Assembly: GCF_030817535.1 (NCBI RefSeq)
Contig: NZ_JAUSZL010000002.1
Span: 3,844,001-3,908,000 of the forward strand
Source: Streptomyces sp. V3I8
Lineage (GTDB): Bacteria; Actinomycetota; Actinomycetes; Streptomycetales; Streptomycetaceae
Length of the DNA: 64,000 nt
Direction of reading: 5' to 3'
A program made the translations under genes and the position numbers. How positions within the stretch are numbered: the stretch's first letter is position 1; each line of letters opens with the position of its first letter. The notes beneath the pieces are model-generated. The model did no database searches. It was not told the DNA's origin and was given only the letters and a program-made list of their open reading frames with translations. Shown here one piece after another: positions 1 through 64,000 of the stretch.

Positions 1-279
1 GGCCGACTGCCAGTGCCGCCGCCACCCCGCCCGTCCCCCGGTCCCGAAGGTGAACATCGCGTGCAACTCCGTGCACAGCAGCGTCGACACGACGGTGATC
101 ACCGCGTTCGCCACCACGAACGGCATCGACCCCGCCAGCAGCGCCACCGCCCCGCTGGACAGCACCCCCACCCCGCCGCCGCACACCACGAACCGTACGA
201 AGGAGCCGAACGGCCCGGGCACGGCCCCACCGGCCGCCGCCGTCTCCATCTCCGGCTCCGCCGCACGCTGCGACCTCAT
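1..279 (-). CDS. GtrA-like small membrane protein (3' end cut by window)
   Basis: Ninety-three codons are visible from an ATG at 279 running off the window edge without a stop. After a polar N-terminus of about 25 residues come two hydrophobic stretches. The first is Gly/Val-rich (FVRFVVCGGGVGVLSSGAV), and the second (roughly 50-70) ends in a TELHAMFTFG segment followed by a Trp-rich basic turn. This arrangement fits the GtrA family, four-helix inner-membrane proteins linked to polyprenyl-phosphate-sugar flipping in glycan modification. Function is inferred from fold only. It is divergent from the oxidase gene at 465, with a 185-base shared promoter gap. Confidence 0.6.
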   Translation of the reverse strand, partial: MRSQRAAEPEMETAAAGGAVPGPFGSFVRFVVCGGGVGVLSSGAVALLAGSMPFVVANAVITVVSTLLCTELHAMFTFGTGGRAGWRRHWQSA

Positions 280-464
280 GGGAACGTCCTTCCGGGTGAG
301 GGGCGCTGAACCCCTGCGATCAACTGGGTTCAACAATGCCGTCGTCCGCCCGCGCCCACGAGAGAGTCCGCACCCGGATCCATGGTGGTGCCAGCACTAC
401 CCCCGTCCTGCGCCACACCCCCGCCCGGCGGTGTTCCGCCCGGTCGGCGCGTGACAATCGGGGC

Positions 465-1217
465 ATGAACGCCGACACCCCCGCTCCGTCCACCGAGTTC
501 GCGCGGCTGCTGCGGTCCCAGCGCGTCTGGGACACCGAGCTGCCGGACTTCGCCCCGGACGCCGCCCCCACGGACCCGCTCCCCCTCTTCGAGCAGTGGT
601 TCGCCCGGGCCGTGGCCGCCGGCCAGACCGAACCGCACACGATGTCGCTGGCCACGGCCGACGCCGAGGGCCGGCCCGACGTACGGACCGTGATGCTGCA
701 CGGCGCCGACGCCGACGGCTGGCACTTCGCCTCGCACGCGGGCAGCCGCAAGGGCCGCCACCTGTCGTCCCGCCCGTACGCCGCCCTCGGCTTCTACTGG
801 CCCGTCCAGGGCCGTCAGGTCCGGGTCCACGGCCCTGTGACGCTCGGCCCGCCCGAGGTCGCGCTGGCCGACCTGCACGCACGCTCGACCGGCGCGCTCG
901 CCTCCGCGCTGGTGGGCCGGCAGAGCGAAGTGCTGGACTCGTACGAGGAGTTGGAGCGCGCCTCGGACGCGGCGTGGGACCGCGCCCGGCGGGAACCGGA
1001 CGCGCCGGCGCCGTCGTGGACGGTGTACGTCCTGGACCCGGACGAGGTGGAGTTCTTCCAGGGCGACGCACGCCGACGGCACGTACGCCTCACCTACCGA
1101 CGGACCGACGGCGCGGCCGACGAGGTGGCCGATGGCGGGCCCGATGGCGGAACCGATGGCGGGCCAGACGGCCTGCGCACCCCGCGCACCTGGCGCAAGG
1201 AGTTGCTGTGGCCCTGA
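465..1217 (+). CDS. Pyridoxamine 5'-phosphate oxidase-family protein
   Basis: The 250-residue protein has the FMN-binding split-barrel layout of the PNPOx family: an N-terminal strand region with TMSLATADAEGRPDVRTVML, a SRKGRHL FMN/phosphate-loop region, and a C-terminal WRKELLWP tail resembling the PNPOx dimerisation end. It is a diverged paralogue of the true pdxH at 43945, so its substrate could be another pyridoxine vitamer or a different flavin/F420 reaction. I start at ATG 465; the open frame extends upstream to 336, but that part has no gene-like composition. Residues about 220-235 are a D-G-G-P/T repeat made by 12-base tandem repeats at 1131-1169. It is convergent with the acetyltransferase at 1260. 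Confidence 0.75.
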   Translation: MNADTPAPSTEFARLLRSQRVWDTELPDFAPDAAPTDPLPLFEQWFARAVAAGQTEPHTMSLATADAEGRPDVRTVMLHGADADGWHFASHAGSRKGRHLSSRPYAALGFYWPVQGRQVRVHGPVTLGPPEVALADLHARSTGALASALVGRQSEVLDSYEELERASDAAWDRARREPDAPAPSWTVYVLDPDEVEFFQGDARRRHVRLTYRRTDGAADEVADGGPDGGTDGGPDGLRTPRTWRKELLWP

Positions 1218-1259
1218 GCGGTGCGGTCTCCTGAGGGGCCGCTGCCGGGGCCCCCGGCG

Positions 1260-1862
1260 CTACGGCACCGACAGCCCTGCGTCCGTGGCCAGCCGCCCGT
1301 GCAGGTGCACATCCCGGAAGGCGTCCGCGCGGCCCGCCTCGAACATCGCCCCGCGCAGCGTCCCCTCGTACAGGAATCCGCACCTCTCGGCGACCCGGCA
1401 GGACGCCTCGTGTCCGAGGGCGTGGCCCAGTTCCAGCCGGTGCAGGCCGAGTTCGCCGAAGGCCCAGCGCGAGGCGAGGTCGAGCGCGCGCGTGGCGACC
1501 TGACGGCCGCGCGCGTCCGGAAGCACCCAGTAGCCGACCCGGGCGACCCGCATGACGTGGTCGATGTCGTTGACGCCGATGTGCCCGAGCGGTACGCCGT
1601 CCGTCGCATCGGTGACGCAGAAGGAGGCGCCCACCGCCTCCTCGGCCGCCTTGGCCCGCACGCGCAGCGACTCCTGTGCGTCGGCGAGGTCCGTCATCGC
1701 CCTGAGCGGCGTGTTCCACCGCTGGAACTCCGGGTCGGCGTACCCCCGCAGCCACGCCTGGACGTCCCCCTCGCTGTCCGCGTCCCAGGGCCGGAGCCAC
1801 AGTCCGTGGCCGTGGATCTCGGGGAGCGGGAGGGAGCCGGAGGACTCGTACGGGTCGGTCAT
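1260..1862 (-). CDS. GNAT-family (RimJ/RimL-like) N-acetyltransferase
   Basis: A 200-residue GNAT protein. The N-terminal beta strand (GLWLRPWDADSEGDV) opens the fold. The acetyl-CoA pyrophosphate-binding region is in the middle (GYWVLPDARGRQVATRAL), followed by the HRLELGHALGHEASCRVAERCGF block characteristic of RimJ/RimL-type enzymes that acetylate protein N-termini or small amines. The start at ATG 1862 (MTDPYES) is preferred over an ATG five codons upstream. Its specific substrate cannot be read from the sequence. The 72 bases upstream contain a 15-base tandem repeat. Confidence 0.85.
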   Translation of the reverse strand: MTDPYESSGSLPLPEIHGHGLWLRPWDADSEGDVQAWLRGYADPEFQRWNTPLRAMTDLADAQESLRVRAKAAEEAVGASFCVTDATDGVPLGHIGVNDIDHVMRVARVGYWVLPDARGRQVATRALDLASRWAFGELGLHRLELGHALGHEASCRVAERCGFLYEGTLRGAMFEAGRADAFRDVHLHGRLATDAGLSVP

Positions 1863-1889
1863 GCAGCCATTGAACAATGACCGCCGGAA

Positions 1890-1955
1890 CGCCGGGCTGC
1901 CGGGCTACGAGGATTTCGGCTACGGGGAGTTCGGCTACGGGGAGGCCGGGCCACG
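1890..1955. repeat. 15-base tandem repeat between two minus-strand genes
   Basis: Imperfect 15-base units of the form GGCTACGGGGAGTTC occur three times in tandem (one unit is GGCTACGAGGATTTC), followed by a decayed fourth. They lie between the start of the acetyltransferase and the stop of the DUF35 gene. Read on the plus strand they would encode GY(G/E)EF-type repeats, but no credible gene carries them. Confidence 0.6.
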
Positions 1956-2438
1956 AGAGGCCGGCCTGAACACCGGGACCACGACGCCCCCCGCGGCACC
2001 CTCAGCGTCCTCCACGTCCTTCGCGTCCTTCGCGTCCTTCGCGTTCTCCGCGTTCTCCGCGTCCTCCGCGCCCTGCGCACGGAAGGCCACCTCCAGCGCC
2101 ATCCCCGCCCGCAGCTCCTCCTCCCCGCGGTCCACCACCTCCGTCATCATCCGCGGCCCCTCTTCGAGGTCGACGACGGCGGCGACGTACGGCGTGCGGG
2201 TCCCGAAGGGCGGCAGGTCGTTGCGGTGGACGACGGACCAGGTGTAGAGCGTGGCGCGGCCGCTCGCCCGCTCCCAGGTCACCGCCTCGCTCCAGCAGTG
2301 CGGACAGAACTCGCGAGGGTAGTGGTGGGCCCGCCCGCACGCGCCGCACCGGCGCAGCAGCAGACGGCCGCCGGCGGCCGCGTCCCAGTACGGCCGGGTG
2401 AAGGCGTCGATCTCCGGTACGTCGAAGCGGGCCGCCAT
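1935..2438 (-). CDS. DUF35 OB-fold acyl-CoA-associated protein (ChsH2-like)
   Basis: A 167-residue protein with the two-part layout of the DUF35 family: an N-terminal rubredoxin-like zinc ribbon (CGACGRAHHYPREFCPHC) followed by an OB fold (GRATLYTWSVVHRN, then TPYVAAVVDLEEGPRMMTEV). Such proteins partner with MaoC-like hydratases or thiolase-like proteins acting on CoA esters; no partner of that type is adjacent here. The C-terminus (about 133-156) is a run of ENA/KDA/EDA tripeptides created by 9-base tandem repeats. The ATG overlaps the DoxX stop in TGATG, so the two genes are translationally coupled and belong to the operon behind the operator at 2929. Confidence 0.85.
   Translation of the reverse strand: MAARFDVPEIDAFTRPYWDAAAGGRLLLRRCGACGRAHHYPREFCPHCWSEAVTWERASGRATLYTWSVVHRNDLPPFGTRTPYVAAVVDLEEGPRMMTEVVDRGEEELRAGMALEVAFRAQGAEDAENAENAKDAKDAKDVEDAEGAAGGVVVPVFRPASRGPASP
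2004..2075. repeat. 9-base tandem repeat inside the DUF35 gene
   Basis: About eight consecutive 9-base units (consensus GCGTCCTTC on the plus strand, with variants such as GCGTTCTCC) encode the Lys/Glu-Asp/Asn-Ala tail of the DUF35 protein. The unit length keeps the frame, so copy-number change would only lengthen or shorten the charged tail. Confidence 0.75.
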
Positions 2439-2887
2439 CAGAAGAGTCCCAGCGCGCTGTCCAGGGACCACGTCTGCCAGGACATGCCGAAGAGGGCCAC
2501 CAGGGAGATCAGCGCCATCATCGCGTTCTGCCCCTGCTCGGCCCAGTCGTGGATCATCAGCACGAAGTAGAGGAGGTTGAGCAGCAGGCCGCCGGCCAGG
2601 GCGACCGGGGTCAGGAAGCCCGCCACGAGACCGAGCCCGAGGGCGAGTTCCGCGTACACGACGACGTACGCCATCGTGCGCGGCCGGGGCGCGACCACCG
2701 CGTCGAAGCCGCTGCGCACCGCGTGCCACCGGTGCTTCGCGGCGACGTCGGCCGCCCACGCGATCCCGGTGCCCCGCTCGAACCAGCCCTTCCTGTCCTT
2801 GTGCCGCCAGCTCTCCAGCCACCAGAGCCCGAGACCGACGCGCAGCACGGCGACCCATTCGGCCCCGGTGAGCCAGATCGCGTCCAT
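2438..2887 (-). CDS. DoxX/DoxD-like membrane protein
   Basis: A 149-residue integral membrane protein with about four hydrophobic segments, including WVAVLRVGLGLWWLESW at the N-terminus, the YVVVYAELALGLGLVAGFLTP stretch and GGLLLNLLYFVLMIHDW. This pattern matches the DoxX/DoxD (thiosulfate:quinone oxidoreductase small-subunit-like) superfamily; most bacterial members have unknown roles, sometimes with redox partners. The ATG at 2887 is chosen because the upstream part of the frame crosses the operator at 2929-2943. First gene of a two-gene operon with the DUF35 protein, which suggests membrane-side support for the same catabolic route. Confidence 0.75.
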   Translation of the reverse strand: MDAIWLTGAEWVAVLRVGLGLWWLESWRHKDRKGWFERGTGIAWAADVAAKHRWHAVRSGFDAVVAPRPRTMAYVVVYAELALGLGLVAGFLTPVALAGGLLLNLLYFVLMIHDWAEQGQNAMMALISLVALFGMSWQTWSLDSALGLF

Positions 2888-2928
2888 GCCCCACGCCCTT
2901 CCCGCGAACGGATCGAGTGACCGCGCAT

Positions 2929-2943
2929 CTGACGGTACGTCAG
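2929..2943. promoter_or_regulatory. Operator A: CTGAC-GGTAC-GTCAG
   Basis: Perfect 5-5-5 inverted repeat 42 bp upstream of the DoxX start codon. It is one of seven CTGAC-N5-GTCAG sites in this window that precede catabolic genes, the spacing and symmetry expected of a TetR-family dimer. Confidence 0.75.
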
Positions 2944-3136
2944 TTCTACGCACCGGGCGCGGGGTGCGCAAGATGCCTACGCCACCCCTTCCCGGCGCGG
3001 GCACCCGCCCGGGCGGCGCTGCGCGTGTGAGCTACGACACGGAGTCCATACGCCCCTCCCGCAGCCGTGATCGATTCGCAACCGATTCCGGGCTTGACCG
3101 AGACCCATCAAAGTACGACATGCATACGCTCGGCAC

Positions 3137-4438
3137 ATGGCCGACTCTTCCGACCCGACGCCCCAGACCTCCGCGCAGGCATCCCCACCGGCGTCCCCGC
3201 CAGCACCCGGGCAGACGTCCGAGCAGACGTCCGGGCGGACGTCCGCGCAGGTGTCCGCACGGACATCCGCACCGCAGCAGGACCGGCCCGTGTACGTCAT
3301 CGGGGGCGGGCCGGGCGGTCTCGCGGTGGCGTATGCGTTGCGCGCGCGGGGCGTACGGGCCGTCGTGCTCGAGAGGTCCGACCGGGTCGGGGCGTCCTGG
3401 CGGCGGCACTACGACCGGCTGCGGCTGCACACCACCCGGCGCCTGTCCGCGCTGCCGGGCCTCGCGATGCCGCGCTCGTTCGGGCGGTGGGTGGCACGCG
3501 ACGACGTGGTGCGCTACCTGGAGAAGTACGCCGAGCACCACGGGCTGGAGATCGTCACGGGGGTCGAGGTCTCGCGCGTGGAGCCCTCCGCCGACGGCAC
3601 CGGCTGGCTGCTGCACGCCACCGGCGGCCGTGAGCTGACCGGCAGCGCGGTGGTCGTCGCCACCGGCCACAACCACACGCCGTACGTGCCCGGGTGGTCC
3701 GGCCTCGACGCGTACACCGGCGAGTTCCTGCACGCCGGCGAGTACCGCAACCCGGCCCCGTACGCCGGCAAGGACGTCCTCGTGGTCGGCGTGGGCAACA
3801 CCGGCGCCGAGATCGCCGTGGACCTCGTCGAGGGCGGCGCCTCGCGCGTACGCCTCTCCGTGCGGACCGCGCCGCACATCGTGCGCCGGTCGACGGCCGG
3901 GTGGGCGGCCCAGTACACCGGGGTGCTCTGCCGGCGGCTGCCGCGCGCGCTGGTGGACCGGATGGCGCGGCCGCTGGCGAAGCTCAGCGTTCCGGACCTC
4001 TCCGCGCAGGGGCTGCCGCGGCCCGACACCGGGCTGTACTCGCGGGTGAACGAGGGAGCCATCCCCGTGCAGGACGTCGGTCTCATCGACGCCGTCCGCA
4101 AGGGCCGGGTCGAGGTCGTGTCCGCGGTCGAGGGCTTCGAGGACGGCAAGGTCGTCCTCGCGAACGGCGACCGCGTCGGCCCGGACGCGGTGATCGCCGC
4201 GACCGGCTACCGGCGCGCCCTGGAGGGTGTCGTCGGCCATCTGGACGTGCTCGACGGACGCGGGCGCCCGGTCGTGCACGGTGCCCGCACACCGAAGAAC
4301 GCCCCCGGCCTCTACTTCACCGGCTTCACGAACCCGATCAGCGGCATGCTCCGCGAACTGGCCATCGACGCCGAGAAGATAGCGAAGGCGGTCGCGCGCG
4401 ACGCCGGACGGCGCAACCCGTCCCGCCTCGCGCACTGA
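3137..4438 (+). CDS. Flavin-containing monooxygenase / NAD(P)-binding oxidoreductase (CzcO/TrkA-like)
   Basis: A 433-residue flavoprotein. After a low-complexity Pro/Ser/Thr/Gln leader of about 50 residues comes the FAD-binding Rossmann motif (VYVIGGGPGGLAVAYALRA). Then follow the RLRLHTTR region typical of FMO/CzcO-type enzymes, a second dinucleotide motif (VLVVGVGNTGAEIA, about residue 215) for NAD(P)H, and the ATGY motif preceding the C-terminal FAD contact. Class B monooxygenases of this type hydroxylate carbonyls, amines or sulfides, or perform Baeyer-Villiger reactions. It is divergent from the DoxX operon and shares its promoter gap with operator A. A role in substrate activation for the catabolic region is inferred from position. 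The ATG at 3137 gives the whole leader; a later start is possible. Confidence 0.85.
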   Translation: MADSSDPTPQTSAQASPPASPPAPGQTSEQTSGRTSAQVSARTSAPQQDRPVYVIGGGPGGLAVAYALRARGVRAVVLERSDRVGASWRRHYDRLRLHTTRRLSALPGLAMPRSFGRWVARDDVVRYLEKYAEHHGLEIVTGVEVSRVEPSADGTGWLLHATGGRELTGSAVVVATGHNHTPYVPGWSGLDAYTGEFLHAGEYRNPAPYAGKDVLVVGVGNTGAEIAVDLVEGGASRVRLSVRTAPHIVRRSTAGWAAQYTGVLCRRLPRALVDRMARPLAKLSVPDLSAQGLPRPDTGLYSRVNEGAIPVQDVGLIDAVRKGRVEVVSAVEGFEDGKVVLANGDRVGPDAVIAATGYRRALEGVVGHLDVLDGRGRPVVHGARTPKNAPGLYFTGFTNPISGMLRELAIDAEKIAKAVARDAGRRNPSRLAH

Positions 4439-4503
4439 CGGCGTCTCCCGCCCACACCCACACTCCCACCCCACCCACAGCAGTCCCCCTTCGCCCCTCC
4501 TGC

Positions 4504-5172
4504 CTACTCGCCCTCCGCCTGCCCGTCCGTGAGGTGCGCGAGCGCGGTGACGACCCGTTCCGCGATGCCCGGCGGCCAGGGGAACGAAGGGGAGACCGCC
4601 CGCTGGTGGGCGAGCCCGTGCAGGCCGAGCCAGAGCGCGACCGCGTCGGCGGGCACGTCGGTGCTGACGGCGCAGCCGGCCGTGACGCAGTCCTGGAGGG
4701 CTTCGGCGAGCCGCCGCAGGCTCGCGTCGCCGAGCGTGCCGAGGTCCTGCGCCGTCACGGAACTCGCGTCCGGGTCGGGCGTCCAGAGCCCTCCGAACAT
4801 CGTGCGGTAGCGCCCGGGGTGGGCCTCGGCATAGTCCAGGTAGCCCCGGCACAGGGCGGTGAGCCGGGCGCGGGGCGCGTCGCCGGCGGCGTCCACGGCC
4901 GCGCCCAACCGCCCGTCCAGCTCGGCGAAGGCGTTGCGCACCACGGCCAGCATGATGGCGGGCTGGTCGGGGAAGTGGCGGTAGATCGAGGGGGCGGCGA
5001 TGCCCACCTTGCGGGCGACGGAGCGCAGGGTGATGGCGCTCTCGTCGCCGGTCTCGTCGAGCAGTTCGACCGCCGCGTCCACGATCTCCTCGCGCAGCCG
5101 AGCGCCCTCCCCGCGGCGGTTCCGCACGCGGGCGGGTCTCGCGACCGAGGTCGCCGAAGTGTCGTCTCCCAT
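4504..5172 (-). CDS. TetR-family transcriptional regulator (WHG-type C-terminal domain)
   Basis: A 222-residue repressor with the N-terminal TetR helix-turn-helix (about 25-70: REEIVDAAVELLDETGDESA, TLRSVARKVGIAAPSIYRHF). The ligand domain carries the Y-R-x-M-F-G pattern and later segments seen in the WHG/TetR_C_33 group. It is convergent with the monooxygenase and lies beside the acyl-CoA synthetase gene, whose promoter carries two of the seven CTGAC-N5-GTCAG palindromes (5467 and 5491). It is therefore the best local candidate to read those sites, although no such site lies immediately in front of its own start. The ligand is unknown; an acyl-CoA is plausible from context. Confidence 0.88.
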   Translation of the reverse strand: MGDDTSATSVARPARVRNRRGEGARLREEIVDAAVELLDETGDESAITLRSVARKVGIAAPSIYRHFPDQPAIMLAVVRNAFAELDGRLGAAVDAAGDAPRARLTALCRGYLDYAEAHPGRYRTMFGGLWTPDPDASSVTAQDLGTLGDASLRRLAEALQDCVTAGCAVSTDVPADAVALWLGLHGLAHQRAVSPSFPWPPGIAERVVTALAHLTDGQAEGE

Positions 5173-5267
5173 ACAAGTGACCTTACAGCGGAAAACTTAT
5201 GGGCGTTCGCCTTACGGCCCCGAACTCCGGCCGGCACCGGACTCCGGCCAGCACCGGACCCCGCGGA

Positions 5268-5366
5268 CCCCGCGGCCCCCGCGGACCCCGCGGCCCCCAC
5301 GGAGTCGCGGAGTCACGGAGTCACGGACCCCGCGGAGTCACGGAGTCGCGGAGTCGCGCACCGTCG
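5268..5366. repeat. Mixed GCGGACCCC / CGGAGTCAC tandem repeat
   Basis: Within the 365-base gap between the TetR gene and the acyl-CoA synthetase gene, short units (GCGGACCCC, GCGGCCCCC) give way to CGGAGTCAC and CGGAGTCGC units over about 100 bases. No gene with sensible composition covers it. It separates the regulator start from the two operators further right. Confidence 0.7.
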
Positions 5367-5466
5367 CCGGCAAGGCCGCCGTCGTCCCCGAGGCGCGGTA
5401 TCCGGCGGCGGCCCGTGCGACCGACCGGCCGTGACCCCCACGACATCTTTGCCCGCAGAACCGTTC

Positions 5467-5481
5467 CTGACAGTGCGTCAG
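5467..5481. promoter_or_regulatory. Operator B: CTGAC-AGTGC-GTCAG
   Basis: Perfect inverted repeat 57 bp before the acyl-CoA synthetase start. With operator C it forms a pair spaced 24 bp centre to centre, about two helical turns, so two dimers could bind side by side. Confidence 0.8.
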
Positions 5482-5490
5482 TTCAGTAAC

Positions 5491-5505
5491 CTGACAGTTC
5501 GTCAG
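5491..5505. promoter_or_regulatory. Operator C: CTGAC-AGTTC-GTCAG
   Basis: Second perfect inverted repeat of the tandem pair in front of the acyl-CoA synthetase gene, 33 bp before its ATG. It likely overlaps the promoter or transcript start. Confidence 0.8.
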
Positions 5506-5537
5506 TTATTGGCAGCCATACAGGAGCGGGCGGACCG

Positions 5538-7787
5538 ATGCTTGGATCAACCCATGGCACCCTCACCACCGACTCCCGCCGGACCGGGGTCGTCGCCTGC
5601 GGCGGGCAACCCGCCCCCGCGGTGCACGGCAGACCGGCCGCCACCGACGACCTCGACGTCAGCGGCCGGCCGCTGTACGCCGGCGTACCCGACCTGGACC
5701 GCTTCTTCCGCCCGGAGTCGGTGGCCGTCGTCGGCGCCTCCGACACCGAGGGCCGCCCGAACACCGGCGTCACCCGGCAGCTGCTCGCCTGGGCCGGGCG
5801 GGTCGGCGCCAGGCTGCACCCGGTGCACCCGACCCGCGAGTCCGTGTTCGGCCTGCCCTGCGTCCCCTCGGTCGCGGACCTGCCCGAACAGGTCGACCTG
5901 GCCGTGCTGCTGGTCGCCGATCCGCTCCCCGTGATCGAGCGGCTCGCGGACCACAAGGTGCGGTTCGCGGTCGCCTTCGCGTCCGGGTTCGCCGAGACGG
6001 GGGCGGAGGGCGCCGCCGCGCAGGCCCGTCTCGCCGACGCCGTACAGCGCTCCCTGCAGCGCTCAGGACCGCGCTCCGGGCTCCGGCTGCTCGGCCCGAA
6101 CACCAACCTCAACGCGTTCGAGGAGTTCCGCGAGGACCTGGACGGCCCGGCGATCGCGCTGATCACGCAGTCGGGACACCAGGGCCGCCCGGTCTTCACC
6201 CTGCAGGAACTGGGCATCCGGCTCTCCCACTGGGCGCCCACCGGCAACGAGGCCGACCTGGAGAGCGCCGACTTCATCTCGTACTTCGCCGAGCGGCCCG
6301 AGGTGGGCGCCATCGCCTGCTACCTGGAGGGCCTCAAGGACGGCCGTTCCTTCCTCCTCGCCGCCGACCGGGCCGCCCGGCGCGGGGTCCCCGTCGTCGC
6401 GGTCAAGGTCGGCCGCACCGAGACGGGCGCGCGTACGGCCGCCTCCCACACCGGCAAGCTGACCGGCGCCGACGCGGTGGTGGACGCCGCGATGCGCCAG
6501 TACGGGGTCGTCCGCGTCGACGGCCTCGACGAGCTGCAGGACACCGCCGCCCTCCTGGCGCGTGCCCGGCCGCCCTCCGCCGACGGGGTCGCCGTCTACT
6601 CGATCTCCGGCGGTACGGGCGCGCACTTCTCCGACCTGGCGACCGGGGCGGGACTGCGCCTGCCCGCCCTCTGCGCCGCCAAGCAGGCCGAACTGCACCA
6701 GTGGATACCCGCGTACCTGGACGTCACCAACCCGATCGACAACGGCGGCCATCCGGTCGGCGACTGGCGGGGGCGCCGGATCATCGACGCGATCCTCGCC
6801 GATCCGGCCGTCGGGGTGCTGATCTGCCCGATCACGGGCCCCTTCCCGCCCATGAGCGACCGGCTCGCGCGGGACCTGGTGGACGCGGCCGAGGAGACGG
6901 ACAAACTGGTCTGCGTGGTGTGGGGGTCGCCGGTCGGCACCGAGTCCGCGTACCGCGAGACCCTCCTCGGCTCGTCCCGCGTCGCGACCTTCCGCACGTT
7001 CGCGAACTGCATCACGGCGGTACGCGCCCACCTGGACCACGCCCGCTTCACGGCCTCCTACCGCTCCCCCTTCGACGAGGCCCCCCGCACCCTGTCCCCC
7101 TCCTTCCGCAAGGCGCAAGCCCTCATGCAGCCGGGCAGCAGACTCAGCGAGCACGCGGCGAAACAGCTGCTGCGCGCGTACGGGATCCGGGTGCCGCGGG
7201 AGCAGCTGGTGACCAGCGCGGCGGCGGCCGTACGGGCGGCCGGGCTCGTCGGGTACCCCGTCGTCATGAAGGCGTCCGGCGCGCGGATCGCCCACAAGAC
7301 GGAACTGGGGCTGGTCAGGGTCGGTCTCACCTCGGCCAGCCAGGTACGCGACACCTACCGCGAGCTGACCGACACGGCCCGCTACGAGGACGTGTCGCTC
7401 GACGGGGTCCTGGTGTGCCAGATGGTGGAGCCCGGTGTCGAGATGGTGGTCGGGGTGACGCACGACGACCTCTTCGGCCCGACGGTGACGGTCGGGCTCG
7501 GCGGCGTCCTGGTCGAGGTCCTGCGGGACACGGCGGTGCGGGTGCCGCCGTTCGGCGAGGAGCAGGCCCGCTCGATGCTCGACGAACTGCGGGGGCGGGC
7601 GCTGCTGGACGGTGTCCGGGGGCGGCCTCCGGCGGACCTGGACGCGCTGGTGGAGGTCGTCCTGCGCGTCCAGCGGATGGCGCTGGAACTGGACGGGGAG
7701 CTGTCCGAGCTGGACATCAACCCGCTGATGGTCCTGCCCCGGGGCCAGGGGGCGGTGGCGCTGGACGCACTGGCGGTATGCCGCTGA
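5538..7787 (+). CDS. NDP-forming acyl-CoA synthetase (ACD family, fused alpha-beta)
   Basis: A 749-residue fusion that makes an acyl-CoA from acid, CoA and ATP through a phosphohistidine. Domains in order: an N-terminal leader; a CoA-binding Rossmann domain (FFRPESVAVVGASDTEGRPN, about 55-180); succinyl-CoA-ligase-like flavodoxin domains holding the phosphohistidine loop AASHTGKLTG; and a C-terminal ATP-grasp domain beginning near YGIRVPREQ with GYPVVMKASGARIAHKTELG and ending ELDINPLMV. The SQSGHQGRP loop is non-canonical where SQSGALG is usual. An AGGAG lies 11 bases before the ATG. The double operator just upstream places it in the CTGAC-N5-GTCAG regulon, where it could activate the substrate or a pathway acid. 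An inverted repeat hairpin follows the stop. Confidence 0.9.
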   Translation: MLGSTHGTLTTDSRRTGVVACGGQPAPAVHGRPAATDDLDVSGRPLYAGVPDLDRFFRPESVAVVGASDTEGRPNTGVTRQLLAWAGRVGARLHPVHPTRESVFGLPCVPSVADLPEQVDLAVLLVADPLPVIERLADHKVRFAVAFASGFAETGAEGAAAQARLADAVQRSLQRSGPRSGLRLLGPNTNLNAFEEFREDLDGPAIALITQSGHQGRPVFTLQELGIRLSHWAPTGNEADLESADFISYFAERPEVGAIACYLEGLKDGRSFLLAADRAARRGVPVVAVKVGRTETGARTAASHTGKLTGADAVVDAAMRQYGVVRVDGLDELQDTAALLARARPPSADGVAVYSISGGTGAHFSDLATGAGLRLPALCAAKQAELHQWIPAYLDVTNPIDNGGHPVGDWRGRRIIDAILADPAVGVLICPITGPFPPMSDRLARDLVDAAEETDKLVCVVWGSPVGTESAYRETLLGSSRVATFRTFANCITAVRAHLDHARFTASYRSPFDEAPRTLSPSFRKAQALMQPGSRLSEHAAKQLLRAYGIRVPREQLVTSAAAAVRAAGLVGYPVVMKASGARIAHKTELGLVRVGLTSASQVRDTYRELTDTARYEDVSLDGVLVCQMVEPGVEMVVGVTHDDLFGPTVTVGLGGVLVEVLRDTAVRVPPFGEEQARSMLDELRGRALLDGVRGRPPADLDALVEVVLRVQRMALELDGELSELDINPLMVLPRGQGAVALDALAVCR

Positions 7788-7846
7788 TCCGCTGCGCGGG
7801 GCGTCAGCGTCAGCGGGGGGTGCGTCGTCGGCTGCGGACCGGCGGG

Positions 7847-7936
7847 GGCCGGTCGCGCAGTTCCCCGCGCCCCTGGAAGGGCTGCGCCTTCCCCAGGGGC
7901 GCAGCCCCGTCAGGGGCGCGGGGAACTGCGCGGCCC
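7847..7936. repeat. Dispersed repeat, two inverted copies forming a long hairpin
   Basis: One copy of the GCAGTTCCCCGCGCCCCTG repeat (7857-7875) faces its reverse complement (7911-7929). The paired arms are 21 bp without mismatch (7855-7875 with 7911-7931), and a second nested stem is formed by GGGCTGCGCC and GGCGCAGCCC in the loop. It sits 60 bases after the acyl-CoA synthetase stop and could act as a transcript end or a processing barrier before the hydratase gene. Confidence 0.8.
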
Positions 7937-8010
7937 GCCCCCACCCACCCGCACTCCCCCGCTCGCCCACCCACTCACTCACCCACTCACCCCGACGAAT
8001 CGGACCCCCG

Positions 8011-8791
8011 GTGATAGTTCGCACCCTCGACCACCACGTCTCCTGGATCACCCTCAACCGGCCGGAGGCCATGAACGCCCTCGCCCCCGAACACCGCGAC
8101 CACCTCATCCGGCTGCTGGAGGAGGCGTCCGCCGACCCCGGCACCCGCGCCGTCGTGCTCACGGCGACCGGCCGCGGCTTCTGCGCCGGCGCCGACCTCC
8201 GCGGCGGCCCGCCCGCCCCGGACCGCGCTCCCGGAGACGTCGCCCGGCTCATCAGAACCGGCGCCCACCGCCTCATCACCGCGGTCCTGGACTGCGAGAA
8301 ACCGGTCCTCGCCGCGGTGAACGGCACCGCGGCCGGCCTCGGCGCCCACCTCGCCTACGCCTGCGACCTCGTCCTGGCCGCGGAATCGGCCAGGTTCATC
8401 GAGGTGTTCGTCCGCCGCGGCCTCGTCCCCGACGGCGCCGGCGCCTACCTCCTCCCCCGCCTGATCGGCCCGCAGCGGGGCGAAGGAGCTGATGTTCTTC
8501 GGCGACGCCCTGACCGCCGCGGACGCCCACCGCCTCGGCCTGGTCAACCGCGTCGTACCGGACGGCGAGCTGGAGAAGACGGCCCGTACCTGGGCCGACC
8601 GCCTCGCCGCCGGCCCCACCCGCTCCCTCGCCCTCACCAAGCAACTGGTGAACGCCTCCCTGGACTCCGACCGCGCCACCGCCTTCACCGCCGAGGCCAT
8701 CGCCCAGGAACTCAACATGACGACCCAGGACGCCACCGAAGGCGTGACGGCATACGCCGAACGCCGTACCCCGCGGTTCGAGGGCCGCTGA
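8011..8791 (+). pseudogene. Enoyl-CoA hydratase/isomerase with an apparent +1 frameshift
   Basis: The first 156 codons from GTG 8011 encode a crotonase fold: WITLNRPEAMNAL, then the oxyanion-hole block GRGFCAGADLRGG and the AAVNGTAAGLGAHLAYACDLV block. After LIGPQR the frame decays, while the expected continuation (LMFFGDALTAADAHRLGLVNRVVP to the natural end RTPRFEGR) lies in the next frame up to 8791. Removing one G from the GGGG run at 8477-8480 restores a single protein of about 259 residues with AKELMFFGD at the joint. This is either a sequencing error in a homopolymer or a recent inactivating mutation; the rest of both frames looks intact. Predicted role: hydration of an enoyl-CoA in the surrounding catabolic pathway. 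Confidence 0.85.
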
Positions 8792-8814
8792 GCGGCGACC
8801 GGAACCCTTCCCAC

Positions 8815-8829
8815 CTGACGGCCCGTCAG
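8815..8829. promoter_or_regulatory. Operator D: CTGAC-GGCCC-GTCAG
   Basis: Perfect inverted repeat (extended by one more base pair on each side, CCTGAC/GTCAGG) ending 14 bp before the flavin reductase start. At that distance a bound repressor would block the transcript start or the first transcribed bases. Confidence 0.8.
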
Positions 8830-8842
8830 GTTCAATGGACGT

Positions 8843-9496
8843 GTGATGGGACACGCAGGAATGGCCGCGACAGCCGTCCGCTACCTGAGGACGGCCGGCG
8901 GTCCGGCCCCGGCCGGGCCGGTCGAACCGCTCCCACGGCCTGCCCTGCGCGCGGTCGCCGACGACGAACGCGCACCGGTCGACCCGGTCGAGTTCCGCCG
9001 CGTCCTGGGCAACTTCGCGACGGGCGTCACCGTCATAACGGCCCCGGCCCCGGCCCCGGACCCGGCCCCGGACCCCGCCGGATCCGCCGCCGGCGAAGGC
9101 CCCGCCGGCTTCGCCTGCCAGTCCTTCGCCGCCCTCTCCCTCGATCCGCCCCTGGTCGTGTTCATGGTCGCGCGTACGTCCACGACCTGGCCCCGCATCG
9201 CCCGCGCGGGCGTCTTCTGCGTGAACGTCCTCGGCGCGCACCAGGGCGACCTGTGCCGCGGCTTCGCGGTGAGCGGCGGGGACAAGTTCGCCGGGGTCGG
9301 CCACACCCCGGCCCCGGTCTCCGGGTCGCCGCGCCTGGCCGGTGCCACGGCGTGGGCCGACTGCACGGTCCACGCCGTCCACCCGGGTGGCGACCACCTG
9401 ATCGTGGTGGGCAGGGTGGACGCCCTGGGCACGTCCGACGGTGCCGACGCACCCCTGCTGTTCCACCGGGGCCGCTTCGGCGGCTTCACGGCCTGA
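8843..9496 (+). CDS. Flavin reductase-like protein (HsaB/HpaC type)
   Basis: A 217-residue FMN-binding split-barrel protein. The family block FRRVLGNFATGVTVIT (about 52-67) leads into FACQSFAALSLDPPLVVFMV, CVNVLGAHQGDLCRGFA with KFAGV, and the C-terminal PLLFHRGRFGGF. These proteins reduce flavin with NAD(P)H for a two-component monooxygenase; no oxygenase component is adjacent, so the partner is elsewhere or is the flavoprotein at 3137. Between the first two blocks is a Pro/Ala/Asp repeat insertion (APAPAPDPAPDPAG) not typical of the family. The GTG at 8843 is directly followed by an ATG, either of which could start. It carries operator D in its promoter and overlaps the MFS gene tail-to-tail by 11 bases. 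Confidence 0.85.
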   Translation: MMGHAGMAATAVRYLRTAGGPAPAGPVEPLPRPALRAVADDERAPVDPVEFRRVLGNFATGVTVITAPAPAPDPAPDPAGSAAGEGPAGFACQSFAALSLDPPLVVFMVARTSTTWPRIARAGVFCVNVLGAHQGDLCRGFAVSGGDKFAGVGHTPAPVSGSPRLAGATAWADCTVHAVHPGGDHLIVVGRVDALGTSDGADAPLLFHRGRFGGFTA

Positions 9497-10856
9497 CGCC
9501 CTGCGCGAGGATGAGCGCGTCCGGCGCCCCCGGCTCCCGCCGCCGCCGGATCACCAGCGCCAGCAGCGCGGCCGCCGCGCACAGCGCCCCGGAGGCGTAC
9601 CACATCACGTCGTACGAGCCGAAGGCGTCGCGGGCGACCCCGCCGAGGAAGGCGACGAGGGCGGCGCCGACCTGGTGAGAGGCGAGGACCCAGCCGAAGA
9701 CGATGGCGCTGTCGTCGCCGAACTGCTCGCGGCACAGGGCGATGGTGGGCGGCACGGTGGCGACCCAGTCGAGGCCGTAGAAGACGATGAAGAAGACCAT
9801 CGGCGGGTGCACCGAGGGGCCCATGAGCAGGGGCAGGAAGAGCAGCGAGACGCCGCGCAGGGCGTAGTAGACCGCGAGCAGGCGGCGCGGGTCGAAGCGG
9901 TCGGTGAACCAGCCGGAGGCGATCGTGCCGACGACGTCGAAGACGCCGATCACCGCCAGGAGCGAGGCGGCCGCCGTGATCGGCATGCCGTGGTCGTGGG
10001 CGGCGGGCACGAAGTGCGTCTGGATCAGGCCGTTGGTGGAGGCGCCGCAGATCGCGAACGTCCCCGCCAGCAGCCAGAAGGGTCCCGTGCGCGCGGCGGA
10101 GGACAGGACCTTCACCGTCCGGCGGGCCGCCCCCGGCACGGGCGGCGGCTTCTCGACGAACTCCGTCGCCCCGTACGGCGCGAGCCCCACGTCCGCCGGA
10201 TGGTCGCGCAGCAGCAGCCAGACGAACGGCACGACCGCGAGCGCCGCCAGGGCCACGGTCACGGCCGCCGGGCGCCAGCTGTGCTCCGAGACGATCCACG
10301 ACAGTACGGGCAGGAAGATCAGCTGGCCGGAGGCCGAGGCGGCGGTGAGGATGCCGGTGACCAGCCCCCGCCGCTCGGTGAACCAGCGGTTGGTGACGGT
10401 CGCGGCGAAGGCGAGTGCCATCGAGCCGGACCCGAGGCCCACGAGCAGCCCCCAGCACAGCAGCAGCTGCCAGGCCGCGGTCATCCACACCGTGGCGCCC
10501 GAGCCGACCGCGATCACGACCAGGGCGAGCGCGACGACCCGCCGGATCCCGTACCGGTCCATCAGCGCGGCGGCGAACGGCGCCGTCAGCCCGTACAGCG
10601 CGAGGTTGACGGAGACCGCGAGCCCGATCGTGCCGCGTGACCAGTGGAACTCGTCGTGCAGCGGGTCGATCAGCAGGCCGGGCAGGGAGCGGAAGGCCGC
10701 CGCGCCGATGATCGTCACGAAGGTGACGGCGGCCACGAACCACGCCCGGTGCACCCGCGTGTGCCGCCGCCCGGTTCCGGGGTCCTTCGCGGGCGCCACG
10801 GGTGCCACGGGTGCCGCGTCGCCCGCGGCGTCGGTTGCGTCGGTTGTCTGTGTCAC
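9486..10856 (-). CDS. MFS transporter (OFA/monocarboxylate-like)
   Basis: A 456-residue carrier with about twelve membrane segments in two halves separated by a charged central loop (about 215-255). It carries the MFS-type loop DRYGIRR between helices 2 and 3 and the repeat of it, TDRFDPRR, in the second half. The N-terminal 35 residues are cytosolic and Ala/Asp/Pro-rich. The subfamily resembles monocarboxylate/oxalate-formate antiporters, which fits uptake of an organic acid substrate for the surrounding pathway; the substrate itself is inferred. Starts with GTG and is divergent from the GlxA-type regulator at 10928. Confidence 0.88.
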   Translation of the reverse strand: MTQTTDATDAAGDAAPVAPVAPAKDPGTGRRHTRVHRAWFVAAVTFVTIIGAAAFRSLPGLLIDPLHDEFHWSRGTIGLAVSVNLALYGLTAPFAAALMDRYGIRRVVALALVVIAVGSGATVWMTAAWQLLLCWGLLVGLGSGSMALAFAATVTNRWFTERRGLVTGILTAASASGQLIFLPVLSWIVSEHSWRPAAVTVALAALAVVPFVWLLLRDHPADVGLAPYGATEFVEKPPPVPGAARRTVKVLSSAARTGPFWLLAGTFAICGASTNGLIQTHFVPAAHDHGMPITAAASLLAVIGVFDVVGTIASGWFTDRFDPRRLLAVYYALRGVSLLFLPLLMGPSVHPPMVFFIVFYGLDWVATVPPTIALCREQFGDDSAIVFGWVLASHQVGAALVAFLGGVARDAFGSYDVMWYASGALCAAAALLALVIRRRREPGAPDALILAQGVRP

Positions 10857-10927
10857 GTCATAGAGCCTGCGTCGCGCGCCCTGCCCGGACGAGTGGCCCG
10901 AGGGACAGTGTTCGCTAGGATCGGGCC

Positions 10928-11917
10928 ATGGGTCCGCACATGCCGCACAGCCCGTTCCGTCCGCACCGCGTCGTCGTCCTCGCGCTGGACGGCCTGCTCC
11001 CCTTCGAGCTGGGCATCCCGCACCGCATCTTCAGCCGCGCCGTGGACTCGGAGGGCCGCAGGCTGTACGAGATCGTCACCTGCTCCGTCCGGCCACCGGG
11101 CCCGGTCGAGACGGACGCCGACTTCTCCGTGTCCGTCGAGAACGGGCCGCAGGCACTGGCCACCGCCGACACCGTCGTCGTCCCGGCCTCGTACGAACTG
11201 GGCCCGGTCCACGACGAGGGCGTGCTCACCGGCGAACTGGCCGCGGCGCTGGCGCTCATCAGGCCGGGCACCCGCCTCGTCTCCATCTGCACGGGCGGGT
11301 ACGTGCTGGCCGCCGCGGGTCTGCTCGACGGGCGTCCGGCGACCACGCACTGGGCGTCCGCCGAGCACTTCCAGCGGCTCTTCCCGAAGGTGCGGGTCGA
11401 CGCGGACGTGCTGTTCATCGACGACGGGGACGTGCTGACCTCCGCGGGGGTCGCGGCCGGCATCGACCTGTGCGTCCACATCGTGCGCCGCGACCACGGG
11501 ACCGCCGTCGCCAACGAGGTGGCCCGCCGTACGGTGGTGCCGCCGCACCGGGACGGCGGGCAGGCGCAGTACATCCACCGGCCGGTGCCCGAGCCGCAGT
11601 CCGCGACGACCACCTCGGCGCGGGCCTGGGCGCTGGGCCGGCTGCACGAGCCGATCCAGTTGCGGGACATGGCCGCGCGGGAGGCGATGTCGGTGCGGAC
11701 GTTCACCCGGCGGTTCCGGGAGGAGGTGGGGGTCAGTCCCGGGCAGTGGCTCACGCAGCAGCGGGTGGAGCGGGCGCGGCACCTTCTGGAGTCCACGGAC
11801 CTGTCGGTCGACCAGGTCGCGGCGGACGCGGGCTTCGGCACGGCGCAGTCGATGCGGCAGCATCTCGGGGCGACCCTGGGGGTCACCCCGACGTCCTACC
11901 GCCGGACGTTCCGCTGA
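10928..11917 (+). CDS. GlxA-family AraC-type transcriptional regulator
   Basis: A 329-residue regulator made of an N-terminal DJ-1/PfpI-like domain (about 12-190; nucleophile-elbow-like SICTGGYVLAAAGLLDGR, then TTHWASAEHF) and a C-terminal AraC helix-turn-helix pair (about 225-325: LRDMAAREAMSVRTFTRRFR and VDQVAADAGFGTAQSMRQHL). The cysteine in SICTGG matches the DJ-1 elbow position. Divergent from the MFS carrier with only 71 bases between starts, so it probably controls that carrier. Ligand unknown; GlxA-type proteins often respond to amines or acids. Confidence 0.9.
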   Translation: MGPHMPHSPFRPHRVVVLALDGLLPFELGIPHRIFSRAVDSEGRRLYEIVTCSVRPPGPVETDADFSVSVENGPQALATADTVVVPASYELGPVHDEGVLTGELAAALALIRPGTRLVSICTGGYVLAAAGLLDGRPATTHWASAEHFQRLFPKVRVDADVLFIDDGDVLTSAGVAAGIDLCVHIVRRDHGTAVANEVARRTVVPPHRDGGQAQYIHRPVPEPQSATTTSARAWALGRLHEPIQLRDMAAREAMSVRTFTRRFREEVGVSPGQWLTQQRVERARHLLESTDLSVDQVAADAGFGTAQSMRQHLGATLGVTPTSYRRTFR

Positions 11918-11969
11918 CCCGCCGTGTTCGCCTGCGGGCCCGGCGTCGACCGGAATGTCGGACGGAACG

Positions 11970-13019
11970 TCAGAACGTCAGAACCCCCCGCGCCACCCGC
12001 CCGGCGGCGGCCTCCGCCGCCGCCTTCTCGAAGTCCTCGACGGGATACGTGCACGTCACCAACTCGTCCAGCAGCAACCGCCCCTCCCGGTACAGCTCCG
12101 CGTACAGCGCGACATCCCGCTGCGGCCGCGACGCCCCGTACCGGCACCCCAGGATCGACTTGTCCAGGAACATCGACGAGACGAGGAAGGACGCCTCGGC
12201 GTCCACCGCCGGCACCCCCAGCAGCACGGCCTGCCCGTGCCGGTCGAGCAGGTCGACGGCCTGCCGTACGAGCTCCACCCGCCCCACGCACTCGAAGACG
12301 TGGTCCGCCCCGTTCGGCAGGATGTCCCGCACCCCCGTCACGGAGGTGAGGAAGTGCCCGGCCCCGAACCGCCGCGCCGCCTCCTCCTTCGCCGGATTCG
12401 AGTCGACCGCCACCACCGTGAGCGCCCCGGCGATCCGCGCGCCCTGCAGCACGTTGAGCCCGATCCCGCCCGCGCCGATGACGACGACGCTGTCCCCGCG
12501 GTCCACCCGGGCCCGGTTCAGCACGGCCCCGACCCCGGTCAGGACCGCGCACCCGATGAGGGCTGCCGAGGCCATCGGGATGTCCTGGGGGATGCGTACG
12601 GCCTGCACGGCCTTGACCACCGTGCGTTCCGCGAAGGCGGAGTTGGACGCGAACTGGTACAGCGGCTCCCCGCCCCGCGCGAAGGGCCGTTGCGGCATCC
12701 CGATCGCCTTGCGGCACATGGTGGGCCGGCCCCGGTCGCATTCGGCGCACACACCGCAGTTGGCGAGCGTGGACAGGCAGACGTGGTCCCCCGGCCGGAC
12801 ATGGGTCACCCCCGCCCCCACCTCGGCCACGACGCCCGCGCCCTCGTGGCCGAGCACCACGGGCACGGGGAAGGGGATGGTGCCGTCCACCACGGAGAGG
12901 TCGCTGTGGCACAGCCCCGCCGCCTCGACCTCGACCAGCACCTCGCCGGGCCCCGGACCCCGCACCTCCAGGTCGTCGACCACCCGCGTCTGCCTGCCGT
13001 CGAAGATCACGCCTCGCAT
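11970..13019 (-). CDS. Zinc-dependent alcohol dehydrogenase (class III-like MDR)
   Basis: A 349-residue medium-chain dehydrogenase. Catalytic zinc ligands are visible as AGLCHSDLSV and GHEGAGVV. The structural zinc loop is CGVCAECDRGRPTMC, with four cysteines. The NAD-binding Rossmann motif is VVVIGAGGIGLNV (about 173-185), and an acidic residue at the end of the next strand (AVDSN) points to NAD rather than NADP. It is the last gene of the minus-strand run with the acyl-CoA dehydrogenase and the SDR, so it probably oxidises an alcohol intermediate or reduces an aldehyde there. Confidence 0.9.
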   Translation of the reverse strand: MRGVIFDGRQTRVVDDLEVRGPGPGEVLVEVEAAGLCHSDLSVVDGTIPFPVPVVLGHEGAGVVAEVGAGVTHVRPGDHVCLSTLANCGVCAECDRGRPTMCRKAIGMPQRPFARGGEPLYQFASNSAFAERTVVKAVQAVRIPQDIPMASAALIGCAVLTGVGAVLNRARVDRGDSVVVIGAGGIGLNVLQGARIAGALTVVAVDSNPAKEEAARRFGAGHFLTSVTGVRDILPNGADHVFECVGRVELVRQAVDLLDRHGQAVLLGVPAVDAEASFLVSSMFLDKSILGCRYGASRPQRDVALYAELYREGRLLLDELVTCTYPVEDFEKAAAEAAAGRVARGVLTF

Positions 13020-13043
13020 GTCGCACCCGGCATCGCGCTCATC

Positions 13044-14192
13044 TCAGCCCTTCGCTTCCCTGGGAAGGCCGAGCACGCGCTCGGCGATGATCGTGCGCTG
13101 GATCTCGTCCGAGCCGCCGTAGATCGTGTCGGCCCGGCTGAAGAGGAACAGGTGCTGCGACGCGTCGAGTTCGTACGGCGCCGCGGCCGTCCAGTCCGCC
13201 GGCCCCACCGCCGCGCCGGCGCCCCGCACCCGCACCGCGAGTTCGCCGAGCCGCTGGTGCCAGCGGCCCCACAGCAGTTTGGCCACACTGGGCGCGCCCG
13301 GGACACCCGGACTCCCCAGGGTCCGCAGGGCGTTCCACCGCATGGTGCGCAGCTCGGCCCACTGGCGTACGAGCAGGTCGCGGACGACCGGGTCGTCGGC
13401 CGCCCCCGTGGCGACGGCCTCCTCCAGCACCCGCCCCAGCTCCTGGGCGAAGCCGATCTGCTGGGCCAGGGTGGAGACGCCCCGTTCGAAGCCGAGCAGG
13501 CTCATGGCGACCCGCCAGCCGTTGCCCTCACCGCCGACGACGTGCTCGGCGCGCGCACGGGCCCCGTCGAAGAAGACCTCGTTGAACTCGCTGGTCCCGG
13601 TCAGCTGCCGGATCGGCCGTACGTCGATCCGGCCGGGCTGGTCCATCGGCACGAGCAGGAAGCTCAGCCCGCGGTGCCTGCGCGACCCGGCCTCGGTGCG
13701 CGCCAGGACGAAGCACCAGTCCGCCTCGTGCGCCAGCGAGGTCCAGATCTTCCGACCGCTGATCCGGTACCCGCCCGCCTCCCGCACGGCCCGGGTACGG
13801 ATTCCCGCGAGGTCGGACCCGGCCCCGGGTTCGCTGTACCCCTGGCACCACAGTTCGTCACCGGCGGCGACGGGCGGCAGGAAGCGGGCCTTCTGCTCCT
13901 GGCTCCCGTGCGCGAGCAGCGTGGGGGCCAGCAGCTTCTCCCCGATGTGCCCGCTGCGGGCGGGAGCCCGGGCCCGCGCGTACTCCTCGGCCCACACCAC
14001 CTGCCGCCCGATCCCGACCGCCCGGTTCCCGTACCCCTCCGCCCCCCACCCGATCCCGATCCACCCGGCGGCCCCGAGCGTCCGCTCCCAGGCCCTGCGG
14101 TCCCCGTCGCCCACCGCCGGCACATGCCGGTCCAGCCACCCCCGTACCTCGACGCGGAACGCCTCGTCCTCCGACGTGCACCCGAAATCCAC
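13044..14192 (-). CDS. Acyl-CoA dehydrogenase family protein
   Basis: A 382-residue acyl-CoA dehydrogenase. In order: the helical N-domain; the CoA/FAD motif WCQGYSEPGAGSDLAGIRT with KIWTSLAHEADW (about 125-170); and the C-domain ending YGGSDEIQRTIIAERVLGLPR, the FAD-contacting tail typical of FadE proteins of steroid/cyclic acid pathways. I start at GTG 14192 (VDFGCTSEDE); the frame stays open to 14267 but that part reads through a dispersed repeat copy and is not family sequence. It lies between the SDR and the zinc alcohol dehydrogenase genes, all in one direction under operator E. Confidence 0.88.
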   Translation of the reverse strand: MDFGCTSEDEAFRVEVRGWLDRHVPAVGDGDRRAWERTLGAAGWIGIGWGAEGYGNRAVGIGRQVVWAEEYARARAPARSGHIGEKLLAPTLLAHGSQEQKARFLPPVAAGDELWCQGYSEPGAGSDLAGIRTRAVREAGGYRISGRKIWTSLAHEADWCFVLARTEAGSRRHRGLSFLLVPMDQPGRIDVRPIRQLTGTSEFNEVFFDGARARAEHVVGGEGNGWRVAMSLLGFERGVSTLAQQIGFAQELGRVLEEAVATGAADDPVVRDLLVRQWAELRTMRWNALRTLGSPGVPGAPSVAKLLWGRWHQRLGELAVRVRGAGAAVGPADWTAAAPYELDASQHLFLFSRADTIYGGSDEIQRTIIAERVLGLPREAKG

Positions 14193-14213
14193 CTGTCCTC
14201 CAACGGCCTTCCT

Positions 14214-14245
14214 TCCAGGGGCGCGGGGAACTGCGCGACAAGCCG
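14214..14245. repeat. Dispersed repeat copy, reverse orientation
   Basis: CAGGGGCGCGGGGAACTGCG, the reverse complement of the repeat core, is found in the gap between the SDR stop and the acyl-CoA dehydrogenase start. It creates a spurious 25-codon N-terminal extension of the dehydrogenase frame. Confidence 0.8.
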
Positions 14246-14288
14246 CAGCGGACCCGCACCCACCCACGGCCCCACGTCCGGCCGCCTC

Positions 14289-15197
14289 CTACGGCGCCTC
14301 CTTCGCGGAGCGGGCCGCACGGGCCATCTCCTCCACCCGCCCGAGCAACGGCATGGGATCCACCCCCACCGCCCCCGGCAGGAACCGCGCGAGACGCTCG
14401 GGCGTCCACCGCCCCTCCGCATACGCCGAGCGCAGTTCCCGCGGCTGCGCCCACACCGCGATCTTCGGCCCCGCCACCGTGTACACCTGCCCGGTGATCC
14501 CTTCCTCCCGGGCCCGCTCGGACAGCAGGTAGACCACGAGCGCGGCCACGTCCTCGGGTTCGCCGATCTCCGTCAGCTCCATCGGCACGTTCGCCGACAT
14601 CCGGGTACGGGCGACCGGCGCGACCGCGTTCGCCGTGACCCCGTACCTGTGGAGCCCGAGCGCCGCGCTCCGGACGAGCGAGACGATCCCGCCCTTCGCC
14701 GCGCTGTAGTTGGCCTGCGAGACGGACCCCTGGTGGTTGCCGCTGGTGAACCCGATGAGGGTGCCGGAGCGCTGCCCCCGCATCACGGCGCAGGCGGCGC
14801 GGAAGACGGTGAACGTGCCCTTCAGATGGGTGGCGATGACCGGGTCCCAGTCGTCCTCGGTCATGTTGAAGAGCATCCGTTCACGCAGGATCCCGGCCAC
14901 GCAGACGACCCCGTCGAGCCGCCCGTACGCCTCCAGGGCCACGTCGACGATCCGCTGTCCGCCCGCCATGGTGGAGATGTCGTCGGCCACCGCGACCGCC
15001 TCGCCGCCGGCCGCCCCGATCTCCTCGGCCACGGCGTCGGCGACCGAACTGCTCGGCGCCGAGCCCTCGATCGAGACGCCGTAGTCGTTGACGACGACCC
15101 GTGCGCCCTCGGCCGCGGCGGCCAGCGCCACCGCACGTCCGATGCCCCGGCCCGCCCCGGTCACGGCGACGACCCTGCCTGCCAGGAAGTTCCCCAC
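14289..15197 (-). CDS. Short-chain dehydrogenase/reductase, hydroxyacyl-CoA dehydrogenase-like
   Basis: A 302-residue SDR with the classical cofactor motif VTGAGRGIGRAVALA near the N-terminus. It also has a segment VVVNDYGVSIEG like that of the HSD17B4/FOX2-type 3-hydroxyacyl-CoA dehydrogenases, and the catalytic YSAAKGG with the preceding Ser in the FTSGNHQG strand. A C-terminal extension (about 225-302) beyond the core contains VAGPKIAVWAQPREL, seen in the same subgroup. The start GTG 15197 has GGGAAGGGG upstream; another GTG at 15215 is possible. It heads a three-gene minus-strand run and lies next to operator E. Confidence 0.88.
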   Translation of the reverse strand: MGNFLAGRVVAVTGAGRGIGRAVALAAAAEGARVVVNDYGVSIEGSAPSSSVADAVAEEIGAAGGEAVAVADDISTMAGGQRIVDVALEAYGRLDGVVCVAGILRERMLFNMTEDDWDPVIATHLKGTFTVFRAACAVMRGQRSGTLIGFTSGNHQGSVSQANYSAAKGGIVSLVRSAALGLHRYGVTANAVAPVARTRMSANVPMELTEIGEPEDVAALVVYLLSERAREEGITGQVYTVAGPKIAVWAQPRELRSAYAEGRWTPERLARFLPGAVGVDPMPLLGRVEEMARAARSAKEAP

Positions 15198-15220
15198 GCC
15201 CCGGCCCCTTCCCACGGTTT

Positions 15221-15235
15221 CTGACGGTCCGTTAG
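15221..15235. promoter_or_regulatory. Operator E: CTGAC-GGTCC-GTTAG
   Basis: One mismatch (GTTAG for GTCAG) from the perfect palindrome, but the outer T/A pair is kept. It lies between the divergent SDR (start 15197) and cyclase (start 15293) genes, so one bound dimer could control both directions. Confidence 0.7.
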
Positions 15236-15292
15236 ATTTGCTTCGATTCTACGACCCGTCGGACACCTGAGGACAAGCCCCGGGGAGGACTC

Positions 15293-16219
15293 ATGTCACT
15301 GCCGGCCGAGTTCCACGAGATCGCCAAGCGCGTGAACAACTGGGGGCGCTGGGGCGCCGACGACGAGATCGGCACCCTGAACCTGATCACCGACGACGTC
15401 GTGCGCGGGGCCGCCGCGAGCGTCCTCAGCGGCCGTCGCGTACCGCTCGCCCTGCCCCTGCGGCAGGACGGTGTGCAGACGGGGATGATCCCGGGCCGGG
15501 TCAATCCGCTGCACACGATGGTGCAGATCAACCAGGAGCTGTTCGGCCCCGGTACGGTCGCCTGCAGCGACGACGCCGTGACGATGGGCCTGCAGGCGGC
15601 CACCCACTGGGACGCGCTCGCCCATGTCTCGCACTCGGGCCGGCTCTACAACGGCCGCTCCGCCGACACCGTCACGGCCCACGGGGGCGCGGGGTTCGGC
15701 GGCATCGACAAGCCCCGGCACATCGTCTCGCGCGGTGTCCTGCTGGACGTGGCCCGCGCGCTCGGCACGGAGCGCCTCGACGGCGGGCACGCGGTGACCC
15801 CGGAGGACCTGGAGGCGGCCGAGGAACTGGGCGGGACGAAGGTCGGCCCGGGCGACATCGTCCTCGTACGCACCGGCCAGATGCAGCTCTACCTGGCGGG
15901 CGACAGGGAGGGGTACGCCTTCCCGTCCCCCGGTCTGTCCGTGCGTACTCCGGAGTGGTTCCACGCGCGTGATGTCGCGGCGGTCGCGAACGACACCCTC
16001 ACCTTTGAGATATTTCCTCCCGAGACGGAGGATATGTGGCTGCCCGTCCACGCGCTCGACCTGGTCGAGATGGGCATGCCGCAGGGTCAGAACTGGAATC
16101 TCGAAGAGTTGTCCACAGCCTGTGGACACGCCGGGCGCCATGCGTTCCTGCTGTCGGCGATGCCCGAACCGTTCGTCGGCGGCACCGGAACCCCCGTGGC
16201 GCCGGTGGCGATCCTCTGA
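15293..16219 (+). CDS. Cyclase-family (kynurenine formamidase-like) metal-dependent hydrolase
   Basis: A 308-residue protein of the cyclase family (PF04199). The metal-binding signature appears as ATHWDALAHVSHSG (about 103-116), where H-x-D-x-x-x-H supplies ligands, and GFGGIDKPRH follows. Later blocks are RGVLLDVARA and PGDIVLVRTGQ, and a C-terminal HALDLVEMGMPQGQNWNLEEL. Family members open amide or lactone rings, as in N-formylkynurenine or isatin hydrolysis. In this regulon a ring-opening or lactone-hydrolysis step is a reasonable inference. An AGGACTC precedes ATG 15293. Divergent from the SDR across operator E. Confidence 0.88.
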   Translation: MSLPAEFHEIAKRVNNWGRWGADDEIGTLNLITDDVVRGAAASVLSGRRVPLALPLRQDGVQTGMIPGRVNPLHTMVQINQELFGPGTVACSDDAVTMGLQAATHWDALAHVSHSGRLYNGRSADTVTAHGGAGFGGIDKPRHIVSRGVLLDVARALGTERLDGGHAVTPEDLEAAEELGGTKVGPGDIVLVRTGQMQLYLAGDREGYAFPSPGLSVRTPEWFHARDVAAVANDTLTFEIFPPETEDMWLPVHALDLVEMGMPQGQNWNLEELSTACGHAGRHAFLLSAMPEPFVGGTGTPVAPVAIL

Positions 16220-16637
16220 GGGGTGCCGCAACGGGGGCCGACACCCGCGCGACGAGCACCGGCGGACGGCGCGTCTCCCCCACGCGCCGCCGACCGGCCC
16301 TCCGCCGCACCAGCTCCACCCCTGACCCCCGGAGCCGGCGCCGCATCGCGGTCCGCACTCGGCGAGGGCTCCTGTCACCGGAGACCTCGCCGTCCCCTCA
16401 CGGCGAACCACTGACCACAAGCGTGAGGAAACGGACACGCTGCGTCAACGCCCACCCAAGGGTTCACGCCTTAAATACCCTTTGTCACCCACCTGGAGGG
16501 AAGCACGGCCCGGCGCACACGGCAGGACCGGACGCGGGGAGTCCGGGCCCCGTGCCCTCCGTGCGCCAGCGGGCGCGCCCGCTGCACGAGCGCCCGCTCC
16601 CGCGCGTTGCGCGATCCCGCACATCCGGAGCTTCGCG
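16220..16637. other. Gene-free stretch with one weak hairpin
   Basis: No frame here shows family sequence or a good ribosome site. A small inverted repeat (AAGGGT at 16458-16463 with ACCCTT at 16477-16482) lies downstream of the minus-strand ATP-binding gene and could be its weak transcript end. Nothing else seen. Confidence 0.5.
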
Positions 16638-17147
16638 TCACACGGCCTCGTACGCCAGGCCTCCGTACCCCACCGACGCCGCGTCGCAGGCCGCGGTGTC
16701 CGTGCCCGGTGACGAACACCGGTCCACCTCGCACCAGATGCGTTTGCCGGCGCCCTCGGGGCTCCAGCCCCACCGGTCGGCGAGACCGTCGACGAGCGCG
16801 AGACCGCGGCCGTTGGTGTCACCGCCGTCCGCGCAGCGCGGACGGGGTGCCCGGGTGCTGGCGTCGACCACCTCCAGGCGGACCGTGGCGACGACCTCGC
16901 CGAGGGCGCGTTCCCCGGCGGTCGGCCCGCCCGCCGCGGCCGGCACCGACAGGCGCAGGACGGCGGGGCGGCCGGTGTGCACCACCGCGTTGGTGACCAG
17001 CTCCGAGACGAGCAGGACCAGCGTCTCGGCCAGCGTCTCGTCGGCCTCTATCCCGGACCCCGCGAGCCGCGAACGGGCCCATCTCCGGGCTCGCCCCACC
17101 TCCGCGGGGTCGGGCCGGATCTCCAGCTGCACTTGAAGCACCTGCAC
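16638..17147 (-). CDS. ATP-binding anti-sigma-factor-type protein (HATPase_c_2)
   Basis: A 169-residue GHKL protein of the RsbW/SpoIIAB-like group abundant in Streptomyces. The N-box is SELVTNAVVHTG (about 48-59), the G1 box appears as EVVDASTRAPR, and the G2 box is GRGLALVDGLADRWGW. The C-terminal tail (about 135-169) is not conserved in the family. Such proteins bind sigma factors or anti-anti-sigma (STAS) proteins, with or without kinase activity; the partner is unknown. GTG 17147 starts at VQVLQVQLE. It is divergent from a short ORF with a good ribosome site at 17314. Confidence 0.85.
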   Translation of the reverse strand: MQVLQVQLEIRPDPAEVGRARRWARSRLAGSGIEADETLAETLVLLVSELVTNAVVHTGRPAVLRLSVPAAAGGPTAGERALGEVVATVRLEVVDASTRAPRPRCADGGDTNGRGLALVDGLADRWGWSPEGAGKRIWCEVDRCSSPGTDTAACDAASVGYGGLAYEAV

Positions 17148-17669
17148 CGCTCACACCATCCGAACCGGCGGACACATCGCCTCGCGCCTCGCAAGGGCCA
17201 CGATCGTGGTCAGAAAAGGGTTCACGGAACGTGATTCCCTAGAGAGACAGCATGGTTGACGTACAGTCACCCCAACAAGCGCTTCGGGCATATTCCAGCG
17301 CGAAGGAGTACGCGTGCGGCATACTGTGCGACGCTCGCCACGGGGAGTCGAACAGGCGGGAACGGTCCTGCTTCCTGCCCTGCGAGCGGCGCGCACCGCC
17401 GGATCCGGGGCTGCCCCGGGGGCAACACCGTGATGGCCCGGCCTCAGAACCACTCGCATCCCACACAAGGTACCGGAGCACACCGCCGACTCCGGGCCGT
17501 GACGAGTCACGCATCGGACACAACCCGGTATCGACGCTCGGTGACCCGGTATGCCACGTTCCGCGCCGTCCACCCCTCCTGCCTCCTCCCGGCTCCTCCG
17601 GGACCCCTCCGGAAATGCCACGATCGGTGACATGCCGACGGCGGTCCGGCGGCGGCCGACGCACCGCGT
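17148..17669. other. 522-base intergenic region with promoter-like sequence
   Basis: Contains TTGACGTACAGTCAC at 17256-17270, whose core TGAC-N5-GTCA matches the regulon palindrome but whose outer bases do not, and a short ORF at 17314. The rest, up to the stop of the acyl-CoA dehydrogenase gene at 17670, shows no convincing gene. Confidence 0.5.
17314..17433 (+). CDS. Possible 39-residue protein with strong ribosome site
   Basis: GAAGGAG sits five bases before GTG 17314, and the frame runs 39 codons to TGA. The product begins MRHTVRRSPRGVEQAG and then is Ala/Gly-rich; it has no domain I recognise. It could be a true short peptide, a leader, or the remnant of a longer helix-turn-helix gene whose remainder is lost. 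A TTGACG lies 57 bases upstream of the start. Only the ribosome site and position support it. Confidence 0.4.
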   Translation: MRHTVRRSPRGVEQAGTVLLPALRAARTAGSGAAPGATP

Positions 17670-18620
17670 TCACGCCCCGTGCCGCTCGGCCCACGTCAGC
17701 AGACCGGCCGCGAGGGCTTCCTCCGCCTGCGCGGCGCAGGGGCCGCGACGGGCTCGCGACCAGGCCCGTTTGAGATGCAGATGCACCTCGGACTCCCAGG
17801 TGAAGCCCATCCCGCCGTGCACCTGGAGGCAGTCGCGGGCCCCGCGTTCGGCGGCCTCGTCGGCCAGCAGGCGGGCCGCCGCGATGTCGAGCGGATCGTT
17901 TGTGACGGCCGCCGCGTACACGGCCGAACGCGCCATCTCCACGCGTACGAGCATGTCGGCGCACAGGTGTTTCACCGCCTGGAAGGCGCCGACCGGCTGA
18001 CCGAACTGCTCACGTGTCCGGGCGTGTTGCACGGCCAGCGCGCAGGTGCGGCCGGCCGAGCCGAGCTGTTCGGCGGCGGTCAGCAAGGCGGCCACCGGGT
18101 CGCCGGGCGCGGCCCGGGGCACCCGGTGCAGGGGGGTCAGCGGGTCGACCGGGCGCAGGGCGACGGCTTCCGTGACGTCTCCGCGTACGACGTCCGCCTC
18201 GTCCAGCCACTCGACGAGGCGTCCGTCGACGGCGGCGACGACGCACTCGCCGGTGGCCGCCCCGGGCACCTCCCCGGCCGCGAGGTGGGTGGCCACGAGC
18301 GGGCCGGGCAGCAGCGCCCGTCCGGCCTCCTCGAAGGCGAGCACCGCTTCGGGCAGCCCCAGTCCGACCCCGCCCCGCGCCTCGGGCAGCCGCAGCGCGA
18401 AGAAGCCCGCCTCGCCCAGCTCCCGCCACAGCGCACGGTCGAGGCGGGCCGCGGGACCGCGGGGGCCCGCGGGACCGGGAGGGCCCGCCCGCCCGTCGGA
18501 ACCGGTCTCCGGGGGCGGGTCCACGGCGGCCCGCAGCCGCTCCCGCCCGAACCGCCGCACCAGCAGCTCGCGCACCCCGGCCCGTAACGCCCGCTGGTCG
18601 TCGGTGAGTCGGAAGTCCAT
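17670..18620 (-). CDS. Acyl-CoA dehydrogenase, small/partner subunit type
   Basis: A 316-residue, shortened acyl-CoA dehydrogenase (full-length members are about 370-400). It has the N-domain start FRLTDDQRALRAGVREL, lacks a normal middle beta-domain, and keeps the C-domain signatures RTREQFGQPVGAFQAVKHLCAD and CLQVHGGMGFTWESEVHLHL. This is the pattern of the second subunit in FadE heteromers. Residues about 40-57 are a collagen-like Gly-x-x insert (GRAGPPGPAGPRGP). Start ATG 18620 lies four bases after the stop of the full-length dehydrogenase gene at 18625, so the pair is probably co-translated and forms one enzyme. Confidence 0.88.
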   Translation of the reverse strand: MDFRLTDDQRALRAGVRELLVRRFGRERLRAAVDPPPETGSDGRAGPPGPAGPRGPAARLDRALWRELGEAGFFALRLPEARGGVGLGLPEAVLAFEEAGRALLPGPLVATHLAAGEVPGAATGECVVAAVDGRLVEWLDEADVVRGDVTEAVALRPVDPLTPLHRVPRAAPGDPVAALLTAAEQLGSAGRTCALAVQHARTREQFGQPVGAFQAVKHLCADMLVRVEMARSAVYAAAVTNDPLDIAAARLLADEAAERGARDCLQVHGGMGFTWESEVHLHLKRAWSRARRGPCAAQAEEALAAGLLTWAERHGA

Positions 18621-18624
18621 TCGG

Positions 18625-19776
18625 TCACCGTCCCTTGGGCAGGCCCAGGATCCGCTCGGCCACGATGTTCCGCTGGATCTGCGAGGTCCCGGCCGCGATG
18701 GTGTACGAGAGCGACGAGAGCCGGTCGGCCGTCCACTGCCGGTCCAGGTCGAGCCCGTCGGGCCCGAGCACCTCGGCGGCCACGTCGTACAGCTCCTGCC
18801 GGACCTGCGAGTAGCGCAGTTTGAAGACCGAGCCGCCCACCCCCGGTACCCCGCCGCGCTCCGCCTCGCTCACGTTCCACTGCGTCAGCCGCCACAGGGC
18901 CCGGAACTCGGCGTCGAGCCTGCCGAGCCGCCGGCGCAGCGGCACATCGTCCCAGCGGCCGTTCTCGCGCGCCTCACGGGCCACGTCGCCCAGGACGCGC
19001 CGGCACGCGACCACCTCGCCCACGAAGGCGGTGCCGCGCTCGAAGGACAGCGTCACCATGGTCACGCGCCAGCCGTCGTTCTCCTCGCCGACCCGGTTGG
19101 CGGCGGGCACCCGCACCTCGTCGAGGAAGACCTCCGCGAACTCGGCCGAGCCGGCGAGGGTGCGCAGCGGGCGTACCGTGATCCCCGGGGCGTCCATCGG
19201 CATCGCGAGCCAGCTGATCCCCCGGTGCTTCGGCGCCTTCGGATCGGTGCGCACCAGGAGTTCGCACCAGTCGGCGACCTCGGCGTGCGAGGTCCAGATC
19301 TTGGAACCGCTGACCACGTAGTCGTCGCCGTCCCGCCGCGCGCGCGTGCGCAGCGACGCGAGGTCGGAGCCGGCGTCCGGCTCGCTGAACCCCTGGCACC
19401 ACACCTCCTCGCCGCGCAGCACGGGCGGCAACCAGCGGGCCCGCTGTGCGGCGTTCCCCTCGGCCGCGACGGTCGGCCCGGCGTGCAGCAGCCCGACGAA
19501 GTTGGCGCCCACATAGGGGGCGCCCGCCCGCTCGGTCTCCTCCAGGAAGACGAGGTGGCGGGTGGGCGTGGCCCCGCGGCCGCCCGCGTCGACGGGCCAG
19601 TGCAGCCCCGCGTACCCGGCGTCGTACAACCGGCGCTGCCACCCGAGGTCGTACGTGCGCCGCGCCGGCCAGTCCTCGGGCGGGGGCTTCGGCGGCAGTG
19701 CGGGCAGCACCCCGGCGAGCCACTCGCGCAGGTGCGCCCGGAACTCCTCGTCCTCGGCCGGGTACGAGAGGTCCAT
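18625..19776 (-). CDS. Acyl-CoA dehydrogenase, large subunit type
   Basis: A 383-residue acyl-CoA dehydrogenase with EEFRAHLREWLAGVLP at the N-terminus, the FAD/CoA block WCQGFSEPDAGSDLASLRTR, KIWTSHAEVADWCELLVRT, and the tail AGTSQIQRNIVAERILGLPKGR. It resembles the FadE large subunits of steroid side-chain and cyclic acid degradation. The ATG overlaps the amidohydrolase stop in TGATG, and the small dehydrogenase gene follows four bases after its own stop. The three genes form one unit behind operator F, suggesting dehydrogenation of the CoA ester made in the same pathway. Confidence 0.9.
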   Translation of the reverse strand: MDLSYPAEDEEFRAHLREWLAGVLPALPPKPPPEDWPARRTYDLGWQRRLYDAGYAGLHWPVDAGGRGATPTRHLVFLEETERAGAPYVGANFVGLLHAGPTVAAEGNAAQRARWLPPVLRGEEVWCQGFSEPDAGSDLASLRTRARRDGDDYVVSGSKIWTSHAEVADWCELLVRTDPKAPKHRGISWLAMPMDAPGITVRPLRTLAGSAEFAEVFLDEVRVPAANRVGEENDGWRVTMVTLSFERGTAFVGEVVACRRVLGDVAREARENGRWDDVPLRRRLGRLDAEFRALWRLTQWNVSEAERGGVPGVGGSVFKLRYSQVRQELYDVAAEVLGPDGLDLDRQWTADRLSSLSYTIAAGTSQIQRNIVAERILGLPKGR

Positions 19777-20969
19777 CACCTGTCGAGATCCAGGTCCAGC
19801 ATGCGGATGGCGTTGCCGCGCATCAGCTTGTAGACCGTCTCGTCGTCGAGGCCCTTCACATGGTCGAGGGCGACCTCCTTGGTGTGCGGGAAGGTCGAGT
19901 CGACGTGCGGGTAGTCGGTCTCGAAGGTCGCGTTGTCGCGGCCGACCACGTCCAGCGAGGCGATCCCGTGCTTGTCGCGGAAGAAGCAGCAGAAGATCTG
20001 CCGGTAGTAGTACGTGGACGGCGGCTCGGGGACCAGGTCGCGCACCCCGCCCCAGGCCCGGTGCTCCTGCCACACGTCGTCGGCCCGCTCCAGCGCGTAC
20101 GGGATCCAGCCCATCTGGCCCTCGCTGTACGCCAGTGTGAGCCGCGGGAACTTCACGAGCACGCCCGAGAACAGGAAGTCCATCATCGACGCCATGGCGT
20201 TGTTGAAGCTCAGGGACGCCTGGACGGCGGGCGGGGCGTCGGGGGACGCGGCGGGCATCTGGCTGCTGCTGCCGATGTGCATGTTGACGACCGTGCCGGT
20301 CTCCTGGCAGACGGCGAAGAACGGGTCCCAGTGGCCGGAGTGGATGGACGGCAGCCCCAGGTGGGTGGGGATCTCGGAGAAGGTGACGGCCTTCACGCCC
20401 CGGGCCGCGTTGCGGCGGATCTCGGCGACGGCGAGGTCGATGTCCCAGAGCGGGATGATGCACAGCGGGATGAGCCGGCCGCCGCTGTCGCCGCACCACT
20501 CCTCGACCATGAAGTCGTTGTACGCGCGCACGCACGCCAGCGCGACCTCCTTGTCGTGCGCCTCGGCGAAGGTCTGCCCGCAGAACCGCGGGAAGGTCGG
20601 GAAGCACAGGCTCCCCTCGACGTGGTTGGCGTCCATGTCCCTGAGCCGCTCGGCCGGGTCCCAGCACCCGGGCCGCATCTCCTCGCGGGTGATGCCCTCC
20701 AGCGTCATCCGGTCCCGGTCGAAGCCGACGGCGGCGATGTTGCGCTTGTACGGGAACTTCAGGTCCTCGTAGATCCACCAGTCGGTCGGCGGCCCGTCCG
20801 GGTCCATCGTGATCCGGTACTTGCCGGCCACGTAGGCCAGTTCACCGATGCCGGCCGTCAGCGGCTTGGGACCGCGGTCCCGGTACTTCGCCGGCAGCCA
20901 GGTCTCGAAGAGGTGCGCGGGCTCGATCACATGGTCGTCGACGCTGATGATCCGGGGCAGTTCGGTCAT
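19776..20969 (-). CDS. Amidohydrolase-2 family protein (ACMSD/decarboxylase-like)
   Basis: A 397-residue TIM-barrel protein of the PF04909 family. It opens with ISVDDHVIEPAHLFETWLP, where the usual metal-binding H-x-H of the first strand is replaced by D-x-H. SGHWDPFFAVCQETGTVVNMHIG carries the strand-5 histidine, and the strand ending ATFETDYPHVDSTFP supplies the catalytic Asp. Relatives include non-oxidative decarboxylases of aromatic acids and ring hydrolases; many actinobacterial members in acyl-CoA gene clusters are uncharacterised. It heads the operon with the two acyl-CoA dehydrogenases and is preceded 37 bp upstream by operator F. Specific chemistry is open. Confidence 0.85.
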   Translation of the reverse strand: MTELPRIISVDDHVIEPAHLFETWLPAKYRDRGPKPLTAGIGELAYVAGKYRITMDPDGPPTDWWIYEDLKFPYKRNIAAVGFDRDRMTLEGITREEMRPGCWDPAERLRDMDANHVEGSLCFPTFPRFCGQTFAEAHDKEVALACVRAYNDFMVEEWCGDSGGRLIPLCIIPLWDIDLAVAEIRRNAARGVKAVTFSEIPTHLGLPSIHSGHWDPFFAVCQETGTVVNMHIGSSSQMPAASPDAPPAVQASLSFNNAMASMMDFLFSGVLVKFPRLTLAYSEGQMGWIPYALERADDVWQEHRAWGGVRDLVPEPPSTYYYRQIFCCFFRDKHGIASLDVVGRDNATFETDYPHVDSTFPHTKEVALDHVKGLDDETVYKLMRGNAIRMLDLDLDR

Positions 20970-21005
20970 GAGTCCAGCCCTCTCGGCAAATCCGATGACA
21001 CGTAT

Positions 21006-21020
21006 CTGATGACCCGTCAG
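21006..21020. promoter_or_regulatory. Operator F: CTGAT-GACCC-GTCAG
   Basis: One mismatch from the perfect palindrome (CTGAT for CTGAC), 37 bp upstream of the amidohydrolase start, at the head of the three-gene operon with the paired acyl-CoA dehydrogenases. Confidence 0.7.
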
Positions 21021-21174
21021 AAATCAGGCTAGCCCCGAGGCCCTGGACCGACAAGGCACGGGGCCCCGGTACCCCGAGGGCGACCGCACGGCGGATCGCG
21101 TCGCCTTCGCCGGGTGCGCATCCCCCGGTGAGGGACGGCCGTGCGATCTTTTCCCTCTTACGCGGTACGGGTGA

Positions 21175-22356
21175 ATGAGCCGGTTCTTCGGTTCGGGGCG
21201 GGTGCCGGGTCTTCTAGGGTTTCCGAGCGGATCCGGGGGCCGCGGGAAGGGCCCTGCGGGCGGAAGGGCCGGCGGAAGGGCGCACCTGTTGTCGGGGTTG
21301 GGGAAGTCGCCGGACGTGCCCGGGATCCGGGAGGACCGCCGTCGTACGACGTGGGCGGGGGCATGGGGCGCGGCGGGCGTGGCGGGCGTGGCCTGTCTCG
21401 TGGGAGCGGCGCTGACTCTCGGCGGGCCGTGGACGGCCGGGAGCGTGGCGGTGCGGATGGCGGTTTCCGGGCCGTCGGCCGGCTGCTGGGGGCTGGCCGC
21501 CTCCCTGGCGCTCCGTGCGTGGGGGGTGGGCGGACGGGTGCGGACGCGTCTGCTGCTGTTGGCCGGTTCGGCGGTGGCCGGGGGCGTGTACCGGGGGGCG
21601 GTCACCGTGCTGCCGTTCCACCCCGCGGATCCGGGACGGGACGGGCGGTCGCCGCTCGGTTCGGTGGTGACGGCCGGGGTGACGCTGGCGATCGGTCTGG
21701 GGATGGCCGGTGTGGTGATCGCAGCCGATGCCGGCCGGGGCCGGCAGGTGCTGTTGCGGCGCGTGCTCGACGGACTCGTCGCAGCCGGGGCCGTGTTCAT
21801 GACGGGATGGGTTCTGCTGCGGGGGGCCGGTGACAGCTGGCGGCCGGGGACGGGGCCGGTCGGTGCCCTGTGGACCGCGGAGGTCGTGTTCCTCGGCGTT
21901 CTGTTCGCCCTGCGCCGTCTCGTACGGAGCGACCGGGGAGTCACCCTGTGGGTCGGCATCGCGGGGCTGTCCCTCGTGCTGATCGGCGACACCCTGCGCC
22001 TGTGGGTGGCCGGTCCGCACGGCCCCGAGGTGATGTCCTGGCAGCTGACCGACATCTGCAACACCGTGGGCCTGCTGGTGATCGCCGTCGGCCCCTGGGT
22101 GCCCGGCGGGGCGAGCGTCCTGGACACGGCCCGGCCGGCCTTGCGAGGCGGGATGGAGGGCGCCGCGGCGTTCGTCCCCCTGACGGTCTTCACGGTCACG
22201 GCGCTGGGCTATGCGCTGGCTCCCCCCGTCCCCGCCCACGACCCGGTGCCGCTGCTGGTCGGCGGGACTGCGCTGCTGAGCCTCTGGGCACGCCAGAGGT
22301 TCCTGCCGGGCGAGAACGCCGGGGACGACGGCCGAGCGCCGGCGGCGGGCGATTGA
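21175..22356 (+). CDS. Multi-pass membrane protein of unknown function
   Basis: A 393-residue protein with a Gly/Arg-rich cytosolic leader (about 1-60) and then eight or so hydrophobic segments with short loops, e.g. GVAGVACLVGAALTLGG, VTAGVTLAIGLGMAGVVIAA, TLWVGIAGLSLVLIGDTLRLW and LTDICNTVGLLVIAVGPWV. The layout resembles the N-terminal membrane half of some Streptomyces GGDEF/EAL proteins, but no signalling domain follows; the gene ends after the last helix. It may be a stand-alone sensor or a truncated version. No strong ribosome site is visible before ATG 21175, so the true start could be further downstream. Confidence 0.6.
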   Translation: MSRFFGSGRVPGLLGFPSGSGGRGKGPAGGRAGGRAHLLSGLGKSPDVPGIREDRRRTTWAGAWGAAGVAGVACLVGAALTLGGPWTAGSVAVRMAVSGPSAGCWGLAASLALRAWGVGGRVRTRLLLLAGSAVAGGVYRGAVTVLPFHPADPGRDGRSPLGSVVTAGVTLAIGLGMAGVVIAADAGRGRQVLLRRVLDGLVAAGAVFMTGWVLLRGAGDSWRPGTGPVGALWTAEVVFLGVLFALRRLVRSDRGVTLWVGIAGLSLVLIGDTLRLWVAGPHGPEVMSWQLTDICNTVGLLVIAVGPWVPGGASVLDTARPALRGGMEGAAAFVPLTVFTVTALGYALAPPVPAHDPVPLLVGGTALLSLWARQRFLPGENAGDDGRAPAAGD

Positions 22357-22381
22357 CGGCAGAGCCCGGGCCCCCGACAAT

Positions 22382-22396
22382 CTGACTGACCGTCAG
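22382..22396. promoter_or_regulatory. Operator G: CTGAC-TGACC-GTCAG
   Basis: Perfect 5-5-5 inverted repeat 41 bp before the AMP-forming ligase start and just after the stop of the membrane protein gene, which shows that the ligase has its own promoter. Confidence 0.8.
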
Positions 22397-22436
22397 CTCA
22401 AGCCGTCTCCGTCCACGAGCCGTGAGGAGCAGGGGC

Positions 22437-23948
22437 ATGCCGGACGACACCGCACACGCGCTGGGCGCCTCCCGCACGTTCTGGGAGCTCGTCGAGCGCC
22501 GTGCCGCGCTCACCCCCGACCGTCCGGTCCTCCTCCAGGACGACCGCGTCCTCACCTTCGGGGAGCTGCGCTCCGGCGCCGAACGGGCCGCGGCCGGCCT
22601 CCACGCCATGGGCGTACGCCCCGGGGCCGTGGTCGCCTGGCAGCTGCCCACCCGTATCGAGACCGTGCTCCTCGCGACGGCCCTGGCCCGGCTCGGCGCC
22701 GTCCAGTCCCCGGTGATCCCCTTCTACCGCGACCGCGAGGTCGCCTTCGCGCTGCGCGCGTCGCGGGCGGCGTTCTTCGCCGTACCCGGCATCTGGCGCG
22801 GCTTCGACCACACCGCGATGGCCGGACGCCTGGCCGCCCGCGGCGTGTTCGAGGCGTACGGCACGCTCCCCGACGGGGACCCGTCGGTGCTGCCCGCGCC
22901 ACCCTCCGCCGGAACGGACGTGCGCTGGATCTACTGGACCTCCGGCACGACGTCCGACCCCAAGGGCGTGCTGCACACGGACCGTTCGCTGATCGCCGGC
23001 GGCTCCTGCCTGGCCCACGCGCTGCGCCTGTCGCCGGACGACGTCGGCTCGATCGCGTTCCCCTTCGCGCACATAGGGGGCCTCGACTACCTCGTCATGC
23101 TCCTGCTGTACGGGTTCCCGGCCGTCCTCTTCGAGAAGTTCGCACTGCCGGACGCCCTGGAGGGCTACCGCAGGCACGGGGTGACGGTGGCGGGCGGTTC
23201 CACGGCTTTCTACTCGATGTTCCTGGCCGAACAGCGCAAGCAGCCGGGCACGAGGCTCATCCCGACCCTGCGCCTGCTGGCGGGCGGCGGCGCGCCCAAG
23301 CCCCCCGAGCTCCACCACGCGGTCGTACGCGAGATGGGGGTCCGTCTCACCCACGGGTACGGCATGACCGAGGTCCCGATGATCACCATGGGCTCACCGG
23401 ACGACACGGAGGAGGACCTTGCGACGACCGAGGGGAGGCCTCCCGCGGGCATGGAGATCCGCGTCACGGACGGGGAGGTGCGCCTGCGCGGGGAAGCCGT
23501 CTGCCGGGGCTACCTGGACCCGGCACAGACCGCGGAGGCCTTCGACGACGACGGTTTCCTGATCACGGGGGACCTCGGACACCTCACCCCCGGCGGTCAC
23601 CTCGTCCTGACGGGCCGCCTGAAGGACGTCATCATCCGCAAGGGCGAGAACATCTCCGCCAAGGAGGTGGAGGAGCTGCTGCACCGCCATCCCGGCGTCG
23701 CCGACGTCGCGGTGATCGGCCTCCCCGACGCCGGACGCGGAGAGCGCGTGTGCGCGGTGGTCGAACAGAGCGCCGGAGCCCCGCCGCTCACCCTCGACGA
23801 ACTGTCCGCCCATCTGCGCGCCGAAGGGCTGTCCGCCCACAAGCTGCCGGAACAACTGGAGGTGGTGGACGCCCTTCCGCGCAACGAGGCCCTGCGCAAG
23901 GTGCTCAAGTACCGGCTCAGGGAGCGCTACTCGGGGACCGTGAAGTAA
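22437..23948 (+). CDS. AMP-forming acyl-CoA ligase (FadD-like)
   Basis: A 503-residue ANL-superfamily enzyme making an acyl-CoA through an acyl-adenylate. Motifs: the P-loop-like A3 YWTSGTTSDPKGVLHT; A5 LTHGYGMTEVPMIT; A7 DDDGFLITGDLGHL; A8 LTGRLKDVIIRKGENIS; and the catalytic lysine in the C-terminal NEALRKVLKYRLRE (A10). GAGGAGCAGGGG precedes ATG 22437. It carries operator G, so it belongs to the same regulon as the NDP-forming synthetase at 5538. Two ligases suggest either two substrates or activation at two stages. Its tail overlaps the convergent EF-hand gene by 22 bases. Confidence 0.92.
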   Translation: MPDDTAHALGASRTFWELVERRAALTPDRPVLLQDDRVLTFGELRSGAERAAAGLHAMGVRPGAVVAWQLPTRIETVLLATALARLGAVQSPVIPFYRDREVAFALRASRAAFFAVPGIWRGFDHTAMAGRLAARGVFEAYGTLPDGDPSVLPAPPSAGTDVRWIYWTSGTTSDPKGVLHTDRSLIAGGSCLAHALRLSPDDVGSIAFPFAHIGGLDYLVMLLLYGFPAVLFEKFALPDALEGYRRHGVTVAGGSTAFYSMFLAEQRKQPGTRLIPTLRLLAGGGAPKPPELHHAVVREMGVRLTHGYGMTEVPMITMGSPDDTEEDLATTEGRPPAGMEIRVTDGEVRLRGEAVCRGYLDPAQTAEAFDDDGFLITGDLGHLTPGGHLVLTGRLKDVIIRKGENISAKEVEELLHRHPGVADVAVIGLPDAGRGERVCAVVEQSAGAPPLTLDELSAHLRAEGLSAHKLPEQLEVVDALPRNEALRKVLKYRLRERYSGTVK

Positions 23949-24439
23949 CGGGCGAAGGCACTCACGATGTCCGGCTCGGTGACGACGCCGTCGGCGTCCG
24001 CGTCGAGCGCGCCCGCCGCGACGCCCGCCGTTTCCGCGGGCACGCCGAGGGCCTTGAGGATGCGCGTGGTCTCGTCGACGGTCACGGAGCCGTCCCCGTC
24101 GCCGTCCGCGACGGCGAGCGCCGCGTCCAGGAAGGGGCGGGCGATCTCGGCGAACCGCTCGGGGTTGTCCCGCAGCCGCTTCACGGCTCCGTTCACGAAC
24201 TCCTCGCGGGTGATCCGCTGGTCGCCGTCCCGGTCCGCTATCCCGGCCATGCCCTGCCAGAAGGCCTCCGCGCCGATGTACAGGGCCTGGCCCTTGTCGC
24301 ACCGGGCCGTCGTGCCGAACTCGGCGAGCAGCGCCTTCGTCGCCGTGTTGAAGTCCTCGCGGTCGATGTAGCCGTTGCCGTCCTGGTCGAATCCGGCGAA
24401 CCGGTCGGCGATCTTCCGCTCGTACTCGGTACTGACCAT
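23927..24439 (-). CDS. Four-EF-hand calcium-binding protein
   Basis: A 170-residue cytosolic calmodulin-like protein with four EF-hand loops at about 18-29 (DQDGNGYIDRED), 69-80 (DRDGDQRITREE), 112-123 (DGDGDGSVTVDE) and 146-157 (DADADGVVTEPD). Loops 1-3 end in an acidic residue at position 12 (Asp in loop 1, Glu in loops 2 and 3). Loop 4 has Asp at 12 and may bind weakly. No signal peptide. Such calsymin-like proteins of Streptomyces are calcium buffers or sensors linked to aerial growth; its target is unknown. The 164-base gap to the STAS gene contains no other gene. Confidence 0.93.
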   Translation of the reverse strand: MVSTEYERKIADRFAGFDQDGNGYIDREDFNTATKALLAEFGTTARCDKGQALYIGAEAFWQGMAGIADRDGDQRITREEFVNGAVKRLRDNPERFAEIARPFLDAALAVADGDGDGSVTVDETTRILKALGVPAETAGVAAGALDADADGVVTEPDIVSAFARYFTVPE

Positions 24440-24603
24440 GTCTTTCGGACCGCCTTACCTCACGTAGGTGCGTCTGGCACGGAGCGTACGACGGCCGGAC
24501 CTCTCCGGGACGGGAAAACGACGCTTGTGCCAAGACAGGGGGAAATCCGCGACAACGCCGTCACGGACCTACGGACGATCCTCTTCCCCGTGCGCGCCGG
24601 TGT

Positions 24604-25015
24604 TCACGCCGGCAGGGGGGTGGCTTCGTCGTCGACGGCGGCGTCGACGTCCGGATAGACGTCGAAGAGCCTGCGCACCCCGAGCGCCCCGAGGACCCGG
24701 TTCACGTGCGAGCCGCCCCCGATCCCGGTCTCGCCCGGCCGGGAGGAGCCCCCGTCCGCCCCCTGCCCGGGAAGGATCAGCCGAAGGCGCCCCTGGCAGG
24801 ACCGGATCAGCCGGCGCCCGGTGATGAGGACCCCGACCCCGCTGCTGTCGCAGAACAGCACTCCCGACAGGTCGAGCACGACATCCCGCCGCCCGTCGGC
24901 GACCGCCTCGTGCATGCGCTGCCGCAGCACGGGCGACGTCACCAGATCCATCTCGCCCGAGACGTGCACGACGGCCCAGCCCGCGCTGCTCGCCTTCGGT
25001 CACCCTGAGCGTCAC
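24604..25015 (-). pseudogene. STAS-domain anti-anti-sigma factor with an apparent frameshift
   Basis: The C-terminal part is intact: VHVSGEMDLVTSPVLRQRMH, then the phosphorylatable serine region LDLSGVLFCDSSGVGVLI and LGALGVRRLFDVYPDVDAAV. The expected N-terminus, VTLRVTEGEQRG from GTG 25015 after a GAGGGACAGG ribosome site, lies in a different frame; deleting one base from the CCC at 24980-24982 joins them as GEQRGWAVVHVSGE. With that correction the protein has about 136 residues. STAS proteins bind anti-sigma kinases and release sigma factors; the conserved DSSG serine is present. Divergent from the ECF sigma gene. A sequencing indel is at least as likely as a real mutation. Confidence 0.8.
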
Positions 25016-25371
25016 GCGCCTGTCCCTCGCTCGACGATGTCGGACCCGGACGGCCCGGAGACCGGCCCGGGAAACGGAAGCCGTTCCTACGCTTCCTGGA
25101 CCGTGGCTGCCCCACCCCGCGCGGCACGAAACACGGAAAGCCGATCCGAAACGCACCCGGGACAAGCGCTTCCGGTCGCCACCGCTCCGGTCCGGTCACA
25201 CACGGCCGGGACAAGTCGGGACAGGGACACACACAGCGTCAGGGATCGCGTACCCCACGCGGTCGACGCCCTACCATCCCCGCCGCCTCCCGGGGCGCGC
25301 ATTGCCATAAAGGGGCGTGCGCGGTCGAGGGTGCCGACTACATTCGAGGGGAAGCCGGAGAGGAGAATCCG
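25016..25371. other. 356-base divergent promoter region
   Basis: Lies between the STAS gene and the ECF sigma factor gene. It holds only start-proximal sequence: a GGAGAGGAGAA ribosome site just before GTG 25372 and a moderately A/T-richer patch near 25310 (CATTGCCATAAAGG) that may be the sigma gene promoter. No gene or repeat found. Confidence 0.5.
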
Positions 25372-26019
25372 GTGGACACAGGGACAGACGCACGGCACGG
25401 ACGGGGGCGAGGGGGCCGCATGGCCAGGAAGGACGCGCCACCCCGCTGGGACCGCAAGATGCAGCAGCGGCTCGCCCGGGGAGAGGCCGCCGCGCTCGGC
25501 GAGCTCTACGACCGGTTCGCTTCGCTCGTGCACGGTCTCGCCCACCGCGTGCTCGGAGATGAGCGGTCCGCCGACCGCATCACCCGCGAGGTCTTCGCCC
25601 ACGTCTGGGAGAACCCCGAGTCGTACGACCCCAGACAGGGCCCCCTGCGCTCCTGGGTCGCCACACTGACCCACTGCCTCGCCGTACAGCGCCTGCGCAC
25701 CACGGAGACCGCCGCGCTCGCCCACGACAGCACGGGCGGCACGGGCGGCACGGAGGAGACCGAGGAGCTGGAGCGCAAGGTCCGCCGCGCCTCGGTGGCG
25801 GCCCGCGCCGACTACATCGTCACGTCCATGCCGGCCCCGCTGCGCAGCGCCCTGGAACTCGCCTACTTCCAGCGCCGCGACTACCGCCAGACCGCCGCCG
25901 ACCTGGGCGTCACCGAGGACGAGGCCCGCCGCCGACTGCGCCTGGGCCTCCAGCTCCTCTCCACGGCCCAGGACGCCGGCCCCTCCGGGACGCCGCCCGA
26001 ACACGGGGGTACCCGGTGA
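25372..26019 (+). CDS. ECF-type RNA polymerase sigma factor
   Basis: A 215-residue group IV sigma factor. Region 2 spans about 35-100 (ALGELYDRFASLVHGLAHRV, EVFAHVWENPESYDPRQGPLRSWV), where the R-S-W promoter-melting segment is clear. A linker of Thr/Gly/Glu repeats (about 120-130) leads to region 4 (about 145-195: PAPLRSALELAYFQRRDYRQTAADLGV, TEDEARRRLRLGLQLL). The GTG start has GGAGAGGAGAA upstream. The stop overlaps the next start in GTGA, coupling it to its predicted zinc-finger anti-sigma partner. Confidence 0.92.
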   Translation: MDTGTDARHGRGRGGRMARKDAPPRWDRKMQQRLARGEAAALGELYDRFASLVHGLAHRVLGDERSADRITREVFAHVWENPESYDPRQGPLRSWVATLTHCLAVQRLRTTETAALAHDSTGGTGGTEETEELERKVRRASVAARADYIVTSMPAPLRSALELAYFQRRDYRQTAADLGVTEDEARRRLRLGLQLLSTAQDAGPSGTPPEHGGTR

Positions 26020-27299
26020 ACAGCGCGAACCCCTTCGGCCCGTACGAGGAGGGCGGGGACGAGCCCGGGCATCCGCCGGGCGGCCCCACGCCCCCGCCCG
26101 GCGGACACGGCACTCCCGGCGGACACGGCGCCCCCGCCGGGCCGCCTCCGCGCATACCCCTGCCCCGCATGTCCGTGGAGGACACGGGCCGGCCCCTGCC
26201 CGCCCCGCCCCTGGTCCTGGAGCACCGGGTCCTGAAGTCCCTGCTCGGCGCCTGGGCGCTGGCGGCCTGCTCGGCCGAGGAGACGGCGGCGGTGGAGGAC
26301 CACCTCGGCGACTGCGGCGACTGCGCGGACGAGGCCCTGCGCCTGCGCGGCGCGGTGGGCCTCCTGCACCCGCCGGAGAGCCTCGACCTAGACCCGGCCC
26401 TGCGCACCCGCGTCCTGGAAGCCTGCCTGGGCCGCCGCCCGCCCCGTATCCCGGTGCCCGCCTGGGCGACCCCGTACGACGCGGAGACGGCCCGCCTGGA
26501 CCAGCTGCTCCAGGACATCGGCGACGTGGAGTGGCACGCCCCGGTGCGCCTGCGCTGGTTCGACGGCAAGGAGCCGACGAGCCGCCGCACCACGGTCGCC
26601 GGAGTCCTCGCGCACCTCCTGACCGTGGACGGCCTGGTCGCCCTGTCCCTCGGCCTCGACGACCCCCTGGACGCCGCGGCGCACACCCCGACCCCCGCGG
26701 CCCGCACGGAGGCCTTCTGGGGCGCGGCCCGCTTCCCGCCCACCCGCTCCGTACGCGGCCCGTGGCGCGAGCAGTCGCACAACCTCGTGCGCACGGCGGC
26801 CTTCGCGGGCGGGGGCTCCGGCCGGCTCCCCGTCTCCTACGGCGACTTCGAGCTCCCCCTGCGCGACTCCATGCTGGACCGCGCCTTCGAGACCTGGGTC
26901 CACGCGGGGGACATCGCGGACGCGGTCGACTACCCCTACCAGCCGCCCGCCCCGCGCCATCTGCACGCGATGATCGACCTGGGCGCCCGTATGCTCCCCT
27001 CGGCCCTGGCGGCCCGCCGCCAGGCAGGTCTGGCGGCCCCCGCCCGCCGGCGGCCGTCCCGGAGCCTGCGCCTGGAGATCGAGGGCCTGGGCGGCGGAGA
27101 GTGGCTCATCCCCCTCGACGACCCGGCCGCCCCGCCCGCCGCCGACGACGAGGTGGCCCACGTGGCGCTGGACGGCGTGGAGTTCTGCCAGCTCGCCGCG
27201 GGGCACGTCTCCCCGGAGGAGGCGGCGGCGGGCCAGGTGGGAGACCGGGAGGCGATCAGGGACGTCCTCTTCGCGGCGGCGTCACTGAGCCGCATGTAG
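26016..27299 (+). CDS. Zinc-finger anti-sigma factor fused to an MDMPI-like domain
   Basis: A 427-residue protein. After a disordered Pro/Gly/His-rich leader (1-65) comes an anti-sigma helical domain with the zinc motif H96-x3-C100-x2-C103 (EDHLGDCGDCADEA), also containing H70 and C85. The rest (about 150-427) resembles the mycothiol-dependent maleylpyruvate isomerase fold: TTVAGVLAHLLTVDGLVA, FETWVHAGDIADAVDYPYQP and a C-terminal beta domain. There is no membrane segment, so the protein is soluble. This suggests sigma control by thiol/redox state or by a small ligand bound in the second domain. Co-translated with the sigma gene at 25372. Confidence 0.9.
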   Translation: MNSANPFGPYEEGGDEPGHPPGGPTPPPGGHGTPGGHGAPAGPPPRIPLPRMSVEDTGRPLPAPPLVLEHRVLKSLLGAWALAACSAEETAAVEDHLGDCGDCADEALRLRGAVGLLHPPESLDLDPALRTRVLEACLGRRPPRIPVPAWATPYDAETARLDQLLQDIGDVEWHAPVRLRWFDGKEPTSRRTTVAGVLAHLLTVDGLVALSLGLDDPLDAAAHTPTPAARTEAFWGAARFPPTRSVRGPWREQSHNLVRTAAFAGGGSGRLPVSYGDFELPLRDSMLDRAFETWVHAGDIADAVDYPYQPPAPRHLHAMIDLGARMLPSALAARRQAGLAAPARRRPSRSLRLEIEGLGGGEWLIPLDDPAAPPAADDEVAHVALDGVEFCQLAAGHVSPEEAAAGQVGDREAIRDVLFAAASLSRM

Positions 27300-27355
27300 G
27301 CCGGCGGCCATCCGCGGCCCGGCGCACCGGCACGGCGCCGTCCCGCCCCGCGACC

Positions 27356-28207
27356 TCAGTCGAACACGACGGTCCGCCGCCCGTTCAGCAGGATCCGCCG
27401 CTCCGCGTGCCACTTCACGGCCCGGGCCAGCGCCTGGCACTCCACGTCCCGCCCCACGGCGACCAGCTGCTCGGGCGTGACCTGGTGCCCCACCCGCTCG
27501 ACCTCCTGCTCGATGATCGGCCCCTCGTCGAGGTCGGCCGTCACGTAGTGCGCGGTGGCGCCGATCAGCTTCACGCCCCGTACGTGCGCCTGGTGGTACG
27601 GCTTCGCGCCCTTGAAGCTGGGCAGGAACGAGTGGTGGATGTTGATGATCCGGCCGCTCAGCTGCTTGCACAGGTCGTCCGACAGCACCTGCATGTACCG
27701 CGCCAGCACCACCAGCTCGACGCCCTGCTCCCGCACCAGGTCGAGCACCTGCGCCTCGGCCTGCGGCTTGTTCTCCTTGGTGACCGGAATGTGTCGGAAC
27801 GGCACGCCGTACGACGCCACCAGCTCGGCGAAGTCCGTGTGGTTGGACACCACGGCCGCGATCTCGACGGGCAGCGCGCCGGTCCGTGCCCGGAACAGCA
27901 GGTCGTTCAGGCAGTGCCCGAACCTGCTGACCATCAGCACGACCCGCATCTTCTCGTCGGCCCGGTGGATCTGCCAGTCCATCTCGAAGGCGTCGCCGAT
28001 CGCCGCGAAACTGGCCCGCAGCTTCTCCACCGTCACCGGCAGCTCCGCCGAGAAGTGGACCCGCATGAAGAACAGCCCCGTGTCGTGGTCGCCGAACTGC
28101 TGGCTGTCCTCGATGTTGCACCCGGTCATGAAGAGGTAGCTCGACACGGCGTGCACGATGCCCTGCTTGTCGGGGCAGGAAAGCGTCAGGACGTACTGCT
28201 CGTTCAT
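27356..28207 (-). CDS. purU: Formyltetrahydrofolate deformylase
   Basis: A 283-residue PurU, hydrolysing 10-formyl-THF to THF and formate. The N-terminal ACT domain (about 1-80: YVLTLSCPDKQGIVHAVSSY) is followed by the formyltransferase-fold catalytic domain with RFGHCLNDLLFR, VVSNHTDF, the catalytic histidine in INIHHSFLPSFKGAKPYHQA and the Asp of GATAHYVTADLDEGPII. I use ATG 28207 (MNEQYVL) rather than the upstream GTG of the open frame because homologues start there. Length and all catalytic positions look normal. Confidence 0.96.
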   Translation of the reverse strand: MNEQYVLTLSCPDKQGIVHAVSSYLFMTGCNIEDSQQFGDHDTGLFFMRVHFSAELPVTVEKLRASFAAIGDAFEMDWQIHRADEKMRVVLMVSRFGHCLNDLLFRARTGALPVEIAAVVSNHTDFAELVASYGVPFRHIPVTKENKPQAEAQVLDLVREQGVELVVLARYMQVLSDDLCKQLSGRIINIHHSFLPSFKGAKPYHQAHVRGVKLIGATAHYVTADLDEGPIIEQEVERVGHQVTPEQLVAVGRDVECQALARAVKWHAERRILLNGRRTVVFD

Positions 28208-28279
28208 GTGCGCCAGGGTCCCATATCGGACCCCGCGCCCACGCACGCGCCCGCATCCCGGACGGCCGTACGGAGCCTG

Positions 28280-28318
28280 CGGGCCGGCGGGGGCCGAGCG
28301 CGCGGTTCCCCGCGGCGG
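28280..28318. repeat. Degenerate dispersed repeat copy
   Basis: GGGGGCCGAGCGCGCGGTTCCCCGCG resembles the repeat (GGCCGGTCGCGCAGTTCCCCGCG) with several substitutions. It lies between the purU start and the stop of the gene at 28329. Confidence 0.5.
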
Positions 28319-28328
28319 GCGACGGACC

Positions 28329-28829
28329 TCAGGCGGACCGCGTCATGATCCGCAGGACTTCGAGCGTCCGGGGCGGCACGTCCGCCTCCTCCCCGTCGCT
28401 CACAGCCATCCGCACATGCGCGTCCCGGGCGGCCCGCACGGCCTCCGGCCACCCCGCGTGGTCGAGGTACGCCGAGACGGGAGCGTCGGGCCCCACCTGG
28501 TGCATGATCCGCAGCACCCGCAGCACGGCGGAGTCGACGAGCGCGGCCTCCTGCGAATCGCGGAAGATCGTCCCGATGTACTTCTCGGCGGACCAGTTGT
28601 CCAGCCAGGTGTCCTCGACGAGGCGGTAGACGGCGTCGGTCACGTCCCCGTACCCGTCGACCCCCGCGAGCCAGATCCCCCGCTGGAACTCTGTGTCGGA
28701 AAGCATGTGCAGCGCGGAGCGCACATTGCTGCGCCAGCGCCACCACGGCATGTCGTTCAGTGGCATGCCGCCCATGGTGGATGAGCGACGCCCGCGACGG
28801 GAAGAGTTCTCCGAACCTTGCACGGTCAC
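28329..28829 (-). CDS. SCO4402-type conserved actinobacterial protein
   Basis: A 166-residue soluble protein of unknown function conserved in Streptomyces near purU. Recognisable blocks are MPWWRWRSNVRSALHMLSD, VEDTWLDNWSAEKYIGTIFR and AVLRVLRIMHQVGP. It is mostly helical with no membrane segment or metal motif. The GTG start at 28829 fits a leaderless transcript, because TACGAT lies close upstream. A shorter start at MGGMPLND is possible. Confidence 0.8.
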   Translation of the reverse strand: MTVQGSENSSRRGRRSSTMGGMPLNDMPWWRWRSNVRSALHMLSDTEFQRGIWLAGVDGYGDVTDAVYRLVEDTWLDNWSAEKYIGTIFRDSQEAALVDSAVLRVLRIMHQVGPDAPVSAYLDHAGWPEAVRAARDAHVRMAVSDGEEADVPPRTLEVLRIMTRSA

Positions 28830-28946
28830 CGATCGTACGTTCCCGCCGCGGCGGCCCGTTCCGCACCCCGGTGTTCACCCGGACGTCACCGCACGTCGAC
28901 CGAGAGTCACACCGGCCGTAGCGGTGTGGGGGAATCGTGCGTGTCC

Positions 28947-30248
28947 ATGACCGGCAGGCGACACCTCCACACCTTCCGCACCGCCCTCCGTCGGCGCCTC
29001 CCCCGCACCGGAGCCGCAGCGCTGTCCGCCGGCGCGCTGGCGGCGTGTGTGTCCATGGTCGCCGGATGCGGGGTCGTCCCCGGTACCGCGGGGGGTCCGG
29101 GGGACGGCACCGTCAAGGTCATGACGTGGGCGCCCGAGAGGACGGGAACCACCGACAAGCCCGGAATGCCCGCCATGGCGAAGGCGTACGCGCGCTGGGT
29201 CAACCGGCACGGCGGCATCAACGGCCGCAAGCTCCAGGTCCTCACCTGCAACGACCACAACGACACCGTGGCCGCCGCGAACTGCGCCCGCCGCGCGGTC
29301 GAGGAGGACGTCGTCGCGGTCGTCGGTTCGTACAGCCAGCACGCCCGCTCCTTCTTCTCCCCGCTGGAGGCGGCCGGCATCCCCTACCTGGGCGGCTACG
29401 GCGTCACGGACGACGAGTTCAGGAGCCCGCTCTCCTATCCGGTGAACGGCGGCCAGCCCTCCCTGCTGGCCGGCCTGGGCCGGCAGCTCGCCAGGACCTG
29501 CGGTCCGGTCACGCTCGTCCGCCCCGACACGACCGCGGGCGACGAGCTGCCGGTGCTGCTCGACTCGGGCCTGACGGCGGCGGGCCACGCGGCCTCCGTG
29601 GACCAGCGGGCCGCCGAGGACGCCTCGGAGTACGCGGGACACGCCCTGCGGGCGCTGCAACGGGTCTCGGCGGACCCGCAGGAGGCCGGGTGCGTGATCC
29701 CCGCCCTGGGCGACCGCACCGACATCTTCATGGACTCGTTCCGGCGGACCCGCAAGAACTATCCGACGGTGCACACGGCTTCCGTGCTGGGCAGCGTCGA
29801 CCAGTCGACGGTCGACGCGACGGGCAGCACGTACGAGGGCGCGTACGTCACCGGCTGGTACCCGGCGGCGGGCGACGAGCGGTGGGAGCCGATGCGCGCG
29901 GTCGTCGAGGAGGAGGCCTTCGGCGACAACCGCATCGACGTCGGCGATCCCGGTGCCCAGACGACCTGGGTGGCGTACACCGTCCTGAGGAGGACGATCG
30001 AGTCACTGGGCGGCGGCGAGGTGTCGGCGCGCACCCTGCGGCGCACGCTCGACAACGGGCTGAAGGTCACGACGGGCGGGCTGACGCCGACGCTGAGCTG
30101 GAGCTTCCGGAACCTGCTCGTGGCGAGCGACTTCCCGCGGATGGTCAACGCGGACGTGACCTTCCAGGTGGTGCGCGGGGGCCGGCTGGTCACGGAACGC
30201 AAGGGCTTCGTGAACGTGTCCGAGGTCCTGGAGAAGACGGACGCGTGA
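28947..30248 (+). CDS. ABC transporter substrate-binding lipoprotein (LivK-like)
   Basis: A 433-residue secreted lipoprotein. A basic signal peptide (RRHLHTFRTALRRRLPRTG) leads to the lipobox VAGC at about Cys43, followed by a periplasmic-binding type-1 fold: TVKVMTWAPERT, AKAYARWVNRHGGINGRKL, VAVVGSYSQHARSFFSPLEA, GIPYLGGYG. These proteins bind branched-chain amino acids, amides or related ligands for an ABC importer. No permease or ATPase is adjacent, so it may act as a stand-alone receptor. It is convergent with the next gene, with only 19 bases between stops that include a GC hairpin. Confidence 0.88.
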   Translation: MTGRRHLHTFRTALRRRLPRTGAAALSAGALAACVSMVAGCGVVPGTAGGPGDGTVKVMTWAPERTGTTDKPGMPAMAKAYARWVNRHGGINGRKLQVLTCNDHNDTVAAANCARRAVEEDVVAVVGSYSQHARSFFSPLEAAGIPYLGGYGVTDDEFRSPLSYPVNGGQPSLLAGLGRQLARTCGPVTLVRPDTTAGDELPVLLDSGLTAAGHAASVDQRAAEDASEYAGHALRALQRVSADPQEAGCVIPALGDRTDIFMDSFRRTRKNYPTVHTASVLGSVDQSTVDATGSTYEGAYVTGWYPAAGDERWEPMRAVVEEEAFGDNRIDVGDPGAQTTWVAYTVLRRTIESLGGGEVSARTLRRTLDNGLKVTTGGLTPTLSWSFRNLLVASDFPRMVNADVTFQVVRGGRLVTERKGFVNVSEVLEKTDA

Positions 30249-30250
30249 CC

Positions 30251-30267
30251 GCGCCGGCCCGCGGCGC
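30251..30267. terminator. Short GC hairpin between convergent genes
   Basis: GCGCCG-gcccg-CGGCGC can form a 6-bp stem exactly in the 19-base gap between the stops of the lipoprotein gene and the minus-strand gene at 30268, so it could serve both directions. No T-run follows. Confidence 0.45.
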
Positions 30268-32118
30268 TCAGAGCTGCCCCGGCTGCCGCTCCGTGAGCCC
30301 GTAGGTCTGCGCGATGGAGTTCCACAGCTTCGCGGCCCTGGCCTTCTGCGTGGTCGCGGTGCCGCTCTCGCGGTTGCCCGCGGCGGTCTGGCCCGTGGAA
30401 CGGGCCTGCCCCTTGCGGCAGCCCTTCTTGTCCGCGGCCTGGTCGGCCCACGCCGCGTAGTGGGTGTCCGCCGCGGCGGAGGCCCTCCACGCGCTGTTGA
30501 GCGCCGCCGTGAGCTGCGCGTGGTTGTCGAGCTTGTCGACGGAGAGGCCGGCGAGCCGGGTGACCAGTGCGTTGCGCTGCTTGGCGGCGTCACGCAGGTC
30601 GGTGGCGGCCTGGCCGAGATTGCTGCACCTGCGCACGTTGTCGACGGCCTTGACCACCGAGTCGCGGCTGTTGCCGCTGTCCGCGAGGAGCTTGTCCAGC
30701 GCCACGGCCTGCGCCTCCTCCGGTCCCACCGAGGCGGAGTCGGAACCGGAGGCGTCGGTGGCGGGCGCGGTCGCCGCCACCGTCGTGTTCCCGTCGCTCT
30801 TGTCCTCGTCCCCGCCGCCCCCGCTGAGCAGGGCGCCTGCGCCGATGCCGAGCACGGCGATACCGACGCCGACGGCCGCGATCAGCGGTACGCGGGAACG
30901 GGACCGGCCACCGCGGCCGTGGTCACCGTCCGCGGCGCCCCGGCGTCCACCGTGCCCGCCCGGGCCGTCGGGGGCCGCCGGCGCACCGGCACCGCCGGGG
31001 GCGCCGAAACCGGACGGCGTACCGAAGCCCGCCGGGGTGCCGAACTCGGGCGACGCGGCGGTCTGCTGCTGTCTGCCCTGCTGCCGGCGCGAGCGGGGCT
31101 GGTCGAACCGGGGCAGCTGCTGGGTGGAGCCCCCGGCGTCGCCGGGGACGTCCGTCCGGAAGAGGCTGTCGAACTCGGCGGGCGGCTGCTGCCGGTCCTC
31201 GGGCCCGTCGGCACGTGCCCCGTACCCGGCTCCCGCCCCGGGACCGGGCGCGCCGGGCTGTGCGGGCACCGGCGCCATGAACTGGGTGGGCTGGGCGTCG
31301 GGGTCCACGGCCGCGGGCAGGGGCCCCGCGCCGTTCCCGCCGGACTGCTGCCCGGGGCCGTCCTTGGGGACGCGGCCGAGGTAGCGGGTCGACTCTGCGG
31401 ACGACGCGCCGGGGGGCGCACCCCCGGCGGGCATCTCGGGCGGCAGCGCACCCGGCCCGACCGGCGGGAGGAACTGCGTGGCGCCCTCGTCCGCGGACGG
31501 TGCCCCGGGCAGGGACGCGTTCGGGGCGACGGGCGGCAGGAACTGGGTCGCGCCCTCGTCCATGGGCGTGGCGGGCGGCAACGCGCCCGGGCCCGCCCCG
31601 CCGGAGGCGTCCGGGTAGCCGTGGCCGCCCTGGGGTATCGCGCCGCCGGACGCCTGCGGGTCGCCCCACCGGCCGCCCGGGTCCTGCGCCCCGTACGGGG
31701 CCTGGTGGTCCTGGGACCCGCCGTACTGCGCGATCTGTCCCTGCGGGGAGCCGTCCCAGCCCGGGGTCCGCGCTCCCTGGCCGCCGGTGTCCCGGGGCGG
31801 CGCGCTCCAGCTGGATATCTGCGGGTCCTGGCCCTGACCCTGCATCTGACCCTGTGCGTGTCCCTGTGCGTGTCCCTGGCCCTGGCTCTGGTCGCCGCTG
31901 CCCCATTCGTCCGTGGGCGTCCAGCCCTGACCGGGCTCCTGGGGAGCCTGCGGAGCGGAACGCGGGCCCCACGACTGGTCCCAGGCCTGGCCGCCCGCCG
32001 GGACCGCGCGGTCGCCCGTCTGGCCGGGCAGGAGGGGCTCGCCGCCGTCGGACGGCAGCACGATGCCTTCGCGCGCGGGTCGCGCCGAGGGCTCGTCGCC
32101 CTGTCCGTTGTGCGTCAC
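30268..32118 (-). CDS. Single-pass membrane protein with long Pro/Gln/Gly-rich cytosolic part
   Basis: A 616-residue protein. Residues 1-405 are low-complexity (Gln-Gly repeats about 76-97) and contain repeated short motifs around threonines: EGATQFLPPV at 188-197 and 211-220, ESTRYLGRV near T244, PTQFMAPV near T278 and STQQLPRF near T332. One membrane helix lies at about 410-432, followed by a 184-residue extracytoplasmic region (helical, with two cysteines). The TQF/TRY motifs look like target sites for Ser/Thr kinases and FHA readers, as in other actinobacterial membrane proteins; this is inference. No enzyme domain recognised. Confidence 0.8.
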   Translation of the reverse strand: MTHNGQGDEPSARPAREGIVLPSDGGEPLLPGQTGDRAVPAGGQAWDQSWGPRSAPQAPQEPGQGWTPTDEWGSGDQSQGQGHAQGHAQGQMQGQGQDPQISSWSAPPRDTGGQGARTPGWDGSPQGQIAQYGGSQDHQAPYGAQDPGGRWGDPQASGGAIPQGGHGYPDASGGAGPGALPPATPMDEGATQFLPPVAPNASLPGAPSADEGATQFLPPVGPGALPPEMPAGGAPPGASSAESTRYLGRVPKDGPGQQSGGNGAGPLPAAVDPDAQPTQFMAPVPAQPGAPGPGAGAGYGARADGPEDRQQPPAEFDSLFRTDVPGDAGGSTQQLPRFDQPRSRRQQGRQQQTAASPEFGTPAGFGTPSGFGAPGGAGAPAAPDGPGGHGGRRGAADGDHGRGGRSRSRVPLIAAVGVGIAVLGIGAGALLSGGGGDEDKSDGNTTVAATAPATDASGSDSASVGPEEAQAVALDKLLADSGNSRDSVVKAVDNVRRCSNLGQAATDLRDAAKQRNALVTRLAGLSVDKLDNHAQLTAALNSAWRASAAADTHYAAWADQAADKKGCRKGQARSTGQTAAGNRESGTATTQKARAAKLWNSIAQTYGLTERQPGQL

Positions 32119-32448
32119 CGGGACTCCTACGAATGGGGGACCTTCGGAATCGTCGGTTCACGCTACCGGGTCCCCGAGGGCCGCTGCCACGCAGCACGGG
32201 ACGTGACCTCCGGCACCGGGGACAGCAGGTGACAAACCGCCCCCGGGGCCCCGTTCGAGCCCCTGTTTCACGCCGCTTTTCCCACCATGTGCTTCATTCC
32301 TCACACGTTCCGTCCGAACACGTTCATGCCCGAAGTCGCCGGGGCGCCGGGGGGGGCGGACGCCCGACCGGACCGCCCCGGGCCCGCGGCACCCGGGCCG
32401 GAGCGATCCGGCCGGGTCCCGGACCCGAGGCGATCCGGTCAACGTCCC
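32119..32448. other. 330-base gap between two minus-strand genes
   Basis: Separates the start of the Pro/Gln-rich membrane protein from the stop of the NsdA-like gene. On the minus strand a TAGCGT about 55 bases before the start is a plausible -10 element. No gene or repeat recognised. Confidence 0.45.
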
Positions 32449-33834
32449 TCAGGCCGCCGCCTGAAGATCCATCCGCGTCCCGAACTCCCGGACCACCGGC
32501 TCGTCCCGGTACGGCTCCAGGCGCTGCTGGAAGTCGTCCAGGTACTCCGCGCCCCGGTTCGACCGCAGCGTGCCCAGCAGTTCGACCGCGCGCAGGCCCG
32601 TGTGGCAGGCCTGCTCCACCTCGCGCTGCTGCACCTGCGCGGTGGCCAGCAGCACGTACCCGATCGCGCGCCGCCTGGCCCTCGACTCGGGGTGCCCGGC
32701 GAGGGACTCCTGCGCACGCCGCGCCGCCGCCTCGGCCTGCCCCAGGTCCCGGTGGCAATGCGCCAACTCGTCGGCCAGGTAGGCCTCGTCGAAGTGCGCG
32801 ATCCACCGCGGGTCGTCCCCGGACTCCGGATCGGCCTGCTCCAGCGCCGACACCGCCCGGCCGGACGCCACCTGCGCCGAGCGCGCGTCACCCATCAACG
32901 CGTGTCCCCGCGCCTCCGCCGCGTGGAACATCGACTCCGCGCGCGGTGTGACCCGCCCGCGCGCCCCCTCCTGCGCCGCCCGCGCCAACTGCGCGATCTC
33001 CCGCGGATTCCCGAGCTGCGCGGCCAGATGGCTCATGGACGCGGCGAGCACGTACCCGCCGTACCCGCGGTCGCCCGCCGCCTGGGCGAGCCGCAGCGCC
33101 TGGATGTAGTAACGCTGCGCGAGCCCCGGCTGCCCGGTGTCGATGGCCATGTAGCCGGCGAGTTCCGTCAACCGCGCGACCGCCGCGAAGAGTTCACGCC
33201 CGACCGCCTCCCGGTACGAGCCCGCCAGCAGCCCCGACACGACGCTGTTCAGGTAGTGCACGACCACCGGGCGCACATGCCCGCTGCCGTACTGGTGGTC
33301 GAGGTCGACGAGCGCCTGGGTCATCGCGATCACCGCCGCCACGTCGGACTGCCCGACCCGGGGGCCCGCCGAGCGCGAGACCTGCGCGTCCGGCGAGGAG
33401 ATCAGCCAGTCCCGGCTCGGCTCGACGAGCGCGGAGGCCGCGACGGACGAGCCGGACAGGAAGTCCCGGCGCCCCACGTCGCTGCGCCACAGCTCGCAGA
33501 CCTGCTCGATCGCGCCGAGGACCGTCGGCGAGAACTGCAGTCCCACGCCGGAGGCGAGGTTCTTGCCGTTCGCCATGCCGATCTCGTCGATCGTGACGGT
33601 CCGGCCCAGTTTGCGGCCCAGCGCCTCGGCGATGATCGCGGGCGCCCGGCCCCGCGGCTGCTGCCCGCGCAGCCAGCGCGCCACGGACGTCTTGTCGTAG
33701 CGCAGGTCCAGACCGTGCTCCGCGCCGCACATGTTGACCCGGCGGGCCAGACCGGCATTCGAACAGCCCGCTTCCTGAATGAGCGCCTGCAGTCGTTCGT
33801 TCGGCTGCCGCGCGACGAGCGGCCTTGCGGCCAT
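32449..33834 (-). CDS. NsdA-like regulatory protein with TPR-type C-terminal domain
   Basis: A 461-residue cytosolic protein. The N-terminal 75 residues form a DNA-binding-like region (NERLQALIQEAGCSNAGLAR, then TSVARWLRGQQPRGRAPAII), similar to the NsdA/NsdB regulators that repress sporulation and antibiotic production in Streptomyces. A conserved middle block (RRDFLSGSSVAASALVEPSR) precedes a series of TPR-like helical hairpins (about 200-430: QALRLAQAAGDRGYGGYVLA and SRARRRAIGYVLLATAQVQQ). I start at ATG 33834 because the open frame extends upstream without family sequence. The family assignment is from pattern memory and its exact member is not certain. Confidence 0.8.
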   Translation of the reverse strand: MAARPLVARQPNERLQALIQEAGCSNAGLARRVNMCGAEHGLDLRYDKTSVARWLRGQQPRGRAPAIIAEALGRKLGRTVTIDEIGMANGKNLASGVGLQFSPTVLGAIEQVCELWRSDVGRRDFLSGSSVAASALVEPSRDWLISSPDAQVSRSAGPRVGQSDVAAVIAMTQALVDLDHQYGSGHVRPVVVHYLNSVVSGLLAGSYREAVGRELFAAVARLTELAGYMAIDTGQPGLAQRYYIQALRLAQAAGDRGYGGYVLAASMSHLAAQLGNPREIAQLARAAQEGARGRVTPRAESMFHAAEARGHALMGDARSAQVASGRAVSALEQADPESGDDPRWIAHFDEAYLADELAHCHRDLGQAEAAARRAQESLAGHPESRARRRAIGYVLLATAQVQQREVEQACHTGLRAVELLGTLRSNRGAEYLDDFQQRLEPYRDEPVVREFGTRMDLQAAA

Positions 33835-34154
33835 TGGCTTAACCCCCTGTGGCTGCGGTGCCGCCCACACGCACCGAGTTGACGAGCTCTCAGCGACCGG
33901 GGACCTCACGCTCCCGTACGGGAGAGGGAAAGTTCCGGCCTCGAAGATCAATGCCCCGCGGACATACCGAAGATGCGAGACATGCGAGGATTGCCGGGGT
34001 AAAGGCTTCTGCCTGCCCCTCACATGGCTACCCACCCCCCGCTGCCGCCTCCCGTGCGCGCCCCCACAGATGCACCCATGCGCCCCACGTATGGAATCGG
34101 TGCTCCTCCCCCGCGCGCGCGGGGGCCGTAACCACGGATGGGTGAGGGAGTTGA
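33835..34154. other. 320-base divergent promoter region
   Basis: Lies between the NsdA-like gene and the prim-pol gene. TTGACGAGC at 33878 and moderately A/T-richer sequence around 33940-33990 may hold promoters. No gene or strong hairpin seen. Confidence 0.45.
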
Positions 34155-34820
34155 GTGGACGTGGAAGAGACGATCGCAGGCACCGAGACCGCTCAGATCC
34201 CGCAGCAGCGCGGCGAATCGCTGCAGGACACCGCCGTGCGTTACGCCGAGGAGCGCCATTGGGACGTGGTCCCCGGCACCTGGCTCGAGGCCGTCGACGG
34301 TGCGCAGCGCTGCTCCTGCGGGGAGTCCGCGTGCGCCGTACCCGGCGCGCACCCGGCGCGCGACGACTGGGCGACGGTGGCGACGGGCAGCGCGACCGTC
34401 GCCCGCCGGCTGTGGGCGAAGCAGCCCACGGCGTCGATCCTGCTGCCGACGGGGCGGACGTTCGACGCGATCGACGTACCCGAGACCGCGGGGTTCCTCG
34501 CGCTGGCGCGGATGCGGCGGATGGAACTGACGCTCGGGCCCGTCACCTGTACGCCGGACCGGCGCATGCAGTTCTTCGTCCTGCCGGGGGCCGGGGCGAA
34601 GGTGCCGGATCTGGTGCGCAGGCTGGGATGGCCGCTCGCCTCCCTCGACCTCGACGTGCTCGGCGAGGGGGCGTACGTGGCCGCGCCGCCCACCCGGTTC
34701 GGTGCGCGGGGGGCCGTCCAGTGGGCCTGCCGGCCCACCCCCGCCAACCGCTGGCTCCCCGACGCGGAGGAACTGATCTCCCCCTTGGCGTACGCCTGCG
34801 GCCGGGACGCCCGCCGGTAG
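34155..34820 (+). CDS. Bifunctional DNA primase/polymerase-domain protein
   Basis: A 221-residue protein with the prim-pol domain fold (PF09250-like): DTAVRYAEERHWDVVPGTW, a cysteine/histidine patch CSCGESACAVPGAHP that probably binds zinc, and TASILLPTGRTFDAIDVPETAG where the Asp residues match the catalytic metal site. No helicase or replication gene is nearby, so it is the stand-alone Streptomyces type whose role is undefined. The GTG start is divergent from the NsdA-like regulator. Confidence 0.8.
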   Translation: MDVEETIAGTETAQIPQQRGESLQDTAVRYAEERHWDVVPGTWLEAVDGAQRCSCGESACAVPGAHPARDDWATVATGSATVARRLWAKQPTASILLPTGRTFDAIDVPETAGFLALARMRRMELTLGPVTCTPDRRMQFFVLPGAGAKVPDLVRRLGWPLASLDLDVLGEGAYVAAPPTRFGARGAVQWACRPTPANRWLPDAEELISPLAYACGRDARR

Positions 34821-34849
34821 TCCCGCCGGTAGCCCCGCCGGGCGGGTGG

Positions 34850-34934
34850 ATGGGCGGATCGGGCGGGCGGATCGGGCGGGCGGATCGGGCCGGTGCGGGT
34901 CCGGTGGGCGCGGGGAACCGCGCGATCAGCCACG
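34850..34934. repeat. GGGCGGATC tandem repeat followed by dispersed repeat copy
   Basis: About four units related to GGGCGGATCGG at 34852-34890 lead into GGGCGCGGGGAACCGCGCG (34906-34924), a reverse-oriented, slightly diverged dispersed repeat. It lies in the 167-base gap before the ABC transporter pair. Confidence 0.65.
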
Positions 34935-34987
34935 GCGGACCCGCGGATGTTCACCCTCCGCGGCCCGGCGGGGCTATCGTGCCGCGC

Positions 34988-35763
<776 letters not shown>

Positions 35764-35767
<4 letters not shown>

Positions 35768-37374
35768 ACACCGCACAGGCCGCCACGGCGTCCGTCACCC
35801 CCGTCGTCGTACGGCTGAAGCTGGCCCTGCTGCGCAACGGTCTGCGGCGGTCCGCCGGGCGGCGGGCCGCGTACATCGCGTCGCTCGTCCTCCTGCTGCT
35901 CCTCGCCGCCCTGCAGCTCATCGGCCTGATCGCGCTGCGCGGCCATGCGCACGCCGTGAACGTCACGGTGCTGCTGACGGCCGTACTGGCCCTCGGCTGG
36001 GCCGTCATGCCGCTCTTCTTCCCCGGCGGCGACGAGACCCTCGACCCGACCCGTCTGGTGATGCTGCCGCTGCGCCCGCGCCCCCTCGTGCGCGCGCTGC
36101 TGCTGGCGTCCCTGGTCGGCATCGGACCGCTGTTCGCGCTGTTCCTGCTCGCCGGCTCGGTCGTCGCGACGGCGCACGGACCGGCGGCGTACGTCACCGG
36201 TGTCGTCGCGGCTGTCCTCGCGCTCCTGGTCTGCGTGGCCCTCGCCCGGGCCGTCGCGACCGCCAACCTCCGGCTGCTGACCAGCCGCAAGGGCCGTGAC
36301 CTCGCCGTGCTGAGCGGTCTGGTGATCGCCGTGGGCGCCCAGGTCGTCAACTTCGGCGCGCAGAAGCTCGGTTCGTCGGGCCTGGCCACGCTGGGCCCGG
36401 CGGCGGACGTACTGCGCTGGGTGCCGCCCGCGTCCGCGCTGGGCGCCGTGGACTCCGTCAGCCACGGCTCGTACGCCGCCGGGGCCCTCCAGCTCGCCCT
36501 GAGCGGCCTGGCGCTCGCGGCGCTGCTGAGCTACTGGCAACGGGGCCTGACCCGGCTGATGACCTCGCCGGACGGTTCGACGCTGCAAGCCGCCGAACCC
36601 GTACGGGACGGGGCCGGCCGTTCCTTCGGCCTCGGCCGGCTGCTGCCGGCGGGCCGCACGGGCACGGTGATGGAGCGGAGCCTGCGATACGTGTGGCGGG
36701 ATCCCAAGACGAAGGCGGCGTGGGCTACGTCGCTCGGGATCGGCCTGATCGTGCCGGTGTTCAACGCGTTGCAGGGGACCGGCTCGATCTACTTCGCGTG
36801 CTTCGCCGCGGGGATGCTCGGCATCCAGATGTACAACCAGTTCGGGCAGGACACGTCGGCGTTCTGGATGGTCGCGATGACGGTCTCCTCGACCAGGGAC
36901 GCGTACGTCGAACTGCGCGGCCGGGCCCTCGCCCTGCTGCTGATCACCCTCCCGTACGCCACCCTCGTCACCGTCCTGACGACGGCGCTGCTCGGCGACT
37001 GGGCGGCCCTGCCCGCGGCGCTCGGCCTCACCTTCGCGCTGCTCGGCGCGATGCTGGCGACCGGCGCCTGGTCCTCCGCCCGCTTCCCGTACTCGATCCC
37101 GCAGGACGGCTACAAGAACGTGGCTCCCGGGCAGGCGGGGCTGGCCTGGATCTCGGTCTTCGGCGGCATCGTCTCGGCGGCCCTGCTGTGCGCCCCGGTC
37201 ATCGCCCTCACGATCTACCTCGACACGACCGCGACCGGCGGGACCTGGAGCTGGATCCTGCTCCCCCTGGGCACGGCCTACGGCGCCGCGCTCACCCTCG
37301 CGGGCCTGCGCCTGGCGGCCCCCCGGACGGCCGCCCGCCTCCCGGAGATCCTGGCAGCGGTGAGCAAGGCGTAG
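35764..37374 (+). CDS. ABC transporter permease
   Basis: A 536-residue membrane protein with about twelve hydrophobic segments in two groups separated by a cytosolic stretch (about 260-300, rich in Gly/Arg). Segments include AAYIASLVLLLLLAALQLIG, VTVLLTAVLALGWAVMPLFF and ALALLLITLPYATLVTVLTT. Its size and position make it the membrane half of the exporter whose ATPase overlaps its GTG start. Substrate unknown; bacteriocin-, antibiotic- or lipid-type exporters share this layout. Confidence 0.88.
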
Positions 37375-37405
37375 CCCCGCGTACCGGACCCGCCCGACGG
37401 CAGCC

Positions 37406-38275
37406 TCAGCGGAGCACCCCGTCCAGGAACGGCTCGACGGCGGCCCGCCAGGCCGCCGGCTGGTCGTAGTGCACGAGATGCCCCGCGTCGACCACCTCCG
37501 CGTACTGCCCGTCGGGCAGCACCCGCACCATCTCCTGCGCCTCCGCCCGCCCCAGCTCCCCGTCGAGCCCGCGCACGACCAGCGTGGGGCAGCGCACCTG
37601 CGCCAGCTCCTCCCAGTGCGCGTCGTACACCCACGCCTCCCGGGACTTGAGCATCTGCTCGTGCTCGAAGACGGGCCGCCACCCGTCCGCGTACTCGGCC
37701 ATGACCTCGGCGTAGAACTCCCCGCGCGACGGATTGGGCCGCTCCACCCACGGGTCGTCCTCGCCGAACCACTTCCGCACGTCCGCGAGCGTGGCGAACG
37801 GGACGGGCCAGGACTTGAACCAGTGCTCCCACTCCCGCTGGGAGGCGGACCCGAGCGCCGACGCCCGCATGTCGCAGATGACCAGCCCGCTCACCAGGTC
37901 GGGCCGCTTGGCCGCGAGCTGCCAGGCCGTCAGGGCGCCCATGGCGTGCCCGACGAGGACGGCCGGGGCGAGCTCCAGCTCCTCGAGCGCGGCCTCCGCG
38001 TCCTCGACGTACGCCTCGCGCGTGTACTGCGACTCCGGCGGTTTCGTGCTCTGTCCGTGGCCGCGCTGGTCCAGCGCCACCGCCCGGTGCCGCTCGCCGA
38101 GCCAGCGGGCGGTGGACGCCCAGTGCGAGGCGCGGCCCATGAGCCCGTGCAGCAGGAGCACACCGGGCGCCCGCTCGGTGGCGCCCGCGCCCGGATCGCC
38201 CTTGGGAGGATCGGCGAACTCCCAGGCCGCGAGGCGCACCCCGCCCGCACCGGTCACGTCGATGCGCCGCACCAT
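37406..38275 (-). CDS. Alpha/beta hydrolase-fold protein lacking the nucleophile serine
   Basis: A 289-residue protein with the full fold: oxyanion region LLHGLMGRASHW (43 on), the conserved DQRGHGQS, the elbow strand LVGHAMGALTAW, a candidate acid at Asp238 (RGLDGEL) and the histidine of DAGHLVHYDQP (His266). At the elbow the usual G-H-S-M-G reads G-H-A-M-G, so residue 111 is alanine and serine hydrolysis is not expected. It may bind a ligand or catalyse a non-hydrolytic reaction, or the sequence could be wrong. Start at ATG 38275. A 16-base perfect palindrome lies about 100 bases upstream. Confidence 0.85.
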   Translation of the reverse strand: MVRRIDVTGAGGVRLAAWEFADPPKGDPGAGATERAPGVLLLHGLMGRASHWASTARWLGERHRAVALDQRGHGQSTKPPESQYTREAYVEDAEAALEELELAPAVLVGHAMGALTAWQLAAKRPDLVSGLVICDMRASALGSASQREWEHWFKSWPVPFATLADVRKWFGEDDPWVERPNPSRGEFYAEVMAEYADGWRPVFEHEQMLKSREAWVYDAHWEELAQVRCPTLVVRGLDGELGRAEAQEMVRVLPDGQYAEVVDAGHLVHYDQPAAWRAAVEPFLDGVLR

Positions 38276-38372
38276 ACGCTGGCACCCCCATTGATCCGCT
38301 CGGCCGGCCCGGCCCGCTGCTCCTGCTGGTTGTTCCCGCGTACTCCGTGGTCGTCCCGTCGCCCCCACGCTA

Positions 38373-38388
38373 TCGAATACGTATTCGA
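38373..38388. promoter_or_regulatory. 16-base perfect palindrome TCGAATACGTATTCGA
   Basis: Perfect dyad, unusually A/T-rich for this genome, about 100 bases upstream of the hydrolase start. It is a likely operator for a dimeric regulator acting on the hydrolase gene; no regulator gene is adjacent. Confidence 0.65.
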
Positions 38389-38554
38389 AAATGGGTTCCT
38401 TGGCGGTAACACCCCTCCTTCGAGTGACGTCGCCCAAGGATTGGCCGCCGCCCCCGAGGGGAGATCTCCGACGGGGGGCGGGCCGCTCGGGGATGACGGT
38501 CCGAAGGGGATGACCCTGGGAGCTCGGGGCTCCGGGTCAGCACAGGGGAGGACA

Positions 38555-38582
38555 GGCCCCGGCGCCACACGGCGCCGGGGCC
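38555..38582. terminator. Strong hairpin, 12-bp stem with ACAC loop
   Basis: GGCCCCGGCGCC and its exact complement flank a four-base loop. No T-run follows, as is usual for Streptomyces terminators. It may end transcripts leaving the iron repressor gene toward the left or isolate the hydrolase promoter. Confidence 0.6.
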
Positions 38583-38775
38583 CTCCGAACGTCCGCGGCA
38601 CATCCTTGCGCCCCCTCCCCGACCGCGCGCCGGCGCCGCTGCCGTCACGGTCAAGAGCCCTCAGGTCATATGCCTCTCGCGACAGCCTTGCACGCGAACG
38701 GCTCGTCCGCTGCAATTCCACGCACTGAATCTTTGTTTCTGCGGGAACACCGGAGGGGAACAACTGAGGCGTCCG

Positions 38776-39558
38776 GTGCGGCAGTTGACGACGAGGTCCG
38801 GAGCCGGGCGGGGCCGCCGCGAGAAGCCCTGGTCGGGGGCGCGGGCAGGCACACGCCCCGGGCACGCCGCCGCGCACGACGGCGCCCGGCCGGGCACGCG
38901 CGGAACCGCCCGGCCGCCCCCGCGACGACCGGGAACCGGTCTTCGGGCCGGCACCCCACCTGTGCGCACAGCGCACAGACCCCTGTCAGTTGCCGCCGTC
39001 GCTGCCGCGGTCGTGATCCTCTTCGCCCGTGGCCCTCGCCCGTGGTCCTACCGCTTCGCCACGAACACGTGGGACGCCACGCCCGACTCCAGCTCCGCGG
39101 CCTCCCCGCCGCTGCCCACGAGCACCCCGCCCGCGGACTCCGTCACGCTGACGACCGAACCCGGCTGCACGCCCGCCCGCCGCAGCGTGTACATCAGCTG
39201 CGCGTCCGTCTGGATCGGCTCGCCGATGCGCCGGATGACGACCGTCTTGCCGTCGAGACCGGGGTCCAGATCGGCCAGCGACACCATGCCGGCGTCCAGG
39301 AAGGGGTCCGCGCCGTTCTCGCCCAGCTCCTCCAGGCCCGGGATCGGGTTCCCGTACGGCGACTCGGTCGGGTGGCGCAGCAGTTCGAGCACCCGGCGCT
39401 CGACCGCCTCGCTCATCACGTGCTCCCAGCGGCAGGCCTCCGCGTGCACCTGCTCCCACTCCAGGCCGATCACGTCGACGAGCAGGCACTCCGCGAGGCG
39501 GTGCTTGCGCATGACGCGCGTGGCCAGCCGGCGGCCCTCCTCCGTGAGCTCGAGGTGA
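38776..39558 (+). CDS. Antisense ORF over the iron repressor gene (adm-like candidate)
   Basis: An open frame of 260 codons starting at GTG 38776 runs antiparallel to the repressor gene over most of its length. In S. coelicolor an antisense gene, adm, overlapping dmdR1 has been reported to make a protein of about this size. The predicted product is Ser/Thr/Arg-rich with no domain. Long antisense frames are common in high-GC DNA, so preservation here is weak evidence on its own; a second antisense frame (38670-39812) competes. Confidence 0.3.
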   Translation: MRQLTTRSGAGRGRREKPWSGARAGTRPGHAAAHDGARPGTRGTARPPPRRPGTGLRAGTPPVRTAHRPLSVAAVAAAVVILFARGPRPWSYRFATNTWDATPDSSSAASPPLPTSTPPADSVTLTTEPGCTPARRSVYISCASVWIGSPMRRMTTVLPSRPGSRSASDTMPASRKGSAPFSPSSSRPGIGFPYGDSVGWRSSSSTRRSTASLITCSQRQASACTCSHSRPITSTSRHSARRCLRMTRVASRRPSSVSSR

Positions 39559-39737
39559 CGGTCGCTGGCCACGGCCACCAGGCCGTCGCGCTCCATCCGC
39601 GCCACCGTCTGGCTGACGGTCGGTCCGCTCTGGTCGAGGCGCTCGGCGATCCGGGCGCGCATGGGGACCACACCTTCCTCCTCCAGCTCGAGGATGGTGC
39701 GGAGATACATCTCCGTGGTGTCGATCAGTCCGGACAT
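39048..39737 (-). CDS. dmdR1: DtxR-family iron-dependent repressor (DmdR type)
   Basis: A 229-residue DtxR/IdeR homologue. The N-terminal winged helix starts SGLIDTTEMYLRTILELEEE and contains SGPTVSQTVARMERDGLV. The metal/dimer domain has RLAECLLVDVIGLEWEQVHAEACRWEHVMS with the H-x-x-C/E-type ligands, and a C-terminal SH3-like domain (about 150-229) closes the protein. It represses siderophore and iron-uptake genes in iron-replete cells. The symbol rests on overall similarity and on the neighbouring SIS gene, as beside S. coelicolor dmdR1. Start ATG 39737. Confidence 0.9.
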   Translation of the reverse strand: MSGLIDTTEMYLRTILELEEEGVVPMRARIAERLDQSGPTVSQTVARMERDGLVAVASDRHLELTEEGRRLATRVMRKHRLAECLLVDVIGLEWEQVHAEACRWEHVMSEAVERRVLELLRHPTESPYGNPIPGLEELGENGADPFLDAGMVSLADLDPGLDGKTVVIRRIGEPIQTDAQLMYTLRRAGVQPGSVVSVTESAGGVLVGSGGEAAELESGVASHVFVAKR

Positions 39738-39955
39738 ACGTGCCCCTCGATTAGCTCTGCCGGAGGCTGGGTGGCTCACCGGCGTGTGCGCTGGCCCTGG
39801 CACCAATTCTGACGCATACCACCGACAACCGTGCCGTGCGGTGGAAAGCACGTGCCGACGGGTGTCCGCGGGACCGGCCGGGCCCGGCACCCGACCGGGT
39901 GGAGAAGGGGCCCTCGCACCCCCAGTGTCGCTCCTGCGGAGCGTATTGACACAGC

Positions 39956-39971
39956 TGTGGTCCAGACCGCA
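39956..39971. promoter_or_regulatory. DasR-like responsive element (dre)
   Basis: TGTGGTCCAGACCGCA agrees with the DasR consensus ACTGGTCTAGACCAGT at about 12 of 16 positions, including the TGGTC/AGACC core. It overlaps the 3' side of a TTGACA that may be the -35 box (39947-39952) of the SIS gene, 38 bases before its start. A GlcNAc-linked control of this gene would fit. Confidence 0.65.
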
Positions 39972-40009
39972 ACGTGATCCGCGACACGACAGCGGAAGGG
40001 ACTTCGCCG

Positions 40010-40768
40010 ATGAGCGACAGCACGTTGGCCCGGCAGTACTTCGACGCCGCGATCGGCCTGCTGCAGCGGGTGCGGGACGAGGAGTCCGGACCGATCGAGG
40101 CCGCCGGGGCGATGATCGCCGACACGGTCGCGGACGGCGGGCGGCTCTTCGCCTTCGGCGCCGGCCACTCGTCGCTCGCCGCGCAGGACCTCGTCTACCG
40201 CGCGGGCAGTCTCGCGCTGATGAACCTGCTCGCCGTGCCGGGCGCGGTCGGCGTCGACGTCATGCCCGCCACGCTGGGCTCCGCGCTGGAACGGGTCGAC
40301 GGCCTCGCGAGCGCGGTCCTCGGCGCGAGCCCGGCCCGCGCCGGCGACCTCCTGGTGGTCGTCTCGCTCTCCGGGCGCAACGCCCTCCCCGTCGAGATGG
40401 CGATGAGTGCCCGCGCCCTCGGCCTCAGGGTCATCGGCGTCACGTCGGTCGCGTACGCCTCCGAGACGGGCTCCCGGCACGCTTCGGGGACCTACCTGAA
40501 GGACCACTGCGACGTCGTCCTCGACTCGAAGATCGCCATCGGCGACGCGGAGCTCACCCTCGACACCGTCCCGGCGCCCTTCGCGTCCGCCTCCACGGTC
40601 GTGACCTCGGCCGTCCTCCAGTCGGTCATGGCCACGGCGGCGGGCGTCCTCGCGGACCGCGGCATCGAGCCCCCGCTCCTGCGCTCCGGGAACGTGGACG
40701 GCGGCCTGGAATGGAACGACCGCGTCTTCGAGCGGTACGGCGACCGCATCTTCTACCGGCAGCGCTGA
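40010..40768 (+). CDS. SIS-domain sugar-phosphate enzyme (NagS/SCO4393-like)
   Basis: A 252-residue single-SIS protein: AAGAMIADTVADGGRLFAFG and GAGHSSLAAQDLVYRAG at the phosphosugar pocket, then DLLVVVSLSGRNALPVEMAM with the S-x-S-G-R-N loop, and SGTYLKDHCDVVLDSKI. The S. coelicolor gene beside dmdR1 was described as an N-acetylglucosamine-6-phosphate dehydratase that affects amino-sugar toxicity; this gene holds the same position. GGAAGGGA precedes ATG 40010; a longer frame from 39974 is not supported. The DasR-like site just upstream supports a GlcNAc-related role. Confidence 0.85.
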   Translation: MSDSTLARQYFDAAIGLLQRVRDEESGPIEAAGAMIADTVADGGRLFAFGAGHSSLAAQDLVYRAGSLALMNLLAVPGAVGVDVMPATLGSALERVDGLASAVLGASPARAGDLLVVVSLSGRNALPVEMAMSARALGLRVIGVTSVAYASETGSRHASGTYLKDHCDVVLDSKIAIGDAELTLDTVPAPFASASTVVTSAVLQSVMATAAGVLADRGIEPPLLRSGNVDGGLEWNDRVFERYGDRIFYRQR

Positions 40769-40778
40769 GCCCGCGCCG

Positions 40779-42167
40779 CTAAGGGCGCCGGGCCCCGGCC
40801 ACTCCCGCCAGGTCCAGCGCCGCGGCGATCCGCACGGCGACGTCCTCCGCGTACGTCGCGTCGAACCGCTCGAACTGCGTACGGCTCGCGCCGCGCAGGA
40901 ACGTGACGACCCCCAGCGTCCGCCCCCGGCTCCGCAGCACCACACACAGCGCGTGCACGGAGTCCGCCGGCCACTGCCGGGAGACCGCCCACTCCCGGGT
41001 CCGCTCCCCCTCGGTCGTCCCCGCGCTGGCCCGTACAGATCCGATCCGCTCGACACACTGGAAGGCCGGATGCCCCGCGGCGTACCGGACGGGCAGTCCG
41101 GCCCGCTCGGCGGGCAGACTGGGCCCCGGCGCGCCGGAGGGCGTCGCCGCGCCCCGCACGAGCCGCACGGGCCCCTCCCCGTCGGCCACCGAACCGCCCG
41201 CCACCCGGTCGATCAGCGCATGGTCGGCGAACCCGGCGAGCGCGAAGTCGAGATGGACGGAGGCGGCCTCCGCGGGGTCCTCGCACTCGGCGGCCGCGCG
41301 CGCCGCCCGGTGCAACTGGTTGGTGCGGAACCGCAGCAGCGCCGCCTCCTGCTCGGTCTGCTTGTTCTCCGTCACGTCCTGGAAGAGCCACGCCACCCCG
41401 AGCGGAACCGGCTCCTCCGCGAGCGGCGAGGCGAGCCGCACGAAGCCGCTGCGCCAGCAGCGCCGCTGATCGCCCTCGGCGGTCCGCAGGGTCACCCACA
41501 TCTCGGCGGGAGCCGGCGGCGCGCCCTCCGCGAGCACGTGCGTGAGCGCGCCCTCCAGCTCCTCCACGCCCTGCGCGAGCAGCTCGCCCAGCGGACGCCC
41601 CAGCAGGGCCGTGCGCCCCGAGCCGAGCGCCCGCGCCGCGTGCGCGTTGACCACGGCGGGCCGCAGGTCGGCGTCGACGAGCACGACCCCCCAGGCGGCG
41701 TCGTCGAACAGCGCCTCGCTCAGGGCGATCGACCGCTCCAGGTCGATCTGCGCGTGCACCTCGCTGAAGGCGCAGTACACCCCGGCCGGCTTCCCGTCGG
41801 GCCCCGGCACGGCGGCCGACTGGGTCCGTACGAGCACCCGCCCGCCGTCCTTGGTCAGCAGCGCGAACTCGTGGACCTGCCGTCCCGGCGCCTGCATCGC
41901 GGACAGCAGCCGGCTCCCGACCTCCTCGGCGTCCGCGGTCCGCACGGCCCAGCCGGCGAACCCGCGCCGCCCGACCGCCTCGGCGGCGGTCCAGCCGAGG
42001 ATCCGCTCCGCCTCGCGGTTCCAGTGCGTCACCACCCCGTCGGCGTCGAACGCGCACAGCGCCGCGTCCATCCCGTCGAGCAGAGCGGCCAGCAGATCGG
42101 CCCCGTCCCGCTCCGGCTCGTCAGGCCCGAGCTCGTCCGTGGTCCCACTACGGCGCGAAGCACTCAC
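40779..42167 (-). CDS. PAS-PAS-GAF sensor protein
   Basis: A 462-residue soluble protein with two PAS domains (about 25-140: ALLDGMDAALCAFDADGVVTHWN; about 150-280: ALFDDAAWGVVLVDADLRPAV) and a GAF domain at the C-terminus (about 310-462, RTREWAVSRQWPADSVHALC, VVLRSRGRTLGVVTFLRG). No kinase, phosphatase or DNA-binding output domain follows, so it must signal through partner binding. GTG 42167 with GGGGG upstream is preferred over a longer frame from 42242. Tail-to-tail with the SIS gene. Confidence 0.85.
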   Translation of the reverse strand: MSASRRSGTTDELGPDEPERDGADLLAALLDGMDAALCAFDADGVVTHWNREAERILGWTAAEAVGRRGFAGWAVRTADAEEVGSRLLSAMQAPGRQVHEFALLTKDGGRVLVRTQSAAVPGPDGKPAGVYCAFSEVHAQIDLERSIALSEALFDDAAWGVVLVDADLRPAVVNAHAARALGSGRTALLGRPLGELLAQGVEELEGALTHVLAEGAPPAPAEMWVTLRTAEGDQRRCWRSGFVRLASPLAEEPVPLGVAWLFQDVTENKQTEQEAALLRFRTNQLHRAARAAAECEDPAEAASVHLDFALAGFADHALIDRVAGGSVADGEGPVRLVRGAATPSGAPGPSLPAERAGLPVRYAAGHPAFQCVERIGSVRASAGTTEGERTREWAVSRQWPADSVHALCVVLRSRGRTLGVVTFLRGASRTQFERFDATYAEDVAVRIAAALDLAGVAGARRP

Positions 42168-42373
42168 CTGGCACCCCCTGCAGGCCGTGTCGGCGTGTCC
42201 TGCGCGGTGCGCCCGCGCGTCTGTCCACTCACTACGAATCACTCACTGGCTGTCATTCAACTCGAACGTGACACACCCCACATCTGGTTCCCGCAAGATT
42301 ACGGAAATCGTCGGTCCCACAAGATCGGTTCCCCCGCCGGTCCCGTCGACGCGTCGACGTCCCGGAAAATCAC

Positions 42374-42402
42374 TTGAGCGCCGGCGTGATGCTTCTTAGT
42401 GT
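42374..42402 (+). promoter_or_regulatory. Predicted HrdB-type promoter
   Basis: TTGAGC, a 17-base spacer and TAGTGT match the principal sigma factor consensus well. Transcription would begin near 42408, just ahead of the ribosome site of the 12-codon ORF. Confidence 0.6.
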
Positions 42403-42434
42403 GGGTCGCACGCCGAAAGGAGGTGATCGGGTAC

Positions 42435-42473
42435 ATGTCTGAAACCCGGACCAGCGAGGTGGCTGCGGGCTAG
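42435..42473 (+). CDS. 12-residue leader-type peptide MSETRTSEVAAG
   Basis: GAAAGGAGGTGATC (42415-42428) is complementary over 14 bases to the 3' end of Streptomyces 16S rRNA, far more than ordinary genes show, and lies six bases before ATG 42435. The frame ends at TAG after 12 codons. Eighty bases further a branched hairpin follows. This could be a leader peptide controlling the transcript, a short functional peptide, or a ribosome-capturing sRNA. The peptide has no run of one amino acid that would suggest classical attenuation. Confidence 0.55.
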   Translation: MSETRTSEVAAG

Positions 42474-42555
42474 CGGCCCGTCACCACACACAGTGCGGTG
42501 CCGGACCAGCGCGTGAGACGAGCGTGCGGCCGGCCCAATCTTCAGCAGTCACCCG

Positions 42556-42618
42556 ACCCGCGTGCTCGCCGGTGAGTCCGGCCGGCTCCCTCCTCGGAGG
42601 GGACCAGAGCACGCGGGT
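42556..42618. ncRNA. Three-way-junction hairpin after the 12-codon ORF
   Basis: A 12-bp perfect outer stem (ACCCGCGTGCTC with GAGCACGCGGGT) encloses two small hairpins, GCCGG-tgagt-CCGGC and CCCTCC-tc-GGAGGG. On the plus strand it would end or cap the short transcript; on the minus strand it lies 43 bases after the citrate synthase stop, so it may be a two-way terminator. The closed three-way shape is more elaborate than a simple terminator. Confidence 0.6.
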
Positions 42619-42661
42619 CGTCCGCGTTCCGTGCACGGGTACGGGTACGGAGGCAGCGGGG

Positions 42662-43762
42662 TCAGTGGGCGATGTCCCCGTAGCCCTCGATCTCGCGGGG
42701 GGCCCGGACGCCGGGGCCGGTGTAGCGCGCGGAGGGCCGTACGAGGCGTCCGGTGCGCTTCTGCTCCAGGATGTGCGCGGACCAGCCGGCGGTACGGGCG
42801 CACGTGAACATCGAGGTGAACATATGGGCCGGGACCTCGGCGAAGTCCAGGACGATCGCGGCCCAGAACTCGACGTTCGTCGCCAGGACGCGGTCCGGGC
42901 GCCGGGCGTGCAGTTCGGCGAGGGCGGCCTTCTCCAGGGCCTCGGCGACCTCGAAGCGGGGGGCGCCCAGTTCGCGGGCGGTGCGGCGCAGCACCCGCGC
43001 GCGCGGGTCCTCCGCGCGGTACACCCGGTGGCCGAAGCCCATCAGCCGCTCGCCCTTGTCGAGGGCCCGCCTGACGAACGCGTCGGCGTCACCGGTGCGT
43101 TCGATCTCCTCGATCATGCCGAGGACCCGCGAGGGCGCGCCGCCGTGCAGCGGTCCCGACATGGCGCCGACGGCCCCGGAGAGGGCGGCCGACACGTCGG
43201 CGCCGGTGGAGGCGATGACGCGGGCGGTGAACGTGGACGCGTTCATGCCGTGCTCGGCGGCGCTGGTCCAGTAGGCGTCGACCGCCGCCACGTGCTTGGG
43301 GTCGGGCTCGCCGCGCCAGCGGATCATGAAGCGTTCGACGACGGACCGTGCCTTGTCGATCTCGCGCTGCGGGACCATCGGCAGGCCCGGGCCGCGGGCG
43401 GACTGGGCGACGTACGACAGGGCCATGACGGCGGCGCGGGCGAGGTCCGCGCGGGCCTGCTTCTCGTCGATGTCGAGGAGCGGTTTGAGGCCCCAGACGG
43501 GGGCGAGCATGGCGAGCGCGGACTGGACGTCGACACGGATGTCACCGGAGTGGACGGGGATCGGGAACGGCTCGGCGGGCGGCAGGCCGGGGTTGAACGC
43601 TCCGTCGACGAGCAGCCCCCAGACGTTGCCGAAGGAGACGTGGCCGACCAGGTCCTCGATGTCGACGCCCCGGTACCGCAGGGCGCCGCCCTCCTTGTCC
43701 GGTTCGGCGATCTCCGTCTCGAAAGCGACGACTCCCTCGAGTCCGGGTACGAAGTCGGACAT
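42662..43762 (-). CDS. Citrate synthase (type I, CitA2-like)
   Basis: A 366-residue citrate synthase joining acetyl-CoA and oxaloacetate. Catalytic positions are visible: histidine in AAEHGMNASTF, histidine in SGPLHGGAPSRV, GFGHRVYR, and aspartate in AAIVLDFAEVP, followed by FTSMFTCARTAGWSAH. Length is that of the short actinobacterial enzymes; 2-methylcitrate synthase activity cannot be excluded. Start ATG 43762. Divergent from pdxH; a GGCACT-C-AGTGCC palindrome lies between the two starts. Confidence 0.93.
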   Translation of the reverse strand: MSDFVPGLEGVVAFETEIAEPDKEGGALRYRGVDIEDLVGHVSFGNVWGLLVDGAFNPGLPPAEPFPIPVHSGDIRVDVQSALAMLAPVWGLKPLLDIDEKQARADLARAAVMALSYVAQSARGPGLPMVPQREIDKARSVVERFMIRWRGEPDPKHVAAVDAYWTSAAEHGMNASTFTARVIASTGADVSAALSGAVGAMSGPLHGGAPSRVLGMIEEIERTGDADAFVRRALDKGERLMGFGHRVYRAEDPRARVLRRTARELGAPRFEVAEALEKAALAELHARRPDRVLATNVEFWAAIVLDFAEVPAHMFTSMFTCARTAGWSAHILEQKRTGRLVRPSARYTGPGVRAPREIEGYGDIAH

Positions 43763-43863
43763 CAGGCGGCTCCTCATGATGTGTGCGACGTGCGGCCGGC
43801 GGTCACCCGACCGTTTCGGAAGCAGGACGATATCCCCTGGTGCCACCTTTGGGGAGGGCGTGC

Positions 43864-43876
43864 GGCACTCAGTGCC
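43864..43876. promoter_or_regulatory. Palindrome GGCACT-C-AGTGCC between citrate synthase and pdxH
   Basis: Perfect 6-1-6 inverted repeat about 100 bases before the citrate synthase start and 70 bases before pdxH. It is a possible operator for one or both genes; no assigned regulator. Confidence 0.45.
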
Positions 43877-43944
43877 ACGCAGTGATGAAATCCACGCCCG
43901 CCAACTGCCCTCGGCCACCCCCGGTCATGCGGCAGGATGACCGG

Positions 43945-44622
43945 GTGACCGACCGTGATCCCCTTCCCGCCCCCGGGCCCGACCCCGCGTCGATGCGCGA
44001 GCAGTACCGGGCCGACGGCCTCGACGAGTCCGGGCTGGCCGGGCATCCCATGGAGCAGTTCGGGCGGTGGTTCGCCCAGGCCGCGACGGCGGGGGCGGTG
44101 TACGAGCCGAACGCGATGGTCGTCTCCACCGCGGACGCCGACGGGCGGCCCAGCTCGCGCACGGTGCTGCTGAAGCAGTTCGACGAGCAGGGGTTCGTGT
44201 TCTTCACGAACTACGGGTCCCGCAAGGCGCGTGAGCTGGCGGTGAATCCGCACGTGTCGCTGCTGTTCCCCTGGCATGCGGTGGCGCGGCAGGTCGTCGT
44301 CACCGGGACCGCGGTGCGCACGGGGCGGGACGAGACGGCGGCGTACTTCCGTACGCGGCCGCACGGCTCGCAGCTGGGCGCGTGGGCCAGCGCCCAGTCC
44401 TCGGTGGTCGCCTCGCGGGCCGGGCTGGAGGCGTCCTACGCCGAGCTGGCGGCGCGCTATCCCGCGGGGGAGCAGGTGCCCGTGCCACCGCACTGGGGCG
44501 GGTTCCGGGTGGCGCCGGTCGCGGTGGAGTTCTGGCAGGGGCGGGAGAACCGGCTGCACGACCGGCTGCGGTACGCGGCGCGGGAGGGCGGCGGGTGGCG
44601 GGTGGAGAGGCTGAGCCCCTGA
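43945..44622 (+). CDS. pdxH: Pyridoxamine 5'-phosphate oxidase
   Basis: A 225-residue PdxH producing pyridoxal 5'-phosphate. Family blocks are [12 protein letters not shown] at the N-terminus, [39 protein letters not shown] (FMN-binding), [12 protein letters not shown] and the C-terminal [15 protein letters not shown] with the conserved RLSP end. GTG 43945 fits the family length; CAGGAT six bases upstream suggests a leaderless transcript. Convergent with the TetR gene at the operon end. Confidence 0.95.
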
Positions 44623-44626
44623 AGGC

Positions 44627-45265
44627 TCAAGGACGGCGCCGTTGCGCACGCCCCTGGACGCCCAGGGCCTCGTCCAGGATGTGGGACCACTGGGCCACCA
44701 CGCCGGTTCTGCGGGGGGTGTCGTCCGTCAGCAGGGTGGCCAGGCCGAGGCCCCGGGACATGTCCAGGAAGCCCTGGACCGTCTCGCGTACCCCGGGGCG
44801 GGCCTCGTCGGCGCCGAGGAGTTCCACCGCGATGCGGTGGGTCTCGCGGCCGACGCGGGCCTCCAGTTCGGTGACGCGGGAACGCAGCTGGTCCTCGTTC
44901 GAGGCGGCGACCCACAGGTGCAGGGCGGCGCGGAACAGCGGGCCGGTGTAGAGGTCGACCAGGGCGGCGACGACGGCCCGGCGGTCCGTGGCGCCCTCGG
45001 GGAAGAGGGCGCGCAGGGCGGTGGAGCGTTCCTCGGCGACGTACTCGACGGCCGCCGTGAAGAGGTCCTCGCGGGTGGGGAAGTGGTGCTGGGCCGCACC
45101 GCGCGACACCCCGGCGCGCTCGGCGACGACGGAGACCGTGGAGCCCGCCCAGCCGCGTTCGGCGAGACAGGAGACGGCGGCCTCCAGGAGGCGCTGCCGG
45201 GTGGCGCGGCTGCGGTCCTGTTTGGGGACGCGCTCCACCGGCTGCGCGCCGTTCACCGCGCCCAT
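44627..45265 (-). CDS. TetR-family regulator closing the eight-gene operon
   Basis: A 212-residue repressor with the TetR helix-turn-helix at about 19-65 (RATRQRLLEAAVSCLAERGW, VSVVAERAGVSRGAAQHHFP) and a helical ligand domain containing RAALHLWVAASNEDQLRSRV. One base separates it from the upstream hydratase stop. It probably autoregulates the operon by binding the palindrome at 55010-55021, and its ligand is probably an acyl-CoA of the pathway. Both points are inferred from gene order. Confidence 0.88.
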   Translation of the reverse strand: MGAVNGAQPVERVPKQDRSRATRQRLLEAAVSCLAERGWAGSTVSVVAERAGVSRGAAQHHFPTREDLFTAAVEYVAEERSTALRALFPEGATDRRAVVAALVDLYTGPLFRAALHLWVAASNEDQLRSRVTELEARVGRETHRIAVELLGADEARPGVRETVQGFLDMSRGLGLATLLTDDTPRRTGVVAQWSHILDEALGVQGRAQRRRP

Positions 45266-45266
45266 G

Positions 45267-46001
45267 TCACCACACCCATGAGGGATCCCGTCGTTCGAGG
45301 AAGGCCGTCATTCCCTCGCGGGCCTGCGCGGAGGAGAACAGCCGGGCCGAGAGCGCGGTCAGGCCGGCCGCGTCCCGGTCGAAGGTGTCCAGCACCTTAG
45401 CCGTGAGCAGCCGTTTCGTCTCGGCCAGCCCCTGCGGTGAGGAGCGTCGCAGCCCGTCGAGCACCGGCGCGAGTACGTCGTCGGCGTCCTCGCCCGCGAC
45501 CGTGACGAGGCCGATCCGGGCGGCCTCCGCCGCGTCGAACCTCTCCCCGGTGAGGCAGTAGCGGGCCACCGCGCGCGGGTCGAGGCGCGGCAGCAGGGGC
45601 AGCGAGATCACGGCGGGCGCGACCCCGATGCGTACCTCGGTGAAGGCGAACGTGGCCTCCCGGGAGGCCGCCGCGATGTCGCAGGCGCCGAGCAGTCCGA
45701 GGCCGCCCGCGCGGACGTGGCCGGTGACGCGGGCGACGACGGGCCGGGGCAGTTCGACGATCTGCCGCAGCAGCGCGACCAGGGCGTCGGGGTGCGGCGG
45801 GTCGCGCAGGTCGGCGCCGGCGCTGAAGGTGGTGCCGGTGTGGGTGAGGACGACCGCGCGTACGCCGCCGTCCTCGCCGCACCGGGTGAGCGCGTCCGCC
45901 AGTTCGCCGACCAGCCGGGCGGAGAGGGCGTTGCGCCGCTCGGGCGCGTCGAGCGTGAGAGTGGTGATCCCGCGCTCGTGCGACCGCCGCACCGTGGTCA
46001 T
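45267..46001 (-). CDS. Enoyl-CoA hydratase/isomerase family protein
   Basis: A 244-residue crotonase-fold enzyme: ITTLTLDAPERRNALSARLV, GTTFSAGADLRD (oxyanion hole), VTGHVRAGGLGLLGACDIAAA, FTEVRIGVAPAVIS. The two catalytic glutamates of true hydratases are not obvious at the standard sites; one position is a valine (RIGVAP). It matches the AtuE/LiuC place in the pathway, hydrating a glutaconyl-type CoA. Overlaps the ligase stop in ATGA. Confidence 0.88.
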   Translation of the reverse strand: MTTVRRSHERGITTLTLDAPERRNALSARLVGELADALTRCGEDGGVRAVVLTHTGTTFSAGADLRDPPHPDALVALLRQIVELPRPVVARVTGHVRAGGLGLLGACDIAAASREATFAFTEVRIGVAPAVISLPLLPRLDPRAVARYCLTGERFDAAEAARIGLVTVAGEDADDVLAPVLDGLRRSSPQGLAETKRLLTAKVLDTFDRDAAGLTALSARLFSSAQAREGMTAFLERRDPSWVW

Positions 46002-47584
46002 GCGCGCTCCTCCGGTTCCCGTGGTGTCCGCAGTTCCCGCCGCAGGATCTTTCCGGAGGCCGCCCTGGGCACCGCGTCGAGGAACGTGACCTGCCGGACC
46101 TTCTTGTACGGGGCGACGCGCTCGGCGACGTACTCCATGACGTCGGCCCCGGTGAGGCCGGGCGCGGCCGGCTGGCGTACCACGTACGCGTGCGGCCGTT
46201 CGTTGTTGTCGGTGTCGTAGACGCCGATGACGGCGGCGTCGGCGATGCCGGGGTGCGTGAGCAGGAGGGCCTCCAGTTCGGCGGGGGCGACCTGGAAGCC
46301 CTTGTACTTGATGAGTTCCTTGACCCGGTCGACGACGTACAGCCAGCCCTGCGCGTCGACGTGGCCGACGTCGCCGGTGGACAGCCAGCCGTCGTCGTCG
46401 ATCATCGCGGCGGTCTCGACGGGCCGGCCGAGGTAGCCCTTCATGACCTGGGGTCCGCGGATGACGATCTCGCCGCGTTCGCCGACGCCGAGGTCCTTGC
46501 CGGGGTCGTCGAGGGAGACGATGCGCATCTCGGTGCCGGCGACGAGTCTGCCGACGCTGCCCGGGGGCGGGTTCCGTTCCGTCAGGGGGACGACGTGCGT
46601 GCCGGGCGAGAGTTCCGTCATGCCGTACGCCTGGCCGACCGGCGGCAGTCCGAGCCGGCGCGAGCAGGCCTCGGCCAGTGCGGCGTCCAGGGGGGCCGCC
46701 GAGCTGACGACGTACCGCAGGGACGACAGGTCGTAGCCCTCGACGGCCGGGTGCTTGGCCAGGGCGAGGACGATCGGCGGGGCCACGTACAGGCCGGTGA
46801 TGCGGTGCTTCTCGATGGCCGCGAGGAACGTGTCGAGGTCGAAGCGCGGCAGCACGACGACGGTGGCGCCCTGTCTCAGCGGCGCGTTCATCAGCGCCGT
46901 CAGTCCGTAGATGTGGAAGAACGGCAGGACGGCGAGGATGCGGTCCCCGGGGCCCATCGGCACGGCGGGCGTCAGCTGGGCGAGGTTGGTGGCGATGTTG
47001 CGGTGGGTGAGCATGACGCCCTTGGGGGTGCCGGTCGTCCCGGAGGAGTACGGCAGGGCGGCGACGTCCGTCACGGGGTCGATGTCGACCTGCGGCTCGG
47101 GGGCGGTGGAGCCCAGCATGTCGAGCAGTGAACGGTGTCCGTCGGCCTGGTCGCAGACGAGGATCTCCCGCACCCCGCCCGCCAGTGCGGCCGCCGCGCG
47201 GGCCGTCTCCAGGAGCGGGGAGACGGTGACGATCCACCGGGCGTGGCAGTCCCGGAGCTGTTTCGCGAACTCCTCGGCCGTGGCGAGCGGGTGCACGGTG
47301 GTGACGGACGCCCCCGCGCGCGTGGCGGCGTAGAACGCGGTGGGGAAGGCGACGGTGTTCGGGCTGTGCAGCGCCAGCACGTCCCCCTTGCGGACGCCGA
47401 GTTCGGCGAGCGCGGCGGCGATGCGGCGGTGGAACGTGTCGAGCTGGGCGTAGGTGAGGGTCGTGCCGTTCACGCCGTCGATCAGCGCGGGTGCGTCGCC
47501 CCGGGCCGCGGCACGGCCCAGCACCACCTCGTGGATGGGTTCTTCGACGGCGGGAACGTCTTCGTACTCGCTGCGGAACACCAT
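45998..47584 (-). CDS. 4-coumarate/cinnamate:CoA ligase-like acyl-CoA synthetase
   Basis: A 528-residue ANL enzyme: A3 ALPYSSGTTGTPKGVMLTHR, LPFFHIYGLTALMNAPLR, A5 GQAYGMTELSPGTH, A7 GWLSTGDVGHVD, A8 VVDRVKELIKYKGFQVAPAE and the A10 lysine in PRAASGKILRRELR. It resembles S. coelicolor cinnamate:CoA ligase (ScCCL, SCO4383) along its whole length, from memory. The surrounding operon, however, has genes for dehydrogenation, carboxylation and hydration of a branched acyl-CoA, so the natural substrate may be a terpenoid or branched acid. Overlaps the hydratase start in ATGA. Confidence 0.92.
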   Translation of the reverse strand: MVFRSEYEDVPAVEEPIHEVVLGRAAARGDAPALIDGVNGTTLTYAQLDTFHRRIAAALAELGVRKGDVLALHSPNTVAFPTAFYAATRAGASVTTVHPLATAEEFAKQLRDCHARWIVTVSPLLETARAAAALAGGVREILVCDQADGHRSLLDMLGSTAPEPQVDIDPVTDVAALPYSSGTTGTPKGVMLTHRNIATNLAQLTPAVPMGPGDRILAVLPFFHIYGLTALMNAPLRQGATVVVLPRFDLDTFLAAIEKHRITGLYVAPPIVLALAKHPAVEGYDLSSLRYVVSSAAPLDAALAEACSRRLGLPPVGQAYGMTELSPGTHVVPLTERNPPPGSVGRLVAGTEMRIVSLDDPGKDLGVGERGEIVIRGPQVMKGYLGRPVETAAMIDDDGWLSTGDVGHVDAQGWLYVVDRVKELIKYKGFQVAPAELEALLLTHPGIADAAVIGVYDTDNNERPHAYVVRQPAAPGLTGADVMEYVAERVAPYKKVRQVTFLDAVPRAASGKILRRELRTPREPEERA

Positions 47585-47628
47585 GGCGGGCCCTTTCCGG
47601 GAACCGGATGTCGTCGGGGAAATGGTGC

Positions 47629-48795
47629 CTAGTAGGACTTGGGCAGGCCCAGGGTCTGGTGCGAGACGTAGTTGAGGATCATCTCCCGGCTGACGGGGGC
47701 GATCCGGGCCACCCGGGACGCGGTGATGAGCGACGCGAGGCCGAACTCTTTGGTCAGGCCGTTGCCGCCGAGGGTGTGCACCGACTGGTCGACGGCCTTC
47801 ACGCACGCCTCCGCCGCCGCGTACTTGGCCATGTTGGCGGCCTCCCCGGCGCCGGTGTCGTCGCCCGCGTCGTACAGGTGGGCCGCCTTCTGCATCATCA
47901 GGCGGGCGAGTTCGAGCTCGATGTGCGCCTGCGCCAGGGGGTGCGCGATGGCCTGGTGGGCGCCGATGGGCTCGCGCCAGACGGTGCGCTCGCGGGCGTA
48001 GACGAGGGCTTTGGAGAGCGCGTGGCGGCCCATGCCGATCGCGAACGCGGCGGTCATGATGCGTTCGGGATTGAGGCCGGCGAAGAGCTGGAGCAGGCCG
48101 GCGTCCTCGTCGCCGACGAGCGCGTCGGCGGGCAGCCGTACGTCGTCCAGGGTCAGCTCGAACTGCTTCTCGGCGCCGTGCAGTTCCATGTCGATCTGCC
48201 GTCGGCCGAAGCCGGGGGTGTCGCGCGGGACGATGAACAGGCAGGGCTTGAGCCTGCCGGTGCGGGCGTCCGCCGTGCGGCCGACGACGAGGGTGGCGTC
48301 GGCGATGTCGACGCCCGAGATGAAGACCTTGCGGCCGGTGAGGATCCAGTCGGTGCCCTCTTCCGTACGGCGGGCGGTCGTGGTGATGCGGTGGCTGTTG
48401 GAGCCGGCGTCGGGTTCGGTGATGCCGAAGGCCATGGTGCGGGTGCCGTCGGCGAGGGCCGGGAGCCACTCCTGTTTCTGTTCCTCTGTACCGAAGCGGG
48501 CGATCACCGTTCCGCAGATGGCGGGTGACACGATCATCATGAGGAGGGGACAGCCCGCGGCGCCCAGTTCCTCCAGGACTATGGAGAGTTCGGCTATGCC
48601 GCCGCCTCCACCGCCGTATTCCTCCGGAAGGTTCACGCCCAGGTAGCCGAGTTTGGCGGCCTCCGCCCAGAGTTCCCGGGGGTGGCCCTTCTCCGCGATG
48701 ACCTTGGCGAGGTACTCGTGGCCGTAGCGCCTGCCCAGGGCGGACACCGCTGCGCGCAGGGCCTTGTGTTCGTCTGTTTCCAGGACGGTGGTCAT
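47629..48795 (-). CDS. Acyl-CoA dehydrogenase (citronellyl/isovaleryl-CoA type)
   Basis: A 388-residue dehydrogenase: N-domain HKALRAAVSALGRRYGHEYL, LGVNLPEEYGGGGGGIAELS, substrate/FAD block MAFGITEPDAGSNSHRITTTA, TGRKVFISGVDIADATLVVG, and C-domain LNPERIMTAAFAIGMGRHAL with YARERTVWREPIGAHQAIAH. The tail ends LNYVSHQTLGLPKSY. It would introduce the double bond ahead of the carboxylation step, as AtuD or LiuA do. 44 bases separate it from the ligase start. Confidence 0.9.
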   Translation of the reverse strand: MTTVLETDEHKALRAAVSALGRRYGHEYLAKVIAEKGHPRELWAEAAKLGYLGVNLPEEYGGGGGGIAELSIVLEELGAAGCPLLMMIVSPAICGTVIARFGTEEQKQEWLPALADGTRTMAFGITEPDAGSNSHRITTTARRTEEGTDWILTGRKVFISGVDIADATLVVGRTADARTGRLKPCLFIVPRDTPGFGRRQIDMELHGAEKQFELTLDDVRLPADALVGDEDAGLLQLFAGLNPERIMTAAFAIGMGRHALSKALVYARERTVWREPIGAHQAIAHPLAQAHIELELARLMMQKAAHLYDAGDDTGAGEAANMAKYAAAEACVKAVDQSVHTLGGNGLTKEFGLASLITASRVARIAPVSREMILNYVSHQTLGLPKSY

Positions 48796-48803
48796 GTGGC
48801 TCC

Positions 48804-50807
48804 TCAGGGGGAGGGGGTTGCCGTCGTGTGCAGAGTGCCGGTCCGTTGTGGCTGGTCGCGCAGTTCCCCGCGCCCCTGCAAGGGCTCGACGACCGCCAGC
48901 AGGGTGCCCAGCTCCACCTGTTGGCCGGGAGTGACGTGCAGGGCCGAGACCGTGCCGTCCGCCGGGGCCGTGATCCTGTGTTCCATCTTCATCGCCTCCA
49001 GCCAGATCAGGGGCTGGCCCGCCTGGACGGGCGACCCCTCGGTGAGGGCTTCCGCCACGCGGACGACCGTGCCCGGCATCGGGGCCAGCAGGGAGCCGGG
49101 GACGTGGTCCGGTTCGGGGGCGGGGAAGCGGGGCAGGGCGGTGAGCGTGGTGCCGTTCACGTGGACCCGGTCGCCGTACCGGGAGACCTCGAACCTCCGC
49201 CGTACACCGCCGGTCTCGAGGACCACGAGGTCCGGTCCCACCCGCACCACGTGCACGCCGTCCGCCACCGGGCCCCGCCGGGTGTGGCGGTAGTGGACCT
49301 CGTGCTCCTCGCCCGCCACCAGGTAGCACCTGCTCTGCGGCTGCGAGGGCACGTTGCGCCAGCCGCCGCCGAAGCGGGAGCGGCCGTGGGCGTCGGCGAG
49401 CGCGGCGGCCAGCGGGGCGTACGGGTCCGGGGCGGGCGCGGTGAGGCCGTCCAGGTGGCGTTCGTAGAACGCCGTGTCCATGCGGGCCGCCGTGAACTCC
49501 GGGTGCCGCAGGGAGCGTACGAGGAGGTCGCGGTTGGTGACCGGGCCGTGGACCGTCGCCCGCTCCAGGGCGCCGGCGAGTCTGCGGACCGCCTCCGCAC
49601 GGGTGGGCGCGTGGGCGACGGCCTTGGCGAGCATGGCGTCGTAGTGGACGCCGATCGTGTCGCCGTCGCCGTAGCCGGTGTCGAGGCGGACGCCGGGTAC
49701 GGACAGCCGGTGCAGGGTGCCGGTCTGCGGGGCCCAGTCCCGGGCGGGGTCCTCCGCGTAGAGGCGGGCCTCGACCGCGTGGCCGGACGGCGCCGGCGGG
49801 TCGCCGTCCAGAGTGCCGCCCTCGGCGACATGCAGTTGCAGTGCGACCAGGTCGGTCCGGAACACCGCCTCCGTGACGGGGTGTTCGACCTGGAGGCGGG
49901 TGTTCATCTCCAGGAAGTGCACACGCTCCCCGGAGCCGCCGTTCTCGGAACCGCCGTCACCGGAACCGCTGTGGCCGGAACCACTGTGGCCGGAGACCAG
50001 GAACTCGACCGTTCCGGCGCCCGTGTAGGCGATCGTCCGGGCGGCGGCGGTCGCCGCGTCGCGCAGGCGCCGCTCCACGTCGGGGCCGAGGCCCGGCGCC
50101 GGAGCCTCCTCGATCACCTTCTGGTGGCGGCGCTGCAGGGAGCAGTCGCGGGTGCCCAGGGCCCAGACGGTGCCGTGGGCGTCGGCGACGATCTGCACCT
50201 CGACGTGCCGGGCGTGCTCGACGTACGGCTCGACGAAGACCGAACCGTCCCCGAAGGCACTCTCGGCCTCGGCCGAAGCCGCCAGCAACTCACCCTTGAG
50301 GGAAGCCAGTTCGCGGACGACACGCATACCCCGGCCGCCGCCGCCCGCCGCCGCCTTCACCAGGACCGGCAGGTCGGCCTCGCCCACCTCGTCCGGATCC
50401 AGGGGGGCGAGCAGCGGCACCCCGGCGGCCGCCATCAGCTCCTTGGCGCGGGTCTTGGAGGCCATCGCCTCGATCGCCTCGGGGGAAGGGCCCACCCAGA
50501 CGAGGCCCGCCTCCAAAACGGCCCGCGCGAAGCCGGCGTTCTCGGAGAGGAAGCCGTAGCCGGGGTGGACGGCGTCGGCGCCCGCCGCGACGGCCGCCCG
50601 CACGATGAGGTCGCCGCGCAGGTACGTCTCGGCGGGCGACGCGCCCGGCAGCCGTACGGCGGTGTCGGCCACGCGCGTGTGGAGGGCGTCCTCGTCGGCG
50701 TCCGAGTGGACGGCGACCGTGCGGATGCCCAGCTCGTGGCAGGTACGGAAGACACGGCAGGCGATCTCACCGCGGTTGGCGACCAGCAGACTCGAAATCG
50801 AAAGCAT
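48804..50807 (-). CDS. Acyl-CoA carboxylase alpha subunit (biotin carboxylase-BCCP fusion)
   Basis: A 667-residue biotin-dependent carboxylase subunit: biotin carboxylase domain from LLVANRGEIACRVFRTCHEL with the ATP-grasp KAAAGGGGRGMRVV, EMNTRLQVEHPVTE and RLYAEDPARDW; a linker domain; and the biotin-carrier domain with the biotinyl lysine in LEAMKMEHRI near the C-terminus. Two oddities: a Gly/Ser/His repeat insert (HSGSGHSGSGDGGSENGG) just before the EMNTRLQVEH motif, and a C-terminal tail (LQGRGELRDQPQ) encoded by a dispersed repeat copy. Partner of the carboxyltransferase nine bases upstream. Confidence 0.93.
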   Translation of the reverse strand: MLSISSLLVANRGEIACRVFRTCHELGIRTVAVHSDADEDALHTRVADTAVRLPGASPAETYLRGDLIVRAAVAAGADAVHPGYGFLSENAGFARAVLEAGLVWVGPSPEAIEAMASKTRAKELMAAAGVPLLAPLDPDEVGEADLPVLVKAAAGGGGRGMRVVRELASLKGELLAASAEAESAFGDGSVFVEPYVEHARHVEVQIVADAHGTVWALGTRDCSLQRRHQKVIEEAPAPGLGPDVERRLRDAATAAARTIAYTGAGTVEFLVSGHSGSGHSGSGDGGSENGGSGERVHFLEMNTRLQVEHPVTEAVFRTDLVALQLHVAEGGTLDGDPPAPSGHAVEARLYAEDPARDWAPQTGTLHRLSVPGVRLDTGYGDGDTIGVHYDAMLAKAVAHAPTRAEAVRRLAGALERATVHGPVTNRDLLVRSLRHPEFTAARMDTAFYERHLDGLTAPAPDPYAPLAAALADAHGRSRFGGGWRNVPSQPQSRCYLVAGEEHEVHYRHTRRGPVADGVHVVRVGPDLVVLETGGVRRRFEVSRYGDRVHVNGTTLTALPRFPAPEPDHVPGSLLAPMPGTVVRVAEALTEGSPVQAGQPLIWLEAMKMEHRITAPADGTVSALHVTPGQQVELGTLLAVVEPLQGRGELRDQPQRTGTLHTTATPSP
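48845..48886. repeat. Dispersed repeat copy inside the carboxylase coding end
   Basis: TGGCTGGTCGCGCAGTTCCC and CGCGCCCCTGCAAGGGCT form a near-consensus copy of the repeat. On the minus strand it is read as codons for EPLQGRGELRDQPQ, the tail of the biotin-carrier domain, showing that the element extended the gene instead of breaking it. Confidence 0.8.
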
Positions 50808-50815
50808 GGGACCTC

Positions 50816-52414
50816 TCACATCCGGAAGACGCCGAAGCCGCCGCGGGCGCCCTCGTACGGGGCCGTGTGGATCGCGGACAGGCACAGGCCGAGGACGGTC
50901 CGGGTGTCGCGCGGGTCGATGACGCCGTCGTCGTACAGCCGCCCGGACAGGAACATCGGCAGGGACTCGGACTCGATCTGCTGCTCCACCATGGCGCGCA
51001 GCGCGGCGTCGCCCTCGTCGTCGTACGGCTGCCCCTTCGCGGCGGCGGACTGCCGGGCGACGATCGACAGGACGCCGGCGAGCTGCTGCGGGCCCATGAC
51101 GGCGGACTTGGCGCTGGGCCAGGCGAACAGGAAGCGCGGGTCGTACGCGCGCCCGCACATCCCGTAGTGCCCGGCCCCGTACGAGGCGCCCATGAGCACG
51201 GACAGGTGCGGGACGCGGCTGTTGCTCACCGCGTTGATCATCATCGCGCCGTGCTTGATGATGCCGCCCTGCTCGTACTCCTTGCCGACCATGTAGCCGG
51301 TGGTGTTGTGCAGGAACAGCAGCGGGATGTCGCGCTGGTTGGCGAGCTGGATGAACTGGGCGGCCTTCTGCGACTCCTGGCTGAAGAGCACGCCGCGCGC
51401 GTTGGCGAGGATGCCGACCGGATAGCCGTGCAGGCTCGCCCAGCCGGTCGTCAGACTCGTCCCGTACAGCGGCTTGAACTCGTCGAAGTCGGACGCGTCG
51501 ACGATCCGGGCGATGACCTCGCGCGGGTCGAAGGGGTGCCTGAGGTCGCCGGGGACGATGCCCAGCAGTTCCTCCGCGTCATATTTGGGCGGCTCGGCCG
51601 GGACCGGATCGGCGTACGCCTTGCGGTGGTTGAGGCGGGCGACCACGCGCCGCGCCTGGCGCAGGGCGTCGCGTTCGTCGACGGCGAAGTGGTCGGCGAG
51701 GCCCGACACGCGCGCGTGCATCTCGGCGCCGCCGAGGGACTCGTCGTCGCTCTCCTCGCCGGTGGCCATCTTCACCAGCGGCGGACCGCCGAGGAAGACC
51801 TTCGCGCGCTCCTTGACCATGATCACGTGGTCGGACATGCCGGGGATGTACGCGCCGCCGGCGGTCGAGTTGCCGAAGACGACCGCGACGGTGGGGATGC
51901 CGGCGGCCGACAGCCGGGTCAGATCGCGGAAGACCGCTCCCCCGGGGATGAAGATCTCCTTCTGCGAGGGCAGGTCGGCGCCGCCCGACTCGACCAGGCT
52001 GATGCTCGGCAGCCGGTTGGCGTACGCGATGTCGTTGGCCCGCAGTGCCTTCTTCAGGCTCCAGGGGTTGCTGGCGCCGCCGCGCACGGTCGGGTCGTTG
52101 GCCGTGATCAGGCACTCGACGCCCTCGACGACGCCGATGCCCGTGACGAGCGAGGCGCCCACCGTGTACTCGCTGCCCCAGGCGGCGAGCGGCGACAGTT
52201 CGAGGAACGGCGTGTCGGGGTCCAGGAGCAGTTCGATGCGCTCACGGGCGAGCAGCTTGCCGCGTTCGCGGTGCCGGGCCACGTACTTCTCGCCGCCGCC
52301 CGCGAGGGCCTTGGCGTGCTCGGTGTCGAGGGCGGCGAGCTTGCCGAGCATCGTCTCGCGGTGGTCCGCGTAGTCGGCGGAGGCGGTGTCGAGGGCGGAT
52401 GCCAGAACCGTCAC
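50816..52414 (-). CDS. Acyl-CoA carboxylase beta subunit (carboxyltransferase)
   Basis: A 532-residue carboxyltransferase: N-terminal half with ARHRERGKLLARERIELLLD, NDPTVRGGASNPWSLKKALR and FGNSTAGGAYIPGMSDHVIM; C-terminal half with GYPVGILANARGVLFSQESQ, LFLHNTTGYMVGKEYEQGG, ASYGAGHYGMCGRAYDPRF. The loop after that reads PSAKSAVMGPQQLAGVL, unlike the PNARISVMGGEQAA of methylcrotonyl-CoA carboxylases, which hints at another acyl group such as a geranyl type. Start GTG 52414 overlaps the AtuA-like stop. Confidence 0.92.
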   Translation of the reverse strand: MTVLASALDTASADYADHRETMLGKLAALDTEHAKALAGGGEKYVARHRERGKLLARERIELLLDPDTPFLELSPLAAWGSEYTVGASLVTGIGVVEGVECLITANDPTVRGGASNPWSLKKALRANDIAYANRLPSISLVESGGADLPSQKEIFIPGGAVFRDLTRLSAAGIPTVAVVFGNSTAGGAYIPGMSDHVIMVKERAKVFLGGPPLVKMATGEESDDESLGGAEMHARVSGLADHFAVDERDALRQARRVVARLNHRKAYADPVPAEPPKYDAEELLGIVPGDLRHPFDPREVIARIVDASDFDEFKPLYGTSLTTGWASLHGYPVGILANARGVLFSQESQKAAQFIQLANQRDIPLLFLHNTTGYMVGKEYEQGGIIKHGAMMINAVSNSRVPHLSVLMGASYGAGHYGMCGRAYDPRFLFAWPSAKSAVMGPQQLAGVLSIVARQSAAAKGQPYDDEGDAALRAMVEQQIESESLPMFLSGRLYDDGVIDPRDTRTVLGLCLSAIHTAPYEGARGGFGVFRM

Positions 52415-54132
52415 AGCAGTACCTCCGGGATGTCGAGGTGCCGGGAGCGCAGCCATTCGCCGAGGGCCTTGGCCTGCGGGTCGAAGCGGTGCTGCGCGGC
52501 GACGCCCTCGCCGAGGATCCCCTCGACGACGAAGTTCAGGGCGCGCAGGTTGGGCAGGACGTGCCGTACGACGGTCAGACCGGCGCTCTCCGGGAGGAGT
52601 TCACGGAACCGGTCGACGGTGAGGGTGTGGGCGAGCCAGCGCCAGGCGTCGTCCGTACGCACCCAGACGCCGACGTTGGCGTTGCCGCCCTTGTCACCGC
52701 TGCGGGCCCCGGCGACGAGGCCGAGGGGCGCGCGGCGCACGGGGGACCCGGCGGGGAGGGGCTCGGGCAGCGGGGGTTCCCCGGCGGGCTCCGGTACGAG
52801 GGTGCCGGCGGCCGGAGCCACCCGGATCCGCCGCCCGTCGTGCAGGACCGCCACGTGGTCCACCTCCGCCCGGGGGACGTACAGGTCCTCGAAGACCCCG
52901 TAGGGGGCGCCCTTGCCCGGCGGCGCCAGGACATGGAATCCGGGGTAGCTGCCGAGGGCCAGTTCGACGGCGGCCGCGCCGAGGGCGCGGCCCACGGCCT
53001 CCTGGTCGGGGTCGCGCACGACGAGCCGGAGCAGGGCGCTCGCGGTCTCCTCGGTGGGCGCGTCGGGGTGGTCGGTGCGGGCGAGGTCCCAGCGGATGTC
53101 CGCGGGGCGGGACTTCGCGGCCGCCAGCGCGCTCTCCATCTGGGCCCGTACGAACGCAGCCTTCGCCTCGATGTCGAGCCCGGTCAGCACGAAGACGACC
53201 TCGCTGCGGAAACCGCCGAGCCGGTTGAGCCCGACCTTGAGCGTGGGCGGCGGCGCCTCGCCGCGCACCCCCTCGACGCGTACCCGGTCGGGGCCCTCCC
53301 GGGTGAGGCGGACCGTGTCGAGGCGGGCGGTGACGTCGGGACCCGCGTACCGGGCGCCGGACGTCTCGTAGAGCAGCTGGGCGGTGACCGTGCCGAGGTC
53401 CACGACGCCGCCGGTGCCGTCGTGCTTGGTGATGACGCTCGTGCCGTCCTCGTGGAGCTCGGCGACCGGGAAGCCCGGGTGCTGCAGGCGGGCCGGGTCG
53501 TGCTCGGTGAAGAAGGAGTGGTTGCCGCCGGTGGCCTGGGTGCCGCACTCCAGGACGTGCCCGGCGACGACGGCGCCCGCGAGCCGGTCGTGGTCGTCCG
53601 GGGCCCAGCCGAAGTGGGCGGCGGCGGGCCCGGTGACCAGCGCGGCGTCGGTGACCCGGCCGGTGACGACGATGTCCGCGCCCTCACGCAGACAGGCGGC
53701 GATGCCCCCGCCGCCGAGATAGGCGTGCGCGGCGAGGTGCCCGGGGCCGGGGTGGCGGGCGGTGAGGTCGTCCCCCTCGACATGGGCGACGCGCACCGGG
53801 ACGCCGAGCCGCCCCGCCAGTTCCCGTACGGCGCCGGCGAGCCCGGCGGGGTTGAGGCCGCCCGCGTTGGCCACGATCCGTACGCCCCGCTCGTGCGCGA
53901 GGCCCAGGCACTCCTCCAGCTGACGCAGGAAGGTGCGCGCGTAGCCGCCGGCCGGGTTCTTCAGGCGGTCGCGGCCGAGGATGAGCATGGTCAGCTCGGC
54001 GAGGTAGTCGCCGGTCAGGACGTCCAGCGGGCCGCCGGTGAGCATCTCGCGCATCGCGTCGAACCGGTCGCCGTAGAAACCGGAGGCGTTGCCCAGGCGC
54101 AGGGGGCGGGGGGCCGGGGGCGGGGTGGTCAT
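52411..54132 (-). CDS. AtuA-like (DUF1446) protein of acyclic terpene utilisation
   Basis: A 573-residue protein of the AtuA/DUF1446 family, placed in acyclic terpene catabolism as a likely lyase or isomerase step whose chemistry is not proven. Blocks: RLGNASGFYGDRFDAMREML, GDYLAELTMLILGRDRLKNP, NAGGLNPAGLAGAVRELAG, VTGRVTDAALVTGPAAAHFG and AGHVLECGTQATGGNHSFF. The C-terminal part (LGLVAGARSGDKGGNANVGV and later) matches the accessory domain. ATGA overlap with the upstream gene and GTGA overlap with the carboxyltransferase tie it to the operon. Confidence 0.88.
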   Translation of the reverse strand: MTTPPPAPRPLRLGNASGFYGDRFDAMREMLTGGPLDVLTGDYLAELTMLILGRDRLKNPAGGYARTFLRQLEECLGLAHERGVRIVANAGGLNPAGLAGAVRELAGRLGVPVRVAHVEGDDLTARHPGPGHLAAHAYLGGGGIAACLREGADIVVTGRVTDAALVTGPAAAHFGWAPDDHDRLAGAVVAGHVLECGTQATGGNHSFFTEHDPARLQHPGFPVAELHEDGTSVITKHDGTGGVVDLGTVTAQLLYETSGARYAGPDVTARLDTVRLTREGPDRVRVEGVRGEAPPPTLKVGLNRLGGFRSEVVFVLTGLDIEAKAAFVRAQMESALAAAKSRPADIRWDLARTDHPDAPTEETASALLRLVVRDPDQEAVGRALGAAAVELALGSYPGFHVLAPPGKGAPYGVFEDLYVPRAEVDHVAVLHDGRRIRVAPAAGTLVPEPAGEPPLPEPLPAGSPVRRAPLGLVAGARSGDKGGNANVGVWVRTDDAWRWLAHTLTVDRFRELLPESAGLTVVRHVLPNLRALNFVVEGILGEGVAAQHRFDPQAKALGEWLRSRHLDIPEVLL

Positions 54133-54923
54133 CCCGTGGCCCCCTTCGGGGCGCGGCCCGCGCCCGGCAGGCCCGCGAAGGCCTGCGCGATGTCCAGCCA
54201 GCGGTCGGCGTCCGGGCCCTGTGCCCGCAGCGCGAGGTCGGCCCGGTGGGCCCGCCGGGTGACCAGGAGGCAGAAGTCGAGCGCGGGGCCGGTGACCCGC
54301 TGGGCCGCGTCCTCGGGGCCGTACGTCCACAACTCGCCGGACGGCGCGGTGATCTCCACGCGGAACTGTTCCCCGGGCGGGGCGAGCCCCCGTACCCCGA
54401 AGGCGAAGTCGCGGGTCCGCACCCCGATGTGCGCCACGTGCCGCAGGCGGTCCGTGGGCGGCCTCGGCACGTGCAGTGCGTCGGCGACGTCCTGGCCGTG
54501 CGCCCAGGTCTCCATGAGCCGGGCCGTCGCCATGGAGGCGACCGACATGGGGGGTCCGTACCAGGGGAAGCGCGTACCGGAGGGTGCCGCGCGCAGGGCC
54601 TTCTCCAGTGCCCGTCGCCCGGTGCGCCACTCGGCGAGCAGCCGGTCCGGGGGCAGCGCGGCGCCCTGTTCCGCGCCCTCGTCCACGAAGCCGTCGGGCG
54701 AGGCCAGCGCCTTGTCGATCTCCCCCGCGAAGGCCTCCGCGTCGGTCACGGCGAGCAGGGCGGACCGGTCGGTCCAGGTGAGGTGCGCGATCTGGTGGGC
54801 GACGGTCCATCCCGGGGCGGGGGTGGCGAGCGCCCAGTGCGCCGCCTCCAGCCCGCCGACGAGAACGTCGAGTTGCTCGCTCTCCCGGCACAGGTCGTCG
54901 ATCACGGGCGACGGGTCGGACAC
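54129..54923 (-). CDS. TIGR03084-like (MDMPI/DinB-fold) protein, first gene of the operon
   Basis: A 264-residue soluble protein with the MDMPI/DinB four-helix fold: GWTVAHQIAHLTWTDRSALL (metal-ligand histidine region), MATARLMETWAHGQDVADAL with the second and third ligand histidines, and a C-terminal alpha/beta half. Members of this group occur beside AtuA-like genes in actinobacteria; a thiol-dependent isomerisation is possible but undefined. It starts at ATG 54923, 86 bp after the palindrome at 55010. Confidence 0.85.
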   Translation of the reverse strand: MSDPSPVIDDLCRESEQLDVLVGGLEAAHWALATPAPGWTVAHQIAHLTWTDRSALLAVTDAEAFAGEIDKALASPDGFVDEGAEQGAALPPDRLLAEWRTGRRALEKALRAAPSGTRFPWYGPPMSVASMATARLMETWAHGQDVADALHVPRPPTDRLRHVAHIGVRTRDFAFGVRGLAPPGEQFRVEITAPSGELWTYGPEDAAQRVTGPALDFCLLVTRRAHRADLALRAQGPDADRWLDIAQAFAGLPGAGRAPKGATG

Positions 54924-55005
54924 GATGGCGCTCCCCTCGGGGCACGACGGTGTGCGGTGCGCTGTGTGTGCGGTGCGCTCCGGAGCATGGCAGCGGCCGG
55001 AGAAA

Positions 55006-55030
55006 CAATCAAGCGTGCTTGCATTGATTG
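55006..55030. promoter_or_regulatory. Palindromic operator in front of the eight-gene operon
   Basis: CAAGC-gt-GCTTG (55010-55021) is nested in a wider dyad whose outer arms are CAATCAA and TTGATTG. The A/T-rich sequence and symmetry suit a TetR-family site for the regulator at the operon end (44627). Confidence 0.65.
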
Positions 55031-55082
55031 CTGGGAGGGGGCGGGAAGGGGGATGAAGGCGGGGCGGGGCGGGCGGGGCGGG

Positions 55083-55448
55083 TCACGGACCGGGCGACAG
55101 CCTCCGGGTGATCCGGTCGAACAGCTCCGTCAGCGGCTCCCCGACGTCGCGACCGAACCCGGTCAGCCCGTAGGTGACCTGCGGCGGCGTCGTCGGCTCG
55201 ACCTTCCGCCAGACCAGGCCGTCCTGGACCAGGGCGCGCAGGGTCTGGGCGAGCATCTTCTCGCTGATACCCCGGATGCTCTCCCGCAGCTCGTAGAACC
55301 GGAGGTCGTGGCCCCGCAGGGAGATCAGCACCCAGACGCCCCACCTGCTGGTCACATGGTCGACCACGTCACGCGCGGGGCAGTCGGTGTGAAACACGTC
55401 ATACCGCTCCCCCGTCCCGGCCCCTCCACGCTGCACGCCTTCCGTCAT
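55083..55448 (-). CDS. HxlR-family winged-helix regulator
   Basis: A 121-residue HxlR protein: a cysteine near the N-terminus (FHTDCPARDVVDHVTSRWGV), then the winged helix with FYELRESIRGISEKMLAQTL and RALVQDGLVWRKVEPTTPPQ, and YGLTGFGRDVGEPL. Such regulators often respond to aldehydes, quinones or thiol oxidation through that cysteine. It is divergent from the NmrA-type oxidoreductase at 55541, across repeated TTAC motifs, and probably controls it, as in the YodB/QorR-type pairs. Confidence 0.9.
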   Translation of the reverse strand: MTEGVQRGGAGTGERYDVFHTDCPARDVVDHVTSRWGVWVLISLRGHDLRFYELRESIRGISEKMLAQTLRALVQDGLVWRKVEPTTPPQVTYGLTGFGRDVGEPLTELFDRITRRLSPGP

Positions 55449-55458
55449 GTCATGAGCT

Positions 55459-55489
55459 TACTTCGAGGTATGTCCTTACCAAAAGTTAG
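55459..55489. promoter_or_regulatory. Paired TTAC-N5-G(G/T)TA sites between HxlR and oxidoreductase
   Basis: TTACTTCGAGGTA (55459-55471) and TTACCAAAAGTTA (55477-55489) are two inverted-repeat-like sites spaced 18 bp centre to centre in the 92-base divergent gap. Similar dyads are HxlR-family targets. Confidence 0.6.
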
Positions 55490-55540
55490 CCATCGCTCCT
55501 AGCGTGGCGGCCCCAGAGCACATCCGACGAGGAGCTGATC

Positions 55541-56380
55541 ATGATCGTGGTGACCGGAGCTACCGGGAACATCGGCCGGCCGTTGACGCGGACGCTGGCC
55601 GCGGCGGGCCGGCAGGTGACGACGGTGTCGCGGCACGCGGCGCAGGTGCCGGACGGGGTCCGCCACGTGGTGGCCGACCTGGCCGATCCGGCCGGCCTCA
55701 AGCCCGCGCTGGCCGGGGCGGAGGCGTTGTTCCTGCTGCTGTCCGGCGACCTGCACGCCACCGGGGCCGACCCCGCCGACATCATCGGCGAAGCCGCGGG
55801 CCACGGGCTCCGCCGGGTCGTCCTCCTCTCCACGCTGGGCGTGGCGACCAGGCCCTTCGGCCGGACGCGGATCGCGATGCGCGCGCTGGAGGACACACTG
55901 CGGGGGTCCGGCCTGGAGTGGACCGTCCTGCGGCCGGGCGGCTTCGCCTCCAACGCCCTGTGGTGGGCCGAGTCCGTCCGCACGCGGCAGGTGGTCGCCG
56001 CGCCCTTCGGCGACGTCGGGGTGCCGATCGTCGACCCGGCGGACATCGCCGCGGTCGCGGCGGCCTGCCTGGTGGAGGACCGGCACACCGGCGGCACGTA
56101 CGAACTGACCGGACCGGAGGTGATCACCCCGCGCGGGCAGGCGGCGGCGATCGCCGCCGTCCTGGGCTCGCCGGTGCGGTTCCACGAACTCACCCGAGAG
56201 GAGGCCAAGGCCGGCATGGTCCGGAGCATGCCGGCGGAACTGGCCGACGACACCCTGGACATCCTCGGTTCCCCGAACCCGGCCGAGCTGCGCGTCAGCC
56301 CGGACGTCCGGCGGGTCCTGGGCCGCGCCCCGCGGCCCTTCGCCGACTGGGTCGCCCGCAACGCGGACGCGTTCCGCTGA
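55541..56380 (+). CDS. NmrA-like NAD(P)-binding oxidoreductase (QorB type)
   Basis: A 279-residue atypical SDR: VVTGATGNIGRPLTRTLAAA at the N-terminus for NAD(P), GAEALFLLLSGD, LLSTLGVATRPFG, WTVLRPGGFASNALWW, VPIVDPADIAAVAAACLVED, and a C-terminal substrate domain. The family includes NAD(P)H:quinone oxidoreductases and redox sensors. It is controlled in all likelihood by the divergent HxlR regulator. A strong hairpin follows the stop. Confidence 0.9.
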   Translation: MIVVTGATGNIGRPLTRTLAAAGRQVTTVSRHAAQVPDGVRHVVADLADPAGLKPALAGAEALFLLLSGDLHATGADPADIIGEAAGHGLRRVVLLSTLGVATRPFGRTRIAMRALEDTLRGSGLEWTVLRPGGFASNALWWAESVRTRQVVAAPFGDVGVPIVDPADIAAVAAACLVEDRHTGGTYELTGPEVITPRGQAAAIAAVLGSPVRFHELTREEAKAGMVRSMPAELADDTLDILGSPNPAELRVSPDVRRVLGRAPRPFADWVARNADAFR

Positions 56381-56389
56381 CACCGGCCG

Positions 56390-56419
56390 CCGTCCGGCTG
56401 CCGCGCGGCAGCCGGACGG
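56390..56419 (+). terminator. Terminator hairpin, 13-bp stem with GCGC loop
   Basis: CCGTCCGGCTGCC and its exact complement close a four-base loop nine bases after the oxidoreductase stop. No T-run, as usual here; it may also serve the convergent EamA gene. Confidence 0.75.
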
Positions 56420-56483
56420 GGGCGCGTGTCCGGCGTGCCGGACCGGACCGGGCCGTGCCGGGCCGCTGGGACAGGACAAGTCT

Positions 56484-57506
56484 TCAGTTCACGTTCTCGA
56501 CTCTGCCCTTGCTGCGGCCCCTGCCGCGGCCCACCTGGGTGCGTACGGCGCCCATGCTCGCCGCGATGACCAGCACGATCGCCACCCCTTCGGTGACCGA
56601 CAGCGTCTGGCTCAGCACGAGGAAGCCGGCGACCGAGGCGACGGCCGGCTCCAGGCTCATCATCACCGCGAAGGTGGAGGAGGGCATGCGGCGCAGGGCG
56701 AGGAGTTCCAGCGTGTACGGGAGGACGGAGGAGAGGACCGCCACCGCCGAACCCAGGGCGATCGTGGTCGGGTCCAGCAGCTTGTCGCCGGACTCGACGA
56801 GGCCCAGCGGCAGGAACAGCACGGCCGCGACCACCATCGCCAGCGCCAGCCCGTCGGCCTGCGGGAAGCGCCGGCCCGTACGCGCGCTGAAGACGATGTA
56901 CGCGGCCCACATGGCGCCGGCCGACAGGGCGTAGGCGACGCCGACCGGGTCGAGGCTGCCGAAGCCGTCGCCGCCCAGCAGGAAGACGCCCCCGAGGGCG
57001 AGGCCGGCCCAGACGAGGTTGACGGCCCGGCGGGAGGCGAGGACCGAGAGGATCAGGGGGCCGAGTACTTCGAGGGTGACGGCGGGGCCGAGCGGGATGC
57101 GGGCGACCGACTGGTAGAAGAGGCCGTTCATCGCGGCCATCGTGGCGCCGAAGACGAGGACCGTGCCCCAGTCGGCGCGGGAGTGTCCGCGCAGTTTCGG
57201 GCGGCAGACGACCATCAGCACGAGGGCGGCGACCGCGAGGCGGAGCGTCACCACGCCGAGCGCCCCGGCGCGGGGCATGAGGCTCACGGCGAGGGCGCCG
57301 CCGAACTGGACGCTGACGCCTCCGGCGAGGACCAGGCCGACCGGGCCCAGGGCCCGGATGCCCCGGGGGGCCGCGGGGGGCTCCGCCAGGGGGGCCGGGC
57401 TCGCTGCGGCGGTCGCGGGGTCGGCGACCGGGAGGGGGATGTCGGCGCGGGGGATGGTCACGGGGCGTCCAGGAAGTTCGGGTGGGTGGGGCATGGGTTC
57501 GTACAT
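56484..57506 (-). CDS. EamA/RhtA-like exporter
   Basis: A 340-residue carrier of the drug/metabolite transporter superfamily. A Pro/Ala-rich N-terminal stretch (1-50) precedes ten hydrophobic segments in two repeats, e.g. GVVTLRLAVAALVLMVV, GLFYQSVARIPLGPAVTLEVLGP and SVLPYTLELLALRRMPSSTF, where the repeat motif EVLGPL/ALRRMP of RhtA-type threonine/homoserine exporters is recognisable. A basic tail (GRGRGRSKGRVENVN) ends the protein. Start ATG 57506; an ATG four codons later is also possible. Confidence 0.9.
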   Translation of the reverse strand: MYEPMPHPPELPGRPVTIPRADIPLPVADPATAAASPAPLAEPPAAPRGIRALGPVGLVLAGGVSVQFGGALAVSLMPRAGALGVVTLRLAVAALVLMVVCRPKLRGHSRADWGTVLVFGATMAAMNGLFYQSVARIPLGPAVTLEVLGPLILSVLASRRAVNLVWAGLALGGVFLLGGDGFGSLDPVGVAYALSAGAMWAAYIVFSARTGRRFPQADGLALAMVVAAVLFLPLGLVESGDKLLDPTTIALGSAVAVLSSVLPYTLELLALRRMPSSTFAVMMSLEPAVASVAGFLVLSQTLSVTEGVAIVLVIAASMGAVRTQVGRGRGRSKGRVENVN

Positions 57507-57625
57507 CTTGATGGACTTGCCGGTCCAGGGTAATGGACTTCGTCAGGGCTGTGAAGCCGGTTTGGAGCTTACCGGGGGCTTTGGGAGTCGGGTGCGGGTG
57601 CGGGTGTAGGCGTCGGGTGCGGGTG

Positions 57626-57806
57626 CGTCGTGGCTGGTCGCACAGTTCCCCGCGCCCCTGAAAGACTGCGCCGTTCCCCGCGCCCCTAAAAGACGAAAAG
57701 ACTGCGCCGCTTCCCGGGCCCCTGAAGGGCGAAGGCCTGCGTCGTTTCCCTCGCCCCCTCAAAGACGAAAGACCGGGCCGTTCTCCTCGCCCCTACGAGG
57801 TCGGTT
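57626..57806. repeat. Tandem array of decayed dispersed repeat copies
   Basis: One full copy of the dispersed repeat (57626-57667) is followed by four partial copies each starting near CTGCGCCGTTCCCC at about 57666, 57702, 57737 and 57773, with periods of 35-36 bases and the filler AAAAGACGAAAGA between them. The last unit runs into the 3' end of the FAD oxidoreductase gene. Confidence 0.75.
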
Positions 57807-60690
57807 CGTCGGGTAGGGAAGCTGCCAGGAGTTCTGCCAGGTGGACGGAGTGGGTGCGGGCGGTCTGGTGGAGTTGGGTGCGGCAGGAGTAGCCGTCCGC
57901 CAGGACCGCCGCGTCGGGGCTCGCCGCCCGGACCGCCGGGAGCAGTTGGTCCTCCGCGCAGGCCGTGGAGACCTCGTAGTGGCCCTTCTCGAAGCCGAAG
58001 TTGCCCGCCAGGCCGCAGCAGCCGCCCGACAGGGAGCCGGTCAGGCCCGCCGCCTCGCGCAGGCGGCGGTCCGGCGCGTCGCCCAGTACGGCGTGCTGGT
58101 GGCAGTGGGTCTGGCCCACGACCGGGCGGTCCAGCCGGGGCGGCGTCCAGTGCGGGGCGTGCCGTTCCAGCGCCTCCGCGAACGTCAGCACCGCCGACGC
58201 CAGGCGCCCCGCGCGCAGATCGTCGGGCAGCAGTTCCGGCAGGTCCGAGCGGAGTGCGGCCGCGCAGCTCGGTTCGAGGACGACGACCGGCGGGATTCCC
58301 TGGCCCCGGGCCGGGTCCAGGAGCGGCTCCAGCAGGTCGAGGGTGCGGCGCAGGGCCGTGCGGGCCCGGTCCAGCTGCCCCGTCGACACGTAGGTCAGGC
58401 CGCAGCAGACCCTCCGGCGGGGCCCGCCCGGGGGCGGCGTCACGTTCAGCCCGGCCGCCTCCAGGACCCGTACGGCCGCCTTCCCGACGGACGGGGAGAG
58501 GTGTTCCGTGAAGGTGTCCGGCCACAGGAGGACCGTCGTGGGCGGGTCCCCGGCACGGGGTCGCGCGGGCCCGGCAACCGCCCGCGCACCGACGCCGCGG
58601 GCCCGCCACCACCGGCTGAACGTCTCCCCCGCCACCCGGGGGATCTCCCGCTGCGGCGCGATCCCGCCCAGCCGTTTGGCGACCGCGGCCCACGGGCGTA
58701 CGGCGGCGAGGAGGTTGACCAGCCATGCCGTACGGGTGCGGTCCACCAGCCGCAGCCACTCCGGCAGCCGGCCCATCGTGTGATGGGCGGCGGGCCGGCG
58801 GCGCCCCTCGTAGTGGTGGTGCAGGAACTCCGCCTTGTACGTGGCCATGTCGACGCCGACCGGGCAGTCCGAGCGGCAGCCCTTGCAGGACAGGCAGAGG
58901 TCGAGCGCGTCGCGGACCTCCGTCGAGCGCCAACCGTCCGTGATCACCTCGCCGGCCAGCATCTCGTGCAGCAGGCGGGCGCGCCCGCGTGTGGAGTGCT
59001 CCTCCTCGCCGGTGGCCCGGAAGGACGGGCACATCACCGACGGACCGGCCGCCGCGGTGGTGGTGCGGCATTTGGCCACGCCCACGCACCGGCGTACCGC
59101 CGCCGCGAAGTCCCCGCCGTCGGCCGGGTAGCCGAACTCGACGTCCACCGGCTCGCGCGGCAGGACGGCGAAGCGCAGGTTCTCGTCCAGCCGGTGCGGC
59201 CTGACGAGCATGCCGGGGTTGAGCAGCCCGTCCGGGTCCCAGAGGTCCTTGACCCGTTCGAAGAGGCGGACCGTCCGGGAGCCGTACATCTTCGGGAGCA
59301 GTTCCGCCCGCGCCTGTCCGTCGCCGTGCTCCCCCGACAGCGAGCCGCCGTGCGCGACGACGAGGTCCGCCAGTTCGTGGGAGAAGGCCCGGAATCGGCC
59401 CACGCCCGCCCCGGTCAACAGGTCGAAGTCGATGCGTACGTGGATGCAGCCGTCCCCGAAGTGCCCGTACGGCGCGCCGCGCAGCCCGTGCGACGCCAGC
59501 AGGCTCCTGAAGTCCCGCAGGTAGGCACCGAGGCGGGCCGGTGGCACCGCGCAGTCCTCCCAGCCGGGCCAGGCCTCGGTGCCGTCGGGCATCCGGGTCG
59601 CCGTGCCGCTCGCGTCCTCGCGGATGCGCCACAGGGCGCGCCGGCCGGCGGGGTCGGTGACGACCGTCGAGGCCGTCACGTCCGCCGCGCGGACGACCGC
59701 CCGCGCCCGCGCGCGTGCCTGCTCCTGCGTGTCACCGCCGGTCTCCACGAACAGCCAGGCGCCGCCGCGCGGCAGCCCCGCGTCCGGGGGTACGAGGTCG
59801 GCCGCCATCCCCTCCACCGTGAGCGGGCCGAGCGGCAGCAGGCCCGCGGCCGCCTCCGCCGCCGCGCTCTCGTCGGCGTACGCGAGGACGGCGAGGGCCC
59901 GCGCGCGGGGTGCGTCGACGAGCCGTACGACGGCCTCCGTGACGATGCCCAGGGTGCCTTCGGAGCCGCAGAGGAAACGCGCCACGTCCCCGCCGCGCTC
60001 GGGCAGCAGCGCGTCGAGCGCGTACCCGGAGATGCGGCGCGGGAGGTCGGGGAAGCCGGTGCGCAGTTGCTCCAACTCGCCGTCCACGAGGGCGCGCAGG
60101 CCGTCGGGGGCGCCCGACCAGGCGGGGCCGGGCCCGAGCCGGTCGCCGCGGGCGGTGAGCACGGACAGTCCGCGGACGTTGTCCGCCGTCGTGCCCCAGG
60201 CCACCGAGTGCGATCCGCAGGAGTTGTTGCCGATCATGCCGCCGAGTGTGCAGCGGCTGTGGGTGGAGGGGTCGGGGCCGAAGCGCAGGCCGTGCGGGGC
60301 GGCCGCCTCCTGGAGGCGGTCCAGGACCAGGCCCGGCTGGACCACGGCCGTACGGGTGCCGGCGTCCAGCGAGACGACGCGGTTCATGTGGCGGGTGAAG
60401 TCGAGGACGACTCCGGTGCCGGTGGCCTGGCCGGCGATCGAGGTACCGCCGCCGCGCGCGACGACCGGTACGCCGAGGCCGGCGCACACGGCGAGGACCG
60501 CCGCCACGTCGTCGGCGTCCCTGGGGGCGACGACGCCCAGGGGGACGCGGCGGTAGTTGGACGCGTCCATGGTGTGCAGGGCCCGCGCGGTGGCGTCGAA
60601 CGCGACCTCGCCGCGCACGCCCGCCCCGGCCAGCGCGGCACGCAGTTCCCGCCCCGGCTTCGGCTCCTCGCCAAGATCCGCTTCCGTCAT
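57793..60690 (-). CDS. Fused FAD-linked oxidase and iron-sulfur subunit (Dld/GlcDF-like)
   Basis: A 965-residue fusion. The N-terminal half is a PCMH-type FAD domain (about 50-230: PVVARGGGTSIAGQATGTGV, GGMIGNNSCGSHSVAWGTT) with the FAD-oxidase C domain (YGHFGDGCIHVRIDFDL, SLSGEHGDGQAR). The C-terminal half has iron-sulfur cysteines (a C-V-G-V-A-K-C pair near 540 and CLSCKGCRSDCPVGVD) and two CCG domains (RVCCGLTYVSTG, GCCGLAGNFG) that bind a further cluster or quinone. It would oxidise D-lactate, glycolate or a similar 2-hydroxyacid into the respiratory chain; the substrate is not determined. Confidence 0.92.
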   Translation of the reverse strand: MTEADLGEEPKPGRELRAALAGAGVRGEVAFDATARALHTMDASNYRRVPLGVVAPRDADDVAAVLAVCAGLGVPVVARGGGTSIAGQATGTGVVLDFTRHMNRVVSLDAGTRTAVVQPGLVLDRLQEAAAPHGLRFGPDPSTHSRCTLGGMIGNNSCGSHSVAWGTTADNVRGLSVLTARGDRLGPGPAWSGAPDGLRALVDGELEQLRTGFPDLPRRISGYALDALLPERGGDVARFLCGSEGTLGIVTEAVVRLVDAPRARALAVLAYADESAAAEAAAGLLPLGPLTVEGMAADLVPPDAGLPRGGAWLFVETGGDTQEQARARARAVVRAADVTASTVVTDPAGRRALWRIREDASGTATRMPDGTEAWPGWEDCAVPPARLGAYLRDFRSLLASHGLRGAPYGHFGDGCIHVRIDFDLLTGAGVGRFRAFSHELADLVVAHGGSLSGEHGDGQARAELLPKMYGSRTVRLFERVKDLWDPDGLLNPGMLVRPHRLDENLRFAVLPREPVDVEFGYPADGGDFAAAVRRCVGVAKCRTTTAAAGPSVMCPSFRATGEEEHSTRGRARLLHEMLAGEVITDGWRSTEVRDALDLCLSCKGCRSDCPVGVDMATYKAEFLHHHYEGRRRPAAHHTMGRLPEWLRLVDRTRTAWLVNLLAAVRPWAAVAKRLGGIAPQREIPRVAGETFSRWWRARGVGARAVAGPARPRAGDPPTTVLLWPDTFTEHLSPSVGKAAVRVLEAAGLNVTPPPGGPRRRVCCGLTYVSTGQLDRARTALRRTLDLLEPLLDPARGQGIPPVVVLEPSCAAALRSDLPELLPDDLRAGRLASAVLTFAEALERHAPHWTPPRLDRPVVGQTHCHQHAVLGDAPDRRLREAAGLTGSLSGGCCGLAGNFGFEKGHYEVSTACAEDQLLPAVRAASPDAAVLADGYSCRTQLHQTARTHSVHLAELLAASLPDEPTS

Positions 60691-60804
60691 GCGTCAAGGA
60701 TGCATCTCCGCTCCGCCGCGGACGGGGAGGGCTGCCTCCGGCGGTGGACCGGGGCCCTGGCCTCCGGCCGGTCTTCGACTGCCGGTCTTCGGCTGCCGGT
60801 TGGC

Positions 60805-60842
60805 GGTGGCCGGTCGCACAGTTCCCCGCGCCCCTCGGAGGA
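60805..60842. repeat. Dispersed repeat copy
   Basis: GGTGGCCGGTCGCACAGTTC then CCCGCGCCCCTCGGAGGAGGC: forward-oriented copy of the genome-wide repeat. Confidence 0.75.
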
Positions 60843-60908
60843 GGCGGCCGGCGCCTTGCCCGGTGGGACGAAACCGCCGGCACCCGGACCTCGACCCCCG
60901 GCCGGCCG

Positions 60909-60947
60909 CGACCGGCCACGCGGTTCCCCGCGCCCCGTGGAAGAGGC
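60909..60947. repeat. Dispersed repeat copy, diverged
   Basis: CGACCGGCCACGCGGTTCCC then CGCGCCCCGTGGAAGAGGC: same orientation as the previous copy, about 104 bases after it. Confidence 0.65.
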
Positions 60948-60987
60948 AGCCGGTGGGCCGTTCCCGGACCGGTCGCCGGAGCCCCGT

Positions 60988-61021
60988 GGGGCGGGGGAGT
61001 CCGGTCGGACTCCCCCGCCCC
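60988..61021. terminator. Very strong hairpin, 15-bp stem with GGTC loop
   Basis: GGGGCGGGGGAGTCC pairs without mismatch with GGACTCCCCCGCCCC across a four-base loop. It isolates the cvn operon promoter from transcription coming from the left, or ends a leftward transcript. Confidence 0.7.
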
Positions 61022-61196
61022 GCTCACATCATTTCGTGCGCCCCATTACGCGCCGGGGCGCCTACTCCCCGATCTGCGGACGAATTGTGAGAGTGCGCCG
61101 GAACATGCGCGTTCCGATCACGAAGTCCCATATAGTGACCGCCAGTTGAGCACCAAGTGTCGCATCCCGCCCAGGACACGACCGAGGACACGATTC

Positions 61197-63068
61197 ATGA
61201 ACGCGCCCACCCCGCAAGCGCGCCCCACGAAAGATCGGCCGTCCCTCGCACAACTCGGCAGCGCACGCCCCCGCCTGCGCTCCGTGGCGGTCGCTCCGCT
61301 CCTCACGGCCGTACCGGCCGCGGTCGCCGTCGGGGCCGCCGTCGGCCTGGCTCCCGACCAGGCGCGCGTGACCCTCGGCTGGAGCCTGGGCGCGGCGGCC
61401 CTCCTGCTGTGCGCGGCCGTCGCCGTCGCCGCCCACGCCGTCCAGACCTCCCGATCACTCCTGCACCGCCTCGAAACGGTGTCCCGGGACGCCGGCCGAT
61501 TACTCCAGGAGAAGGCCGCCCTCGCGGAGGAATCCGTCCGCGAACGCACCCGCCTCACCGACGAGTTCACCCGCGACCGTGCGCGACTCGCCGAGCAGAA
61601 CGCCCATCAGAAGGTCCGCCTCGCCGCCGAACTCGACCGCGAGCGCATCCGTCTCGGCGCCGAGAACGCGCGCGTGACCGAAGAGCTGCGGCGGGCGAGA
61701 ACCGACCGCGCCACCGCGATCTCGGCGGCCGCCCACACCGCCGGCCGTCTCCAGGCCCTCTCCACCGGCATGCTGGCCGACCTGCGCGCCATGGAGGAAC
61801 GGCACGCGGACGAGGACGTGCTCGCCGACCTCCTCCACCTCGACCACCGCACCGCGCAGGCGGGCCGGCTCGCCGACGTCATCGCCGTCCTCACGGGCGC
61901 GCGCTCGGGCCGCCGCTGGGCCAGGCCCATCGTCATGGAGTCCGTCCTGCGCGGCGCGATGGGCCGCATCGGCGCCTACCGGCGCGTACGCGTCCACTCG
62001 GCGAGCGAGGCGGCGGTCGCCGGGCACGCGGCCGAAGGCGTGATGCACGCGCTCGCCGAACTCCTCGACAACGCCGCGAACTTCTCCCCACCGACCGCCG
62101 AGGTCCACGTCTACGTGGAGGAGGTGCCGGCCGGGGTCATCGTCTCCGTGGAGGACAGCGGTCTCGTCATGGGCGAGGCACAGTTGCGGCGCGCCGAACG
62201 GGCCGTCTCCGGCACGGAGCCGGAGACGGGCGGCCTCGCCGGCACCCGGCTCGGCCTCACGGTCGTCGGCCGCCTCGCCCGCAAGTACGGCCTGACGGTC
62301 TCCTTCCGCCCCTCCGCGCGCGGCGGCACGGGCGCCCTGCTCCTCATCCCGCAGGACATCCTCGCGACCCCGCCGCAGAACGCCATGCAGAACGTCTCGC
62401 AGAGCTCCCCGTGGAATGCGGCCCAGAACCCGGCCCAGGACCCGGCCCGGCACACCGAGCGGAACGCTACGCACCACCCGTTCCAGGCAGCATCCCCGAC
62501 TTCACCGTCCCCCGCCTCACCGCCGCCGGCTCCCGCTGCGCCGCCGCCGGTCCGGGCCCCGGAGCCGGAGCCGGACACCGCCGCGGCCCCCGGGACGGCC
62601 CCCGGGATGGCCTCCGACGCGGCCGTACGGGAGGCCGCGTCGCCCTTCCCGGGTCCGCGCCCCGGGCCCTGGTCCGCCTCGCAGGGGTCGTACGCCGCCT
62701 CGCACGCCCTGCCCGACCTCGACCCGGAACCGGTGCCGGCCCACGGTTTCCGGCCCCCGCCCCCGCCCCCTCCCCCCTCCGCGACCGGCCACGCCGAGCT
62801 GCTCCCCCGACGGCACCGCGGTCGCATGCTCGCCGAGGCGGAAGCGGAGGCCGAGACACTGGCGCAGACACGAGCGCAGGCGCAGGCGAAAGCCGAGACG
62901 CGTGGGGAGGCCGCCCGCACCCGGGGGCCGGCGCCCGACGACGTGAGGGGCCACGCCACCCGCTTCAACAGCTTCCGCCAGGCCGTACGCCGCCCCGCGG
63001 CGGACGAGCCCGTGCAGGCCCCTCCGAGCCCTGCCACTCCCCACCCGGAAGGCGACCCCACGTCATGA
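61197..63068 (+). CDS. cvnA: Conservon histidine-kinase-like sensor (CvnA)
   Basis: A 623-residue membrane sensor that opens a conservon. Two membrane helices (about 28-50 and 59-80) are followed by a coiled coil (about 85-170, heptads of Arg/Glu/Leu) and a GHKL ATPase domain with the N-box ALAELLDNAANFSPPTAEVH (about 285-304), EDSGLVM and GLAGTRLGLTVVGRLA. The last 200 residues are Pro/Ala/Gln-rich and disordered. Conservon CvnA proteins act with CvnB, CvnC and the GTPase CvnD as a membrane signalling complex. Start ATG 61197 after GAGGA; the frame further upstream reads through repeats and is not coding. Confidence 0.9.
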   Translation: MNAPTPQARPTKDRPSLAQLGSARPRLRSVAVAPLLTAVPAAVAVGAAVGLAPDQARVTLGWSLGAAALLLCAAVAVAAHAVQTSRSLLHRLETVSRDAGRLLQEKAALAEESVRERTRLTDEFTRDRARLAEQNAHQKVRLAAELDRERIRLGAENARVTEELRRARTDRATAISAAAHTAGRLQALSTGMLADLRAMEERHADEDVLADLLHLDHRTAQAGRLADVIAVLTGARSGRRWARPIVMESVLRGAMGRIGAYRRVRVHSASEAAVAGHAAEGVMHALAELLDNAANFSPPTAEVHVYVEEVPAGVIVSVEDSGLVMGEAQLRRAERAVSGTEPETGGLAGTRLGLTVVGRLARKYGLTVSFRPSARGGTGALLLIPQDILATPPQNAMQNVSQSSPWNAAQNPAQDPARHTERNATHHPFQAASPTSPSPASPPPAPAAPPPVRAPEPEPDTAAAPGTAPGMASDAAVREAASPFPGPRPGPWSASQGSYAASHALPDLDPEPVPAHGFRPPPPPPPPSATGHAELLPRRHRGRMLAEAEAEAETLAQTRAQAQAKAETRGEAARTRGPAPDDVRGHATRFNSFRQAVRRPAADEPVQAPPSPATPHPEGDPTS

Positions 63069-63541
63069 CCGTCCACACCGGCACCACCGCCTCGACCGCC
63101 GACATCGCCCTGGCCGACGGGGCCGCCCAGGCCACCGGCAGCGCGCCGACCGCCGACGGCAGGCTCGACTGGCTCGTCCAGGGGCTGCTGGCGCGCACCC
63201 CGGGTGCCCGGCACGCGCTCGTGCTCTCCCGGGACGGCCTCAAACTGTGCGGTACGCCGGAGCTCTCCGTCGACCAGGCCGACCAGCTGGCCGCCATCGC
63301 CGCCGGCATCCAGTCGCTGTCCCACGGGGCCTCCCTCCAGTTCGGGGACGGCACCGGGGGCGTGCGGTCGGCGATGACCGAGTTCCACGGCGGGATCCTG
63401 TTCATCGTCGAGGCGGGCGAGGGGGCGCACCTGGCCGTGGTCACGGCCGAGGAGGCGGACACCGGGCTCGTCGGGCACAACATGGGCCGGCTCGTGGAGC
63501 AGCTCGGCGAACACCTGAGCGCGCGGCCACGTACGCCATGA
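63065..63541 (+). CDS. cvnB: Roadblock/LC7 conservon protein (CvnB)
   Basis: A 158-residue roadblock/LC7 protein. Core: LDWLVQGLLARTPGARHALV, LSRDGLKLCGTPELSVDQAD, LAAIAAGIQSLSHGASLQFG, MTEFHGGILFIVEAGEGAHL and GLVGHNMGRLVEQLGEHLSA. It probably binds the small GTPase CvnD in the conservon complex. ATGA overlap with both neighbours shows tight translational coupling. Confidence 0.93.
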   Translation: MTVHTGTTASTADIALADGAAQATGSAPTADGRLDWLVQGLLARTPGARHALVLSRDGLKLCGTPELSVDQADQLAAIAAGIQSLSHGASLQFGDGTGGVRSAMTEFHGGILFIVEAGEGAHLAVVTAEEADTGLVGHNMGRLVEQLGEHLSARPRTP

Positions 63542-63894
63542 GCCGGCCGGGCAGGGACGACACGCCCGACCGGCTCTACACCCTCACCCAGGGGCGTACC
63601 CGGTCCGCGCCCGGCACCCCCTTCGACCTGCTGACGCTGGTCGTCGCCGAGTGCGATCCGGTGCCGGGCATGCAGTCGGAGCACGCGACGATCCTGCGCC
63701 TCGCCGGGCGGCCCACCGCCGTCGCCGAGCTGGCCGCCGAGCTGGGGCTGCCGCTCACCATCACCAGGATCCTGCTCTGCGACCTGCTCGCCGAGGGCCG
63801 CGTCAGCGCCCGTCACCCCCGCAGGGCCGCCCTCGGCGGCCGGCCCGATCCCCACATCCTGGAGCAGGTGCTCGTTGGACTCCGCAACCTCTGA
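63538..63894 (+). CDS. cvnC: DUF742 conservon protein (CvnC)
   Basis: A 118-residue DUF742 protein with the family blocks DRLYTLTQGRTRS, FDLLTLVVAECDP, EHATILRLAGRPTAVAELA and PLTITRILLCDLLAEGRV; the C-terminus ends ILEQVLVGLRNL. It resembles a winged helix and is thought to be a scaffold in the conservon. Overlaps cvnB by ATGA and probably the next gene by 20 bases. Confidence 0.92.
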   Translation: MSRPGRDDTPDRLYTLTQGRTRSAPGTPFDLLTLVVAECDPVPGMQSEHATILRLAGRPTAVAELAAELGLPLTITRILLCDLLAEGRVSARHPRRAALGGRPDPHILEQVLVGLRNL

Positions 63895-64000
63895 CGCGTG
63901 TGCCCCGCAGGCGACGCGGCCGGCCCGGACTGCCCGGGCCACCCGGTGAACGACCGCCCCGTGGTGCTCGGCGGGCGCCGGTTCCGGTCCGAGCCGACCG
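63875..64000 (+). CDS. cvnD: Start of conservon GTPase CvnD (cut by window; possible frameshift)
   Basis: A TTG at 63875 overlapping the cvnC end opens MDSATSDACAPQATRP, a start similar to other CvnD proteins, but this frame meets TGA at 63947. The sequence VNDRPVVLGGRRFRSEPT, which looks like the continuation, is in the next frame from 63946 to the edge. One extra C in the ACCCGG at about 63941-63946 would join them. Alternatively the gene starts at GTG 63898 or 63946. The GTPase motifs lie beyond the window. Confidence 0.4.

Follow-up and report, generated by a model that had tools for sequence, protein, structure and literature searches.

A putative operator palindrome of acyl-CoA catabolism genes in Streptomyces and its candidate TetR-family repressor

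Genes and operator sites of the locus

The window, i.e. the whole stretch of 64,000 nucleotides analyzed here, contains catabolic genes preceded by copies of the palindrome CTGAC-N5-GTCAG. Genes were called using a small codon-usage script, and starts and short genes are approximate. The genes and sites (sites carry no strand) are as follows.

1935..2438, minus strand: DUF35 / ChsH2-type zinc-ribbon OB-fold protein
2438..2887, minus strand: DoxX-like membrane protein (just below the Pfam cut-off, 21.0 vs 23.6 bits)
2929..2943: operator site CTGACGGTACGTCAG, upstream of the DoxX/DUF35 pair
4504..5172, minus strand: TetR-A, the earlier candidate regulator
5467..5481: operator site CTGACAGTGCGTCAG, distal member of a pair with starts 24 bp apart
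5491..5505: operator site CTGACAGTTCGTCAG, proximal member of the pair with 5467
5538..7787, plus strand: ADP-forming acyl-CoA synthetase family protein (no NCBIfam cut-off reached)
8815..8829: operator site CTGACGGCCCGTCAG
8843..9496, plus strand: flavin reductase, HsaB-like (below cut-off, 184.9 vs 230 bits)
11970..13010, minus strand: zinc alcohol dehydrogenase (best NCBIfam match the NDMA-dependent type, below cut-off)
13044..14192, minus strand: acyl-CoA dehydrogenase
14289..15197, minus strand: short-chain dehydrogenase (SDR)
15221..15235: operator site CTGACGGTCCGTTAG, one mismatch, between the divergent SDR and cyclase genes
15293..16219, plus strand: putative cyclase (PF04199)
17670..18620, minus strand: acyl-CoA dehydrogenase, abutting the genes at 18625 and 19776 on the same strand
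18625..19776, minus strand: acyl-CoA dehydrogenase
19776..20969, minus strand: amidohydrolase (PF04909), best solved relative DitZ
21006..21020: operator site CTGATGACCCGTCAG, one mismatch
22382..22396: operator site CTGACTGACCGTCAG
22437..23948, plus strand: AMP-forming acyl-CoA ligase

All seven sites reported in the earlier note were recovered at their coordinates, five as perfect copies and two (15221 and 21006) with one mismatch, at a distance of 14-58 bp from a start codon that varies with the start chosen. Three further one-mismatch sites were found in the window at 11959, 37919 and 39613. Two-mismatch sites showed no excess (31 found vs 40 expected) and the motif signal is thus confined to perfect and near-perfect sites. 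The zinc alcohol dehydrogenase gene lies downstream of the SDR gene on the same strand. Relatives of the cyclase, 55-58% identical, are found in site-headed gene runs of two genomes of family f14, and the motif is also present at DoxX or DUF35 promoters of other Streptomyces loci. The window covers only part of the site cluster. Regulon sites span 87 kb (C2:3779007-3866396), of which about 65 kb extend leftward beyond the window. A gap of 33 kb separates the first site from the next, and satellite sites occur elsewhere in the genome.

The palindrome across the genome and in related genomes

The spacing of the two half-sites is fixed. Counted over the 133 kb surrounding the window, the pattern CTGAC-Nk-GTCAG is seen 11 times for k=5 and 0-1 times for every other k from 0 to 15. 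The whole genome contains 37 perfect copies, 12 inside and 25 outside genes, compared with a single copy of the reversed pattern. This control is too low, because the 118 survey genomes without the candidate regulator TetR-B (see below) still have a median of 1.39 copies/Mb, equivalent to about 13 in the window's genome.

The 10 other surveyed genomes of the same genus carry 11-48 motifs each. Within the genus, the motif was found upstream of 24/24 tested homologues of the ADP-forming ligase and 27/27 tested homologues of the amidohydrolase (control 0 in both cases). These counts omit loci L248-L250 and L279-L284, which gave partial or distant matches, and take in just those 4 amidohydrolase paralogues of 56-58% identity for which loci were available. 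Of 183 copies at Streptomyces loci, 178 are no more than 150 bp away from a start codon (median distance 33 bp), 92 belong to one divergent ligase/thiolase promoter type, and just one has C at the sixth motif position. Sites are concentrated upstream of genes and kept upstream of orthologues, and both conditions that the earlier note had set for a refutation were thus decided in favor of the motif. Its claims of one regulon and of a fixed-spacing operator near start codons are supported. The palindrome is a predicted genome-wide operator. The claim that the site is undescribed fits a literature search in which no paper contained the motif in any of six spellings, although this covered CC-licensed PMC text only and is weak evidence.

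A candidate repressor outside the window

Inside the regulon cluster, a second TetR-type gene was identified at the following position.

C2:3839765-3840400, 3.6 kb left of the window: TetR-B, 211-215 aa, PF00440 and PF19352 (both domains precomputed on close homologues)

TetR-B was found in 40/40 genomes of the same genus, and its closest named genes (98% and less) are all from Streptomyces, on which basis the genus is taken to be Streptomyces. No paper in CC-licensed PMC text, the only text searched, names PF19352. A further TetR gene, TetR-C, was seen at L017:8825-9670.

Motif density follows the presence of TetR-B. Genomes with a strong match (30 of 148) have a median of 4.45 motifs/Mb compared with 1.39 for the other 118 (p=2.6e-12) and, leaving out families f1 and f13, medians are 2.72 vs 1.39 (14 vs 118 genomes, p=8.9e-6), both p-values being uncorrected for relatedness between genomes. 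Within f14, the seven genomes with TetR-B contain 10-24 motifs and the two without it 6 and 3. TetR-B matches in G031 (one internal stop) and G022 show no motif excess and have an altered recognition segment. Some small genomes without TetR-B (e.g. G043, G024 and G096) reach 3-4 motifs/Mb, with controls raised in two of them. The recognition segment GTSPATFYQYF is present in all 36 aligned homologues and is kept in 26/30 survey and 27/28 further same-genus proteins.

In 20/30 class-survey genomes (control 1/30) and at 108/108 further Streptomyces loci (control 0), the 110 bp preceding TetR-B contain a perfect or one-mismatch site, the second draw covering 28 of 29 new genomes (no locus for G157). 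The distance between this site and the gene varies between families. In the window's genome and in G123 this site is degenerate with a six-base spacer, and TetR-B self-control may therefore be lost in both. The same-genus site has an invariant mismatch and also covers an upstream start codon; its recurrence therefore partly reflects coding conservation.

The predicted TetR-B model (pLDDT 91.6) has TetR folds as its best matches, and the protein shows the TetR_N helix-turn-helix and the all-helical ligand domain that mark the TetR family. The nearest solved fold is EthR of Mycobacterium tuberculosis (TM about 0.8), with the acyl-CoA-binding FadR and FasR ranking lower. However, identity to EthR in the fold search is 17%, and the sequence match is limited to the N-terminus (residues 12-75, E about 1e-5) and falls short of orthology.

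The earlier note had named the gene at 4504 as the most likely regulator, a proposal that was not supported. TetR-A is a TetR protein encoded within the cluster, with the 5467 site at a distance of about 300 bp, but no site lies nearer to its start, and no orthologue was found in any of the 10 other surveyed motif-bearing genomes of the genus (best E-values 1e-16 to 4e-9, 20 first-look candidates scored per genome). The 20 genomes with the best TetR-A homologues also have no denser motifs than the rest (Mann-Whitney p=0.61). The SACE_7040 model scored 39.4 bits on TetR-A, below its cut-off of 250 bits. TetR-A was rejected on its phylogenetic profile; it probably does not control this regulon, and a role as the repressor appears very unlikely. 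TetR-B, located outside the window, fits far better. Another candidate binder would be a KstR-like TetR protein of the same families. Such proteins, which reach E 1e-40 but stay below the family cut-off, are present in all 11 surveyed same-genus genomes as well as in f12, 7/9 f14 and four f18 genomes, and in the f14 genome G036 one is encoded inside the same island. However, motif densities stay at background (0.2-2.1/Mb) in the surveyed f4, f17 and f26 genomes that encode KstR-like proteins, and the KstR-like gene of the window's genome is preceded by a AACTTGTT element and no CTGAC site. Further, a CYP125-like promoter of G036 carries two AACACGTT sites of KstR type side by side with a separate one-mismatch CTGAC site, which points towards two regulators. 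Motif densities, own-promoter content and this double promoter disfavor a KstR-like binder, which we regard as unlikely. TetR-B itself showed no match to the KstR model NF033703 up to E 0.001.

The palindrome could also form a stem of 5-6 bp and might act as an RNA hairpin or terminator instead of a protein site. Genomes of family f13, assigned to Sporichthyaceae from protein names, contain 232-473 copies whose placement looks unlike that of operators. In Sporichthya, 8 copies straddle a gene edge, always at a 3' end, and convergent genes flank 6 of the 15 non-coding copies. Because these copies sit at gene ends, their number was dropped as support for TetR-B. At Streptomyces loci, however, the sequence itself recurs beyond mere pairing, and the start-codon proximity and the recurring ligase/thiolase promoter described above make a hairpin highly improbable there. 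A TetR-type repressor, as the earlier note had proposed, is well supported and would be the natural binder, and the sites quite probably represent operators of a single one, TetR-B, releasable by a catabolic intermediate.

Building on the computed operator, conservation, gene content, TetR-B association and linkage to ipd-like genes in two other families, we infer how binding, repression, effector and substrate may fit together. A TetR-B dimer would occupy about 19 bp of palindromic DNA (AnCTGAC-D-NNN-H-GTCAGnT) beside the promoter and keep the genes from being transcribed. The DNA would then be freed from TetR-B by an intermediate of the catabolic route, for which the CoA thioester of a branched acid or of a polycyclic one (steroid- or terpenoid-like) is the likeliest choice. 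Release would induce acyl-CoA ligases, acyl-CoA dehydrogenases, thiolase/DUF35, luciferase-like monooxygenases, amidohydrolases and dehydrogenases.

Relation to steroid catabolism

The KstR regulon of cholesterol catabolism in mycobacteria and relatives is similar in combining a TetR repressor with a large acyl-CoA/monooxygenase catabolic regulon, and its operator type shares the G036 CYP125-like promoter with the CTGAC type. In contrast to the CTGAC palindrome, the KstR operator is of AACNNGTT type, and a separate KstR-like protein coexists with TetR-B in the same genomes. No AGAACnnGTTCT site was found in 183.5 kb of stretches of the window's genome outside the window, compared with 19 CTGAC sites of no more than one mismatch. 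The KstR2 regulon (steroid C/D rings, ipdAB) may be linked by gene neighborhood, as TetR-B adjoins ipdABC-like and echA20-like genes in G036 and G011 and this cluster carries CTGAC sites. An ipdB-like steroid-ring gene lies about 2.5 kb from TetR-B in 8/8 f12/f14 genomes with TetR-B; the two are far apart in f18 and in the window's genome. Unlike the KstR2 system, with its operator GCAAGNNCTTGC, neither the 100-kb G036 island nor the 133-kb region contains a site of that type, and the ipd cluster of the window's genome has no CTGAC site and its own KstR-like TetR. Another comparable case is Lcin1 of Nocardioides simplex (PMC7593942), a palindrome of a steroid cluster that was predicted for a regulator still unassigned. 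Its sequence, TCCCGGT[C/G]ACCGGGA, is unrelated to the CTGAC palindrome.

Acting beside KstR, TetR-B may be an undescribed third regulator of actinobacterial steroid-type catabolism whose regulon was kept and enlarged in Streptomyces, a tentative reading to which we give somewhat less than an even chance. If true, TetR-B would act with KstR even at the same f14 CYP125-like promoter, and the Streptomyces regulon would serve a polycyclic or terpenoid substrate, though few Streptomyces have been reported with a full steroid pathway. The locus also corrects a natural error, as control probably does not lie with the regulator gene closest by. For a set of oxidoreductases and CoA enzymes of unknown substrate, found again and again across Streptomyces, the analysis supplies an operator, a candidate regulator and a list of genes to test. 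Our results suggest that steroid-like catabolism outside mycobacteria has a further TetR control system beside KstR, and the identity of its inducer would indicate what these soil bacteria eat.

Distribution and refinement of the operator

All seven CTGAC-N5-GTCAG sites listed in the earlier note (2929, 5467, 5491, 8815, 15221, 21006 and 22382) were found in place, at distances of 14-58 bp from start codons; five of them are perfect and the other two contain a single mismatch. Matches with two mismatches showed no excess in the window (31 found vs. 40 expected), so only perfect and near-perfect sites were counted. Across 133 kb around the window, the two half-sites occurred 11 times at a spacing of 5 and at most once at any of the remaining spacings between 0 and 15. 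The genome-wide scan proposed in the earlier note yielded 37 perfect copies in the 9.3-Mb genome compared with one for the reversed pattern used as control. Sorted by our own gene calls, 22 were intergenic, 3 lay across a gene edge and 12 were intragenic, placing the motif mostly outside genes (25/37). The reversed control is too lenient as background because the 118 surveyed genomes without TetR-B, the candidate regulator described below, had a median of 1.39 copies/Mb. This equals ca. 13 copies for the window's genome, with which the 12 intragenic copies agree.

Conservation upstream of orthologues was borne out as well. When one mismatch was allowed, the 250 bp upstream contained a site in 24/24 same-genus orthologues tested of the ADP ligase gene (window 5538..7787; 23 perfect) and in 27/27 genes tested for the amidohydrolase (19776..20969; 4 paralogues in addition to 23 orthologues; perfect in 24), while the reversed control gave 0 in both sets. 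Of the 24 ligase promoters, 21 had two sites, spaced 24-25 bp apart in 20 of these 21 (including the window pair, 5467-5505), a pairing that suggests cooperative binding. Overall, 31 same-genus genomes carried 9-64 copies each (controls 0-8).

The regions surrounding TetR-B in 80 named Streptomyces loci, 1.32 Mb in total, contained 183 perfect sites vs. one control, and 62 loci had at least one site. None of the 183 lay in a gene, and for 178 a start was no more than 150 bp away (median 33). Symmetrising these sites revealed flanking preferences for A at -2 and T at +16 (70%), while the sixth position was C in only one site and the tenth was G in none. This sixth/tenth-position rule held for 23/25 non-genic vs. 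3/12 genic sites of the window's genome (Fisher p=8e-5, the data being partly non-independent as some sites are orthologous).

Five Sporichthyaceae genomes (G012, G035, G053, G069 and G085) contained 232-473 copies each (controls 2-7). Within 400 kb of G012, 28 copies had a spacing of 5 vs. 0-2 at each other spacing tested (0 to 11). Of these, 13 lay within genes (13/30 in another sample), all 8 gene-edge copies touched gene 3' ends and, among the 15 non-coding copies, 6 were located between convergent genes and 1 between divergent genes; adjacent gene pairs overall were convergent in 67 and divergent in 68 of 369 cases. Given this intragenic, 3'-end and convergent placement, the Sporichthyaceae copies do not resemble operators, unlike those of Streptomyces.

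Candidate regulator

The proposal of the earlier note that the TetR-type gene at 4504 (TetR-A) encodes the repressor could not be upheld. The class survey included 10 further same-genus genomes, each with 11-48 motifs; scoring 20 first-look candidates in each of them yielded no TetR-A orthologue, the best E-values ranging from 1e-16 to 4e-9. Nor was motif density associated with TetR-A when the 20 genomes harbouring its best homologues were compared with the rest (p=0.61). The regulon itself was confirmed and much extended, and sequence comparisons point to TetR-B (C2:3839765-3840400, 3.6 kb outside the window) as the candidate regulator instead. TetR-B was present in 11/11 same-genus class-survey genomes (85-100% identity) and in 31/31 of a second draw (77-100%), 40 genomes in total as two were common to both. 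A strong match (>120 bits; next match <55 bits) was detected in 30/148 survey genomes. Median motif density was 4.45/Mb with and 1.39 without such a match (p=2.6e-12, kinship ignored), and 2.72 vs. 1.39 after removing Sporichthyaceae and the window's own family (14 vs. 118 genomes; p=8.9e-6, kinship ignored). Control densities were similar (0.30 and 0.25). A few small genomes lacking TetR-B attain 3-4 motifs/Mb (G043, G024 and G096).

When one mismatch was allowed, 20/30 class genomes had a site in the 110 bp upstream of TetR-B (control 1/30), distributed as follows.

Genomes with a site upstream of TetR-B, by family
f14: 7 of 7
f12: 1 of 1
f1 (Streptomyces): 9 of 11
f13 (Sporichthyaceae): 2 of 5
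f18: 1 of 4
f4: 0 of 1
f22: 0 of 1

The same was true for 108/108 further Streptomyces loci (80 named, 28 from the second draw; control 0). Site position varies by family from -17 to -66, which argues against mere inheritance. In Streptomyces, the site is CTGAC-N5-GACAG, located at -20 and sharing bases with an upstream ATG; its spacer has six bases in the window's genome and in G123. On this basis, we consider predicted autoregulation well supported in f12 and f14, weaker in Streptomyces and doubtful in the window's genome.

An AlphaFold2 model of TetR-B (36 sequences; pLDDT 91.6, pTM 0.83) had its best fold matches in EthR (TM about 0.8, 17% identity), with the acyl-CoA-binding FadR and FasR ranking lower; an acyl-CoA is a plausible candidate effector. 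The recognition segment GTSPATFYQYF was retained in 36/36 homologues chosen for alignment, 26/30 survey proteins (G056, G011, G031 and G022 deviate) and 27/28 second-draw proteins.

Putative regulated genes and a possible steroid link

Sites of the regulon cluster span C2:3779007 to 3866396, the first being separated from the next by 33 kb. Their neighbours include luciferase-like monooxygenases, SDRs, amidohydrolases, AMP- and ADP-forming ligases, acyl-CoA dehydrogenases and an SCP-x-type thiolase with DUF35. Immediately left of the window, two further one-mismatch sites separate a thiolase-like gene from an acyl-CoA dehydrogenase gene. Satellite sites outside the cluster adjoin luciferase-like genes, an acyl-CoA dehydrogenase, a MaoC hydratase, a ChsH2-like DUF35 gene, a ligase/enoyl-CoA hydratase pair and a DAP_DH_C protein gene; some perfect copies adjoin seemingly unrelated genes (a kinase, a PorA-like and a LacI-type gene). 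Within the window, an enoyl-CoA hydratase-like gene (8011-8791) is split into two halves in different frames: its Pfam match ends with residue 158, and another open frame begins at 8492. Either pseudogenisation or an error in the sequence may account for this. The closest solved proteins to the window amidohydrolase are DitZ and PtmU3, names which we take to suggest diterpenoid chemistry.

TetR-B lies 2.5-2.6 kb from a gene resembling the steroid-catabolism gene ipdB in 8/8 f12 and f14 genomes having TetR-B. In f18, the distances are 57 kb (G132), 70 kb (G111) and 3.9 Mb (G100), with separate contigs in G056; in the window's genome it is 2.7 Mb, and three of the 11 same-genus survey genomes had no ipdB match. 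Proteins of genome G036 match the CoA-transferase pair of PDB 6CO6/6CON, known as IpdAB (E 3e-95 and 7e-73), and CYP125 (E 5e-158 to CYP125MRCA; 1e-113 to 1e-111 to natural CYP125). The G036 island carries nine perfect sites in 100 kb, preceding a luciferase-like gene, DUF35/thiolase, amidohydrolases and the ipd-side operon, and site-headed gene runs in G109 contain 55-65% identical amidohydrolase, cyclase, SDR, and aldehyde and alcohol dehydrogenase genes. The CYP125-like promoter in genome G036 (C11:71185-71326) carries a one-mismatch CTGAC site between two flanking AACACGTT sites of the type bound by the steroid repressor KstR, making dual control by KstR-type and CTGAC-type sites possible. 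No second promoter of this kind was found in the other f12, f14 and f18 loci examined using the strict form AGAACnnGTTCT.

The window's genome has an ipdABC-like cluster (C2:6509615-6520059) including its own KstR-like TetR gene, and no CTGAC site was found there outside genes, even allowing one mismatch. One intergenic region of this cluster contains AACAAGTGTTTGG-like stretches. Elsewhere (C2:6088571), a one-mismatch CTGAC site precedes a gene for an aldehyde dehydrogenase and a small putative ferredoxin-like gene, adjoining a KstR-like gene. Bergstrand et al. (PMC4810484) report steroid pathways as missing from 55/57 Streptomyces genomes. Based on this and on the CTGAC-free ipd cluster, the probable role of the regulon in Streptomyces is in a steroid-like or another acyl-CoA route rather than in the classical steroid one.
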